From: a virus
DNA length: 45,267 bases
Reading direction: 5' to 3' (one strand)
Virus record (IMG/VR): IMGVR_UViG_3300006810_006621
Coordinates: 1-45,267 of that record
Part shown: positions 1-45,267 of the stretch, in pieces
How the letters are laid out: each line of letters begins with the position of its first letter
Position numbering within the stretch: the stretch's first letter is position 1
Notes under the pieces: model-generated
What the model saw: only the letters and a program-made list of their open reading frames with translations
Databases searched by the model: none
Told to the model about the DNA's origin: nothing
Position numbers and translations under genes: made by a program

Positions 1-950
1 TCTGGTAAAACAGGATAGTCAGTTATAAGTAAGTCTGCATTAAGATCATTCTGATAAGACTTCCTGAAATGATTTATATCAATCCCTCTATATAATGGAG
101 AATGATCATTTAATCTCCAGATTAATTTAGAGTAATCGAATAGAAACTCATCACATACCTCATCAAATTGTACTAGATTAGGTAGCTCCCCATTAACTGT
201 AGCTCCTCTGCTCTTTAGATTGCCTATTGAAGGAGTTCCTCTATGTCTGGCATATGAGTATAGATTAGCCATGATATATTGCATATCATCTATCTCATTA
301 GTCCTATTGACTATAATTGCCTGATTGGTTAAGTATGCTGCTATCAACCTTTCATCTTCATCGAAGTTTTCAAATCCTCTGGCATATGTAACATGCATTG
401 CAAAGAAACAAGATACTGACTTCCAGAATGATATATAATCCTCATCCTCAAAGTTTAGATTCCTTCCCTCTCCTCTGGTTAGGGACTTGGAAACTATACC
501 CGGCTTATACATCTTATTCAGTACATTTATACACCACTTCTTCACATCCTCATCACAGCAACCATCAAAGAAATAAGAGAATATAGATCCTTGGAAGTAT
601 GATCCTCCTGCTACACAATCTGAAGTTGTAGTATAGTTTAATTTTAGCCATTGAAATTCTAGATTGCCAGTATCATCAGATCCAGCTCTAGTATACCTGA
701 ACTGAGCTTGGAAGTCATGTGTTGCAGCTATTGGTATGGCTGCTAATGCCACATCAGATAGATCTTCCCAAACTGTCCAATTTATAGCATCCAGAGTGTA
801 CCTAAATTCCTTATCAAAAAATCTAGTTCCAGTTTCACCTACAAGTCCATCATTGAATGTTGAAATAGCAGTTATCCCATTGAGAGGATAATCCATGGTG
901 AAAATGACATTATCATTTATCTCTGTTAGTATGTTACCTGTTACTGCCAT
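1..950 (-). CDS. baseplate-distal structural protein, cut by window edge
   Basis: An open frame starts at an ATG (950-948) one base after the stop-side boundary of the preceding gene and runs without a stop to the left edge, giving at least 316 residues. The first ~120 residues look beta-rich (FTMDYPLNGITAIS, FQAQFRYTRAG); the following part is Cys-containing and more helical (FFDGCCDEDVKKWC, then NVLNKMYKPG). I do not recognise the family. It is the last gene of the baseplate/adhesin run, right after an Ig/PKD-rich protein, so a tail or baseplate structural role is inferred from position only. The C-terminus lies outside the window. Codon use matches its neighbours. Confidence 0.75.
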   Translation of the reverse strand, partial: MAVTGNILTEINDNVIFTMDYPLNGITAISTFNDGLVGETGTRFFDKEFRYTLDAINWTVWEDLSDVALAAIPIAATHDFQAQFRYTRAGSDDTGNLEFQWLKLNYTTTSDCVAGGSYFQGSIFSYFFDGCCDEDVKKWCINVLNKMYKPGIVSKSLTRGEGRNLNFEDEDYISFWKSVSCFFAMHVTYARGFENFDEDERLIAAYLTNQAIIVNRTNEIDDMQYIMANLYSYARHRGTPSIGNLKSRGATVNGELPNLVQFDEVCDEFLFDYSKLIWRLNDHSPLYRGIDINHFRKSYQNDLNADLLITDYPVLP

Positions 951-951
951 A

Positions 952-2571
952 TTATGGTGTTGTTATACTATGCTTTGTAGTTATTACAGAAGGATCAATT
1001 ATTGTTGATGATGCTGCTACTGCTATTGATGTCGATAGATAGAAATCATAGGTACTCCCTGATGGAGGTACTGTCCCAAATACTTCATTTTGAAATGTAA
1101 ATTCACCTGATCCATCTAGTGTTACTTGTATTGTTGTAGTTGAAATACCGGGAGATAATAATGTCTCCACACTAGCATGTCCATTTAATACATCTGCTGA
1201 TGCTTTAGCAACCCCTCCTCCTTTTGATAGATTAAACTGCAGATCTACTAATTCACCTGCTAATCCACCTCTAACTGCTAGATTATATAGCATATCATCT
1301 CCTGATGCCACTTCACTAACTGTTTCTAAATATACTCCTGTACTAGAGACTGTAATTGTAGTGGAATCAGATGAACTAACCCCATCAGTAATTACAATAA
1401 GTTCAAATACATAATCCCCATCAGTAGCTCCTGCTGGGAACTCTATTGTTGGAGTTAATGTACTACCATTTATTATTGTTGGAAATACTATTGCTCCTGA
1501 TGGTGATGCTGTTAAATGCCAAAAATATTCTATATCAACCACACCTGCTGCTGGAGTAGCTGTGCCTGTAAGTCCTACTGAGACTCCTGTTGTAGAGTTC
1601 ACTGTTCCAGATCCTGTAAGTCCTGCATCTACAGTAGGTGCATCTACTGGAGCTTCAGAGCTAGTCACTGTTATTGTAGTTCCTTGAGTATCTATTAATC
1701 CATCATTATCTGTTACCTTTAATTGAACTGGGAATATTCCTATTTGATTTATATTTCTTACTTCACAAGTTGCTGCTGTTGGTGTAGATAATGATAATAA
1801 TCCAACTCCTGCAGGGAATGACCAAAGGTACGCTGTAATGGATCCATCTGAATCAGTAGATCCTGATCCTGATAATAGAACTCCTGTTCTTTTGGCCCAC
1901 ATACTGAAAGTAGTTCCTGCTGCTAGTGTTGGTTCCCACCCTCCTCCAAATGTCAATATCAACTTATTTGTGCCAGTATCCCAGCTAACAATAGTTCCTA
2001 CTTTTGCAGGATCTCCAGTGTTATTATCTTGAACCCACACTTTTGTTAAATCACTATCATATGTATCAAAATATGTTGCATCTAGTGAATAAATTAATGC
2101 ATCAGACAATGTTTCTGTTATAACAAAAGTAAACTGATCTGTAATTGTTTCCACTACTACATCTGCATCTAACTGAACTCTATTTGCTAGTATTTTACCA
2201 ATATTTATAGTACCACCACCAGTTATATTTGCTACTGGAGGAACTAATGCAGCTGCATTGACTGTCACTGTTACTGTATCTGTGGCTGTCTGCCCATCAT
2301 CATCCATTACAGTTGCTTTAAATACATATACTGTATTCTCTGATAAATTTTCTACTACTGTGGATGCTGCATTTGGACTTACTATGTTTATCCCAGTATC
2401 AACTCCTACTAACTGCCAATTGTGAGATACTATAACTCCATCAGCATCTGATGCAATCATTGTCAACACTATTGAATCTTGTGGAGGATCCACTGTTACA
2501 TTTGGCCCTGCATCCACTACTGGACTAACTAAGGTCTTTGCTGTTATCTGTATTGTTAATGTATTGCTCAT
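952..2571 (-). CDS. PKD/Ig-like repeat adhesin-type tail protein
   Basis: 539 residues of repeated beta-sandwich domains. PKD-type signatures are visible near residues 20-105 (DAGPNVTVDPP, DADG, DDDGQTATDTVTVTV), again around 230-305 (GSGSTDSDGSITAYLWSFP, VTDNDG) and around 315-410 (DAGLTGSG, SSDSTTITVS). The C-terminal ~120 residues differ and may be a cap or binding domain. PKD domains usually mediate extracellular protein or glycan contacts. Position after the baseplate genes suggests a fibre-like, host-contacting virion protein. There is no signal peptide, as expected for a virion component. The start lies two bases after the previous stop. Very rich in Thr, Val, Ser and Asp. Confidence 0.7.
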   Translation of the reverse strand: MSNTLTIQITAKTLVSPVVDAGPNVTVDPPQDSIVLTMIASDADGVIVSHNWQLVGVDTGINIVSPNAASTVVENLSENTVYVFKATVMDDDGQTATDTVTVTVNAAALVPPVANITGGGTINIGKILANRVQLDADVVVETITDQFTFVITETLSDALIYSLDATYFDTYDSDLTKVWVQDNNTGDPAKVGTIVSWDTGTNKLILTFGGGWEPTLAAGTTFSMWAKRTGVLLSGSGSTDSDGSITAYLWSFPAGVGLLSLSTPTAATCEVRNINQIGIFPVQLKVTDNDGLIDTQGTTITVTSSEAPVDAPTVDAGLTGSGTVNSTTGVSVGLTGTATPAAGVVDIEYFWHLTASPSGAIVFPTIINGSTLTPTIEFPAGATDGDYVFELIVITDGVSSSDSTTITVSSTGVYLETVSEVASGDDMLYNLAVRGGLAGELVDLQFNLSKGGGVAKASADVLNGHASVETLLSPGISTTTIQVTLDGSGEFTFQNEVFGTVPPSGSTYDFYLSTSIAVAASSTIIDPSVITTKHSITTP

Positions 2572-2573
2572 AA

Positions 2574-3353
2574 TTATGGTACGTTATCGTAAACTGTAAA
2601 ATCTAAATCAAATTCCCTTGCTGTTACAAAGTTACCTGAATCTTGGAATTCTAAATCTCCATTCAATAGCTCTGCTGCAGTTACTGTCTTTGGTATATCT
2701 GCCCATGTTAATGCCACTGATGAAAATAGTATCTGTCCAATATTTCCTGAAGGTAAACTGTCTATGGTTATATATCCTAGAGGATCTAACTCTGGATCAT
2801 AGTAATTTTGAGTGAAATATTCTGTTGTTAATGTTGTTAATGATCCATGTGCTACTTCAATTGTATGATCACTCACTGTTGGCTCCATATTATCTCCTAA
2901 TACATGGAATATGATCACTACATCATCACTCCAGCATTTAGGATTCTCTCCATCATCTCTGAATTGGAGAGTTAATTTTGTGTAATTATAACCTGACTGC
3001 CCTGCAATTGGTGTAAACTTCAGCAAGTTGTAATTTGCCCAACTTAGAACATCATTATTGATCACATTGGCTAGTACAGGAACTCCATATGTAAGAGATC
3101 CTTTACTAATAGTTTCTATAACCTTAACCTTATTCAAAAGATCTCCCTCAGTATCTGTCATAGCAGCTGTGATCACTGCTGGATCAAATGTGTAAGTTGT
3201 ATCAGCATTTACTATTATTTCAATAGGTGATGTGAATGTAGGAGCATTATTTACAATTACTCCATCATATATACACATCACATGAAATGCAGTAGTTGAG
3301 TCATTATCAACTAAGGTATTTACTTCACTATCTATAACTATACTTTCTGGCAT
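2574..3353 (-). CDS. cadherin/CSPG-like Ig-fold tail protein
   Basis: 259 residues, all beta-rich. Two repeats resemble the cadherin/CSPG-type fold: around residues 35-150 (TSPIEIIVNADTTYTFDPA, TDTEGDLL, FTPIAGQSGYNY, FRDDG) and around 155-255 (EPTVSDHTIEVAHGS, YYDPELDPLGYITI, LEFQDSG). Such domains are structural or adhesive. The start overlaps the stop of the baseplate J-like gene by one base (TAATG), so translation is probably coupled and the product likely enters the baseplate or fibre network. No enzymatic motif is seen. The fold assignment rests on motif spacing only. Confidence 0.6.
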   Translation of the reverse strand: MPESIVIDSEVNTLVDNDSTTAFHVMCIYDGVIVNNAPTFTSPIEIIVNADTTYTFDPAVITAAMTDTEGDLLNKVKVIETISKGSLTYGVPVLANVINNDVLSWANYNLLKFTPIAGQSGYNYTKLTLQFRDDGENPKCWSDDVVIIFHVLGDNMEPTVSDHTIEVAHGSLTTLTTEYFTQNYYDPELDPLGYITIDSLPSGNIGQILFSSVALTWADIPKTVTAAELLNGDLEFQDSGNFVTAREFDLDFTVYDNVP

Positions 3354-4549
3354 TATAAGTCACTTAAAACGGTTTGTTGAAATGAAAAGTCTGCTACTGA
3401 AGGATAGAATATAGGATTGATATTCCCTGCATTATCCTCCAATATATTTCCATCGAGATCCATTAAAATGAATCCTCTTATCCTTGGTAATTTCCCTATA
3501 GGGATTATGATATCCTCATTAGGGAAGAATGTTGTATCTGATACATACTTTATGCTCTCATTATCCTTCACTATTTGAAGAATATCATCCCATTCAATTC
3601 TGTCTCCTTGCTGCCACAACCTCCAGTCTAAATACTTAGCAATGGCTATCTGGATCTCCTGTCTTATTTCATCAATAGGCTTATTCAGATCTACATCAGC
3701 TCTGAATGATAAATCTATGTACTCATAAGTTATATTCTCCAAGATAACATTTGTCACATTACCTGTGATTGAGTTGTAATCTGAGATATTGAAGTAAGAT
3801 GCAGCATCTACAATGAGATCATCTAGCTCTGCAGCTGTCAATGCTATCCCATTCTGAGTTGAAACTGCTAATTTTATCCTTCCTTGAGCATCTGATCCAT
3901 AAGAATACACATTTAGAATATCACTATTAACCTTCTGGAAGGCCTGAGTGATATAATCCAATGTTCCTCTAGCTGCTAAATTTACCCCTTCCATAATTCT
4001 AATCCTGAAGGTATCATCTCCTTCTAGATCTCTCCCTCCAAGTGCAGTAAATTCATTTGTCACATAACTGTGGCCAGTTGGTACTGGAGCTACTTTTGTT
4101 ATTGTATTGGCTGGTACTTTGGTTTTTAATCCTGTAGATTGTGATCTTACTAGTGCATATGAATACCCTGCAGATCCTATAGTCACATCAGTAACTAGCT
4201 CAAATGTTACTCCATTACCTGTGAAGAAATGGACACCTGCTTGATATGTTACTCCCACACTTGCTACTAACCTAACATAGGTACTTGATGCAGATGATAC
4301 GAACCTATCTGCTATTCCTCTTCTAGTTGCTATCTCATCTAAGTGAGATCCAAATGCAAACTCTGGGAATAAGTGACTCTCTACAAGAGCAATGTCTTTA
4401 ATGGCCTTCTGTCCTATCTTAGCACATCCATAAGCTACACCATTTAGAATAGATTCATCTGTGGCCTTAGTAACCTTACTTGTACTGTTAAAAAGGATTT
4501 CATACCAAATCCTTTTCAGTTCTTCTAATGATGTAAATCTTGTAATCAT
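3353..4549 (-). CDS. baseplate J-like (wedge) protein
   Basis: 398 residues with the layout of Mu gp47 / P2 gpJ-type baseplate proteins: a helical N-terminus (LEELKRIWYEILF), a central region with FPEFAFGSHLDEIATRRGI followed by a beta domain (GVTYQAGVHFFTGNGVTFEL), the typical ALGGRDLEGDDTFRIRI segment where family members show a conserved acidic GxD..R..., then TLDYITQAFQKV and a C-terminal domain. Length is normal for the family. It forms the wedge ring around the hub. It sits among hub, spike and fibre genes, which is the usual position. The start is ATG, one base after the previous stop. Confidence 0.8.
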   Translation of the reverse strand: MITRFTSLEELKRIWYEILFNSTSKVTKATDESILNGVAYGCAKIGQKAIKDIALVESHLFPEFAFGSHLDEIATRRGIADRFVSSASSTYVRLVASVGVTYQAGVHFFTGNGVTFELVTDVTIGSAGYSYALVRSQSTGLKTKVPANTITKVAPVPTGHSYVTNEFTALGGRDLEGDDTFRIRIMEGVNLAARGTLDYITQAFQKVNSDILNVYSYGSDAQGRIKLAVSTQNGIALTAAELDDLIVDAASYFNISDYNSITGNVTNVILENITYEYIDLSFRADVDLNKPIDEIRQEIQIAIAKYLDWRLWQQGDRIEWDDILQIVKDNESIKYVSDTTFFPNEDIIIPIGKLPRIRGFILMDLDGNILEDNAGNINPIFYPSVADFSFQQTVLSDL

Positions 4550-4550
4550 C

Positions 4551-5489
4551 CTATAGTGTTATTGTTTGAAGTACTGGCTCATCTAGTACTGTTTTTAATT
4601 CTAATGTTATCGATAAAGAGTCCATTGTATTCTTGATATCTGATACTCTCATCACTCTATATGAATCATCTCTTGCAAATGTATTCCTGTACTGCCTTAT
4701 CAGTATAGGGTATGCAATTGATGCTCTGTTGGATCCTGCTACTAATGAACTCTGGACACCATCCTCATCAAATTCTGGTGTCTTACCTCTTGTAAGAGTT
4801 GCTAGTACTAATGTGTTCTGCTCAAGTGTCTGATAGTATGTCAATACCTCAAAATCATTCTCACCTGATGCAAATGTTAATTTTCTATTTAGATCTATAC
4901 CATAAACCTTCTCACCTATTATATCCTCATCTACAACTGAGTTTATAGAAATACCTGTAGCTCCAAACCCTGTAGTGGATACTGAGGCTCCTCCTTCTGG
5001 AGTGTAATCCTCTTCTGTCAGATCATTCTCCATGGAGAGTCTAAACCAAGAATTCTCCTTATCACTGGATCCTATCTCCTTAGATAGGGATTCTAATGTC
5101 TGGTAGAACCTCAATGATGTATTAGATCTAATCCCTACTCCATTTCTACCCTTAGACACTGAAGATCTTAACCATTTTCTGGCATTCTTAGCTGTCTGTA
5201 ATGTTATCTTAATATTAGTAATGCTCTCCAGTAACTCCCAATAAGCAGCTGTGGTGCTCAATCTACCTTTATTTAGATCTATGACATCATCAACCCTATT
5301 AGATTCCTCTAGCAGCTCCTCAAGTATGTCAAATGGCTCATTATCTATCTTAGATATCTTCCCTGTATAGAATAGATAGATAGATTTATACTTAGTACTT
5401 ATGAAATCAACATATTTCTCTAAGTACTCAGTCAAAGGATACTTGGTATCATCCTCAAATCTTTCTATTATGCCTGAAGGTAATGCCAT
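4551..5489 (-). CDS. baseplate-region protein, function unknown
   Basis: 312 residues. The N-terminal half is helical and charged (ERFEDDTKYPLTEYLEKY, DILEELLEESNRVDDVIDL, ITNIKITLQTAKNARKWL). The C-terminal half is beta-rich, with a hydrophobic strand pattern (SSLVAGSNRASIAYPILI). No family is recognised with confidence. It is directly abutted by the hub-adaptor gene upstream and the J-like gene downstream (gaps of 0 and 1 base), which fits a baseplate wedge or gpW-like slot. The role is inferred from gene order alone. Confidence 0.6.
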   Translation of the reverse strand: MALPSGIIERFEDDTKYPLTEYLEKYVDFISTKYKSIYLFYTGKISKIDNEPFDILEELLEESNRVDDVIDLNKGRLSTTAAYWELLESITNIKITLQTAKNARKWLRSSVSKGRNGVGIRSNTSLRFYQTLESLSKEIGSSDKENSWFRLSMENDLTEEDYTPEGGASVSTTGFGATGISINSVVDEDIIGEKVYGIDLNRKLTFASGENDFEVLTYYQTLEQNTLVLATLTRGKTPEFDEDGVQSSLVAGSNRASIAYPILIRQYRNTFARDDSYRVMRVSDIKNTMDSLSITLELKTVLDEPVLQTITL

Positions 5490-6227
5490 TTAAAAAGGTA
5501 ATTTAGGTAAATTAATTGATTTACTAATATTGTTAGCTAGGGCATTAGCTCCTTTCTGGAGCAACCCAAATCCTGTACTTTTTATTACACTCAATGGATC
5601 AAATCCATTTATTCTACCACTTGATAGAGGAGCTAATGCTGTCAATGAAAGATTGTACTTCCACATCATATTGGAAGTCTGCTCATCCTGACTGATCTTA
5701 AAACTCTCCTTCTTCACTAAGAAGTTATGTCCTGACATTGGCATATATAGGAATAGCTGGTATGGCTTATCATATATATCCAGAGTTGATGACTTCAATA
5801 GGATTTTCTCCAACACCTTCAACGCACCATACCCTGTCTTTAATTTCGTATTTATGATGCTAGACTGGATCTCCAATCCTTTAATACCCCTCACACCTAA
5901 AACACTAGCTTTATCCAATGGAGGTGCTAATAATAATTTAAAGGATCTTCCAAAGGTACCATTTAATGTTATATTTTTAGGTACAAATGTAGAAGAATCT
6001 AATGCTGTAACTCCTCCCATTGTCTTTTTTATGTTAACAAGAGTCCTATCATCATAGTTTACTGCAGAAGGATTCACAGGAAATGTAAGGAAGTCCTCTG
6101 TATCACCTTTGGAATTAACTAGTTCTAAGGTAATAGCATAATATTCTATCTCATCAGGAAAAATTGCATTTGCTGCAGCTCTACCAACCTCATGAACTGT
6201 ATCTAATATTGCACCTTCTAAACTCAT
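5490..6227 (-). CDS. tail/baseplate hub-associated protein
   Basis: 245 residues. After a short amphipathic start, residues ~25-85 contain a beta region with FPVNPSAVNYDD, KKTMGGV and KNITLNGTFGR. This pattern is seen in phage tail proteins that bridge tube end and hub (LysM-associated, gp53-like group). A helical C-terminus ends SINLPKLPF. Start MSLEGAILD is ten bases after the endolysin stop. Location between endolysin and wedge genes supports a baseplate connector. The family link is recalled from motif style, not searched. Confidence 0.55.
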   Translation of the reverse strand: MSLEGAILDTVHEVGRAAANAIFPDEIEYYAITLELVNSKGDTEDFLTFPVNPSAVNYDDRTLVNIKKTMGGVTALDSSTFVPKNITLNGTFGRSFKLLLAPPLDKASVLGVRGIKGLEIQSSIINTKLKTGYGALKVLEKILLKSSTLDIYDKPYQLFLYMPMSGHNFLVKKESFKISQDEQTSNMMWKYNLSLTALAPLSSGRINGFDPLSVIKSTGFGLLQKGANALANNISKSINLPKLPF

Positions 6228-6236
6228 CTGATTGTC

Positions 6237-6677
6237 TTAACTTAACCTTCTGTATCCTAACACTCTGTATTCTGGGTAGGCTCTTATGTTGACCATGTTT
6301 GACTGATTGCCACCTAATGCATAGATATTATCTCCTTCCTTATTAATGAATAAGGCTACATGGCCTTTCCATGAGTTTACTGACTCTCTCCAGAACACTA
6401 CTACATCACCCACTTTTGGATTTGAGGTAGGCTGTCCTACTTTCATCCAAGATCTTGCATCTAACTTTCCTGAATACTCTACTCCAGCCTTCTTAGCAAT
6501 GTAGTTCACAAATGCTGAACACCATGCAGTGTCATCACTGTAATCATACCCAAGTTCTTTGAAGAATGCCTCTACTTCTGGATTGCTTTGGCCTGCACCA
6601 GTCCACTCCTTTAATCCATAGAACCCGAATGCTATCTCTAGCATATTTAACCTTTCTTGCTGTGTTACCATAATCAT
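6237..6677 (-). CDS. endolysin, TIGR02594-like CHAP-fold amidase/peptidase
   Basis: 146 residues matching the TIGR02594 family pattern along its length: FYGLKEWTGAGQSNPEVEAFF, then DDTAWCSAFVNYIAKKAG, ARSWMKVG, PKVGDVVVFWR, WKGHVALF, LGGNQSNMVNI and YRVLGYRRLS. Catalytic residues are likely Cys53 (WCSAF) and His106 (GHVALF), with Asn124 nearby. Such proteins cleave peptidoglycan cross-links during lysis or act as tail-associated hydrolases. No signal peptide is visible. Start could be 6677 or the ATG two codons downstream (6671); family members usually start close to the first helix, so either is possible. Its place inside the baseplate genes, 33 kb from the holin, leaves open a virion-borne role. 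Confidence 0.88.
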   Translation of the reverse strand: MIMVTQQERLNMLEIAFGFYGLKEWTGAGQSNPEVEAFFKELGYDYSDDTAWCSAFVNYIAKKAGVEYSGKLDARSWMKVGQPTSNPKVGDVVVFWRESVNSWKGHVALFINKEGDNIYALGGNQSNMVNIRAYPEYRVLGYRRLS

Positions 6678-6703
6678 AAATATAATGAATTCATATCAAT
6701 TTA

Positions 6704-7123
6704 TTACCCTACTACTCCATTTATCTGAGCTATCTGTGATGTGACTGTAGCTTCTAATGCTGTCTGATCTGATAGTAATGTTACTTTCTCTGCTGCAATT
6801 ACTGAAGGGATAGGTGTTATTACTGGAGCTCCATTTGCTGCTAATGCTACTAAGTCCTCACATTTATCATCAGTTTCTATTACTCCTGCTGTCTCAATAT
6901 CATCTGCATGAGCATCCTCTTCAGTCTGGATCTCAGTTGAATAATCTGATACAGTAGACTTGTATGCATCTGTAACTGCATCTGATTCCACTTGAGTTAG
7001 TATCTCATCATCAACTAATGTCTGCATATTATCAAAAAAAGTTTGCATATCAGCTAATTGATCAACTAGAGGCTGTAACTTTCTTGATTTACTTGATGCT
7101 GTGGTTCTTCCTGCTGATGCCAT
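6704..7123 (-). CDS. small helical baseplate-region protein, unknown
   Basis: 139 residues, Ala/Thr/Asp-rich and predicted largely helical by eye, with heptad-like stretches at residues ~16-80 (LQPLVDQLADMQTFFDNMQ, EIQTEEDAHADDIE) and a C-terminal helix. It has one Cys. No domain is recognised. It lies between the spike gene (start two bases after that stop) and the endolysin. A chaperone, spike accessory or small structural role is possible; nothing in the sequence decides this. Confidence 0.6.
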   Translation of the reverse strand: MASAGRTTASSKSRKLQPLVDQLADMQTFFDNMQTLVDDEILTQVESDAVTDAYKSTVSDYSTEIQTEEDAHADDIETAGVIETDDKCEDLVALAANGAPVITPIPSVIAAEKVTLLSDQTALEATVTSQIAQINGVVG

Positions 7124-7125
7124 TG

Positions 7126-8025
7126 TTAATTAATTAATGTTGAAAATCTCCTGATCAAATCAGTTGCTGTTAAAATACTATCTGGACTTAATGGCTTTTG
7201 ATCAATTGTCTTTGTCTGAATGTACATTTTCAATAAATCTATGATCAACTGCCTTAGATCCTCACTACTATTCTTTATATGGAATCCTGCTTCATTGATA
7301 GTAAAATCATTCCCTGCTGCATCTGCCCAGACAAATCCTCCATCCTTGATAGTCATTTCATTCTCATACCTATCTACATATGTTAAGATCCCAGCCTTAG
7401 TTAATGCTAAGGTAGATATCTCATCTTCTTTTGATGCTATCTTGATGTTAAGTTCATTCTCAGCAAATATATTTAGAATGTCATCAGATTTGATATCTGC
7501 AGATCCATCTAAATTGAAACTGATAGATGTTGTTTTATCCCCACCTTGGACTTTCACACCAAACCCACCTTTGTCCTGCTCATCAGATATTATAGATACT
7601 GTATAGCTCTTATCCTTAATTGACATTACTCTGGAGACTCTAGTATCATCACTATCTAATTCATCAACTAATGAACCTTCTCTATATGGAGAGCTACCAG
7701 CTGGCTCCTGAAGAATCCCAAATATGATAACCTGATCATACTTTGGAGTTGACACCCAACTAATAAGGGATCCTCTATCTTCTGCCCTAACTGGGAATAT
7801 TAACTCTCTAATTATATGCTTTGGAATAGCCACTTCTCTTAGTGGATAATTAGCATCTGTGAGTATCATGCAATATCCTGTCTCATACACCTTCCTAATA
7901 TACTCACTCCTATCAATATCCACTGGTATGATGATCCATCCAGTTCCAGATGAAGGCCTACCTTCAGGAGATAGGTTTAATATCTTCCCAGTTTCTTTGT
8001 ATTTATGTATAGCCTTTTTAAGCAT
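7126..8025 (-). CDS. baseplate spike-like protein (gpV/gp45 type)
   Basis: 299 residues. The middle part fits an OB-fold followed by repetitive short strands: IIFGILQEPAGSSPYREGS is the typical loop after the OB barrel, and residues ~140-240 show the hydrophobic-polar repetition of a triple-stranded beta-helix (ISFNLDGSADIKSDDILNIF, GGFVWADAAGNDFTINEAG). The C-terminal ~50 residues are helical rather than the metal-binding tip of P2 gpV. The start overlaps the end of the hub gene by eight bases, supporting a hub-spike pair. A membrane-piercing tail tip role is inferred from fold and position. Confidence 0.65.
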   Translation of the reverse strand: MLKKAIHKYKETGKILNLSPEGRPSSGTGWIIIPVDIDRSEYIRKVYETGYCMILTDANYPLREVAIPKHIIRELIFPVRAEDRGSLISWVSTPKYDQVIIFGILQEPAGSSPYREGSLVDELDSDDTRVSRVMSIKDKSYTVSIISDEQDKGGFGVKVQGGDKTTSISFNLDGSADIKSDDILNIFAENELNIKIASKEDEISTLALTKAGILTYVDRYENEMTIKDGGFVWADAAGNDFTINEAGFHIKNSSEDLRQLIIDLLKMYIQTKTIDQKPLSPDSILTATDLIRRFSTLIN

Positions 8026-11000
8026 CGAATTGTTTATTTTGTAAAAAGAAGTTTAATACATCTTGATTCACAGTGATATCTGCCTTATAGTCAAATTTAT
8101 CATCTGCACTTCCTTGACCTACTATATCATACACTCCTTTAGTCAATTTAGGGATATCTACAATATTGAAGTAAGATACATCAACTTGAGTTGAATTCCC
8201 ATCTTCACCTATAATATCTGTTATCCTGCCACCAATATATTTAGCCTTCATTCCTCTCTCAGCCTGCACTGTTGTAGTTCTATCTATTGTCTCCATACCA
8301 ATGCTGATATCCTGACTTACCTGAGTCACATAAAACACCTCATCTGTAGGTCTGAAATAGATGTAATTACCCACTTTAATTCTTCTATCTCCATTCATTG
8401 TGATAGTTCCCTCTCTAGTGAATGGTAGGTGTATATTTGTCTCAACTAAGAAGGCCAGCTCCTGAGATGCCTGCTCTGCAAATAGATCTATGTTATCTTC
8501 AGTATTTTTATCACTGAAGAATTTATAATTTGAGTAGTTGGATACTGCTGACAATCTTCTGTTACCTATCACCTGTGCCAGTCCATCAAAATACAATGCT
8601 GGAACATGGCCTAATGTCTGATTGGCTCCTGCAAAATTACCTCTTTGCTCTACTTGATACCATGCATACCCCTTTGATGACATCCTGAGTGTATCTGAGA
8701 TCACATCATCTTCATTGATATTGATGATCTTTGGATACTTAGAAGATGTCACTGTCACCTCATCCAATTCATTCACTGCACCTCCACCAAATACTGTAGG
8801 TTTTTCTGAATTACTTTCACCTGATTCTTGTGCTCTCTTCTGCTCTTTCTCTCTCAACTTTTCTCTATACCTATTTAGAGTTTCTCCTTCTGCTCCACCT
8901 GAATTGGAAGATTGCTCTCCTATGAATGGCTGAAAATCTTCATCTACATCACTAGGTAGTTCTTTATATGCTTCAAATACTGCCTCCTGTGTGAATGGAG
9001 GTTTTCTTGCTATCATCCAGAATCTATCTCCATATGTATCTGTGAAGAATTCTACAAATGGATCTTGACATACCTTCAGTATGAGATCAAATATAGATCC
9101 ATCTGGATTTGATATTGAATCATCTACCACTCTTAGATCTGTAATGGATGAATCGATAAATGCACTCATGATCTGCCAGATGCCTTTTACTTCTGATTTT
9201 ATAGTCTCCCTACCCTCTTCTCCCCACTTTGATCGATATGTTATAGTAGTCTTATCCTCAAATGCATTAAATACATCATCAGGAACATATCCAATGGTAG
9301 CTATCCTACTAAATATAAATTCTAAACTATCCTTTATTGATCTGGCTGTTATGGCTGATATCTCTTGGAATTGACCTCCCATATACCTCCCATTTTTAAA
9401 TGGCTGATCTCCATAAATTGAAGATGCATGTCCTATTGAAAATGGATTGAAGTAAGCATTATCATCCTCCAATACTGACATGAGGCTTTTACCTCTCACT
9501 GCCACTGAGATCTCATTTGTGGATCCTGTAGAGCTCACAGCTACATGATCAACTAATCCTATCATATCATACCACTTACCATCTATGTCATCATCAATAG
9601 CTCCATCTATTTTAAGTTTTTCATATGAGATAAATACAAGATCATTCTTACCTATAATCCTCTGGTAGTAAGGAATGTTTCTTTTGAATTCTGAGGCTAC
9701 ATCTCCCTGCTCTGAGAATGCAATTTCCTTATTGACATTTGACATCAATACATCATCATCTCCAGAGGTTACAATTAACTTCTCTACAGATGCAGATTTA
9801 TTATCAACCTCATCCTTTGCTAACTCATACCCAACTCCACTTAGATCAATGCTAAAATCACCTCCAGTCTTTATATGATTTGAGATGCTACATAGTCCAA
9901 TATCCTTAGTGATATCTATAAACCCTATTGAATCCTCTGATCTCTCTAAGTACTTAGCTCTACTCCACAGAAATACTCTTACCTGTGGCCTGATATCTTT
10001 TGCTGTGACTCCTCTGTTCTTGTATGCTGGCACAAAACCCGGATCGACTGTCAACTCCCTCAATATTTGAGGAAAGTATTCATTTACATTAACCTTAGTA
10101 GATGTAAGATTGCTCTCATATTTATCTCTAATGTTTATTTTAGAAACTTCTATAATAATAACAACTCCTTCACTTAATGGGTATGCTACCCCACTAGCAT
10201 AACTGTCATCATCACCATTATTATATCTCTTCTCCTCAATAGTCAGAGCCTCATATGCCCTCTTATTATTACTCTTACCTTTATACTCAAAATCTTTCAA
10301 GTCATCAGATGTCATGTCATAGGCTATAAACGTAGCATCTAGAACTAAATCTGAGAATGTTTGATGTCCACTATTTTTAGGAAGTGTATATTTTATGACT
10401 TTAACACCACTATCTTCAATCCCTTCTTGATGCCTTTTAGTTGCATCATTAGCTACCTCCTCCTCATCATCTTCAATTGGATCTTCACACTCTGGCATTT
10501 CACCCTTAGTCCATAATGCATATCTGTAAGATCCAAAAGTCTGAGCTCTACTCTCACCATCACCATCACCTCTGGTATCAATATGAATAAACCATTTAGC
10601 TCCCTTGCCATATAAACCAAATCCTCCAGCTCCTGCATCTAATAATGTTGTAAGTAATGTATCTTGATTCCTAATTGCACATGCTATTACCTTCCATGCC
10701 TCTTTTGGTTGAGGCCCTATGAATGCAAAGTCCATGGCTATCCCTTTCACATGAACACCTGATGCTCCTGTATGAGAGATCTCTAAGTTGTATGCTGGAG
10801 TTCTCTTTGTGGATGTAACCACTAGAGTATTACCTGCACCTATTTCATCATCTACATAATCCTGTATGATCTGAGCTATCTTAGGTAATCTAGCATCTAT
10901 AGAGTGAGTATCTGGAACTTTATTGGCAGAGTTAGCCTTCTTCCCATGAAAATTCTCTTCATGGAATCTGGTAGGAGATATTAAATCCCTTACATCCTTA

Positions 11001-11026
11001 GTTACTTCTATCCAAGTTCTTGCCAT
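8018..11026 (-). CDS. tail hub protein with N-terminal M15 peptidase-like domain
   Basis: 1002 residues. Residues ~1-175 look like an M15 (D-Ala-D-Ala carboxypeptidase/VanY-type) domain: TSTKRTPAYN, then S-G-V-H-V-K-G-I-A-M-D (His92, Asp99) and later WFIHIDTR (His148), the usual HxxGxAxD plus HxD zinc and catalytic pattern. An acidic linker (~178-195) follows. The remainder resembles a hub (gp27/gpD-like) with beta domains (HIKTGGDFSIDLSG, GLVDHVAVSSTGSTNEISVAVRGKSL) and a late OB-like part (IKVGNYIYFRPTDEVFYVTQVS). It follows the tape measure and overlaps the spike gene, so it is probably the central hub. The peptidase could open peptidoglycan during infection. Confidence 0.78.
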   Translation of the reverse strand: MARTWIEVTKDVRDLISPTRFHEENFHGKKANSANKVPDTHSIDARLPKIAQIIQDYVDDEIGAGNTLVVTSTKRTPAYNLEISHTGASGVHVKGIAMDFAFIGPQPKEAWKVIACAIRNQDTLLTTLLDAGAGGFGLYGKGAKWFIHIDTRGDGDGESRAQTFGSYRYALWTKGEMPECEDPIEDDEEEVANDATKRHQEGIEDSGVKVIKYTLPKNSGHQTFSDLVLDATFIAYDMTSDDLKDFEYKGKSNNKRAYEALTIEEKRYNNGDDDSYASGVAYPLSEGVVIIIEVSKINIRDKYESNLTSTKVNVNEYFPQILRELTVDPGFVPAYKNRGVTAKDIRPQVRVFLWSRAKYLERSEDSIGFIDITKDIGLCSISNHIKTGGDFSIDLSGVGYELAKDEVDNKSASVEKLIVTSGDDDVLMSNVNKEIAFSEQGDVASEFKRNIPYYQRIIGKNDLVFISYEKLKIDGAIDDDIDGKWYDMIGLVDHVAVSSTGSTNEISVAVRGKSLMSVLEDDNAYFNPFSIGHASSIYGDQPFKNGRYMGGQFQEISAITARSIKDSLEFIFSRIATIGYVPDDVFNAFEDKTTITYRSKWGEEGRETIKSEVKGIWQIMSAFIDSSITDLRVVDDSISNPDGSIFDLILKVCQDPFVEFFTDTYGDRFWMIARKPPFTQEAVFEAYKELPSDVDEDFQPFIGEQSSNSGGAEGETLNRYREKLREKEQKRAQESGESNSEKPTVFGGGAVNELDEVTVTSSKYPKIININEDDVISDTLRMSSKGYAWYQVEQRGNFAGANQTLGHVPALYFDGLAQVIGNRRLSAVSNYSNYKFFSDKNTEDNIDLFAEQASQELAFLVETNIHLPFTREGTITMNGDRRIKVGNYIYFRPTDEVFYVTQVSQDISIGMETIDRTTTVQAERGMKAKYIGGRITDIIGEDGNSTQVDVSYFNIVDIPKLTKGVYDIVGQGSADDKFDYKADITVNQDVLNFFLQNKQFDA

Positions 11027-11033
11027 TATTATT

Positions 11034-12752
11034 TTAGTATGATGTCATAAGTGCCTTCAATATAGGCCCTAGAGCAGTATTCATTCCAGAAGTCCCAGCT
11101 GAAATATTAAAAATAGCCTCTTTAATACTATCCCAGTCACTCTCCATATTCTTCATCATAGCATCTTTATCTGAAGTGGCTCCTTTAGCCTTCTCCATCA
11201 ATTTAATGTCCTTAGTTTCAGCTTCCACCCCTAAGCTGCCAAGACTCACATTACCTTTAAGCATTTTAATGATATCTGATTTATTCATAGATCCTCCTGT
11301 CATCTGATCCATAAGAATAGCCTTAGAATTCAAATCACCACCTGTCCCCTTCACATAATCCATCATTCCAGCTCCAAATCCTTCAGCTCCAAGTCCCTTC
11401 TCCATCTCAGCCTGTAGCTCAAAATAAGACATATTTGGGTTCAACTTCCTAAGAATATCCATTTTTATTGCTTGTACTTCTGGGCCTCCCTGATTTGCAA
11501 GACCTCCACTTAAAGATTGTATAGTTGATGCAGCATAGTCATCTCTTTTAAATGCACCACCTAAACCTTCTAATTGACTTCTTACATTCAACCACTCATT
11601 ACCACCTCCTGTAAACCCAGTCCTAGTGAATTGCTGCTCTTGAAATTGAGCATATGATTGAGCTAACTCATTCATACGAGTCATATCAGTGTTTTTATCG
11701 CCAAAGGCTCCTGTACCAAACATTGTAGAGAAGATCCTTTGAGTAGTTTGAGCAGCAGTATCATCTTTATCCAAAACTCTTGTAAGCCTCTCTAAGGTGT
11801 TTACTGTTCCCTGCTCCATACCAAGACCTCTTCTTAGAGATAGTCCCTGTATTGTTCTATTATTATCCTCAGTGACTCCTCTGGAGCCTCCATAAGCTCT
11901 AGTTCCTGATGTTAGTTGTTGGAAGTATTCCTCTTTACCAAATCCAAGGGATTGAGCTGAAGATCCATCTCCATTATACATCCACTTATTATATAAACCT
12001 GATCCCCTACCAGCTCCTGTATATGTAGATAGGAAGTTATTATTCTGACCTGATATAGCTGAGTAGTCTGTTAATCCAACCTCTCTATCTCTACCAGCAT
12101 CCCATCCACCTTTAAGAAGTTTGAGATAAGATCCTATTGCCACTCCTGCTATTCCTAATGCAGCTAACCCTCCTACACCACCTCTCATTATTCCCATGGC
12201 ACTTGGGCCACCACCACCACCTTTACCTTTACCTTGGATCTCTCTTAGTTTAAGTTCATGAAGTGCTGACTTTTGGCCTGCTCCACCACCTGTCACTATT
12301 TGCTTTAACTGCTCAGTAGTTTGCTGAGACATATCAACATTTGAATCTACAATAGACTCATCACCATCTTTAATGGCTGCTAAAATATCTCTGAGTACAA
12401 GGATCCCTTCTTTATCAGATCTGGTATCCTTAGCTAGTTCTTGAAATTTCTTACCGAATTCTTTATCTACATCCTTCTTACCTTCTACTGTAGTAACCTT
12501 AGATCTGGCTACATCTCTCTGCTCATACAGCTCATTCTTTCTTTTTTCAGCATCCATCCTATTCATTCTCTGAAGAAGATTGATCTGCTTCTCATAAGCA
12601 GCTATAACCTTAGTAGCTGATTGCTCAGTTTTCATGGCACCAGCAATAGACTCTCTAGTTACCTCTTCTGCCTGCTGCTGTACTCTACTTAGCTTCTGAG
12701 AAACTTCATCTGTTCTTGCTGAAAATACTACTTCCCTACGTGTGCTGCTCAT
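11034..12752 (-). CDS. tail tape measure protein (short)
   Basis: 572 residues. The N-terminal ~130 residues are a charged coiled coil (VSQKLSRVQQQAEEVTRES, INLLQRMNRMDAEKRKNEL). A Gly-rich hydrophobic segment follows at ~185-215 (GGVGGLAALGIAGVAIGSY), a common feature of tape measures that interact with membrane on DNA entry. The rest is Gly/Ser/Gln-rich with helical blocks. Position between chaperone-like ORFs and the hub gene is the canonical tape-measure slot. At 572 residues it would set a rather short tail by the usual residue-to-length rule. The tape-measure call is mainly positional. Confidence 0.7.
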   Translation of the reverse strand: MSSTRREVVFSARTDEVSQKLSRVQQQAEEVTRESIAGAMKTEQSATKVIAAYEKQINLLQRMNRMDAEKRKNELYEQRDVARSKVTTVEGKKDVDKEFGKKFQELAKDTRSDKEGILVLRDILAAIKDGDESIVDSNVDMSQQTTEQLKQIVTGGGAGQKSALHELKLREIQGKGKGGGGGPSAMGIMRGGVGGLAALGIAGVAIGSYLKLLKGGWDAGRDREVGLTDYSAISGQNNNFLSTYTGAGRGSGLYNKWMYNGDGSSAQSLGFGKEEYFQQLTSGTRAYGGSRGVTEDNNRTIQGLSLRRGLGMEQGTVNTLERLTRVLDKDDTAAQTTQRIFSTMFGTGAFGDKNTDMTRMNELAQSYAQFQEQQFTRTGFTGGGNEWLNVRSQLEGLGGAFKRDDYAASTIQSLSGGLANQGGPEVQAIKMDILRKLNPNMSYFELQAEMEKGLGAEGFGAGMMDYVKGTGGDLNSKAILMDQMTGGSMNKSDIIKMLKGNVSLGSLGVEAETKDIKLMEKAKGATSDKDAMMKNMESDWDSIKEAIFNISAGTSGMNTALGPILKALMTSY

Positions 12753-12756
12753 AGTT

Positions 12757-13161
12757 TTATATTGTTATACTACCATCATCATTCTTCTTGATATTAGTAA
12801 TATCTATTTGATCAAATGCCTTATCAATATCATCTTGAGATACCTTACTCACACTTCTCTTAGTCTTGAAGTACTTCCCTCTACCTGCTTCATAAGAAAT
12901 AGTTGGATCCTTCTTCTTATGCAATTCACCTTCAATTGCATGTCTTATAGCTAAATCCTGACCTAACTCTATCATCATATCAACTGGATTTAAAGATCTA
13001 TGTAATTCAGAATTAAATGGGATATTATGTTTTTCTCTGTATACTTTATCCAGTGGAAATGTATAACTCCATAAAATAACAAATTCAGAGATGGAAATGT
13101 CACCTAACACTCCGTCTCTGAATAATTGCTTCTTACCTTTCCTTTCTTTAAGACTTATCAT
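12757..13161 (-). CDS. second tail-assembly chaperone-like ORF
   Basis: 134 residues, charged (MISLKERKGKKQLFRDG, then FVILWSYTFPLDKV, VDMMIELGQDLAIRHAIEGEL). Its ATG lies inside the end of the upstream ORF, giving a 14-base overlap in a different frame. Two small overlapping ORFs between tail tube and tape measure are the hallmark of the G/GT-type tail chaperone pair, whose second part is often made by frameshifting. Here the second ORF has its own ATG, so coupled re-initiation is the simpler reading. No homology beyond position is claimed. Confidence 0.65.
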   Translation of the reverse strand: MISLKERKGKKQLFRDGVLGDISISEFVILWSYTFPLDKVYREKHNIPFNSELHRSLNPVDMMIELGQDLAIRHAIEGELHKKKDPTISYEAGRGKYFKTKRSVSKVSQDDIDKAFDQIDITNIKKNDDGSITI

Positions 13162-13543
13162 CCTTCTTCTCTATCAAAGAATCAGTGATGGAACTCCATA
13201 CTTTAGTTAGGTCTTTTGAATACTTACTATACCATGGGTGAACTGTTTCATGATACCCCTTATATAAGTCAAGTATATCAAATGGATCTAGCTTTGACCA
13301 ATTATCCACCTTTAGATCTGTTATTACCTCTGGACATAAAGAGCTCAATACTGCTATCATATCCACTATGTCTAGTGACATGACTCCCACCTCATCTAAA
13401 TTACGGACAATCTGCCCATAATTACCTCTGGTTATTTGTGCCTTCATAGTCTGTATGTCTAACAACTGACCTATATCAGGCTTATTTATGGTATAGGTGT
13501 TTCCACCTGCCTCAAAAATACACTCTTTGCTCACTGTACTCAT
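13148..13543 (-). CDS. first tail-assembly chaperone-like ORF
   Basis: 131 residues. Start MSTVSKECIFEAGGNTYTINKPDIGQ has the beta-hairpin pattern often seen at the N-terminus of tail assembly chaperones (short strand, G/N turn, strand). It is followed by helices (LLDIQTMKAQI, LDIVDMIAVLSSLCPEVI). It lies between the tube gene and tape measure and overlaps the next ORF by 14 bases. Inferred to bind the tape measure during tail assembly. ATG start; no Shine-Dalgarno. Confidence 0.65.
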   Translation of the reverse strand: MSTVSKECIFEAGGNTYTINKPDIGQLLDIQTMKAQITRGNYGQIVRNLDEVGVMSLDIVDMIAVLSSLCPEVITDLKVDNWSKLDPFDILDLYKGYHETVHPWYSKYSKDLTKVWSSITDSLIEKKDDKS

Positions 13544-13571
13544 AATTCTCTCTTTTTACGATTATTACTAT

Positions 13572-14060
13572 TTACCCTCCCACTCCTGAAATTAGGATTG
13601 GTGTCTTGTATGTGAAATCTTGATTCCTTCCAGCTACCTGCCCTTCAGAAAGATCGATTGACTCTCTCTCCATGAATGCACCTTTAACTGTCAAGTGCTC
13701 AACCCACTTCCCAACTCTAAGGCCATTAGGATCCACTGAATCCTCAATCCTTTTAAGAAGTACTATGTCCACACCTTTATTGTCTAAAACAATATTGTCT
13801 ATGAATTCTCTGATGGAGTCTGTTCTTCTGTTGGTAGCACCCGGGATTCCTGATTCATCATAAGATATCTCATAAAATCCTGCTGTACAAGTTCCACTCC
13901 ACTGAGTCATTGGTAGCTCTTGAGGTGTTGCCTCTCCAAGACCATAAACAGTCACCCTTCTAAAAGTCTCTGTAACTGTTATATTCTTCATCCTACCTAC
14001 CACGTTTCCATTAACCTTGATTAATGCTATGGGTGCTGTTAATGATAATGATTCTGCCAT
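13572..14060 (-). CDS. tail tube protein
   Basis: 162 residues, the usual size for a myovirus tube subunit. It is beta-rich: IALIKVNGNVVGRMKNITVTE, RVTVYGLGEATPQELP, then WSGTCTAGFYEI and a long helix-containing loop IREFIDN. The pattern 'G.v.g.mk.i.v.e....r..v.g.g...p......g.~G' is typical of XkdM/T4 gp19-like tubes. It is encoded directly after the sheath, as expected, so its product would stack as hexamers inside the sheath. Start 20 bases after the sheath stop. Confidence 0.8.
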   Translation of the reverse strand: MAESLSLTAPIALIKVNGNVVGRMKNITVTETFRRVTVYGLGEATPQELPMTQWSGTCTAGFYEISYDESGIPGATNRRTDSIREFIDNIVLDNKGVDIVLLKRIEDSVDPNGLRVGKWVEHLTVKGAFMERESIDLSEGQVAGRNQDFTYKTPILISGVGG

Positions 14061-14079
14061 TTTTATATAATATTAATTT

Positions 14080-15723
14080 TTAGCTCAATCCTGATGTGTC
14101 ATCCAGAATTCTAGCTGTTAAGAAAATCTTATTAACTTCATAATTTGGATTTATTCCAAACTGGATTTTATATGCATCAGAGTCTATCTCTACAGTTACA
14201 TCACTGGAACTGATGATCAAGTTATCTACTGTATTAGTAGCTTCAACATCCTTCAGGTAGTTAACTACCCAAACTCTGACAGTTTCACTGTCTATTGTGT
14301 TTCTATTAGGGCCTGAAACTTGATTTCCAAGTAGGTCTAATATAGCTTGTTTCTTCATTCCAGCCAATAGCTCTCTCATGATTCTCACAAGTGAGATCTG
14401 GTGAGTACTTCCATCAGAATTAACAACAAATGTGTTAAGCTGAACTGTATTGACTCCTTGAACAATTGAAAAGAATTCTAGCTCAGGAGCATATTTCGTC
14501 ATCAAAACTCCTGCATCTAATCCAATAGAAACTTCCTGATCTGTTAATGAATGAGCCTCCCCTGATATTGAAATACCTTTGAATGTTGGAGGTGTCTGAG
14601 GATCTAATCCTGCTAAACGACCTGTTACCAGTGCTGCTTTGTACAGTGCATCTTTTAGTCTTAGTGGGTTTACAAGATCACCCGGATTGCTTACATAGCA
14701 CCCACCATGAACCACAACCACATTCTGAGAGTTATGTGCTGTTGCTGCTGCTACTGATTGAGATGCAAAAGTTCCACTTGTTGCTCCACCACCAATTACA
14801 TACATTGCTGGATCATTCATCTCAGTATCTAAGTAAGCTGCAATCTTATTAGGATCTACTGAAGTAGCATTACCTGCTTGATCTTCCATTAAGATGAAAT
14901 TAATATTCACATCTTTAATTGCTGTAAGTGCAGCAGTGACTTGAGCTGTATCATACGCTGATGTACCACCTGAGAATAAGTTATTACCTAAAAGAGTAGT
15001 TAAATCTCCTGCTACAATAGCTCCTGTGAATGCTGCTCCTGTTACAATTGTGAAATTGTTGACAAAATCAATATCGTTAACTGCCCAAAGTAGCATACCT
15101 TCCACTGTATCTTCCTCACTAGATTGAGCAATTAATGTTGGACTAGTATCTACCTCTGCTATATTGTTGTATGAATTGCCATTACTGTCATTACCTACAA
15201 ATGAGCCTCTCCAGAACTTCATTATGAATTTAGCTGGATCATTTACACCAGCTGTTAAAGTAATTGCATACCCTTTGGTTAAAAGATCTGTTGCTCCTTC
15301 TACACCATTTCCTGAAATACCTTCATTCAATAGTCCAAATTCTAATGTAGGATTTGATGCTATTGCTAGGACTGCAGTTGCAGCCACTGTTGTTAATGCT
15401 CTTGTATACACAATATTAGATGCTCCATTTATTTTAGATCCAAAAGGTCTAAATAATGGAACTGCCATATCATACCATTGACCACCACCAATCCACTTCT
15501 GGAATTGAGTGATACTGGTGAATGTGTAAAATGAATCTTTCCCTGTTGTTGCTTCTCCAGCAATCCCTGCTCCATTTCCATGAACTGAGAGAGGATCTTT
15601 GTCAATAATTAGTACAGTACCACTGTCTAATTCTAATCTAGGATTGTTAACTCCACTTTCTACAGTACCGAATACTCCGGGTTTGTCAACCTTCTTTCCT
15701 CCAAATATAAAACTAGTAGCCAT
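14080..15723 (-). CDS. contractile tail sheath protein
   Basis: 547 residues. N-terminus MATSFIFGGKKVDKPGVFG is sheath-like (the 'kPGvy' handle segment). The C-terminal third carries the conserved sheath core: FVVNSDGSTHQISLVRIMRELL, TVRVWVVNYLKDVEA, then DAYKIQFGINPNYEVNKIFL. The central ~300 residues form inserted beta domains. Together with the downstream tube gene this establishes a contractile tail. CpG content is higher than in most neighbours though lower than in the capsid gene (e.g. a CGT Arg codon near 14617), consistent with high expression. An AT run (15737-15752) precedes the ATG; no Shine-Dalgarno. Confidence 0.85.
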   Translation of the reverse strand: MATSFIFGGKKVDKPGVFGTVESGVNNPRLELDSGTVLIIDKDPLSVHGNGAGIAGEATTGKDSFYTFTSITQFQKWIGGGQWYDMAVPLFRPFGSKINGASNIVYTRALTTVAATAVLAIASNPTLEFGLLNEGISGNGVEGATDLLTKGYAITLTAGVNDPAKFIMKFWRGSFVGNDSNGNSYNNIAEVDTSPTLIAQSSEEDTVEGMLLWAVNDIDFVNNFTIVTGAAFTGAIVAGDLTTLLGNNLFSGGTSAYDTAQVTAALTAIKDVNINFILMEDQAGNATSVDPNKIAAYLDTEMNDPAMYVIGGGATSGTFASQSVAAATAHNSQNVVVVHGGCYVSNPGDLVNPLRLKDALYKAALVTGRLAGLDPQTPPTFKGISISGEAHSLTDQEVSIGLDAGVLMTKYAPELEFFSIVQGVNTVQLNTFVVNSDGSTHQISLVRIMRELLAGMKKQAILDLLGNQVSGPNRNTIDSETVRVWVVNYLKDVEATNTVDNLIISSSDVTVEIDSDAYKIQFGINPNYEVNKIFLTARILDDTSGLS

Positions 15724-15781
15724 TTATTTTGTTTTTTAATATATATATTTGTTAATATAACAAAATTAAATCAATCTTTCC

Positions 15782-16041
15782 TTACTTCTCTGATATATTT
15801 ACTGCTTTTATAACAGTAGCTTTGACCAAAATGGCCTTCCACTCAGAGAATAATTTCTTCTCACCTCTATATTTTCTGATCACTGCGACTCTATCCAATG
15901 GGTGAATTCCACCATGTAGATCACAAAATCTATCTATAGCACACTCTGTTGTTCTAAAGTAGAAACAACCTCTGGTGTAACCTTTGGAGTAACCTTTGGA
16001 GTACTCTCTACTGGAGTTTCTTTTGTTTGCTTTTTAGCCAT
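15782..16041 (-). pseudogene. small frame-disrupted gene upstream of sheath (or frameshifted CDS)
   Basis: An ATG at 16041, seven bases after the stop of the preceding gene, opens a 35-residue frame (MAKKQTKETPVESTPKVTPK...) that stops at 15934. The -1 frame is open from about 16033 to a TAA at 15782 and encodes convincing protein: CFYFRTTECAIDRFC, DLHGGIHPLDRVAVIRKY, RGEKKLFSEWKAILVKA. Joining both by one -1 shift would give 86 residues. I see no canonical slippery heptamer in the overlap, so an indel (real or sequencing) is at least as likely as programmed shifting. Family unknown. It occupies most of the 324-base space between the tail-terminator candidate and the sheath; the remaining ~60 bases before the sheath are AT-rich. 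Confidence 0.6.
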
Positions 16042-16047
16042 GTCTTT

Positions 16048-16824
16048 TTATTTTAATTCTTCTATAGTAAGTGGTATTTTTGGATCAATAGGATCCTCAT
16101 CATACCCATCCCCTACAGCACCTGATGATAAATCATTTGACCTAGGGAATACAAGGCTACTAAAACTTTCAGTTAAATGGAAGTTAGGAACCACTGCCTC
16201 ATTAGCACTATCAATAATAATGCTCCTGCTGTAAAAATGCTCTCCAGCAGCAGTATCATTCATCTTTAACTCATGCCCTGAGACATGAGGATTCTGGAAC
16301 ATATCCAGTATCAATGTATCAAAGATAGCTAAAATTCCGTACTTTACCAAGAAATACATCAACTGAACTTCAATCCAATTATCTGATGTGAATATTATTG
16401 CTATTCTAGTCTGGTACCTTCTTATTCTTTTCTCATAGAAAGTATTGTCATTAGGATTCTCTGTAGGTATTAAATGGCCATGATTTGTACTTGATACAAA
16501 TCCACCACCAATCCAATTATCCTTCTCCTGTTCTGATGGAGCTGCTATATGCATTGTAGGAACATTCTCCCTGTCCTTATCATAGTAAGATCTTATAGTC
16601 ACTTTTCTAGCATTTCCTGCTACTGTATCAGCCTGTCTAGTGATAAATAGATCTACTGCCTGAGCATATAGATCATACTTACCATTATCATATGATAGGC
16701 CATTAAACATCTGTCCAATTACAGACTCTGTTTTGGTAGTCCTAGCATCATAATCAGCCTTTATCCCTGCCATGAAATTCTGGAGGATTGTTTGCAATTC
16801 TAATTCTTGTATCTTTAATGCCAT
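16048..16824 (-). CDS. tail terminator/completion-like protein
   Basis: 258 residues. Helical start (IQELELQTILQNFMAGIKADY), a mixed alpha/beta middle (RIAIIFTSDNWIEVQLMYFL) and an acidic, Pro-containing C-terminus (DGYDEDPIDPKIPLTIEELK). Position between the neck gene and the sheath matches tail terminator or tail completion proteins, but no family motif is certain. The start overlaps the previous stop by one base (TAATG), so translation is probably coupled to the neck protein. Confidence 0.5.
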   Translation of the reverse strand: MALKIQELELQTILQNFMAGIKADYDARTTKTESVIGQMFNGLSYDNGKYDLYAQAVDLFITRQADTVAGNARKVTIRSYYDKDRENVPTMHIAAPSEQEKDNWIGGGFVSSTNHGHLIPTENPNDNTFYEKRIRRYQTRIAIIFTSDNWIEVQLMYFLVKYGILAIFDTLILDMFQNPHVSGHELKMNDTAAGEHFYSRSIIIDSANEAVVPNFHLTESFSSLVFPRSNDLSSGAVGDGYDEDPIDPKIPLTIEELK

Positions 16825-17567
16825 TATAAACTACTTAAAAAATCATCTATTACTAATTTCATTTTATCTCCCATATCAAAGTTATCCCATGCTTTTTGAG
16901 CTAGATTCTTCTCAGAGAATCCCGGGTGAATAAATGCATCTGGATCACTATTAACACTCACCCTTCTAAAATTTACATAACCTCCAGTTGTTTTCTGCAT
17001 CCCTTCATAAATTGAAGTCCTCTTATTCTTTGGAAGGCTAGATACATCTGTTATTCTTTTTCTTAATGCCTGAGACTTTGGTATATGATACTGCTCTGGT
17101 ATCTGACCTAATTTTAATTGCCTTCCAGCTAATGCCTTAGTAGTCTCATGGATCACTGTTGGCATTACACTTGCAAAGGCCTGACTCTCTCCCAGTGATG
17201 TTGATACTCCAAATCTAAATGGAATTGTCAGCATTGGATCTCCAGACTTGGTATACTTCACCTTATTAGACTGCAGGAATCCTATCTTCATATCAAATGA
17301 ATCAGCTCCCATCTCAATAGCATTGGCTATCCACTCTACAGGATCTAGATAGGCCACTCCTGTAAATCTACCCCTACTTTCAGTCTGGATAGCTCTCTTG
17401 TACATCTCCCTAGTGGATCCTAGGTGCTGATTAGCCTGATTCTCCCACTCCCTTGCATACTCCTGTGTAATAGTTGTTACAGCCAGCTCTCTCAAGTCAT
17501 CTACTTGAGATGCTGCTAAACTGAACTCTTCAGCTAAGGCTCTGGTATCTATTGTTACAGGTATCAT
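16824..17567 (-). CDS. neck / head-tail completion-like protein
   Basis: 247 residues. N-terminal helices (RALAEEFSLAASQVDDLRELA, ITQEYAREWENQANQHL) lead into a mixed region (GVAYLDPVEWIANAIEMGADSFDM) and a basic C-terminal half (SQALRKRITDVSSL, GGYVNFRRVSVNSDPDAFIHPG). This resembles HK97 gp10/Mu gpG-type neck proteins in layout, with helical start and basic beta C-terminus. It follows the connector genes and precedes the tail terminator candidate. Assignment is from order and general style. Confidence 0.5.
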   Translation of the reverse strand: MIPVTIDTRALAEEFSLAASQVDDLRELAVTTITQEYAREWENQANQHLGSTREMYKRAIQTESRGRFTGVAYLDPVEWIANAIEMGADSFDMKIGFLQSNKVKYTKSGDPMLTIPFRFGVSTSLGESQAFASVMPTVIHETTKALAGRQLKLGQIPEQYHIPKSQALRKRITDVSSLPKNKRTSIYEGMQKTTGGYVNFRRVSVNSDPDAFIHPGFSEKNLAQKAWDNFDMGDKMKLVIDDFLSSL

Positions 17568-17646
17568 TACTTACAATATAGTGTTTTTTATCATAGTATC
17601 TCTCTTACTGGTATGTTATATTAGATCAAGACCACTAGTTTGTTTA

Positions 17647-19365
17647 TTATACTTCTTCAAAAAATAATTCTACAACTGCATGAGCAGTAGTTGAACCACC
17701 ACCAGTAGAGTGCCATAGAACAGATACAACTTCTCCTGCTAAAATAGTAGTACTTGCTACACCAGTAGCACTATCCCATCTATCATTATAAGTTCTTTGA
17801 ACCGCTGTTCCTCCTCCTCCATTAGCAGCCTCTTCTAATAATACTGCTTTATTAGTAAAAGTAGCCTGATACCAAGGGTCTCCATTGGGTATTGCATATT
17901 TAATAACCCCTAATGATACAACACCATGTGCCTGTACTGCTTGAATTTGCATAGAAACTCCTATTAATTTACAATTAACAAAAGGAACAAAGAAAGAAGT
18001 TAAATCGTTTCCATTTACAGAACTTAAAGTTGCACCAAAGCTAGTACTAAGTGCTGTACTACCAAAAGTACCTCCCCTCCATACTCCTGCTCCACCTGTA
18101 TTTATAACTATATAACTTCTACTACTCCATTGTCTTGGAGCACCACCTACACCGGGACCTCCTTTTTCAGCAATCAAATCCCAATCAGCATGAGTTGGTA
18201 ATTCTGTTGTACTAGCTACTACACATACATAAGAACTACCATTATATTCTACTGCTTGATTCAATATATAAGTTCCTGCAATATAAGGCCCTTGCCAGCT
18301 GATATCCCCATCAGCTCCATCAGCTCCATCATTTCCAGATGGCCCTACAGCTCCACCACTAATTCTTCCTATACTTAATGTTGTTCCATTCTGTACTATG
18401 ATATTAGTTGAGAGAGAGTGAGTTCTTCTTAGAGTAAAGTCTATTGTATCTCCTGCTGCTAATTGTAGCATTATACCAACAAATATTTGTGCTACTTGAT
18501 GCTGACTATCCCCTCTAACATAACCTCCTCTAAATACATTAGGTAGTTCTACTCCATTGATTAGTATTTTTACCTCACCTCCATATCTAAGTAGAGTAGT
18601 GGTTCCATATAAATCAATATTTGCATTGATTAAATAAACACCATTTGCATTAATGGTTATTTGATTTGCTACTAGAGAATAATCACTATCTTCATGTTCT
18701 ATAACATTCCATTGTAAAGCAAAGGCTGTTGCACTATCAGCACTTTGTTCAGATGTATTCATATATCGAGCATATTTAAAAGAATCTAATACACTCCATT
18801 TAATTTTATTAGGTTGAGCTAAATCAACTTGTAAAACGGATCCATCAGCACCTACAGGCAATCTTTCATCCTCAGTAGCTCCCCTAACAATCATATCTCC
18901 AAGAGTTGTAGTTGGAGTAGTGGATCCTGCTACCACATCCAGACTCTCTTCTTCAGATAGTTTTCTGTAATCACCTAAAACTCCTGTAGTGGCTGCTAAT
19001 TTTTGATATAATGCCCATCCTAGATCTACTGTTGCATCAGTGGTAGCATCTACTACTATGTAGATGTAATTCTCTGTCTGGGATCCTTGAGCTGCTAGTA
19101 GAGCTGCAATGGTTGCATAGTTATCAGATATTGCTGGAGATGTTGCTGCTGCTATTAATGCACTTACCTCAGAAAATGTTTGAAATGCTGAATCATTATT
19201 GAGTAATGAAATATCATCCCCAGTTTGCATTGGACACTCTTGTTTTAATGAGATCCCATCATTTGATACTATCCATCTATGGACTCTATCATCTACTAAT
19301 AGATAATATACATCACTTGGATCATAAGGCCCTGCTGGGAGTGCTGTTACTTTATGTTTTGCCAT
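17647..19365 (-). CDS. fibre protein with collagen-like and CBM5/12-like segments
   Basis: 572 residues. A small N-terminal domain (VYYLLVDDRVHRWIV) and a linker precede a jelly-roll-like domain at ~200-340 (ITINANGVYLINANIDLYG, RGGEVKILINGVELPNVF in style). A short collagen-like run follows (GPSGNDGADGADGD), then a segment like a CBM5/12 chitin-binding module (ISWQGPYIAGTYILNQAVEY, YVCVVAS, HADWDLIAEKG). The C-terminal domain is beta-rich. It is inserted between head-tail connector and neck genes, an unusual place for a fibre; it may be a neck whisker or head/tail fibre. A 79-base gap follows it. Confidence 0.65.
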   Translation of the reverse strand: MAKHKVTALPAGPYDPSDVYYLLVDDRVHRWIVSNDGISLKQECPMQTGDDISLLNNDSAFQTFSEVSALIAAATSPAISDNYATIAALLAAQGSQTENYIYIVVDATTDATVDLGWALYQKLAATTGVLGDYRKLSEEESLDVVAGSTTPTTTLGDMIVRGATEDERLPVGADGSVLQVDLAQPNKIKWSVLDSFKYARYMNTSEQSADSATAFALQWNVIEHEDSDYSLVANQITINANGVYLINANIDLYGTTTLLRYGGEVKILINGVELPNVFRGGYVRGDSQHQVAQIFVGIMLQLAAGDTIDFTLRRTHSLSTNIIVQNGTTLSIGRISGGAVGPSGNDGADGADGDISWQGPYIAGTYILNQAVEYNGSSYVCVVASTTELPTHADWDLIAEKGGPGVGGAPRQWSSRSYIVINTGGAGVWRGGTFGSTALSTSFGATLSSVNGNDLTSFFVPFVNCKLIGVSMQIQAVQAHGVVSLGVIKYAIPNGDPWYQATFTNKAVLLEEAANGGGGTAVQRTYNDRWDSATGVASTTILAGEVVSVLWHSTGGGSTTAHAVVELFFEEV

Positions 19366-19366
19366 G

Positions 19367-20353
19367 TTACCATTGTTCTGTTGCCCAATCAGAAGTCAAT
19401 GTATCCCACTCAGTTCCATCCCATCCTTGGAATAAGCCTGTTGTATTGTTGAATACAATTAATGCTACTGTTGGAGTTAACCCATCTATTTCAGCTTGAG
19501 AATATGAGTTAATAGTTATTGTCTGTCCATTAAGTGTTAATCCTACTGTCTCTGCACAAGTAGGAGTAAAACTATTATCAAATAGATATGCCTCATCAAT
19601 AGATGTCTCATTTATCACATAATGCATTGTTCTAGCTACTGCATGAACAGGGAATGAGTAATGATCTTCCTTTTTTGTTGTATGATGTAAACTCTCTGAT
19701 GATATTATTGATCTAGGTAGATCTAACACCACAAATACTGGATTATGCTGGTACCTAATTGTAATTGTTAAATTAGTTATCCCATTAAGTGATGGATCCA
19801 ATGTTAGTATATTACCTCCTATAGATCCATCTGTAGGTAATGTTAATGATATTAATGCTGTAGTTGTTGTGTCAAATCTAAATATAGCCTCTACTGAGAT
19901 AGGCCTGTACCTTAATCTGGCTCTCATAGTGCCATCATCATAAATTTCTGGCCTTACCACCTCCGTATAAGAAGTTAGTCCCTCAGTGAGCCTAATTTTG
20001 TCCATATAACCAAGTTCTACCTCTTGGTATGTTGTGATGGATGCTGTTCCTATATCTTCTTTTGACCAATCCTTAAACTTGGTATCCTTATTCATTGACT
20101 GAACTACAGCCTTTGTAGATACTGGATTGTACCATAGCCATCCAGATCCTCCACAATTCCTGCATTCAGGTAATGCTTGAGATCCAACTGATGCACATGG
20201 ACATACTAATGCCTTCTCTATGACCACTGGGTACCCTTTCTGCTCTACAAGAGTGTCAAAATTCCTCTTCTGGAGAGATCCTTTTGGCTTATTCCTTAGA
20301 ACTGAAGTAGGAGTCTTAGCAAGTTGTGTTGTATTATCTGTTGGAGTTGGCAT
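19367..20353 (-). CDS. head-tail joining-region protein with Cys4 zinc-ribbon
   Basis: 328 residues. Residues 51-70 hold CPC...PECRNCGGSGWLWY: Cys51, Cys53, Cys64 and Cys67 form a probable zinc knuckle of the DnaJ-like CxxCGGSG kind. The middle is beta-rich (SISVEAIFRFDTT-like strands). The last ~60 residues (LTPTVALIVFNNTTGLFQG, WDGTEWDTL) match a short repeat common in phage fibre proteins. It lies between the connector and the fibre gene, so it probably sits at the head-tail joint and may anchor that fibre through its C-terminal segment (inference). Confidence 0.55.
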   Translation of the reverse strand: MPTPTDNTTQLAKTPTSVLRNKPKGSLQKRNFDTLVEQKGYPVVIEKALVCPCASVGSQALPECRNCGGSGWLWYNPVSTKAVVQSMNKDTKFKDWSKEDIGTASITTYQEVELGYMDKIRLTEGLTSYTEVVRPEIYDDGTMRARLRYRPISVEAIFRFDTTTTALISLTLPTDGSIGGNILTLDPSLNGITNLTITIRYQHNPVFVVLDLPRSIISSESLHHTTKKEDHYSFPVHAVARTMHYVINETSIDEAYLFDNSFTPTCAETVGLTLNGQTITINSYSQAEIDGLTPTVALIVFNNTTGLFQGWDGTEWDTLTSDWATEQW

Positions 20354-20356
20354 AAT

Positions 20357-21148
20357 TTACATTGATCTTATAACCATCCCATCATATTTTAACTTTAATC
20401 TTGGTAGAGATAGTTTAAGATCAGCTAAATATCCTGTGATCCTAGCTCCGTAACCTGCATTTGTTGCAGAAGATGTTGTACTAATACTTTGTGATAGTCC
20501 ATCGATTGATACACTCTCAGATGCTATACCTGCACCTAATATGATATCACCCATCTGATGGAAGATTCCTATTGATGCCAATTTACCAGCTGCATCTGCT
20601 AAGTCTGCTGGTAATTTTTGAAATGATGTGCAGTACTTTACCCTCCAGTAGTTAGGAATTGACTTTCCAGCCATCCAGCCTGCTAATGGTAGTATTCCTG
20701 CATATACTGCACTTCCTGATCCTGAGACTCCTACTCCACCTGATCCGGGTACCAAATAGAAAGACCTATGAGCTCCTGTTGGATCATTGGTACTCTTTAT
20801 TGATATCCAGTCTGTAGGATAAGTCAATTGAGTCTGGCCAGCAGCTAGTCCCATCATCTCATGAGCTGCTAATACTGGATAGGATACTGGAAGATAACTC
20901 CACTCTGTAAAGTCATCTACATAATAGTGTAGACTCTCCTCTACGATCTGCTTAGATAGCTTGAGGTTCAAATAACCTTCTAACTGCTCTACTGCAGACT
21001 CTATATGGAATTCTATACTTTTCTGATCTATTGGGTTCCCACTTTGATCAGTTAATCCTATACCAAAGAAATAGCGACTTACCAATTCTGTTGTAGATAT
21101 TGGTAAGTCACTTCTCTCAATTGGAAAATTATATGCTACTGTAGGCAT
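20357..21148 (-). CDS. head-tail connector (gp6-like) candidate
   Basis: 263 residues. N-terminal helical portion with YFFGIGLTDQSGNPIDQKSI and IESAVEQLEGYLNLKLSKQ, the pattern of gp6/gp15-type adaptors that begin with helices packing on the portal. A Gly/Ser loop (GSGGVGVSGSGSAVYAG) and a helical C-terminal half (ADLADAAGKLASIGIF) follow, ending in a basic tail. The gene order after the capsid gene supports an adaptor role. No enzymatic residues. Start is ATG, nine bases after the previous stop. Confidence 0.55.
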   Translation of the reverse strand: MPTVAYNFPIERSDLPISTTELVSRYFFGIGLTDQSGNPIDQKSIEFHIESAVEQLEGYLNLKLSKQIVEESLHYYVDDFTEWSYLPVSYPVLAAHEMMGLAAGQTQLTYPTDWISIKSTNDPTGAHRSFYLVPGSGGVGVSGSGSAVYAGILPLAGWMAGKSIPNYWRVKYCTSFQKLPADLADAAGKLASIGIFHQMGDIILGAGIASESVSIDGLSQSISTTSSATNAGYGARITGYLADLKLSLPRLKLKYDGMVIRSM

Positions 21149-21157
21149 CTACATTGA

Positions 21158-21634
21158 TTAAATCAAATTATTATCAACAATAAGGTTTACTAATGTCTCA
21201 TTTGAGGAATTACCTTTAAATTCCACTTCTCCTTCAGTAAGGATTGCCTTTAGCTCCTTGTTAGAGTGTTTAGATAACACTTCTACTAGATCAGCCTTCT
21301 CTTGTTCAGATAATGGATCTGGAGGAGTATCTTCTTCCTCATCTACCTTTCCATTCTGTGGAGGATCTGTAACAGGCTCCTTTATAGCTTCTGGCTCTGG
21401 ATCTGCATTTGGGTCTATAATTTCTTCATCTACTACTTCAATCTCCTTTACAGGAGTAGTAGTAGGATCTTTTGTCTCTTTACCTACTAGTGTTACTTTA
21501 CCTTGTGAGTTTAATAAGGCAGCCATCTCATTGGATACATCGGCCTCACATTTATCATCAAAATTTACTGTTCCTAAATTGTTAGTGATTGAAGAATTAG
21601 CATCCCAATCTCTGTTTGACTTCACTTTTTGCAT
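21158..21634 (-). CDS. acidic protein with C-terminal HeH/SAP-like segment
   Basis: 158 residues. Residues ~60-115 are very acidic and Pro-rich (EVVDEEIIDPNADPEPEAI). The last ~45 residues (LVEVLSKHSNKELKAILTE, then a TLVNLIVDN helix) resemble the short helix-extended loop-helix (HeH/LEM/SAP) module often found in small head proteins that contact DNA or the connector. It is the first gene after the capsid terminator, so its expression depends on readthrough or on an unseen promoter. Start ATG at 21634. The role is unknown. Confidence 0.6.
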   Translation of the reverse strand: MQKVKSNRDWDANSSITNNLGTVNFDDKCEADVSNEMAALLNSQGKVTLVGKETKDPTTTPVKEIEVVDEEIIDPNADPEPEAIKEPVTDPPQNGKVDEEEDTPPDPLSEQEKADLVEVLSKHSNKELKAILTEGEVEFKGNSSNETLVNLIVDNNLI

Positions 21635-21660
21635 TACTTTCTATTTTTGTTAATATTACT

Positions 21661-21700
21661 ATTTTAAAAAAGCCTCCTCTGGTGAAAGAAGAGGCTTTGA
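21661..21700 (-). terminator. intrinsic terminator after major capsid gene
   Basis: On the minus strand a 12-bp stem (21698-21687 pairing with 21680-21669, one mismatch) encloses a six-base loop (21681-21686) and is followed by a run of six T (21671-21666). It begins 26 bases downstream of the capsid stop codon and lies before the next gene. It would lower expression of the connector genes relative to capsid protein. Confidence 0.85.
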
Positions 21701-21723
21701 TTATATATCCCTGTGTGTCTTAC

Positions 21724-23250
21724 TTAGACAATGGTAAATTTACCAATGTTTATAAAACGGATAGTCTTACTTGGTACATACAGGATTGGAGTTCCATATA
21801 ACAAGATCATAAATCTGTTAATTGGTGCCAAAACTGCCAGATCCATTTTCATCATTGGAGCCAATTGCTTGAATCCAAATATCTCCTTATCAGACTGAAG
21901 TAGCATAGCCTCCTCAGTGTTAGGTAAGAATCTGTTATTGTCACGAACTGCTAATGCAGCTGCTCCATCCACTCCTGCTACAAGAGAACCTCTCTTAACA
22001 TCTGTACCAGCTGCTGGTACAGTCATGATTGGATAGAAATCAGTTGATGCTGCTGCTGCAGATGGATCAACTTCTGAACGATAGATCACATAAGCCTCTG
22101 GAGCATATGCTCCACCACCTGATACAAAGATCAAGTCAACTGCCTCAGTAGTTGCTACTGTGATTGTTCCACCCACTTGTACTAATGCACTCTCTCCATA
22201 TCGATTGATAGCAGATACTGCATAGTAGTAATCTCCTGCTCCATCAGCAAACCTTGTTAAAGGTGCTGCTACTACTGGTGTAGCAGATGTTGGAGTTGGA
22301 GTAGCTGGTGCCTTAGCAGAACTTGCAGTTCCACCAATAGCCTTAGATGTTCCTTTCACAGCGAAAATATCATGCTCTAAATCGATTGTTGCGAATCTAG
22401 AGAAATACTTAGTCACTGGCTGACCTAGGCCTGTTCCACCCGGATTACCACCACCAGACTGATTGAATCGTCTTTGAGCAAATAGCTGCAAAGAGAAGTC
22501 TGTGATGATCTGTGGAGGCCCTATCAAAAGATCTGGATGTGCATAATAGCGAAGTAATGTCTCACATGCATCTTCAACATTAGATTCTTTTAATGCTCCT
22601 CCTCTAAGATCTACAACATGATCAGATTCCATATACTGCTCTAATGAAGAGTAGTTATCCATGTTCAAGTGCTGTGCATAGATACCATTCCACTCATCTG
22701 AAACTACTGCCTCATCTGCATAGAATAATCCACGATCAGCTTTCTGAAGTAAGTATAACATACCATCAGAAATTTCTTTACGATACAAGTCACCAACTTG
22801 GTTCTTCACCAACTGGGCAACATGTGTTACACCTCTTGATACACCCATGTACTTAACTTTTTCAAGTTTACGAGTGTACAGAGAGTTTTCTTCTTCTGGG
22901 AGTTCTCCTTCTGACCAAAAACCTCCACGATCTTGACCATAAGATGTTTGTACGTTGAACTCTTCCACAGTACTGTAGGCAGCTTCTTTAGCTACTCTTT
23001 TCCAGAATCGAATGTGTGAATCTTTCCATTGCGTTAAACGTAACGCATTGTCTAATGATTCATACTTTAACGCTCCAGCATTTGTCTGGCCAGCAGAAGT
23101 GATATCACCACCCTGTACATGTCCAGCTTCCATTGCTTTGGAGAGATCCTGTAACTCTTGAGAACTCATACTAGCATCATTGACATCTTCTTGACCGAAA
23201 GAAGCTCCATGTCCTAGTTGGTAATCCCCTAATTTAATTGATAAACTCAT
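21724..23250 (-). CDS. major capsid protein with Ig-like insertion
   Basis: 508 residues. Follows a protease-scaffold fusion and has the layout of HK97-fold capsids of large myoviruses: N-terminal region (QELQDLSKAMEAGHVQGGD), E-loop and P-domain part (YSTVEEFNVQTSYGQDRGGFW, TLLRYYAHPDLLIGPPQI). Residues ~313-435 form an Ala/Pro/Thr-rich linker plus an Fn3/Ig-like domain (DYYYAVSAINRYGES, APEAYVIYRSEVD), probably displayed on the surface. The final ~70 residues return to the core (FGFKQLAPMMKMDLAVLAPI). Codon use differs from neighbours: Arg is often CGT/CGA, and GCG and ACG occur, giving many CpGs. No Shine-Dalgarno; the leader is A-rich. A strong terminator follows. Confidence 0.85.
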   Translation of the reverse strand: MSLSIKLGDYQLGHGASFGQEDVNDASMSSQELQDLSKAMEAGHVQGGDITSAGQTNAGALKYESLDNALRLTQWKDSHIRFWKRVAKEAAYSTVEEFNVQTSYGQDRGGFWSEGELPEEENSLYTRKLEKVKYMGVSRGVTHVAQLVKNQVGDLYRKEISDGMLYLLQKADRGLFYADEAVVSDEWNGIYAQHLNMDNYSSLEQYMESDHVVDLRGGALKESNVEDACETLLRYYAHPDLLIGPPQIITDFSLQLFAQRRFNQSGGGNPGGTGLGQPVTKYFSRFATIDLEHDIFAVKGTSKAIGGTASSAKAPATPTPTSATPVVAAPLTRFADGAGDYYYAVSAINRYGESALVQVGGTITVATTEAVDLIFVSGGGAYAPEAYVIYRSEVDPSAAAASTDFYPIMTVPAAGTDVKRGSLVAGVDGAAALAVRDNNRFLPNTEEAMLLQSDKEIFGFKQLAPMMKMDLAVLAPINRFMILLYGTPILYVPSKTIRFINIGKFTIV

Positions 23251-23275
23251 TTGTTTTTCTTTTTATATAATCAAT

Positions 23276-23292
23276 ACCGAGCTTCAATCGGT
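23276..23292 (-). promoter_or_regulatory. small hairpin in capsid-gene leader
   Basis: A 5-bp perfect stem (ACCGA with TCGGT) around a 7-base loop overlaps the last base of the protease-scaffold stop codon and lies 26 bases before the capsid ATG. It contains two CpGs in a CpG-poor genome. It could mark an RNA-processing or stabilising element, but the stem is short. Confidence 0.35.
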
Positions 23293-24947
23293 TAGTCTAA
23301 TATTGTGATTCCTTCACTCTTAGCAAATTCTCTAAGTCTTGGAGTTATTATACTTCCAGCCTCTAGAGCCATTAGATCACCTCTAACACCTTCAACTACA
23401 TTTGATGTAGGATCTTCTGATTTCTGCAAGAATGCATCTGTCAACTTAGTTGCTAGAATATTTTTTTGCTTAGACACTGAATAAACAGTCCCACCTAAAA
23501 CATCAGCTTCATCTCCTTTGATGATCTCACCCGGCTTGGCAAGATACTCACTTGTAGTTACTGTCCTTGCCTCTAGTGGAGCACCCTTTAATGCTTCTAT
23601 CTCATCAGATAATCCTTTAATAAGAACTCCAACTGCTTGGAATTTCTCATCACTGGCTGTCTTATTCTTTTCTAAATGACCTGAGATCATTGTAGAAAGT
23701 CCTTTAATCAGGCTATCCTGATCTGTTGGCTCTACAACTTCCTCTTCAGTAGTTGCAGCTGTCTCAACTTCTTCTTCTTCTTCAACTTCTTCTTCTTCTT
23801 CAACTTCTTCTTCAACCTCTTCTACAACTTCTACAACTTCTTCTGTAGATAACGCTGTAATAGCTGCTAAACTTTTTTCTAGCTCAGATTTTCTCTCAGC
23901 AATTTCTTCTGGAGACATCTCTGACAATTCCTTGCCACTGGCCATCTCAACAACTTCTTCTGTAGCATCATCCTCAACTACCTCAGTAGTTTGAGCCTTA
24001 ACCACAGACAAAGCCTCTAATGCAGAATTGAAATCCTCATCTGATACTTTTTTTTCTGTGCCTGTATTTTCTGTTTGCATCTTTATTTTTTTGAAATTTA
24101 ATACATAATTATAAACACTATCAGCTTGCTTCTGAGTAGTGCCTTTATATCGATTAAGTAGTAAATTAGTGAATTCAGACTTACTAAACAACTTCTCTTC
24201 CGATTTTTTTTCTTTTTTTGTCTTAGAATAAGTCCCATTATCACACTTATGTATGTAACCAGCCTTCTCTAATTCATCTTTATCCTTGAATTCCTTACCA
24301 TCATCACTCTTGTAAATCTCTGATTTAGTGTCAGTTTCAAGATCCTCTGGGATAAGTGCATCTGTTGATTCAGTGTCTGCTGCCTTCTGGATGATCCTAC
24401 CATCTGTCCCTACTTTGAAGTCACCTAATGCATCAAAGTCTATGAGTTCACCTAATTTGAGACTCTTAGCTATCTCTGTAGTAGTTCCTAAGTTAATTGG
24501 ATGAGGAGTGATTGCTAGATCAGTGATCATAGCTCTCTTGATTTTTTTCTTATCATTTGGATCAGTCTCTAGTACCTTACCTTCTATAGAAAGACCTAGG
24601 CTTAATCCATTTTCTTGCATGGCCTTTGATAGAGCATAAACTTCCTCAGCCATCTTATGTCCTTTAAATAGATAGTAATCTACTTCTAGATTCCCCTCCT
24701 TATTTACTCCAGCAGATGTAGGCTTCCCTATAATGGACATGGGATTCTTCTTCCATTCATGATTCCAGTTGATCAGGCCATTCTTTAAGAAGTAGGCTAG
24801 TTCAAATCCTGATGGATCCAATGTATCACCCTGAGTATCCTTTTTAGGAGTAGAGGCTACACCCTTCATGAGCATAGTCCCATTCTTGCCTTCTCCTTTG
24901 GCCTTTATGAGGTCTATTCTTGTATTATAGCTGAATGTTCTTTCCAT
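23292..24947 (-). CDS. prohead protease fused to scaffold
   Basis: 551 residues. The N-terminal ~165 residues fit the HK97-type (S78) prohead protease: GVASTPKKDTQGDTLDP, LINWNHEWKKNPMSIIG with catalytic His63, QENGLSLGLSIEGKV with Ser116 or Ser120, then ITDLAITPHP with Asp143 as likely third residue. A Lys/Glu-rich linker and poly-Glu coiled-coil segment (~350-400) and a helical C-terminal scaffold follow (LIKGLSTMISGHLEKNK). The last part contains EAGSIITPRLREFAK. Met290 (ATG at 24080) is preceded by leader-like AT-rich DNA and could start a separate scaffold. The protein shapes the procapsid and processes head proteins. Confidence 0.85.
   Translation of the reverse strand: MERTFSYNTRIDLIKAKGEGKNGTMLMKGVASTPKKDTQGDTLDPSGFELAYFLKNGLINWNHEWKKNPMSIIGKPTSAGVNKEGNLEVDYYLFKGHKMAEEVYALSKAMQENGLSLGLSIEGKVLETDPNDKKKIKRAMITDLAITPHPINLGTTTEIAKSLKLGELIDFDALGDFKVGTDGRIIQKAADTESTDALIPEDLETDTKSEIYKSDDGKEFKDKDELEKAGYIHKCDNGTYSKTKKEKKSEEKLFSKSEFTNLLLNRYKGTTQKQADSVYNYVLNFKKIKMQTENTGTEKKVSDEDFNSALEALSVVKAQTTEVVEDDATEEVVEMASGKELSEMSPEEIAERKSELEKSLAAITALSTEEVVEVVEEVEEEVEEEEEVEEEEEVETAATTEEEVVEPTDQDSLIKGLSTMISGHLEKNKTASDEKFQAVGVLIKGLSDEIEALKGAPLEARTVTTSEYLAKPGEIIKGDEADVLGGTVYSVSKQKNILATKLTDAFLQKSEDPTSNVVEGVRGDLMALEAGSIITPRLREFAKSEGITILD
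23766..23843 (-). repeat. GAA-type triplet repeat coding poly-Glu
   Basis: Imperfect repeats of (CTT)n/(CAA) on the plus strand encode the Glu/Val tract of the scaffold domain. Such low-complexity DNA can change length by slippage in steps of three without breaking the frame. Confidence 0.8.
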
Positions 24948-24955
24948 TATAAATT

Positions 24956-25585
24956 TTAATATTTATGAATTAAGCAGGCTACTCCAACAACCTCTACTGT
25001 TATATTTGCATCTGCATGAATTCTAATTTCACCCGGATTATCTAATGTCAATTCATTACCCATATATATAGCAGCTGTAGCTGACAATTCATAAGTACCT
25101 GTACTTTTATAGCTCTCCCTAATTAAATGAACCTCATATTCTGAGACTCCAATTCCAAGAAATGCAGCTAAATGAACATCAGTGAAATTACTTAGTGTTG
25201 TTACTATAACACTGACTCTAATTGTAATATGATCACCTAGGCTAAGTTGAGAGAAATCAAACTGATCATTATCAACATCCCATACATCAGTAACCCCTAT
25301 TGGAGGATAGAGCTTATTTGTATATTCTCCTTCTCCATCAATTGTTATCTTATGATCTGATCCATTCCCTGTTACTGCTATTGGAGTTGTTTGAGTTGCT
25401 AGATCATTATAATCTAGAGTCCCAATTTCTCTACCTCCAACACCTTCTTGAACAGCAACCTGCTCCCAGAGATATTTACCTTCTTCAATTAACTGATTTG
25501 CCATGTCACCAGTTCCATGAATGTGAGATGATGTATCTTCCACCCATTTCTTGATTCTTTGAGATAATTCAGTTGTAATTGGCAT
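24956..25585 (-). CDS. small virion-like protein, possible head fibre
   Basis: 209 residues. Helical N-terminus (ELSQRIKKWVEDTSSHIHG, QLIEEGKYLWEQVAVQEG) followed by a beta-sandwich-like region (TPIAVTGNGSDHKITIDGEG, GDHITIRVSVIVTT, PGEIRIHADANITVEVVG). The helix-then-jelly-roll layout suits a trimeric fibre or decoration protein. It is located between head genes, just upstream of the protease-scaffold. A strong hairpin lies 19 bases before its ATG. No family recognised. Confidence 0.6.
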   Translation of the reverse strand: MPITTELSQRIKKWVEDTSSHIHGTGDMANQLIEEGKYLWEQVAVQEGVGGREIGTLDYNDLATQTTPIAVTGNGSDHKITIDGEGEYTNKLYPPIGVTDVWDVDNDQFDFSQLSLGDHITIRVSVIVTTLSNFTDVHLAAFLGIGVSEYEVHLIRESYKSTGTYELSATAAIYMGNELTLDNPGEIRIHADANITVEVVGVACLIHKY

Positions 25586-25603
25586 TATTATAAGGTATTA
25601 ATA

Positions 25604-25629
25604 CTAGGGACACCCGAAGATATCCCTAG
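25604..25629 (-). promoter_or_regulatory. RNA hairpin with UUCG tetraloop
   Basis: On the minus strand, 11 base pairs (two of them G-U) close a UUCG loop with a C-G closing pair, the exceptionally stable cUUCGg type. It lies in the 69-base gap before the 209-residue protein gene. No T-run follows, so it is not a normal terminator; a stabilising or processing element is more likely. Confidence 0.7.
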
Positions 25630-25654
25630 AATTCTTTTTAACTAAAGGTAGCTA

Positions 25655-26200
25655 TTATGCTCCCTGAGCCCAGATTCCTGTAGAGGAAAGGATAATCCAT
25701 GCACTAGTCCCAGTTACACCAGTTCCTATAAGAACTGCTGAATCCCCAAGTAAGGCTGTTGCTTTAGTAAGGATGAAATCTTTATCAACTGTACCATCCA
25801 TTTGAACAACTGTAGCTGCTAATGTGACAGTACCTGCTATACCATCAGCTGCATCTGGACTGATTGTTATGATGTTGTTACCATCTGCTCCTACATTACC
25901 AACTCTCACCAATAGACCTGCTACTGTTGGAGGTAAGGTGATTGTTTTAGCATCAGTTCCCATAGTGATCAACTTGTTATGATCAGCTACTGTTACTGTA
26001 TAATCATCAACTAAGGCTATAATGCCTTGAGGAGAATCCACCTGTCCTGCTGCTGCTATTGCAGCTGATGTGTCACCTACTGGCAACATAGCCTCTAATA
26101 CTGTTGCTATTTCTTCGCTAATTGCATCTGTTCCTCCTGAATTGGAGACAATTTTATAAAATGCATCTAGTAATTTCTGTGTGTTTGCTGCTATAGCCAT
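25655..26200 (-). CDS. head decoration / head-fibre-like protein
   Basis: 181 residues. N-terminal helical module (TQKLLDAFYKIVSNSGGTD, AISEEIATVLEAML) shared in pattern with two fibre proteins at 43087 and 42221. Residues ~60-180 show a repetitive beta pattern (DHNKLITMGTDAKTITLPP, ADGNNIITISPDAADG, GTSAWIILSSTGIW) common in virion decoration and fibre tips. It is encoded in the head region between the MuF-like and protease genes. The shared N-terminus may be a docking element (inference). Confidence 0.6.
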   Translation of the reverse strand: MAIAANTQKLLDAFYKIVSNSGGTDAISEEIATVLEAMLPVGDTSAAIAAAGQVDSPQGIIALVDDYTVTVADHNKLITMGTDAKTITLPPTVAGLLVRVGNVGADGNNIITISPDAADGIAGTVTLAATVVQMDGTVDKDFILTKATALLGDSAVLIGTGVTGTSAWIILSSTGIWAQGA

Positions 26201-26225
26201 ATCTAATTTTTATTTAATTTTGTTT

Positions 26226-26525
26226 TTAATATCCTGCAAAAGTTCCTGTTGAATCTCCATCAGAGAAGATAACTGTAAAACTACCATCAGCCTCTGTGAC
26301 ATCTAATATGTTTGCTACAGATCCTGCTTCATCTATATTTAATGGAACTCCCATTTTATTTAATTGATCAATCCCAGTCCCTTTAATATCATAGATACAA
26401 GAGATTGCTCCACTGCCTAAATTGGCAGCTAGATCAGCTACTGAGTCTCTTATGTCAGCTACGATTTGGACATCTATCAATGTATATCCTCCACCTGCTG
26501 CACGTTGTAATGTTATTGTTTTCAT
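26226..26525 (-). CDS. small head-region protein, unknown
   Basis: 99 residues starting MKTITLQRAAGGG. I prefer the ATG at 26525 over the longer frame beginning at 26570, because the extra 15 codons would be read through a terminator-like hairpin and have unlike composition (MGRPLSLFWCFKIL). The protein is acidic and beta-rich (YTLIDVQIVADIRDSVADL, GSFTVIFSDGDSTGTF). Possibly a small decoration protein. No family recognised. Confidence 0.6.
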   Translation of the reverse strand: MKTITLQRAAGGGYTLIDVQIVADIRDSVADLAANLGSGAISCIYDIKGTGIDQLNKMGVPLNIDEAGSVANILDVTEADGSFTVIFSDGDSTGTFAGY

Positions 26526-26545
26526 AGTTAAAATTTTAAAACACC

Positions 26546-26567
26546 AAAAGAGGCTCAATGGCCTCCC
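26546..26567 (-). terminator. weak intrinsic terminator in head region
   Basis: A 5-bp GC-rich stem (26565-26561 with 26554-26550) around a six-base loop is followed by four T on the minus strand. It lies after the 95-residue coiled-coil gene and before the small 99-residue gene. The short stem and U-run suggest partial termination only. Confidence 0.5.
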
Positions 26568-26625
26568 CATTCACTCTCTTCAATCTCACAATTAAAGTAA
26601 TATAATAAAAAACTATCTAACTATG

Positions 26626-26913
26626 TTACTTTTTCAATAATTCTTTACCAACTTTTTCTAATATAGCCTCAGTATTGAATTTTTTATTCTGAGATTCTAC
26701 TGTGATTTCTAGTTTTTTTACTAAACTTCCTGCATCTACTATAATAGACTTTAAGTTAGATATCTCATCATCTCTCTCCTCTAACCTTCTAATGATTCTC
26801 TCTATACCATTAGCTAGATGTTGTTTTTGAAGTGAGAGATCTAAGATCTCACCTTCCAATTGCTTAATTCTTCTCTTCTTGGCTCCAAAGAACCCAATGA
26901 CTCTATTTATCAT
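26626..26913 (-). CDS. small coiled-coil protein
   Basis: 95 residues, almost wholly helical with heptad spacing: RRIKQLEGEILDLSLQKQ, ERIIRRLEERDDEISNLK, SLVKKLEITVES. The start overlaps the MuF-like stop by four bases (ATGA), so translation is coupled to it. N-terminal MINRVIGFFGAKKRR is amphipathic and basic. It may be a minor head assembly or scaffold-like factor; this is inference from position and coiled-coil content. Confidence 0.7.
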   Translation of the reverse strand: MINRVIGFFGAKKRRIKQLEGEILDLSLQKQHLANGIERIIRRLEERDDEISNLKSIIVDAGSLVKKLEITVESQNKKFNTEAILEKVGKELLKK

Positions 26914-27872
26914 ACGCTTATTTTTTTATCTCCTATTGTTATTTCTACCTTACTCTTTCTGGCCACTTTTGGCTTATATTTATCTGTTAGTTTGAAGTCA
27001 TTACCATTCCACTCCCACTCTCCTGCAGTTAATGCTGTCCTAGTCATTCCAAATGGAGGCCTCTGTAATGTACATCTGCACCATGGATGAACTGGCCCTA
27101 TTACTGGCAGCCAATTACCTACCTTCTTACCTACATTGGTGCCATTAGCTTTCAATTCTGCTAATGTGAATAGTTTAGGTTCTGATCCTACACCTCCTGT
27201 AAGAAGTAATCTTGTACAGTGATGGCACGCTCCAGCATACACATCTTTATAAACCAGTGCCTGATCTCCACCTTCCCTCATCATATTCATGGATCTACCT
27301 TCATCAAATGCTGTATGAAGTACAAAGTCAGCTATTCTTCCTAGATCTCTATGCCACTTCCCAGTTCTATGACCTATATCAGATACTACTGCATTGACAT
27401 ATTTCCTATCTTCTATGGCCTTCTTAGCTGCATCGATCACTAGAGTTGAGTGAGTAACTGTATGTTTTATCTTATCTGCATTCACCAGAGCATTCCTGAC
27501 ATCACCTTTGATGTTCATAGCTGTCCTCCTTAACTCTCCTGCCATTTGAATATTTAACGATTGTAGAGCTGATTTCTGGAGCTTATTTAAAGGAAAGACC
27601 TTACCAGTCTCTATATGGTTCTTTAGTGCAGCAAATGTCATCCCTTTAGCCACAGAATCCCCTAATGCATCTGATAGGATGCCAAATCTGAATGCCTGAT
27701 TAACATTGTATGAAGTTCTCTTGATCTGAGCTAAATTTACACCAGCATTTGACAATGTAGCCTTCTCACCTTCTGTTAGAAAATCAGATCCTACATGATG
27801 TGCCATAAAAGTCAGAGAGTACTTATCAATGACTCCTAACAACTCCTCTATCTGTTGTGGTGTTAATTTCAT
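26910..27872 (-). CDS. MuF-like minor head protein
   Basis: 320 residues. The C-terminal third has the SPP1 gp7/Mu gpF signature: AGACHHCTRLLLTG (Cys216, Cys219) followed by GPVHPWCRCTLQ (His262, Cys265, Cys267), typical of the zinc-binding head morphogenesis domain. The N-terminal 200 residues are helical. These proteins bind the portal and can be packaged or ejected with DNA. Start overlaps the stop of a 37-residue gene by one base (TAATG). Unlike many relatives, no extra effector domain is fused at its C-terminus; large proteins with related motifs are encoded just upstream. Confidence 0.85.
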   Translation of the reverse strand: MKLTPQQIEELLGVIDKYSLTFMAHHVGSDFLTEGEKATLSNAGVNLAQIKRTSYNVNQAFRFGILSDALGDSVAKGMTFAALKNHIETGKVFPLNKLQKSALQSLNIQMAGELRRTAMNIKGDVRNALVNADKIKHTVTHSTLVIDAAKKAIEDRKYVNAVVSDIGHRTGKWHRDLGRIADFVLHTAFDEGRSMNMMREGGDQALVYKDVYAGACHHCTRLLLTGGVGSEPKLFTLAELKANGTNVGKKVGNWLPVIGPVHPWCRCTLQRPPFGMTRTALTAGEWEWNGNDFKLTDKYKPKVARKSKVEITIGDKKISV

Positions 27873-27985
27873 TACAGAAATCTACGCTTACTATTCCAAG
27901 TAGTCCCTTTAGCCTTATTCATATGCTGCAGAGATGATCTCTTATTATTCTGATCCTTTTTTACTGCTCCTGTTATTGTATTCAT
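27872..27985 (-). CDS. 37-residue basic protein coupled to MuF-like gene
   Basis: A short frame, MNTITGAVKKDQNN...KRSSLQHMNKAKGTT...KRRFL, begins at ATG 27985, 12 bases after the stop of the 1168-residue protein, and ends in TAA overlapping the MuF-like ATG (TAATG). It fills the 125-base gap exactly. Strongly basic (Lys/Arg-rich, no acidic run), it could bind DNA or portal, but function is unknown. Its placement and coupling make it a likely real gene. Confidence 0.6.
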   Translation of the reverse strand: MNTITGAVKKDQNNKRSSLQHMNKAKGTTWNSKRRFL

Positions 27986-27997
27986 AGCTTAATTTTA

Positions 27998-30900
27998 TTA
28001 GCCTAGCAATATAGTGAAAGATTGTTGTATATCCAAATTGTCACCCCACTTTAATGATTTTATGATATGCTTGTTCTCTGATAGGAACTTCTCAACCAGT
28101 GGTTTAATTTCATCATTGAATGTTTTAGCACTTGCATAATTTGGAGCACTCACATATGGGACTCCATCTTTATCCCCACCTCTGATGGCTCCACCACCTC
28201 TGGTATTGTGTGCATGATATTGTTCTAATGCTCTTGCAAAACACTCCTTGGTAGAGTTGGTATACTTACTATTTGACTTAGCATTCATACCTCTTCTGAA
28301 TGCTATAGCTAATTGCCCTGCTGTAGATTCAAAATTATCACTGGCATAATTAGATCCCTCTCCTGTTGCATCATCTAAAAAGTGTGCTACTTCATGCCCA
28401 AATGTAAAATTGAGCTGATCATCACCAAGTTTATTTGTTACCCCTATAGCCTTGAAGGAAGGATAATAAACTCCTATAGCAGTTTTAGCATACATATATG
28501 TAGTTCCTGCATGTGATATTGTAAGGTCATTTTTGTTGGCCAATTCCTTTAGTGTACCAAATGATCCCTGTACATCTCCCCATGCAGACTTCAACTGTTC
28601 AACTTGAGCTGGCTGGATCTTAGATCCATTCTGCCTCTTAATCATTATACCACTATCTTTCTTCAACATATCATCTCTTCCTGACTTACCATAAGATGTT
28701 TCTAGAGCCTTAGTTCTGATCTCTGAAACTTCTTCTCTCCTGATAGAAATATCATTGATCTTCCAGTCTAACATCTCTCTATAGTTACTCCATGAGCTCC
28801 ATGCATCTGCATGTGCATATGAAGTACCATAACTATGCTGTCCTCTCCTGAGAATCTCACCCTTTTTAGTTTTTCTCTTAGCATTTGGATCCACAAATCT
28901 CTCATACATTGAGTGAAATGAGCTTGCCATGTGCCTATCATCAAATTTAGCCTTTAATCTTTTCAGACCATGCTTTTTAATTGGCTTATATAATTTTTCA
29001 CGTTCTTTCCATGGCATTGCATCCCACTGTTCTTTTGTGATTTGCTTCTTTACTTTTGCTGGAATTGAATGATATAGATTCTTTTGATCCATATACCTCT
29101 GCCTAGTTGACTCTGGAAGTCCTTCCCAGTGATCTAGTGATCTTTTATTCTTCCTATCTCTGTCAGCTATCATTTGCCCTTTCTCCATAGTCTCATACCA
29201 GTTCTGAGTTAGAACTAGCTGATCTAATGTCAATGCTACATACCCTATTTCCTTTGGATCATACTCCCCTTTCTTCTGGCCATACCCTGCCTTATCTGGC
29301 ATAGATTCTTCACTATATCCATTGGCAGCAATCATATATTTATTTGGGCCTACTCTAATTGAATCAAATATAAACCCTTTTCTTCTGAATGCATCTGTAT
29401 CTATATCTGGAATGAAATTTGGCCTTTCCATATCTAGAATAGTTTTCTCATCATATAGAATGTTATCTGCAGTGTCAATTCCTGAGAAATCTGGCACATG
29501 ATCATGCTTAGTGCCAATTGCATCAGTAACTTCTATAATTGTACCTCCATTGGCTGTAGCTAATGCAGCATTCTTTTGATGAATGATCTGAAGATCTAGT
29601 TTCCTAGTTTTCATCCTATTCTCCATTCTATTACTACTATACTCTGACCTTTTAGAGAAATCTTTAGATTCTCTCTCTAAATTACTTAACCTATCGATCT
29701 TACTCTGATACTCATCTCTCTCCTTGATCATTGCAGCTAATTTTGACTGCTCCTTCTTAGCCATCTTACCCTTAACTGTTTTGAATGCCTGCTTGAAATC
29801 ATTAATTTCCTCCTCAGATAGATTTGCAATAGTCTCCTCTGCTGCTTTTTTGGCTGCAGCCATAGTTTCTGCCTGCTTTTTATCTTCTGCCTTCCTATTA
29901 GCATTTGCCTCTTCCCTTGCTTTTTTCTGTGCCTGTAGTTCCTTTAGCTGCTTATCAATACTTTCTTTAGTGGCTCCAGCCATCCCTAATTTCTTAGCTG
30001 CCTCTTCACGTTCACGTTTTTTCTTTGCCTCTGGAGTTTCCTCTGGTTTATTCTTTTTTAATGCCTCTGAGATCTTTCTTTTAGTCTCCTCTGACATTGC
30101 CTGTCTTTTCTTGTTATATGAATCCTTCAGATCTGGATATGTAGATAGAACACTATCCTTCATCTTCTCCCCATTATTCACAGCTTTACTCACAGCCTGA
30201 TAGTGAGCATATACTAGCTTTCTGATGAGCTGCTTCTTAGTTAATCCCTCAGTTGATACAGTAGGCTTCCCAGATGAAGATCCTCCACTAGAAGTACTCC
30301 CTGTACTTTTTGGCTCTTTGTTGATTGATGCAATGGCTGTATCTATCTCTGCCTGATCTATACCATGCATAGACATATATTCACTTAGAGAATAATTGTG
30401 AAGATTCTCAATTGGTTTTATTCCAAATAATTGCTTTCTAGATGGGACTCTATTGCTCTCATTTGTGTTATTTAGAATTTCAGATATCTTTTTATTGTTT
30501 GTTTCAGCTGGCACATCCATTACCTTCTCATCTACTCCATTCAGATCACCCTCTGCAGTCTTTACATTATACCTAGCTCCATTTTTATCTGGAATAACCT
30601 CTGATATCTTACCCTTCTCTCCTCCAACATCTACACTTGTACCTACTGGAAGTGCATTCTTTTGACTTATAATCTCATCTGCCTTATCTGGATCCTTCTG
30701 TAATGATGCAATTCCACCTAATACTTGACTTAAAAACTTAACAGGGAATACCCATCCTTTGAGCTTTCCGTTGAAGGATCCTACACCAACCTCTTTCTTA
30801 ATAGTTTGGAATGTGGTTTTATTTGCATATGTGTCCCCAGTTATCAGAACTGCCTTATCTGAATATCTCTCCACATTCATTCCAGCAACATCCTCAGCAA

Positions 30901-31504
30901 TTAGATCACCAACTGGCACATTCTTAGATAGTCCCTGCTTAGAAGTCTCATCACCCTCTCTTACCCATACAGTAGTTTGATGTACTTTACCATTTCTAGT
31001 AACCCACACTCTCTTTTGGACTAATCCGGGTTTGAATCCCTTCTCAATACCTAGTGCCTCAAATGCTGTACCTTTATCCATTGACTTGCTTATATTTTTA
31101 TCTCCTGCATTTCTATAAAGTCTATCTATAGCCTCCTGCTTATTATACCCCAAAAAGGAATTATGCCCATATGTATGTGTACTTTTCACAGCCTCTCCCC
31201 AGAACCCTTTACTATCCTTCTTCACCTCTATCCACTCAGACTCTCCATCTGTTTCTAACCTTTGGATATATTTATCTTTACCCTTGATGCTTATCCCATA
31301 TACAGGCATTTCCATATCTGGCCTGTCCACTATGGTAGCTTTACCTTCAGTAAGAAGTTTCTTTTTAGATGCACTTTTCTTCTCTGGAACCCAGCCTTTA
31401 GCTGTTTTAACTACAGGAGAGCCTCCATGAGTTCTTTTGGTTCCTATTGGAAGTGCCTTCCCTCCCTTTAATATATTAAATGCATCATTCTCATCCATTA
31501 CCAA
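27998..31504 (-). CDS. large internal virion (polyvalent-type) protein with zincin domain
   Basis: 1168 residues. Begins with the module KGGKALPIGTKRTHGG plus KTAKGWVPEKK (residues 13-43) shared with two neighbours. A segment LVQKRVWVTRNGKVHQTTVWV (~160-180) is of a kind found near MuF-type proteins. A GDTYANKTTFQTIKKEVG...GKLKGWVFP segment follows, then long charged coiled coils (~480-650). Near the C-terminus, FGHEVAHFLDD gives a HExxH zinc site (His1037, Glu1038, His1041), with Glu1087 in STKECFARALEQY as likely third ligand. It probably enters the host with the DNA or acts in head maturation. Overlaps the upstream gene by seven bases. Confidence 0.72.
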   Translation of the reverse strand: MVMDENDAFNILKGGKALPIGTKRTHGGSPVVKTAKGWVPEKKSASKKKLLTEGKATIVDRPDMEMPVYGISIKGKDKYIQRLETDGESEWIEVKKDSKGFWGEAVKSTHTYGHNSFLGYNKQEAIDRLYRNAGDKNISKSMDKGTAFEALGIEKGFKPGLVQKRVWVTRNGKVHQTTVWVREGDETSKQGLSKNVPVGDLIAEDVAGMNVERYSDKAVLITGDTYANKTTFQTIKKEVGVGSFNGKLKGWVFPVKFLSQVLGGIASLQKDPDKADEIISQKNALPVGTSVDVGGEKGKISEVIPDKNGARYNVKTAEGDLNGVDEKVMDVPAETNNKKISEILNNTNESNRVPSRKQLFGIKPIENLHNYSLSEYMSMHGIDQAEIDTAIASINKEPKSTGSTSSGGSSSGKPTVSTEGLTKKQLIRKLVYAHYQAVSKAVNNGEKMKDSVLSTYPDLKDSYNKKRQAMSEETKRKISEALKKNKPEETPEAKKKREREEAAKKLGMAGATKESIDKQLKELQAQKKAREEANANRKAEDKKQAETMAAAKKAAEETIANLSEEEINDFKQAFKTVKGKMAKKEQSKLAAMIKERDEYQSKIDRLSNLERESKDFSKRSEYSSNRMENRMKTRKLDLQIIHQKNAALATANGGTIIEVTDAIGTKHDHVPDFSGIDTADNILYDEKTILDMERPNFIPDIDTDAFRRKGFIFDSIRVGPNKYMIAANGYSEESMPDKAGYGQKKGEYDPKEIGYVALTLDQLVLTQNWYETMEKGQMIADRDRKNKRSLDHWEGLPESTRQRYMDQKNLYHSIPAKVKKQITKEQWDAMPWKEREKLYKPIKKHGLKRLKAKFDDRHMASSFHSMYERFVDPNAKRKTKKGEILRRGQHSYGTSYAHADAWSSWSNYREMLDWKINDISIRREEVSEIRTKALETSYGKSGRDDMLKKDSGIMIKRQNGSKIQPAQVEQLKSAWGDVQGSFGTLKELANKNDLTISHAGTTYMYAKTAIGVYYPSFKAIGVTNKLGDDQLNFTFGHEVAHFLDDATGEGSNYASDNFESTAGQLAIAFRRGMNAKSNSKYTNSTKECFARALEQYHAHNTRGGGAIRGGDKDGVPYVSAPNYASAKTFNDEIKPLVEKFLSENKHIIKSLKWGDNLDIQQSFTILLG
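31376..31468 (-). repeat. KGGKALPIGTKR module, copy in 1168-aa gene
   Basis: Encodes residues 13-43 of the 1168-residue protein. The DNA and peptide closely resemble segments at 32788-32919 and 33522-33656. Core shared peptide: KGGKALPIGTKR, HGG, KTAKGWVPEKK. Confidence 0.8.
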
Positions 31505-32940
31505 GTTTTATATGCTGTTAATTCATACCTCCCTGAATCCATTCTGTAGATTGCTACATGAATATTTCTATTCATTGCCTTACCACTCTTACTTTTGACT
31601 GGCTTACCATCTTTCAATAATGGAAGAGTAGCACTCTTAGTAGTTCCATAAGAAACACCACCACTACCATACTGTAAATTTAATGCATCTTCATCTACTG
31701 TAAACCCATGCTTCTTAGCCTCAGTTCTAACCTGATCTAATGCTCCTGATAGAGTCTCAAAGTAGGTATCACTGCTCTTAAATGATGATTTTTTAGCTGG
31801 TTTAGCTACTGCTTTTGCTGGATATGACTTCGCTGCTGGATCCTTAGCTTTTGGAGCTGTCTCCTTAGACAATATAGCTGAGAATGTAACTTTATTATTC
31901 CCCTTATATGCTGAAGTCTCTAAATTTATAGATCCACCACCAACATAAATTGTTTTCATTGATGTTTTATTACCACCACTTCTATCAACTCCATGTTCTT
32001 TATAGAAATTTTTGACTTTATCTATCATACCACTAGGCAGATCTCCACTAAAAGTATACCTTGTATGATCATCGTTATACTCTTTTTTAGAATTTTTCAA
32101 TAACCATGATACTTGATTATTTCCCTTAACTTCTTTCTCAGTTAAAGATACCTTCTTTCCATCATGGTATCTTTCTAACTCTTTGGGAGGCTTCCCTACC
32201 TTAAACATATGATTAATATCCTCCTGAGTAGAGTGAACATAACCCTTCCCACCTAATGGATTTGCATTAACAAAATGAGTTTTACCTCCTTTTGATTTTT
32301 CTTTAGCTACATTAGTAACTGCCTCTTTAGAATGGAGATCTTTATCAGATAAATTCTTCCCAAGAGTTGCTGCTTTAGGAGCTTCTTTCTTCTCTCTATT
32401 AGCAATATATTCATTATATGCTTTAAGTCTTATCTCATTTTGAGCTATATCATATTTATTACCTGTCTCTTTGTTATATGCGAGATTCCTCTTTACAATC
32501 TCTCTTATAGCCTTAGCATCCTTGATGCTATCATCTTTATGTCTATATTCAATACCTTGAAGTGTTATTCTATGGTTCTTTTCATCCTGAGACTCCTCTT
32601 TCTTACTAGCTCCAGCTACTTTTGCAGACTTAGCATTACTTCTAACCATAGATTCTCCAAACTTTTCAGCTGCAGATCTAGTTCTTTTCTCCTCCTGCAC
32701 ATTCCCATCTTTATCTATAACCTGATAGATTGTCTTACTACCAACTTTTCTTTCATTGATTGTGAATCCATCTCCACCTTTCTTACCCTTCTTTTCTGGA
32801 ACCCACCCCTTAGCAGTTTTTTCAACATGGACTCCACCATGTACTCTTTTGGTACCTATAGGTAAGGCCTTGCCTCCCTTAATTATCATATCTGCCTCAG
32901 CTAGATTATGTAACTCTGCTATGTTTAATTCTTTACTCAT
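31498..32940 (-). CDS. Lys-rich internal virion-type protein with repeated module
   Basis: 480 residues, basic. N-terminal IAELHNLAEADMIIKGG leads into the shared module (residues 21-51). A charged central part (~60-210) follows, then a mixed region. The C-terminal ~90 residues look like a compact conserved domain (ALDQVRTEAKKHGFTVDE, LQYGSGGVSYGTTKSATLP, NRNIHVAIYRMDSGRYEL). Start overlaps the previous stop by four bases (ATGA); end overlaps the next start by seven. The operon position between portal and MuF genes suggests a packaged or ejected protein. No catalytic motif seen. Confidence 0.65.
   Translation of the reverse strand: MSKELNIAELHNLAEADMIIKGGKALPIGTKRVHGGVHVEKTAKGWVPEKKGKKGGDGFTINERKVGSKTIYQVIDKDGNVQEEKRTRSAAEKFGESMVRSNAKSAKVAGASKKEESQDEKNHRITLQGIEYRHKDDSIKDAKAIREIVKRNLAYNKETGNKYDIAQNEIRLKAYNEYIANREKKEAPKAATLGKNLSDKDLHSKEAVTNVAKEKSKGGKTHFVNANPLGGKGYVHSTQEDINHMFKVGKPPKELERYHDGKKVSLTEKEVKGNNQVSWLLKNSKKEYNDDHTRYTFSGDLPSGMIDKVKNFYKEHGVDRSGGNKTSMKTIYVGGGSINLETSAYKGNNKVTFSAILSKETAPKAKDPAAKSYPAKAVAKPAKKSSFKSSDTYFETLSGALDQVRTEAKKHGFTVDEDALNLQYGSGGVSYGTTKSATLPLLKDGKPVKSKSGKAMNRNIHVAIYRMDSGRYELTAYKTW
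32788..32919 (-). repeat. AELHN-KGGKALPIGTKR module, copy in 480-aa gene
   Basis: Encodes residues 8-51 of the 480-residue protein, including the upstream AELHNxAE...MIIKGG extension that is also present in the copy at 33522-33656 but absent from the copy at 31376-31468. Confidence 0.8.
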
Positions 32941-35165
32941 GGCTTTTTTATTAAATCATCAAATTTACCAAATCTACCTATATAAGAAACAACTGACTTT
33001 TGTGTTTCATGAGATGCTCTAGCAGCAAAGGTAGTTACATTTTTTCTGGTGAATGTCTGCATATTATTTTTAGCCTTAAATTCCTCAGTTCCATTTGGAG
33101 TAGCTAAATCTATGACTCTATACCCTGTATAAGTATCCCCATTTTTTGAAACAATCTTAACAGCACCTGAAAATCCATTAGTCATATCAACTAAGGCTAC
33201 AACTCCTCCTACTTTTAAGGAATTCAGATTGTTGATTATACTATCTTGCCTATCTCTCTTATTAGCTAATGATATACCTTTTAAATTAGATCCAATATTG
33301 ACTCCAACTGTAGGACTCTTATCTTTTACCCCAATATTTTTACCACTCTTATCTTTTATAAATCTACCCTCCATAGCATCTATTTTAGACTGAGCATTTT
33401 TATGTTCTGTAGATCCATGCTTCATCCTATTTCTAGATTCCTTCATCTTATTTATATCCTTAGTATGAGCTAATACACCTGCTGCCTCTGGAGTTTTTTC
33501 ACCTTGACGTTTACCTGAGTATTTCTTCTCTGGCACCCATCCCTTAGCTGTCTTTTCAACTGGTACTCCACCATGCATCCTCTTGGTTCCAATTGGAAGA
33601 GCTTTACCACCTTTGATGATCATATTGATCTCAGCTTGGTTATGTAGTTCTGCTACTTCAAGAGCCTTCTTTAGATCATTATTACCATCTAACATTGCAT
33701 GTATGGCCTTAGTGCTATTTGGGAGTTTCTTACCAGTGATACTTTCATAAATATCCTTAGTGAATTTCTGATCATATCTTAATCTAGACTTCAGGTAAGG
33801 TAGATCATTCTTCTTGATAGCCTCTGCCATCTTATCAAAACTTTGCTTAGATAGTGCCTTCTGGCCACCTCTAACAATTTCTTCTACCTTTTCTTTTGTG
33901 TATTGCTTGGCACCTTCATCACCTTTACCCATAGCTCTCTCCCAGTTACCAATTTGAGTCTTAACTAGATCATTAGTCCCAAAGTAATCTTTCTTATCAT
34001 ACTTATCAAAGATAGCATTAAATTTAGCCTCTGGAGAATCTTTTGGAGTATCTTTCTGGTGCTGCTCTACAGCATCTCTAATACCCATGGAGATATCCTC
34101 TTCCATAATCTTCACTACAGCATCTTTGTTATCCATGAAATATTTAACCTGCTCTTCAGAAGGTTTCATGTCATTCATTGCATCAAGAGATCTTTGTTTC
34201 TTTGATATCATGCCATCAGTAACACTCTTATGGCCACTCTCTGCTAATGCTGCTTTGGCCTCCTCTGTGGTATGCTTATGCCCTACTGGATTCTTACCAA
34301 ACATCTCCTCATATGTTTTCTGGCTCTTACCATACTTAGCTGCTGATTTCTTTTTTTCAGCTGCTTTCCTATGATTAAACAGCTCCTTTGATGTATCATT
34401 TACCTCCTTTACAGTTTTTGGATCTGCCTTCCCTGTAGATGCTACATCTTTCTTATGTTTAGCCATTGCATTATCATGAGCTTCCTTTTTAGCATCTCCT
34501 TCAAGATCATTCAATACCTTTTTTAAACTAGATAAGTGCTGTTCATCTCTAGCATTGGTGACATTGCCCTGCTTCTTAATTCTATCTTCAAATATTTTTA
34601 TTGCCTCCTTTATTTTATCCACATCCATCTTACCATCATCCTTCTTAGCTGGTTCCTTCTTAGCTGATTCCTTCTTCTCTAGTTCCTCCTTCTCTGGATC
34701 AGGCTTACCACCTAAATCATCAAATGATGCACCTTCTTTTGATGCATCCTCATGAGAGGCCTTAACCATTTTATTCACCACATCTTGAGGTACCATATGC
34801 TGTGCTGCTGGCTCTAATGATTGGAATATCTCATATGCTTTTTTGGGATCTGCCTCCATGATCTCCTTCATGTGAGTAAGTTGAGCTAAATCATGCTTAC
34901 TTGCTGGCTCTACCTGCCCACCTTTACCTCCTGCTGGAGCTGCTGCTGTTGGAGTTGGAGCACCTTCTTTACCTGCACCCTTCTTACCAGATGAAACTTC
35001 CTTCCATTCACCTGCAGTTTTCTTATACTTCTTACCATTTTTGTAAGTATGTATTGTTCCCTCTGGAGCTCCACCCGGGAAGTGAGTCCCACCAGTGGCA
35101 CCTTTAAGGATCTCTGCTCCTATACCTAATCTATTATTCTGAATAGCATCTATTACTTGTTTCAT
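32937..35165 (-). CDS. large Lys-rich internal virion-type protein with two module copies
   Basis: 742 residues. N-terminal ILKGATGGTHFPGGAPEGT and KKYKKTAGEWKEVSSGKK (21-62) is a degenerate version of the shared module; a well-conserved copy lies at 518-548 after VAELHNQAEINMIIKGG. Between them are charged helices and an Ala/Lys/Glu-rich linker (~155-180). The C-terminal ~190 residues include a beta region (GGVVALVDMTNGFSGAVKIV). The arrangement suggests a fusion of two ancestral module-led genes. Start overlaps the upstream 60-aa gene (ATGA) and end overlaps the 480-aa gene (ATGA). Role inferred as internal head or ejected protein. Confidence 0.65.
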   Translation of the reverse strand: MKQVIDAIQNNRLGIGAEILKGATGGTHFPGGAPEGTIHTYKNGKKYKKTAGEWKEVSSGKKGAGKEGAPTPTAAAPAGGKGGQVEPASKHDLAQLTHMKEIMEADPKKAYEIFQSLEPAAQHMVPQDVVNKMVKASHEDASKEGASFDDLGGKPDPEKEELEKKESAKKEPAKKDDGKMDVDKIKEAIKIFEDRIKKQGNVTNARDEQHLSSLKKVLNDLEGDAKKEAHDNAMAKHKKDVASTGKADPKTVKEVNDTSKELFNHRKAAEKKKSAAKYGKSQKTYEEMFGKNPVGHKHTTEEAKAALAESGHKSVTDGMISKKQRSLDAMNDMKPSEEQVKYFMDNKDAVVKIMEEDISMGIRDAVEQHQKDTPKDSPEAKFNAIFDKYDKKDYFGTNDLVKTQIGNWERAMGKGDEGAKQYTKEKVEEIVRGGQKALSKQSFDKMAEAIKKNDLPYLKSRLRYDQKFTKDIYESITGKKLPNSTKAIHAMLDGNNDLKKALEVAELHNQAEINMIIKGGKALPIGTKRMHGGVPVEKTAKGWVPEKKYSGKRQGEKTPEAAGVLAHTKDINKMKESRNRMKHGSTEHKNAQSKIDAMEGRFIKDKSGKNIGVKDKSPTVGVNIGSNLKGISLANKRDRQDSIINNLNSLKVGGVVALVDMTNGFSGAVKIVSKNGDTYTGYRVIDLATPNGTEEFKAKNNMQTFTRKNVTTFAARASHETQKSVVSYIGRFGKFDDLIKKP
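33522..33656 (-). repeat. AELHN-KGGKALPIGTKR module, internal copy in 742-aa gene
   Basis: Encodes residues 504-548 of the 742-residue protein. It aligns without gaps to the copy at 32788-32919 over the AELHN...WVPEKK span, which argues for an internal gene duplication or fusion. Confidence 0.8.
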
Positions 35166-35344
35166 CTGTTACTTCTTAACTTTGTTTTCAATTCTTTTTT
35201 AAAATCAACTAGAGCTACATACATAATGCTCTTAAAACTATCCTTGAAGTCATCCTCATATTTGAATATAACAGGATATCTTGGTAGATCCCTGTACTTC
35301 TTGGTTAATGTCCCATCCTTCTTTTTGACTTTATCTTTACTCAC
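35162..35344 (-). CDS. 60-residue basic protein, GTG start
   Basis: Encodes MSKDKVKKKDGTLTKKYRD followed by an aromatic/charged part (YPVIFKYEDDFKDSFKSI) and a basic tail (KKELKTKLRSNR). Initiation appears to be GTG at 35344; a promoter-like element ends about 17 bases upstream, leaving a very short leader. The stop overlaps the ATG of the 742-residue gene (ATGA), supporting a real, coupled gene. Function unknown; first gene of the presumed internal-protein operon. Confidence 0.6.
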   Translation of the reverse strand: MSKDKVKKKDGTLTKKYRDLPRYPVIFKYEDDFKDSFKSIMYVALVDFKKELKTKLRSNR

Positions 35345-35360
35345 ACTATTTATTAATTAT

Positions 35361-35392
35361 CAAATATAGTAATTATACATTTGTCTTGCAAG
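35361..35392 (-). promoter_or_regulatory. Bacteroidota-type promoter candidate
   Basis: On the minus strand CTTG (35392-35389), a 20-base spacer and TATATTTG (35368-35361) match the TTG / TAnnTTTG pattern known from Bacteroidota sigma factors. It lies in the 72-base gap before the 60-residue gene. The TATATTTG with upstream flank is nearly identical to the element at 39555. Confidence 0.6.
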
Positions 35393-35416
35393 TGGATTGT
35401 AAAAATACTTTTAAAA

Positions 35417-35857
35417 CTATTGTGTTACTAAGTATAATACTCCTGCTGCACCTACTACTACAGCTCCACCTACTATCCACTTCTTCCTTCTTTCCTTCCT
35501 TAATTGCTTAGATACCAACTCTAAGTCACTATCTAATGATCCATTTATCTTCCTCAGCCTTATAATCTCTTCATCTCTCTCATTTAGAGCTGAATTTAAT
35601 AAGAATACCTGAGACTTATATATGTCTAGAGCATCCTTGAAATTGGTTATCAGCATATCATTATTCTCTAGAGTACGCTTGGCATACTTTAACTCAACCC
35701 TTTCCTTAGCCAACTGCATCCCTTTCCACTGGAACATAACTGTTAGAGTGGAATCTACTCTAAACTCCTCCCAAACAGTGTCCTTAGTTGCTCCCTCTGG
35801 CTGAGAGTACCCTAAGATACTCACTAGGATCAGTATTGATAGCATTAATTTCTTCAT
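35417..35857 (-). CDS. secreted, C-terminally anchored coiled-coil protein (spanin-pair candidate 2)
   Basis: 146 residues. A clear signal-peptide-like start (MKKLMLSILILVSILGYSQ) is followed by a coiled coil (~45-118: LAKERVELKYAKRTLEN, SALNERDEEIIRLRKING) and a C-terminal membrane helix (KKWIVGGAVVVGAAGVLYLV). There is no Cys for a lipobox, so it is not a classical o-spanin. It begins inside the preceding gene (74-base overlap), as Rz/Rz1-type genes do. It may join inner and outer layers at lysis, or be another envelope protein; moderate certainty. Confidence 0.6.
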   Translation of the reverse strand: MKKLMLSILILVSILGYSQPEGATKDTVWEEFRVDSTLTVMFQWKGMQLAKERVELKYAKRTLENNDMLITNFKDALDIYKSQVFLLNSALNERDEEIIRLRKINGSLDSDLELVSKQLRKERRKKWIVGGAVVVGAAGVLYLVTQ

Positions 35858-36161
35858 CTTTCTTCTTTTTTACATGTGTTTTCCACTTATTATAGTCTGA
35901 AATTGATTTATTTACTATAGAATCAGCTCTATGGCTGGCCTCAGTGTATAACCTATAAATTGAATCACCTCTTTTGCTTATAGAATCCATTTCATGCATC
36001 CAAATCTCTCTCTGATTAGCATGCTCCTTCAATAGATCCTTTGTTGGATCAGGGCCAAAGAATATAGCAATTCCAAACCCTATCACAAGTGACAGAATCA
36101 TGGTTATAAGAGTGCTCTTATTGTTACCTACAAATACTTTTATGCCTTCTTTATTCATCAT
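35784..36161 (-). CDS. N-terminally anchored coiled-coil protein (i-spanin candidate)
   Basis: 125 residues. One membrane helix near residues 16-36 (STLITMILSLVIGFGIAIFF) is followed by a periplasm-type helical region (DLLKEHANQREIWMHEMDSI, RADSIVNKSISDYNKWK) and a Lys-rich stretch. This is the layout of an inner-membrane spanin. It overlaps the portal gene end by 11 bases and contains the start of the next envelope protein gene. Assignment rests on topology and overlap, not on homology. Confidence 0.6.
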   Translation of the reverse strand: MMNKEGIKVFVGNNKSTLITMILSLVIGFGIAIFFGPDPTKDLLKEHANQREIWMHEMDSISKRGDSIYRLYTEASHRADSIVNKSISDYNKWKTHVKKKKDEEINAINTDPSEYLRVLSARGSN

Positions 36162-37944
36162 CTAGAGCTAATTTATTAAATAATTGCATAGCATCCTTCA
36201 TCATTGGATTACCTTGATACTTCTGTAAGGTAGTTTCTAGAGCTTTCTGGAACCCTTCTTCATCTGGAGCACCTTCATCACCATCTCCACCATCATCCAC
36301 TCCTATATCATCCCATTCAGCAGCTGCATCTGTAGACTCTTCCTGCTGGCCTGCCATAGCATCACCTTGGTTCTTAGATAGCCATATTTGATTCATGATC
36401 ATATCATCATCATCAATCTTATCTGCAAGTCCTCTCTTTCTTCTGACTTCTTTAAGTCCCATGAATGAACCTGCTGCTTTAATGTCCTTATCTAGTTCCT
36501 TATCTTCTGACTCTATATCCAATCCTACAAATCTGAATCTGAAAGTTGAATCTATCTGCCAGATGATCCATTTGTTGATCCAGCTTTCAATAGCCTTCAA
36601 TAATGGATACAACCCTTTATCTCTGGAGAATTTCATCTTAGCTTCAGTCTCCTGTCCTGAGCTGCTATTTATACCTCCACCTTTATTGAATTCTATTCCA
36701 ATTTCCTCTGGAGCTATTTTATATAATGCACAAATGATCTTGATCAGGTATTCCTGCCACTCATTAAACTGCATATCTGCATTGTTCTTATGTAGATCTA
36801 TCCACTCAACACCTTCACCCTCTAATACAGGTATCTTGTGAGCATTCTTTGTGCCTACAACCATAGATCTCCACTCCTGCCTTAGCTCTGCTATCCTGTT
36901 TCTATTAAGTCCCTTAGATACCTTTAAAATACCTTTTGGATTTGAACCTTGAGTAAAAAACTTACCATTATACTGATCAGTATTTAACTGCCATGTAATG
37001 ATATTTATAAGATCTTCTAATTCTGACTTACCATATCCATTCTGGTAGATATCTGTTCTGGCATTTCTGACACCATACATAATCTCCCATGGATAGTAGT
37101 CACTTACTATCTTACCATCTACTACCTGCACATGAGAAGGATAATATCCCTTTATCTCTTTTGGCTTGGCTCCAGTTCTAGCTTCATAGTTACCAGACTT
37201 ATCTATATGAGCTTGATAAATAGTTCCTGCATCAACTGCAAAGTATCTTGAAGGATCTCCTCCTCTATTAGGCACTATTTCAGCTGTAGCTGCATCCAAT
37301 GTAAGGGAATCCTCAACTATCTTTCTTAGAAAAACAGTAAATGTGTCTGACCCCCATAAAGTTTCACCTTCTTTCTTATCCCCTCCATTGAGAAGGAAAT
37401 TAGTTAAATATTTGACCTGCTTCTTATCCTTTAGTGACATCTTAGGCTCTTCATCTGTATAGAAGTCAGTTGGCTTCTTCTCAATGACAAACCCCATATC
37501 ATACTTCCCCTTTCTAGGAGATGAAAAATTTTCTATTTGTGATTGTCTTGTTGTTATTATAGCTCTAACCACTGTAGTAGAACCCATCTTTCTAAGGAAT
37601 CCGGGTGACAGTTGAGCTCTCTTAGTCTTAAATCCATGCTGAGAATACTGATTCAGATATGGATCTGACATAATAGTAACCCCACCCTCCTTATTCCTAG
37701 CATCTTCATCTAAGATCTCCTCTAGGAATGACTGAGCTTTAATAAGTGTTTTAGGATCATTTGATGACAATGCCTTCTCTAAGAGCATGTTTTTCTCTAC
37801 CTCTAGCAGCTGCTTCTCCAGACCTATTTCTTCAAGTCTGTCTGTTGGCTCAACTGTTGAAGTACTCTCATAATTTCGGTCAAGTGGTTGCACCTGCACC
37901 CCATCTCCAGTGGAGCTGGTAATATAGTTATAAGTGTACTGCAT
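36151..37944 (-). CDS. portal protein
   Basis: 597 residues with portal-type layout: an N-terminal wing region, LSPGFLRKMGSTTVVRAIITTRQSQIENF, DTFTVFLRKIVEDSLTLDAATAEIV, YPWEIMYGVRNARTDIYQNGYGKSELED, then the stem helix region (QLNTDQYNGKFF) and ALYKIAPEEIGIEF. A long acidic C-terminus (DDIGVDDGGDGDEGAPDEEG) ends the protein. Family resemblance is to SPP1/HK97-type phage portals (PF04860 group). It forms the dodecameric DNA gate at one capsid vertex. It is only 0-11 bases from neighbours. No terminase is visible nearby within the window. Confidence 0.85.
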   Translation of the reverse strand: MQYTYNYITSSTGDGVQVQPLDRNYESTSTVEPTDRLEEIGLEKQLLEVEKNMLLEKALSSNDPKTLIKAQSFLEEILDEDARNKEGGVTIMSDPYLNQYSQHGFKTKRAQLSPGFLRKMGSTTVVRAIITTRQSQIENFSSPRKGKYDMGFVIEKKPTDFYTDEEPKMSLKDKKQVKYLTNFLLNGGDKKEGETLWGSDTFTVFLRKIVEDSLTLDAATAEIVPNRGGDPSRYFAVDAGTIYQAHIDKSGNYEARTGAKPKEIKGYYPSHVQVVDGKIVSDYYPWEIMYGVRNARTDIYQNGYGKSELEDLINIITWQLNTDQYNGKFFTQGSNPKGILKVSKGLNRNRIAELRQEWRSMVVGTKNAHKIPVLEGEGVEWIDLHKNNADMQFNEWQEYLIKIICALYKIAPEEIGIEFNKGGGINSSSGQETEAKMKFSRDKGLYPLLKAIESWINKWIIWQIDSTFRFRFVGLDIESEDKELDKDIKAAGSFMGLKEVRRKRGLADKIDDDDMIMNQIWLSKNQGDAMAGQQEESTDAAAEWDDIGVDDGGDGDEGAPDEEGFQKALETTLQKYQGNPMMKDAMQLFNKLALDDE

Positions 37945-37950
37945 TTAACT

Positions 37951-38283
37951 TTAATTTAAGTCCTCATCCTCATCTTCAATAGCAAATTCATCTGCATCTC
38001 TAACAAATAGAACTACAGTTTCATCTCCTTTGATGACTTCAACTCTTTTCAAAGATTCAATTTCAGATAAGATCATAGCTGTATCTTCACCTTTCTCAAG
38101 TGCATCAGCCTTAAACTTCTCAATTGATCCTTGATCAAATATGTCATAGCCTACACTATATTTCTCATTGAACTGCTCTTGAGTCATCCCTTTTAAGATG
38201 ACTTCATCAGCATTTGAGAATCGACTAATCAAAGTAGATCTTTCTGCTGCTCTTTTAGATTGTATTTCTGATCTAATATCCAT
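37951..38283 (-). CDS. small acidic protein before portal, unknown
   Basis: 110 residues, acidic with helical appearance (AAERSTLISRFSNADEVILKG, IEKFKADALEKGEDTAMILSE) and an Asp/Glu-rich end (EFAIEDEDEDLN). Its ATG overlaps the previous stop by one base (TAATG) and it ends seven bases before the portal ATG. It could be a portal or packaging cofactor; nothing in the sequence confirms this. Confidence 0.65.
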   Translation of the reverse strand: MDIRSEIQSKRAAERSTLISRFSNADEVILKGMTQEQFNEKYSVGYDIFDQGSIEKFKADALEKGEDTAMILSEIESLKRVEVIKGDETVVLFVRDADEFAIEDEDEDLN

Positions 38284-38885
38284 TATACTAATAATTTTAA
38301 CATTTGTCCTGACAATTCCACTTCAGATTTATCTCCAAGTGAATTAATTATACCATCAATGAACAGCTTATCAGCTGACTTACTAATGTAAGAGCTAACA
38401 CAGTTATTATATTCATTCATGTATTTTTTTATATCTGCAGATTTCTCAACCTGAACATCTCCCATTTTAGTTAGATCTGAAGATCCATAGTCTCCACCCA
38501 TTGTAACTGGCTCATCATAAGATTTGATTTCTCTCTCTTTACCATACTTCTGCTCATAAGTGAACATATTGGGTAAATATGGAAATGCCTCTTTCCTCAA
38601 TCCTTGTAGAGTGTATGAAGAAGGTGCCTTCATTGGAATGTCATTACATCCAAAAGACTTTATCATAGATAGAGCAATAGCCATCTTTGATTTCAACTCT
38701 TGACAATGAGATTCTAATGATATCCCTACCTTGGCCAGTAATACTTTGAGCTCCTTACCATTCTTCTTGATCTCAAATCCTTTACCATAAGTGAAGTCAT
38801 CTATTATCCCCTTAGATAGATCTAAATCCTTAGAGGATCTTATAGCCTTCTCTAACTTTACTAAATTTATTTCTTTTGCTTCCAT
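38283..38885 (-). CDS. uncharacterised protein before portal
   Basis: 200 residues, mixed charge. It contains EINLVKLEKAIRSSKD, a basic stretch (FEIKKNGKELKVLLAKVG), PSSYTLQGLRKEAFPYLP and a C-terminal helix (KLFIDGIINSLGDKSEVEL). No family recognised. It is the first gene after a terminator and is coupled to the next gene (one-base overlap). The leader contains a weak TATATT-type sequence that might be a promoter, but the match is poor. Confidence 0.65.
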   Translation of the reverse strand: MEAKEINLVKLEKAIRSSKDLDLSKGIIDDFTYGKGFEIKKNGKELKVLLAKVGISLESHCQELKSKMAIALSMIKSFGCNDIPMKAPSSYTLQGLRKEAFPYLPNMFTYEQKYGKEREIKSYDEPVTMGGDYGSSDLTKMGDVQVEKSADIKKYMNEYNNCVSSYISKSADKLFIDGIINSLGDKSEVELSGQMLKLLV

Positions 38886-38946
38886 TTTTTATTGACTAAA
38901 TATGTCTAATGATTACAATATAAGGAAAATTTATTTCTATATAAAC

Positions 38947-38977
38947 AAAAAGGCCTTAAATTAATTAAGGCCTTTTC
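38947..38977 (-). terminator. bidirectional-looking intrinsic terminator
   Basis: A perfect 12-bp inverted repeat (38948-38959 with 38965-38976) encloses a five-base loop. On the minus strand the stem ends in TTTTT (38951-38947). It lies about 90 bases after the stop of the 151-residue gene. The A-run on the other side would also give a U-run for plus-strand transcripts. Confidence 0.85.
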
Positions 38978-39004
38978 GCATTGCGTAAAAAGAGAATAGA
39001 GATT

Positions 39005-39018
39005 GTGATTAATATCAC
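39005..39018. promoter_or_regulatory. short inverted repeat, possible operator
   Basis: GTGAT and ATCAC arms separated by four bases, in the 178-base gap between the terminator and the stop of the 151-residue gene. Could be a protein-binding dyad or part of the 3' untranslated region. Weak evidence. Confidence 0.25.
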
Positions 39019-39063
39019 ATAGAAGTAATATACGTCTATTATTCTATACTCCAACTACTAGAC

Positions 39064-39519
39064 CTACTTTTTTTCTTTATTTTCTATAAAGTTTTTTCTG
39101 GAGGCCTCCCTTAGCTGCAAATGCTTCTTTGTAACTGGGATTTTATCTCCTACTTTTAGGTTCATTTTCTTCAACTGGCCAGTGATATCCATCTCAACAT
39201 CAATCTCATCTATCACCATCTCTTGATCAGCTGGCTCCTCTGGCTGTGCTGGCTGTGCTAATGCATTTGATATAGATGATTGTAATACACCTACAGCTGC
39301 AAAGAAGTCAATCTCCTTCTGAGTCCTTGTAAGAATCAGAGTCTTAACCTGATTGTTCTTCAGTTTGTCAACTACAATCCTGTAATCAACCTCTTCTGGG
39401 ATAGGGATCTCTGAGATACTTATATTATTTAGATCCACAATCTCCTGTTTTTCTTTTGCACCCTCTACAGCTTCTGTAGCTTTAATGGCATCTTTTTTCT
39501 CGTCTTTTACTACTTCCAT
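39064..39519 (-). CDS. acidic uncharacterised protein
   Basis: 151 residues. A Lys/Glu/Ala-rich N-terminus (VVKDEKKDAIKATEAVEGAK) precedes a compact region (EEVDYRIVVDKLKNNQVKTL, ILTRTQKEIDFFAAVGVLQ), an acidic Pro/Glu linker (AQPAQPEEPADQE) and a basic end. It has its own promoter-like element upstream and a strong terminator downstream, so it may be a single-gene transcription unit with timing or level different from neighbours. Function unknown. Confidence 0.65.
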   Translation of the reverse strand: MEVVKDEKKDAIKATEAVEGAKEKQEIVDLNNISISEIPIPEEVDYRIVVDKLKNNQVKTLILTRTQKEIDFFAAVGVLQSSISNALAQPAQPEEPADQEMVIDEIDVEMDITGQLKKMNLKVGDKIPVTKKHLQLREASRKNFIENKEKK

Positions 39520-39554
39520 TTTTACATTTTAGATTATTTATTATTTTTATGCTC

Positions 39555-39586
39555 CAAATATAGTGATTATATAGATACCAAAAAAA
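39555..39586 (-). promoter_or_regulatory. Bacteroidota-type promoter candidate
   Basis: On the minus strand a T-run ending TTTTTTTGG (39586-39578), then a ~16-base spacer and TATATTTG (39562-39555). The box and its upstream flank match the element at 35361 at 16 of 18 positions. The spacer is shorter than the usual 19-20 bases. It precedes the 151-residue gene by about 35 bases. Confidence 0.5.
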
Positions 39587-39600
39587 TATTCATAGAACTA

Positions 39601-40233
39601 TTAATCCTCTGGCATGATCTCATTCTCCTCATCCTTTGGTAAATTATAGTCTCCATTCTCACTAAAATCTGATTCATCATACCCTCCTCTATATTGATCA
39701 CCCCTCCTATTATTATCTTTCCAGTCATCATTTCTGGTGCCTCCTTCTATAACATATAATAGCCTATCTACTTTCTTTCTTATCCAGTCAGCCATCAACT
39801 TAATAGAATATGATACTGCATCAAATTCTGTTAACTCCTGTCCTGTTCTTATTGAATATAGATTACCTAGTGTAGAGTACCCCTCATGCAGTGATAGGAT
39901 CATTAGTCCCCAATTAAGCATCTTTACTGCATCATCTGTAAATAGTGAATATATTGTTGCTAATATAACTGGAAAGATCAGCATAACGAACTTAGAGGCT
40001 ACCCTTCTAAGTCCTGTTTTGCTGTCTGGCCTTCTCATAGTTGGAACCACTATTGACTTTACAATACCTGTAATAATATCAAATGTCCACAGTAGTAGAA
40101 ATACCCCTAGGAATTTAACATTTACCCCATAATCTGCTAACCAATATAACATAGATGCACCAAAGTAAGGTGCTGATTTTAATAGTCCAGTAAAACTCAT
40201 GTCTATTTTTAGTATTCTATCAAGCATTATCAA
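39601..40233 (-). CDS. holin-like membrane protein (phage holin superfamily IV type)
   Basis: 210 residues. Several hydrophobic segments: ~20-35 (SAPYFGASMLYWLADYG), ~41-60 (FLGVFLLLWTFDIITGIVKS), ~83-102 (FVMLIFPVILATIYSLF) and ~108-120. The WTFDIITGIVKS motif (D..TG..K) is the hallmark of the Cph1/phi-holin family. A hydrophilic acidic C-terminus (~165-210) would face the cytoplasm. Such proteins permeabilise the inner membrane to time lysis. It is far from the endolysin in the gene order. Start could be any of Met1, Met3 or Met12. Confidence 0.8.
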   Translation of the reverse strand: MIMLDRILKIDMSFTGLLKSAPYFGASMLYWLADYGVNVKFLGVFLLLWTFDIITGIVKSIVVPTMRRPDSKTGLRRVASKFVMLIFPVILATIYSLFTDDAVKMLNWGLMILSLHEGYSTLGNLYSIRTGQELTEFDAVSYSIKLMADWIRKKVDRLLYVIEGGTRNDDWKDNNRRGDQYRGGYDESDFSENGDYNLPKDEENEIMPED

Positions 40234-40253
40234 TTGATTTATGCGGTTTTTAT

Positions 40254-41183
40254 TTATCCTATCTTTCTAATTATAAAGTCTAATTCACTCTCTCCACCTG
40301 TTGTATCCTCAAGTCCATTAAGATCTGCCAATACTTCCTGCCCTGCTGCTACTAGAGCATCTCTAATAGCTTTTCCTTGATATGGGCTATGTTCCTGATC
40401 AAATAAAATACAATCATCCACAACTAACTCCAATGAACTTGCTGACCATACCCTAGTAGGTACTGACTTCACTGCTATATTAGAGAGCATATCATAATAA
40501 CTATCTCTTAATGTAGTAAATGTTGGATCTTCAAAATCACTCCATTCATCAAATCCATTACCATATGTTCTATCAACTCTTTGCTTTGCAGCTGGATCAT
40601 CATCATATTGGCAGCTTACATCATAACCACTGGATACAAAGTCAGCAAATATGACTGACTCCCATTGAGGATACCAATATCCTGCCTGTGGGCCTTGTAG
40701 TGCTATTGCAACTACATCAGCATCTTCATCTTCAATGGTACTTCCACCACCTGCAGCAAAAGTATTATAGCCTATGTGTTGAGCTATACCTGTACCTGCA
40801 GAGCTACCTCTTATTACAAATTTGTTTTTATCAAGATTGAAGAATGTTGCCCAGAACTTTAGAAACTTCACTGCTCTTACTCCTGAGTCAAATGCTTTTC
40901 TAAATCCATTTAATTCAATATCTGTATTTACAAAAGGATAGTTTACTGTAGCTATTGCAATACCATTGGATAAGAAGTTCTCTACATCAGTTAGACTTAT
41001 ACCAGTCTTATCTAATGCAACAAAACCACCACCATGAAAATGTACTACTATACCTGTTGTGGGTACTGAAGTAGGTATCCATATATCTAACACCTCTTTA
41101 TTCTCATACCCATATTGAATATTATTATAAAAAGTATGAGGTGTTACCAATGTATGGTATGAAGATGATGATATAAACCCCAT
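40254..41183 (-). CDS. alpha/beta-hydrolase esterase (HSL-like)
   Basis: 309 residues. HGGGF (50-54) is the oxyanion-hole motif of hormone-sensitive-lipase-like carboxylesterases; GSSAG (126-130) holds nucleophile Ser128. His265 (EHSPYQG) is the likely catalytic His, with an acidic residue among Asp256-Asp262. Between lies a cap-like insertion rich in acidic residues. No signal peptide. It is encoded directly after fibre genes, with a gap of three bases, so it may be a virion-borne deacetylase acting on host surface polysaccharide. A cytoplasmic metabolic role cannot be excluded. The family is rare in phage structural operons. Confidence 0.8.
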   Translation of the reverse strand: MGFISSSSYHTLVTPHTFYNNIQYGYENKEVLDIWIPTSVPTTGIVVHFHGGGFVALDKTGISLTDVENFLSNGIAIATVNYPFVNTDIELNGFRKAFDSGVRAVKFLKFWATFFNLDKNKFVIRGSSAGTGIAQHIGYNTFAAGGGSTIEDEDADVVAIALQGPQAGYWYPQWESVIFADFVSSGYDVSCQYDDDPAAKQRVDRTYGNGFDEWSDFEDPTFTTLRDSYYDMLSNIAVKSVPTRVWSASSLELVVDDCILFDQEHSPYQGKAIRDALVAAGQEVLADLNGLEDTTGGESELDFIIRKIG

Positions 41184-41186
41184 ATA

Positions 41187-42221
41187 TTACCAAGTTGCAA
41201 ATGTTAGTGAGGCTCTTGTCCAAACATTATCTGCATCACATTTATAAACAAAATCTCCTACCACTCTCCTTTCTCCTGCTTTACCAGAGGCAGTAGCACT
41301 AGCTGGAGCAACTGATCCTCCAAAGAACCCGTCTATCTCTTTTACCTGCCCACCAGCATCAACACCTAATGATCTAGTTGTTACTCCAATGGTAGTAGCA
41401 TCTTGATCAGCATGTGCAAATCCTTGTACATAAGTTCCTGTACCATAATTGGATAATTCAAATCCTTTATCAAAAGAACTATAATAAGGAGTAAACCATG
41501 CCCTAGCAAGTCCTCCCCCGGGTGTTCCTGATACTCGAATCTCTACTGAGGGTTCTGTATCAAATCTAGAATTTGTAAGTGTCTTAGTTGCCTGTTGTAC
41601 ATAAGCATATCCATCCCCAGTACGACTATTGGCTATTCTAGTTACCCAATCTGTACTTACATCTAAATCATCAGGAAATACAGAGAAACTAGCTAATTGT
41701 GCTGGTACTAATGATTGTATTCCAACTCCTACAGACATTTTACCTGCCGCTCCACTGGCTGCACTTACATCTCCATTATAAAGGAATGACCTATATCCAG
41801 CTTGACCACCTACCCCAAACCAGTCAAATAAATTTGCCTCTATATTATCAGCAGGCACTCCTAATTCACTTAATACATTTTGTCCACCGAATTGAACTCT
41901 AGATATTGCTCCTGATGTCCAAGTGTAATCAAATTTTACACCTCCAGTTGCTCCAACTTGAGTTCCTACTATATCCAATTGCTCTTCTGGAGTAGCCTCA
42001 CCTAGTCCTAATTTAGCTGTTCTGTAGGCATCTACTGTTATGTCTGTATTTGGCAATCCTGTACCTACATCAGCTAATGGAGAATCTGTTCCATCTTCTT
42101 TGATAAGTAGATTGAGTAGTTTATCTAAGATCTCTACTGCCTTATTTTGCACAGGCTCATTACCCGGATTGTTTGCTGCCTTAACTAGTAGTGCTAAAAA
42201 TTGTTCTGTATTTGTTGCCAT
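41187..42221 (-). CDS. fibre-like virion protein
   Basis: 344 residues. Helical N-terminal module (NTEQFLALLVKAANNPGNEP, KAVEILDKLLNLL) related in pattern to proteins at 43087 and 26200. Residues ~65-90 (AYRTAKLGLGEATPEEQLDI) look like the short repeat that precedes fibre tips. The rest is beta-rich (SVGVGIQSLVPAQLASFSV, PSVEIRVSGTPGGGLA) and ends FVYKCDADNVWTRASL, a common fibre-tip ending. Precedes the esterase gene. A host-binding role is inferred. Confidence 0.62.
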   Translation of the reverse strand: MATNTEQFLALLVKAANNPGNEPVQNKAVEILDKLLNLLIKEDGTDSPLADVGTGLPNTDITVDAYRTAKLGLGEATPEEQLDIVGTQVGATGGVKFDYTWTSGAISRVQFGGQNVLSELGVPADNIEANLFDWFGVGGQAGYRSFLYNGDVSAASGAAGKMSVGVGIQSLVPAQLASFSVFPDDLDVSTDWVTRIANSRTGDGYAYVQQATKTLTNSRFDTEPSVEIRVSGTPGGGLARAWFTPYYSSFDKGFELSNYGTGTYVQGFAHADQDATTIGVTTRSLGVDAGGQVKEIDGFFGGSVAPASATASGKAGERRVVGDFVYKCDADNVWTRASLTFATW

Positions 42222-42230
42222 CTTATATAC

Positions 42231-42252
42231 TATTAATTGTAATCATCAATTG
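42231..42252. repeat. 22-bp direct repeat, copy 2 (vestigial gene end)
   Basis: Identical over 22 bases to 43103-43124. Here it lies in the 71-base gap after the stop of the 264-residue gene. Read in that gene's frame past its stop, the gap ends LKLMFTIDDYN then a stop, matching the end of the 192-residue protein (LQLLFSIDDYN). Confidence 0.8.
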
Positions 42253-42292
42253 TGAACATTAGTTTTAATGCCCTTCTGATCTACTTTTACCA

Positions 42293-43087
42293 TTATGAAC
42301 CGTTACGAACCCAATAACTTACAAATAACCTATCTCCTGCTGCTACTACATAGTTATTAGGAATTATCAAATCCCCATCTGAAGGATTATAACTTGGATT
42401 GGTCACACTAAATGTTCTCTCTAATGCTTGAGTAGAGTCAACTATTATTCTTGCATCTGATGCTCCCATATCTGGAGCTTGAAAAGATACTGTAGCAAAA
42501 AAAAGTTCTCCTAATGGTGAATTGAATCCTAGAGTCTCACCAGCCAATACTGCTTCTAATGATAACAACTCTGGTTGAAGATCAAATGATACATCTGAGA
42601 ATCCTGATATATCTTTAACTAATACTGCTTCTTCATCTCCCACACCTGCATATACAAATGTTACATCTTCTGTTGATGCATCTGGAAATGTTACTCTAAA
42701 TACTGCTGTAAATGAATCTAAGGTTACTGCATTATCATCATCAGCCTTCTTGAATGAGTACTTCATTGTATCATTTCCTATAGAAGATGTTGCTACCTCT
42801 GGAGTAAGTCTGATATCTAGTGCATTGAAAACGGATGTTTCATGGCTAACCTCTGTCACTACCCCTCCTTCAGGAACTCCTAAATCAGCATAGTTTTCAT
42901 ATGTTCCTGCTGTATCTACTATTATTCTACCATCAATAGATCCAGATGCTATTGCTAATTCCTCTATTAATTCTGCTAGTGGATTCGCCATCTCTTCTCT
43001 GATAGTATCCAAACCTGCAGAATTAGCAGTTATCTTTTCTATTATACTAATAAGATCCTTTGCTGATTTTTGTTTATTTATTGCCAT
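42293..43087 (-). CDS. virion/fibre-like protein with shared N-terminal module
   Basis: 264 residues. N-terminus AKDLISIIEKITANSAGLD, TIREEMANPLAELIEEL is a helical module also seen at 26200 and, less closely, at 42221. The rest is beta-sandwich-like (SFTAVFRVTFPDASTEDVTF, DARIIVDSTQALERTFSV). Its 3' end appears replaced: a vestige of another gene end follows the stop, see the 22-bp repeat. Likely a fibre or adhesin component. No family recognised. Confidence 0.6.
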   Translation of the reverse strand: MAINKQKSAKDLISIIEKITANSAGLDTIREEMANPLAELIEELAIASGSIDGRIIVDTAGTYENYADLGVPEGGVVTEVSHETSVFNALDIRLTPEVATSSIGNDTMKYSFKKADDDNAVTLDSFTAVFRVTFPDASTEDVTFVYAGVGDEEAVLVKDISGFSDVSFDLQPELLSLEAVLAGETLGFNSPLGELFFATVSFQAPDMGASDARIIVDSTQALERTFSVTNPSYNPSDGDLIIPNNYVVAAGDRLFVSYWVRNGS

Positions 43088-43102
43088 GTCTTGTTTATTA
43101 AT

Positions 43103-43124
43103 TATTAATTGTAATCATCAATTG
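43103..43124. repeat. 22-bp direct repeat, copy 1
   Basis: Spans the end of the 192-residue gene (codons for IDDYN and stop) and its first downstream bases. Identical to 42231-42252, about 870 bases away. Confidence 0.8.
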
Positions 43125-43683
43125 AGAATAGTAACTGTAGTGTCCAGTCTCCATCTCCTAATGTTGCATCTCCTGTATTGGCTTTCAACATCACCCTATC
43201 ATTAAATGACATAGGATCTCCAGTTGCTCCTGACTTATCTATTCTTCTTAAATAGTCTGCTGCATCATTTGGTGCTGCTAATACTACAATTGTCTGTCCT
43301 AGAGTCTCATAATAAACTTCCATATCAGCTGGGAAGTTAAAATTAACTCCATTATGAACTAATCTTTCAGATCCTGCAATGAATCTGTATGTTTTAAGTG
43401 ATCCGGGTGCTGGAGCTATCTCCTGTGGAGTAGTATTCAATGCTTTTGCTTCTGCTGGAGTTAGTGGTAGTATAAACTTCTCAATAACTGTATTTGATGC
43501 TGCTGCAACTGCTGTCCATTTCGTACTAACATCAGTGGCAAATGTTCCTGATGTGTGAGCTGTATTACATAAATATATTGCTCCTGTTTGGGTTATACAA
43601 TCACCTACTTGATAAGCTACTCCTGTTACCCATGCTGTAAGTTGAATTGCTGTTTTTGATATGACTCTTCCTTTGAACTCCAT
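43105..43683 (-). CDS. fibre-like protein with CBM5/12-like segment
   Basis: 192 residues. Residues ~15-60 (TAWVTGVAYQVGDCITQTG, AIYLCNTAHTSGTF, TKWTAV) have the aromatic and Gly spacing of CBM5/12 chitin-binding-type modules, similar to a segment in the 572-residue fibre at 17647-19365. The remainder is beta-rich and ends WTLQLLFSIDDYN. It lies in the fibre cluster one base after the upstream stop. Glycan binding is inferred. Confidence 0.6.
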   Translation of the reverse strand: MEFKGRVISKTAIQLTAWVTGVAYQVGDCITQTGAIYLCNTAHTSGTFATDVSTKWTAVAAASNTVIEKFILPLTPAEAKALNTTPQEIAPAPGSLKTYRFIAGSERLVHNGVNFNFPADMEVYYETLGQTIVVLAAPNDAADYLRRIDKSGATGDPMSFNDRVMLKANTGDATLGDGDWTLQLLFSIDDYN

Positions 43684-43684
43684 G

Positions 43685-44548
43685 TTATATAATTATTGCT
43701 CTTCCGTTAAATTCTAACCCAACACCTACTGTAATTGTTACATCCCCATTTGTTGGATCTACATTGACTGAATCCACACCTATTACATTATCTGTTGCAT
43801 CATCAATCACTTGCACTATTGGATTAACTCCCTTCCCATGGACTGCTCCTGTTACAGTTACTGCTTCAGATGAAAAGTCTCCAATGACGAATTCAAATGT
43901 ATATTTGAACCCTGATGCAATTCCTGCCAGAGATACTGAACTATTAAATCCTCCATTGGCTCCTGTGAAGTTAAGGCTACTACCTACTATTTCTACATTT
44001 GAAATTACTCCATCTGCTGCTGCTGATGTAGTTGTGACTGGAGTATATACTGTCTTATATGTTATTGCATCTGTATCTACTGTGAACCCTGCTACATTGG
44101 TAAGATTGTATGGCTGAAACATCTTTCCTCCATTTACTCCTCCATTGTGAACTACTATCAGATGATTCCCCAATACTGATGTTGAGAATCGATCTGGCCT
44201 TGTTAAGTTTCCTGCTCCATCTGCTTCATACAATCCATTCTGAGTAGCTACTGTCTGGCCATATAGCAATACTATAGATCCTGCTACCAACCCCACACCA
44301 TCTACTGATGTTATTCCTGTGAGTGCTGAATTATCACTGTCAGCTGCATCTGCCTTGAATACTGACTCTTCTGATGATAGAGGAACCCATGCTGAGTTAA
44401 TGAAGTCATACCTCATCAATGTTACTTCAGCTCCTAGTGCCACTGTTTCCTTTGCCCAGAGCACATATGTCTTTGGTGTTACTAGATCACTCTCTAGTGG
44501 TTGTGTAAAGGATTTGACTAATCCTACTATGTTTCCAAAATCTGCCAT
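43685..44548 (-). CDS. tail-fibre-type protein
   Basis: 287 residues. Residues ~75-135 carry the repeat VDGVGLVAGSIVLLYGQTVA then TQNGLYEADGAGNLTRPDR, a widespread phage fibre domain (typically VDGVTLVAGDRVLLxxQTxxxxNGIYV). The N-terminal and C-terminal parts are beta-rich. No catalytic residues. Start overlaps the previous stop by one base (TAATG). Likely a host-contact fibre subunit. Confidence 0.72.
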   Translation of the reverse strand: MADFGNIVGLVKSFTQPLESDLVTPKTYVLWAKETVALGAEVTLMRYDFINSAWVPLSSEESVFKADAADSDNSALTGITSVDGVGLVAGSIVLLYGQTVATQNGLYEADGAGNLTRPDRFSTSVLGNHLIVVHNGGVNGGKMFQPYNLTNVAGFTVDTDAITYKTVYTPVTTTSAAADGVISNVEIVGSSLNFTGANGGFNSSVSLAGIASGFKYTFEFVIGDFSSEAVTVTGAVHGKGVNPIVQVIDDATDNVIGVDSVNVDPTNGDVTITVGVGLEFNGRAIII

Positions 44549-44790
44549 TAGTTATTATTAAATTGCATGTTCTTATATGGATCAAAATAGAACCTGTCTA
44601 TCTGAGATCCTGATCCTGCTAAATTACCACTAGCATCTAGTACTGCAGTAAATTGTGCTGAAGGATCTGTAATGTCTAGATTGCCATAAGCATCTATAGT
44701 GAAGGTCACTAGTGTAGTAACTCCAGATGCTGTCAGAGCTTCTTCTGCACAGATCTCCTTCTTTATATCACAAAGGCTCCTGCAGTTCAT
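44548..44790 (-). CDS. small Cys-containing virion-like protein
   Basis: 80 residues: MNCRSLCDIKKEICAEEAL, then beta-rich TLVTFTIDAYGNLDITDPS and FYFDPYKNMQFNNN. Three Cys in the first 15 residues could bind metal or form disulfides. It is preceded by a one-base gap and coupled to the fibre gene by TAATG. Unknown function, perhaps a fibre accessory. Confidence 0.6.
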   Translation of the reverse strand: MNCRSLCDIKKEICAEEALTASGVTTLVTFTIDAYGNLDITDPSAQFTAVLDASGNLAGSGSQIDRFYFDPYKNMQFNNN

Positions 44791-44791
44791 C

Positions 44792-45175
44792 TTAGTGAGG
44801 TTTACCTGTTACTACGATTACTACCTTACCTACTGATCCCCAAGTTATAGCTGATAGATCCATCTTGAAGTATCTTGCTAAGTGTTGTGGTACAACTTGC
44901 ATTGCTGTACTATTTGCAACCATTGCAAGACTAAAAGCAGTGCTATAAGCTATCCCTGCTGCTCCTTTAATCCCAGCTTCTGTTGCTGTAATTGTTCCAG
45001 AAGTTCCTGTTGCTCCAATATGCTGAACTGTAACTGCTATTGTTTTACAAGATAAGAAGTCAAACCATAAGTTCTGTCTGATTGATTCTCCTGCTCCTAA
45101 ATCTATATCTATTTTATATTCCCTTGAAGTTGGGCCTTGATAATCCTTAAAATCTTTGATCTTAGCTGATGCCAT
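44792..45175 (-). CDS. small beta-rich virion-like protein, unknown
   Basis: 127 residues, beta-rich after a short charged start (MASAKIKDFKDYQGPTSREY). Includes VTVQHIGATGTSGTITATEAG and ends VVIVVTGKPH. No family recognised. It is the first complete gene of the window; the 92 bases upstream contain AT-rich DNA including a 16-base stretch (45175-45190) identical to one upstream of the sheath gene, and no clear promoter. Possibly a fibre-adaptor or decoration protein. Confidence 0.6.
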   Translation of the reverse strand: MASAKIKDFKDYQGPTSREYKIDIDLGAGESIRQNLWFDFLSCKTIAVTVQHIGATGTSGTITATEAGIKGAAGIAYSTAFSLAMVANSTAMQVVPQHLARYFKMDLSAITWGSVGKVVIVVTGKPH

Positions 45176-45267
45176 AATATATATATTTGTCTCGACTCTT
45201 AAATTCCCTGTGAGTCATAAATTAAACTTAACTATCACTTAATATACTGATTTTTTCTTTAACAAGA

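What the first reader, a model, noticed from the sequence alone, without database searches (positions are those of the whole stretch)
1..45267. CCWGG appears absent; every Pro-Gly pair is written CCSGG
Reading both strands by eye I found no CCAGG or CCTGG in 45 kb. I found 18 CCSGG sites (e.g. 499, 1148, 10038, 13841, 16921, 20745, 25032, 31026, 37601, 43403). All 18 fall on Pro-Gly codon pairs, and I found no Pro-Gly pair written otherwise, although CCA and CCT dominate Pro elsewhere. With base composition favouring A/T at the centre, chance alone should give more W than S. This points to selection against a Dcm/EcoRII-type target (CCWGG), probably a host restriction system, strong enough to force a codon choice.
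Basis: partly seen in the sequence, partly recalled or inferred. Interest (0 to 1): 0.75.

Follow-up and report, generated by a model that had tools for sequence, protein, structure and literature searches.

The report
Phage genome purged of restriction sites
This virus of bacteria has erased every copy of the five-letter DNA word CCAGG/CCTGG from its genome, and all or all but one copy of at least six other words that look like targets of bacterial DNA-cutting defence enzymes; the strategy is known, but here it is unusually complete and forces otherwise shunned codons.

Summary
CCWGG is absent from the 45 kb window (48.8 expected from dinucleotide shuffles) and from the closed 105.6 kb genome of the same phage (145 expected from a Markov model; 72.5 from synonymous-codon shuffles). 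All 31 Pro-Gly pairs in the called genes are CCG or CCC, while 981 of 1001 other Pro codons are CCA or CCT. In the nearest long relative, which does not avoid CCWGG (69 sites, 76 expected), all 9 shared Pro-Gly pairs are CCW; here all 9 are CCS. The sites were therefore removed by synonymous recoding, not mutational decay.

CCWGG is one of at least seven words emptied in this lineage (0 or 1 copy left): GGWCC, GAAGAC, CTTAAG, GACAAC, CCTNAGG and GCTNAGC are the others. CCWGG avoidance needs at least 5 changes on a tree of related phages. Sampled Bacteroidota carry EcoRII-type (28 of 395) and MvaI/BcnI-type (38 of 395) domains. Best explanation: escape from several host Type II restriction systems, a known strategy. 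The host was not found. A separate oddity is CpG at 0.08 of expectation.

The parts
1..45267 (.). Stretch with no CCAGG or CCTGG on either strand; also no GAAGAC, CTTAAG, GACAAC, CCTNAGG or GCTNAGC, and one GGWCC
499..503 (-). CCSGG on a Pro-Gly pair (gene running off the left edge)
1148..1152 (-). CCSGG on Pro-Gly
10038..10042 (-). CCSGG on Pro-Gly
13840..13845 (-). CCCGGG (two overlapping CCSGG) on Pro-Gly
14681..14685 (-). CCSGG on Pro-Gly (tail sheath protein 14080-15723)
   Evidence: sheath name
15677..15681 (-). CCSGG on Pro-Gly (tail sheath protein)
16921..16926 (-). CCCGGG on Pro-Gly
18152..18156 (-). CCSGG on Pro-Gly
20745..20749 (-). CCSGG on Pro-Gly
22439..22443 (-). CCSGG on Pro-Gly (major head protein)
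   Evidence: name
23530..23534 (-). CCSGG on Pro-Gly
25032..25036 (-). CCSGG on Pro-Gly
31026..31030 (-). CCSGG on Pro-Gly
35074..35079 (-). CCCGGG on Pro-Gly
37601..37605 (-). CCSGG on Pro-Gly (portal protein 36151-37944)
   Evidence: name
41517..41522 (-). CCCGGG on Pro-Gly
42163..42167 (-). CCSGG on Pro-Gly
43403..43407 (-). CCSGG on Pro-Gly
36151..37944 (-). Portal protein used to find relatives (41% identical to Chryseobacterium phage MA9V-3)
21724..23250 (-). Major head protein used for the tree on which CCWGG loss was mapped

Best explanation
The window is part of a 105.6 kb tailed dsDNA phage whose nearest named relatives infect Bacteroidota. Its lineage has been under long and severe selection by Type II restriction enzymes of its hosts. 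A genome copy carrying CCWGG, or one of at least six other recognition words, is cut on entry, so lineages survive only after the sites are removed, where residues are conserved by synonymous codon changes. Pro-Gly must then be written CCG/CCC-GGN, although the genome otherwise shuns both those codons and CpG. Shown: the absence, its strength, its specificity to exact words, its absence from a relative whose shared proteins are 37% identical on average, and the synonymous route at shared residues. Inferred: that the agent is a restriction enzyme, that it belongs to the host, and which enzyme it is. A single-site MvaI-type enzyme fits a strict zero somewhat better than the multi-site EcoRII type, because the latter should spare DNA with few sites.
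For: CCWGG 0/145 by strand-specific Markov and 0 against 72.5 (sd 5.5) by synonymous shuffle over the whole genome. Pro-Gly 31 of 31 CCS against 20 of 1001 other prolines, Fisher p 4e-46; the other two reading frames also give 0, with 4.0 and 5.2 (frame B) and 32.8 (frame C) expected. All 12 CCWGG sites of the nearest long relative that lie at identical residues are recoded here, and 9 of 9 shared Pro-Gly pairs are CCW there and CCS here. Exact-word specificity: CCTNAGG and GCTNAGC are 0 while the other 14 XCTNAGY words are present, CCTNAGC 46 times. The relative strongly avoids none of the seven. CCWGG avoidance recurs: 6 of 49 scorable loci, at least 5 changes on the tree. EcoRII-C domains in 28 of 395 Bacteroidota genomes (15 of the 28 cover the whole domain); in 10 of 10 extended loci a C5-methylase-motif gene lies within about one gene; the one nuclease tested matches only EcoRII among solved structures. 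MvaI/BcnI family in 38 of 395; the two tested are nearer MvaI than BcnI.
Against: The host is unknown: no tRNA genes, and only low-complexity or short weak matches in 395 genomes of the class for one 20 kb piece. No matching enzyme was linked to this phage. GACAAC matches no recognition site that I can recall, and Rusinov et al. (abstract) find avoidance almost only for orthodox Type II sites, so the two non-palindromic words (GAAGAC, GACAAC) fit less neatly. The phage carries a glucosyltransferase-like gene (TAGT; phrog_842), which might be expected to protect DNA in another way.
Confidence: 0.88

Rival explanations
1. Mutational decay: cytosines of CCWGG are methylated by a Dcm-type enzyme in the host and deaminate, so the word decays without selection.
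For: Dcm-like methylases occur in Bacteroidota; TG/CA is somewhat raised in this genome. Pro-Gly pairs are fewer than residue shuffles predict (31 against 75; 0.45 of expectation against 0.76 in 16 pooled relatives).
Against: Deamination cannot turn CCA-GGN into CCG-GGN, yet CCG is 22 of 31 before Gly and 3 of 1001 elsewhere. Shared Pro-Gly pairs are kept with the proline wobble base changed from W to S, 9 of 9. Pro-Gly survival against the relative (9 of 28) is no worse than that of P[STVED] (25 of 118). Six other words are emptied too.
Confidence: 0.03
2. The phage itself makes a nuclease that cuts host DNA at CCWGG and must therefore lack the site.
For: Would also give a strict zero. Many of its proteins match no known family.
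Against: No EcoRII-C match in the genome (the control genomes did not ring there, but the same family rang in 28 of 395 genomes). None of 40 scanned proteins, of 137 called genes, is a known restriction enzyme. Seven different words would need several such nucleases. No C5-methylase match.
Confidence: 0.05
3. A compositional or codon-usage artefact.
For: Low GC and strong strand asymmetry bias symmetric Markov models against palindromes (compare).
Against: Strand-specific Markov and synonymous shuffles still expect 145 and 72.5. The words GGWGG and CCWCC are at expectation. The 58 other portal loci of at least 9 kb (some near-duplicates) all have CCWGG, though a few are low, such as L070 2/13, L078 2/10 and L087 4/20.
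Confidence: 0.01

Closest known systems
Recognition-site elimination as a phage anti-restriction strategy (Rusinov et al. 2018, PMC6286503; outline with abstract and one passage seen)
   Same: Type II sites removed from a dsDNA phage genome. The abstract reports complete or almost complete elimination in about one-tenth of viral genomes.
   Different: At least seven words at once, one expected up to 145 times and found 0 times, two of the words non-palindromic. Host unknown, so the enzyme pairing used in that study cannot be made.
Sparse EcoRII sites of phage T7 (recalled; only the title of Kruger et al. 1988 on refractory EcoRII sites was seen, in a reference list)
   Same: CCWGG scarce in a phage.
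   Different: T7 keeps a few sites (recalled) that the multi-site EcoRII cannot cut; here the count is zero in 105.6 kb.
Chryseobacterium phage MA9V-3 (PV245944) and IMG/VR record G400 (IMGVR_UViG_3300008255_000118)
   Same: Same phage group: portal 41% identical to MA9V-3, head protein 52% to G400. In MA9V-3 all annotated genes shown are on one strand.
   Different: Neither avoids CCWGG (66/65.5 in 100,000 of 103,203 bases; 69/76.3).
EcoRII/PspGI and MvaI restriction enzymes (CCWGG; passages of PMC4081073 seen)
   Same: They recognise exactly the missing word.
   Different: They are the presumed selecting agent; EcoRII-C is not found in this genome.

Membership tests
Restriction-site avoidance in a phage genome | Site count far below composition and codon expectation | tested here: met
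Restriction-site avoidance in a phage genome | Word is the recognition site of a known Type II enzyme, with near-miss words unaffected | tested here: met
   CCWGG is the site of EcoRII/PspGI (PMC4081073 passages); near misses. The matches of GGWCC, GAAGAC, CTTAAG, CCTNAGG and GCTNAGC to AvaII, BbsI, AflII, Bsu36I and BlpI are recalled, not looked up; GACAAC has no recalled enzyme.
Restriction-site avoidance in a phage genome | Specific to the lineage, gained or lost between relatives | tested here: met
Restriction-site avoidance in a phage genome | Host encodes an enzyme of that specificity | tested here: inconclusive
   Host unknown. EcoRII-C in 28 of 395 and MvaI_BcnI in 38 of 395 Bacteroidota genomes; the specificity of those enzymes was not tested.
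Restriction-site avoidance in a phage genome | Phage does not protect the site by its own cytosine methylase | tested here: met
   No C5-methylase family match in G001 (the family rings in 10 of 14 control genomes). Other methylase classes were not searched over the whole genome.
Restriction-site avoidance in a phage genome | Restriction of the phage depends on the presence of the sites | not testable with these tools
   needs cultivated host and phage

The most novel reading that the evidence does not exclude
The genome is a negative print of its host population's whole set of restriction enzymes: seven or more recognition words emptied together in one lineage, two of them non-palindromic. 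The extreme CpG shortage (0.08 of expectation, also 0.07 in a separate relative, G002) could be the trace of a further, CpG-directed defence in Bacteroidota that is not a classical site-specific enzyme.
Probability: 0.12. Interest if true: 0.75.

Novelty: new member of a known kind. Interest (0 to 1): 0.42.

Why it matters
An uncultivated phage carries a readable record of the cutters it has met. The seven emptied words predict the restriction set of its host population and could be used to find that host among sequenced or methylome-typed bacteria. The Pro-Gly codon switch is an unusually clean case of a presumed defence enzyme dictating codon choice against two other biases. The CpG shortage is unexplained and deserves its own study.

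Tried and rejected
Symmetric (both-strand) Markov models overstate the expectation for palindromes in this one-strand genome; one search gave false positives such as AAGN5CTT (14/88), so I repeated the scan strand by strand. I tested whether CpG depletion and CCWGG loss share a cause: they are separable, since G002 has CpG 0.07 with CCWGG 371/242 and G400 has CpG 0.197 with CCWGG 69/76, although over 47 loci the two are weakly correlated (Spearman 0.36, p 0.013). I tested whether the TAGT glycosyltransferase or a C5-methylase tracks CpG depletion: TAGT in 2 of 21 records (G001 and G416), C5-methylase in 1 of 21 (G405), neither tracking it. TG/CA is raised in G001 (1.22) and G002 (1.30) but not in L135/L136 (1.04; L136 is part of G400), and CC/GG rises with CpG loss more than TG/CA does, so there is no clear deamination trace.

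Host finding failed: no tRNAs, portal relatives in bacterial genomes in only 3 assemblies, no spacer-like match (one 20 kb piece of the 45 kb window, 395 genomes; 65 had matches, most in one low-complexity stretch, a few short weak ones elsewhere). The EcoRII-C loci are not CpG-poor (lowest 0.56). Literature searches for CCWGG avoidance, CpG-depleted Bacteroidetes phages, CpG methyltransferase in phages and Flavobacteria-phage site avoidance found no paper holding all terms, and the two metagenome numbers appear in no held paper. The library is open-access only.

Rows dropped: one search shows only loci of at least 9 kb (59 rows including the window phage, some near-duplicates). One search prints a selection of 71 loci of at least 9 kb. 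One of the 56 (L175) had stops and three fell to de-duplication, leaving 52, of which 49 were scorable. A sign of amino-acid-level loss (Pro-Gly 0.45 of shuffle expectation against 0.76 in relatives) is not supported by pairwise survival, so I do not claim it. The gene call is my own crude codon-score method.
Full report
What the window is. The window (45,267 bp) is a virus record. The same phage is held as a 105,777 bp record, G001 = IMGVR_UViG_3300022187_000017, whose ends overlap by 134 bp with one mismatch, so it closes into a circle of 105,643 bp. A crude codon-score gene call gives 137 genes, all on one strand, covering 93%. The portal protein is nearest to Chryseobacterium phage MA9V-3 (41%) and Bacteroides phages such as DAC19 (38-39%), with more distant matches to SPO1-like Bacillus phages. 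PHROGs names the head protein, tail sheath, portal, a baseplate wedge subunit and a head protease in the window, so it is a contractile-tailed phage. Pfam finds RecA, a DNA polymerase III alpha subunit, a terminase, a TET-associated glycosyltransferase, PAPS-reductase-like proteins and a weak deoxynucleotide kinase, and no restriction enzyme or C5-methylase among 40 proteins scanned, nearly all outside the window (whole-genome family searches).

The observation. CCWGG does not occur in the window. Shuffles predict 48.75, sd 6.14; maximal-order Markov predicts 56 and ranks CCWGG lowest of the palindromic words tested, with CCAGG/CCTGG lowest of the 5-mers. The closed genome has none either: 145 expected by strand-specific Markov, log10 p -63, and 72.5, sd 5.5, with synonymous codons shuffled within genes. 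In 12 shuffled genomes CCAGG/CCTGG is still the lowest word, because its neighbours keep the trace, but it reappears 58-85 times.

How the word was removed. Three codon frames can make CCWGG. Pro-Gly: 31 of 31 pairs have CCG (22) or CCC (9), against 17 CCC and 3 CCG among 1001 other prolines; Fisher p 4e-46. Ser/Pro/Thr/Ala before Trp: 0 of 61 use NCC (4.0 expected); the same residues before Arg: no NCC-AGG among 256 pairs (5.2 expected); NNC-CWG-G: 0 of 1019 contexts (32.8 expected). Against G400, the nearest long relative (38 gene pairs, mean identity 37%), the paired genes hold 41 counted CCWGG sites: 12 lie at identical residues and all 12 are written differently here, 24 have differing residues and 5 could not be aligned. 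The 9 Pro-Gly pairs shared by both are CCW in all 9 there and CCS in all 9 here. This is synonymous recoding under selection; deamination of methylated CCWGG cannot make CCSGG.

Not CCWGG alone. Observed against synonymous-shuffle means: GGWCC 1/43.8, GAAGAC 0/36.6, CTTAAG 0/20.4, GACAAC 1/19.6, CCTNAGG 0/16.1, GCTNAGC 0/12.3; weaker cases are GTGCAC 0/8.4 and CACN4GTG 0/6.5. Strand-specific Markov agrees. Specificity is sharp: of the 16 XCTNAGY words only CCTNAGG and GCTNAGC are zero (CCTNAGC 46, GCTNAGG 6); GGNCC has 1 with A/T and 29 with C/G at the centre. Gly-Pro pairs are GGG/GGC in 26 of 27. G400 strongly avoids none of the seven: CCWGG 69/76, GGWCC 28/32, GAAGAC 77/67, CTTAAG 44/43, GACAAC 24/36, CCTNAGG 4/7, GCTNAGC 8/6. 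From memory these words, except GACAAC, are sites of Type II enzymes (EcoRII, AvaII, BbsI, AflII, Bsu36I, BlpI).

Relatives. Of 59 portal loci of at least 9 kb only the window phage has zero CCWGG; a few others are low (L070 2/13, L078 2/10, L087 4/20, L068 8/25). Among 71 head-protein loci of at least 9 kb, zero with 8 or more expected occurs in L133 and L134 (the window phage), L151, L152, L153, L209 (head proteins match alike, probably one species), L172 and L212; L137, L178 and L184 have one each against 12, 27 and 23. On a head-protein tree of 52 loci, 6 of 49 scorable ones avoid CCWGG and at least 5 changes are needed. CCWGG and GGWCC avoidance go together (Spearman 0.51, p 3e-4, n 47, not corrected for kinship). 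Relatives often lack other words, such as GATC, CTAG, GGCC or CATG.

Candidate agents. EcoRII C-terminal domains occur in 28 of 395 Bacteroidota genomes sampled, 15 of them over the whole domain, the rest partial or weak. Ten of those loci were extended and all ten have, within about one gene, a protein with C5-methylase motifs; Pfam confirms all 5 of these methylases that I scanned, and the 4 scanned with NCBIfam match the Dcm subfamily profile PRK10458, below its cut-off. The one nuclease compared with solved structures matches EcoRII only. MvaI/BcnI-type domains occur in 38 of 395; of two tested, one matches MvaI better than BcnI and the other matches MvaI only. EcoRII needs more than one site (PMC4081073 passages), so a few leftover sites should be tolerated; a strict zero leans towards a single-site enzyme. 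This is inference.

Novelty. Recognition-site elimination is established: Rusinov et al. 2018 (PMC6286503, abstract) report complete or almost complete elimination in about one-tenth of viral genomes, mostly for orthodox Type II sites and more in non-temperate phages. The case here is a strong new member; its two non-palindromic words are less typical by that account. I saw no CCWGG-free Bacteroidota phage in the search listings (12 of 21 papers listed), in an open-access library only.

The CpG oddity. CpG is 289 against 3452 expected (0.084), in genes and, less strongly, between the called genes (39 against 177). 31 of the 289 CpGs sit in CCSGG words, so the ban on CCWGG overrides the CpG bias. 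CpG is 0.11-0.48 in the four-row clade that holds the window phage, 0.197 in G400 and 0.07 in G002, which has CCWGG in excess. The two traits are therefore separable. The cause of the CpG shortage is open.

Noticed in passing
whole genome G001; window 1-45267: CpG is depleted to 0.08 of expectation (289 of 3452); a relative G002 (L129-L132) has 0.07, and loci of the nearest relatives 0.19-0.48. To my recollection this is extreme for a phage.
   Followed up: partly
G001 core 56533-57366 (L006:16533-17366, minus strand): TET-associated glycosyltransferase (PF20691; phrog_842, glucosyl-HMC glucosyltransferase) without any C5-methylase match in the genome; found in 2 of 21 related records. May modify the phage DNA.
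   Followed up: partly
G001 core 49320-50108 and 50860-51756: Two PAPS-reductase-like proteins near each other, the second a weak match; role unknown.
   Followed up: no
whole genome G001: GATC is in excess (829 against 561 in synonymous shuffles) and GGCC too (174/110), the opposite of many relatives, which lack GATC.
   Followed up: no
whole genome G001: GGAAAA is scarce (12 against 36 by strand-specific Markov), not a restriction site known to me.
   Followed up: no
L012 (MT835500, 50,000 of 55,544 bases): A related phage contig from human faeces avoids a different set: CTAG 0/75, GAATTC 0/15, AAGCTT 0/13, CTGCAG 0/10, GGCC 7/49.
   Followed up: no
L129-L132 (G002): CpG-poor relative with CCWGG in excess (371/242) but CTAG 0/90, GGCC 0/68, GTATAC 0/12.
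   Followed up: no
window about 23,730-23,860: Low-complexity Glu/Val-rich coding stretch gives chance DNA matches across many genomes of the class.
   Followed up: no
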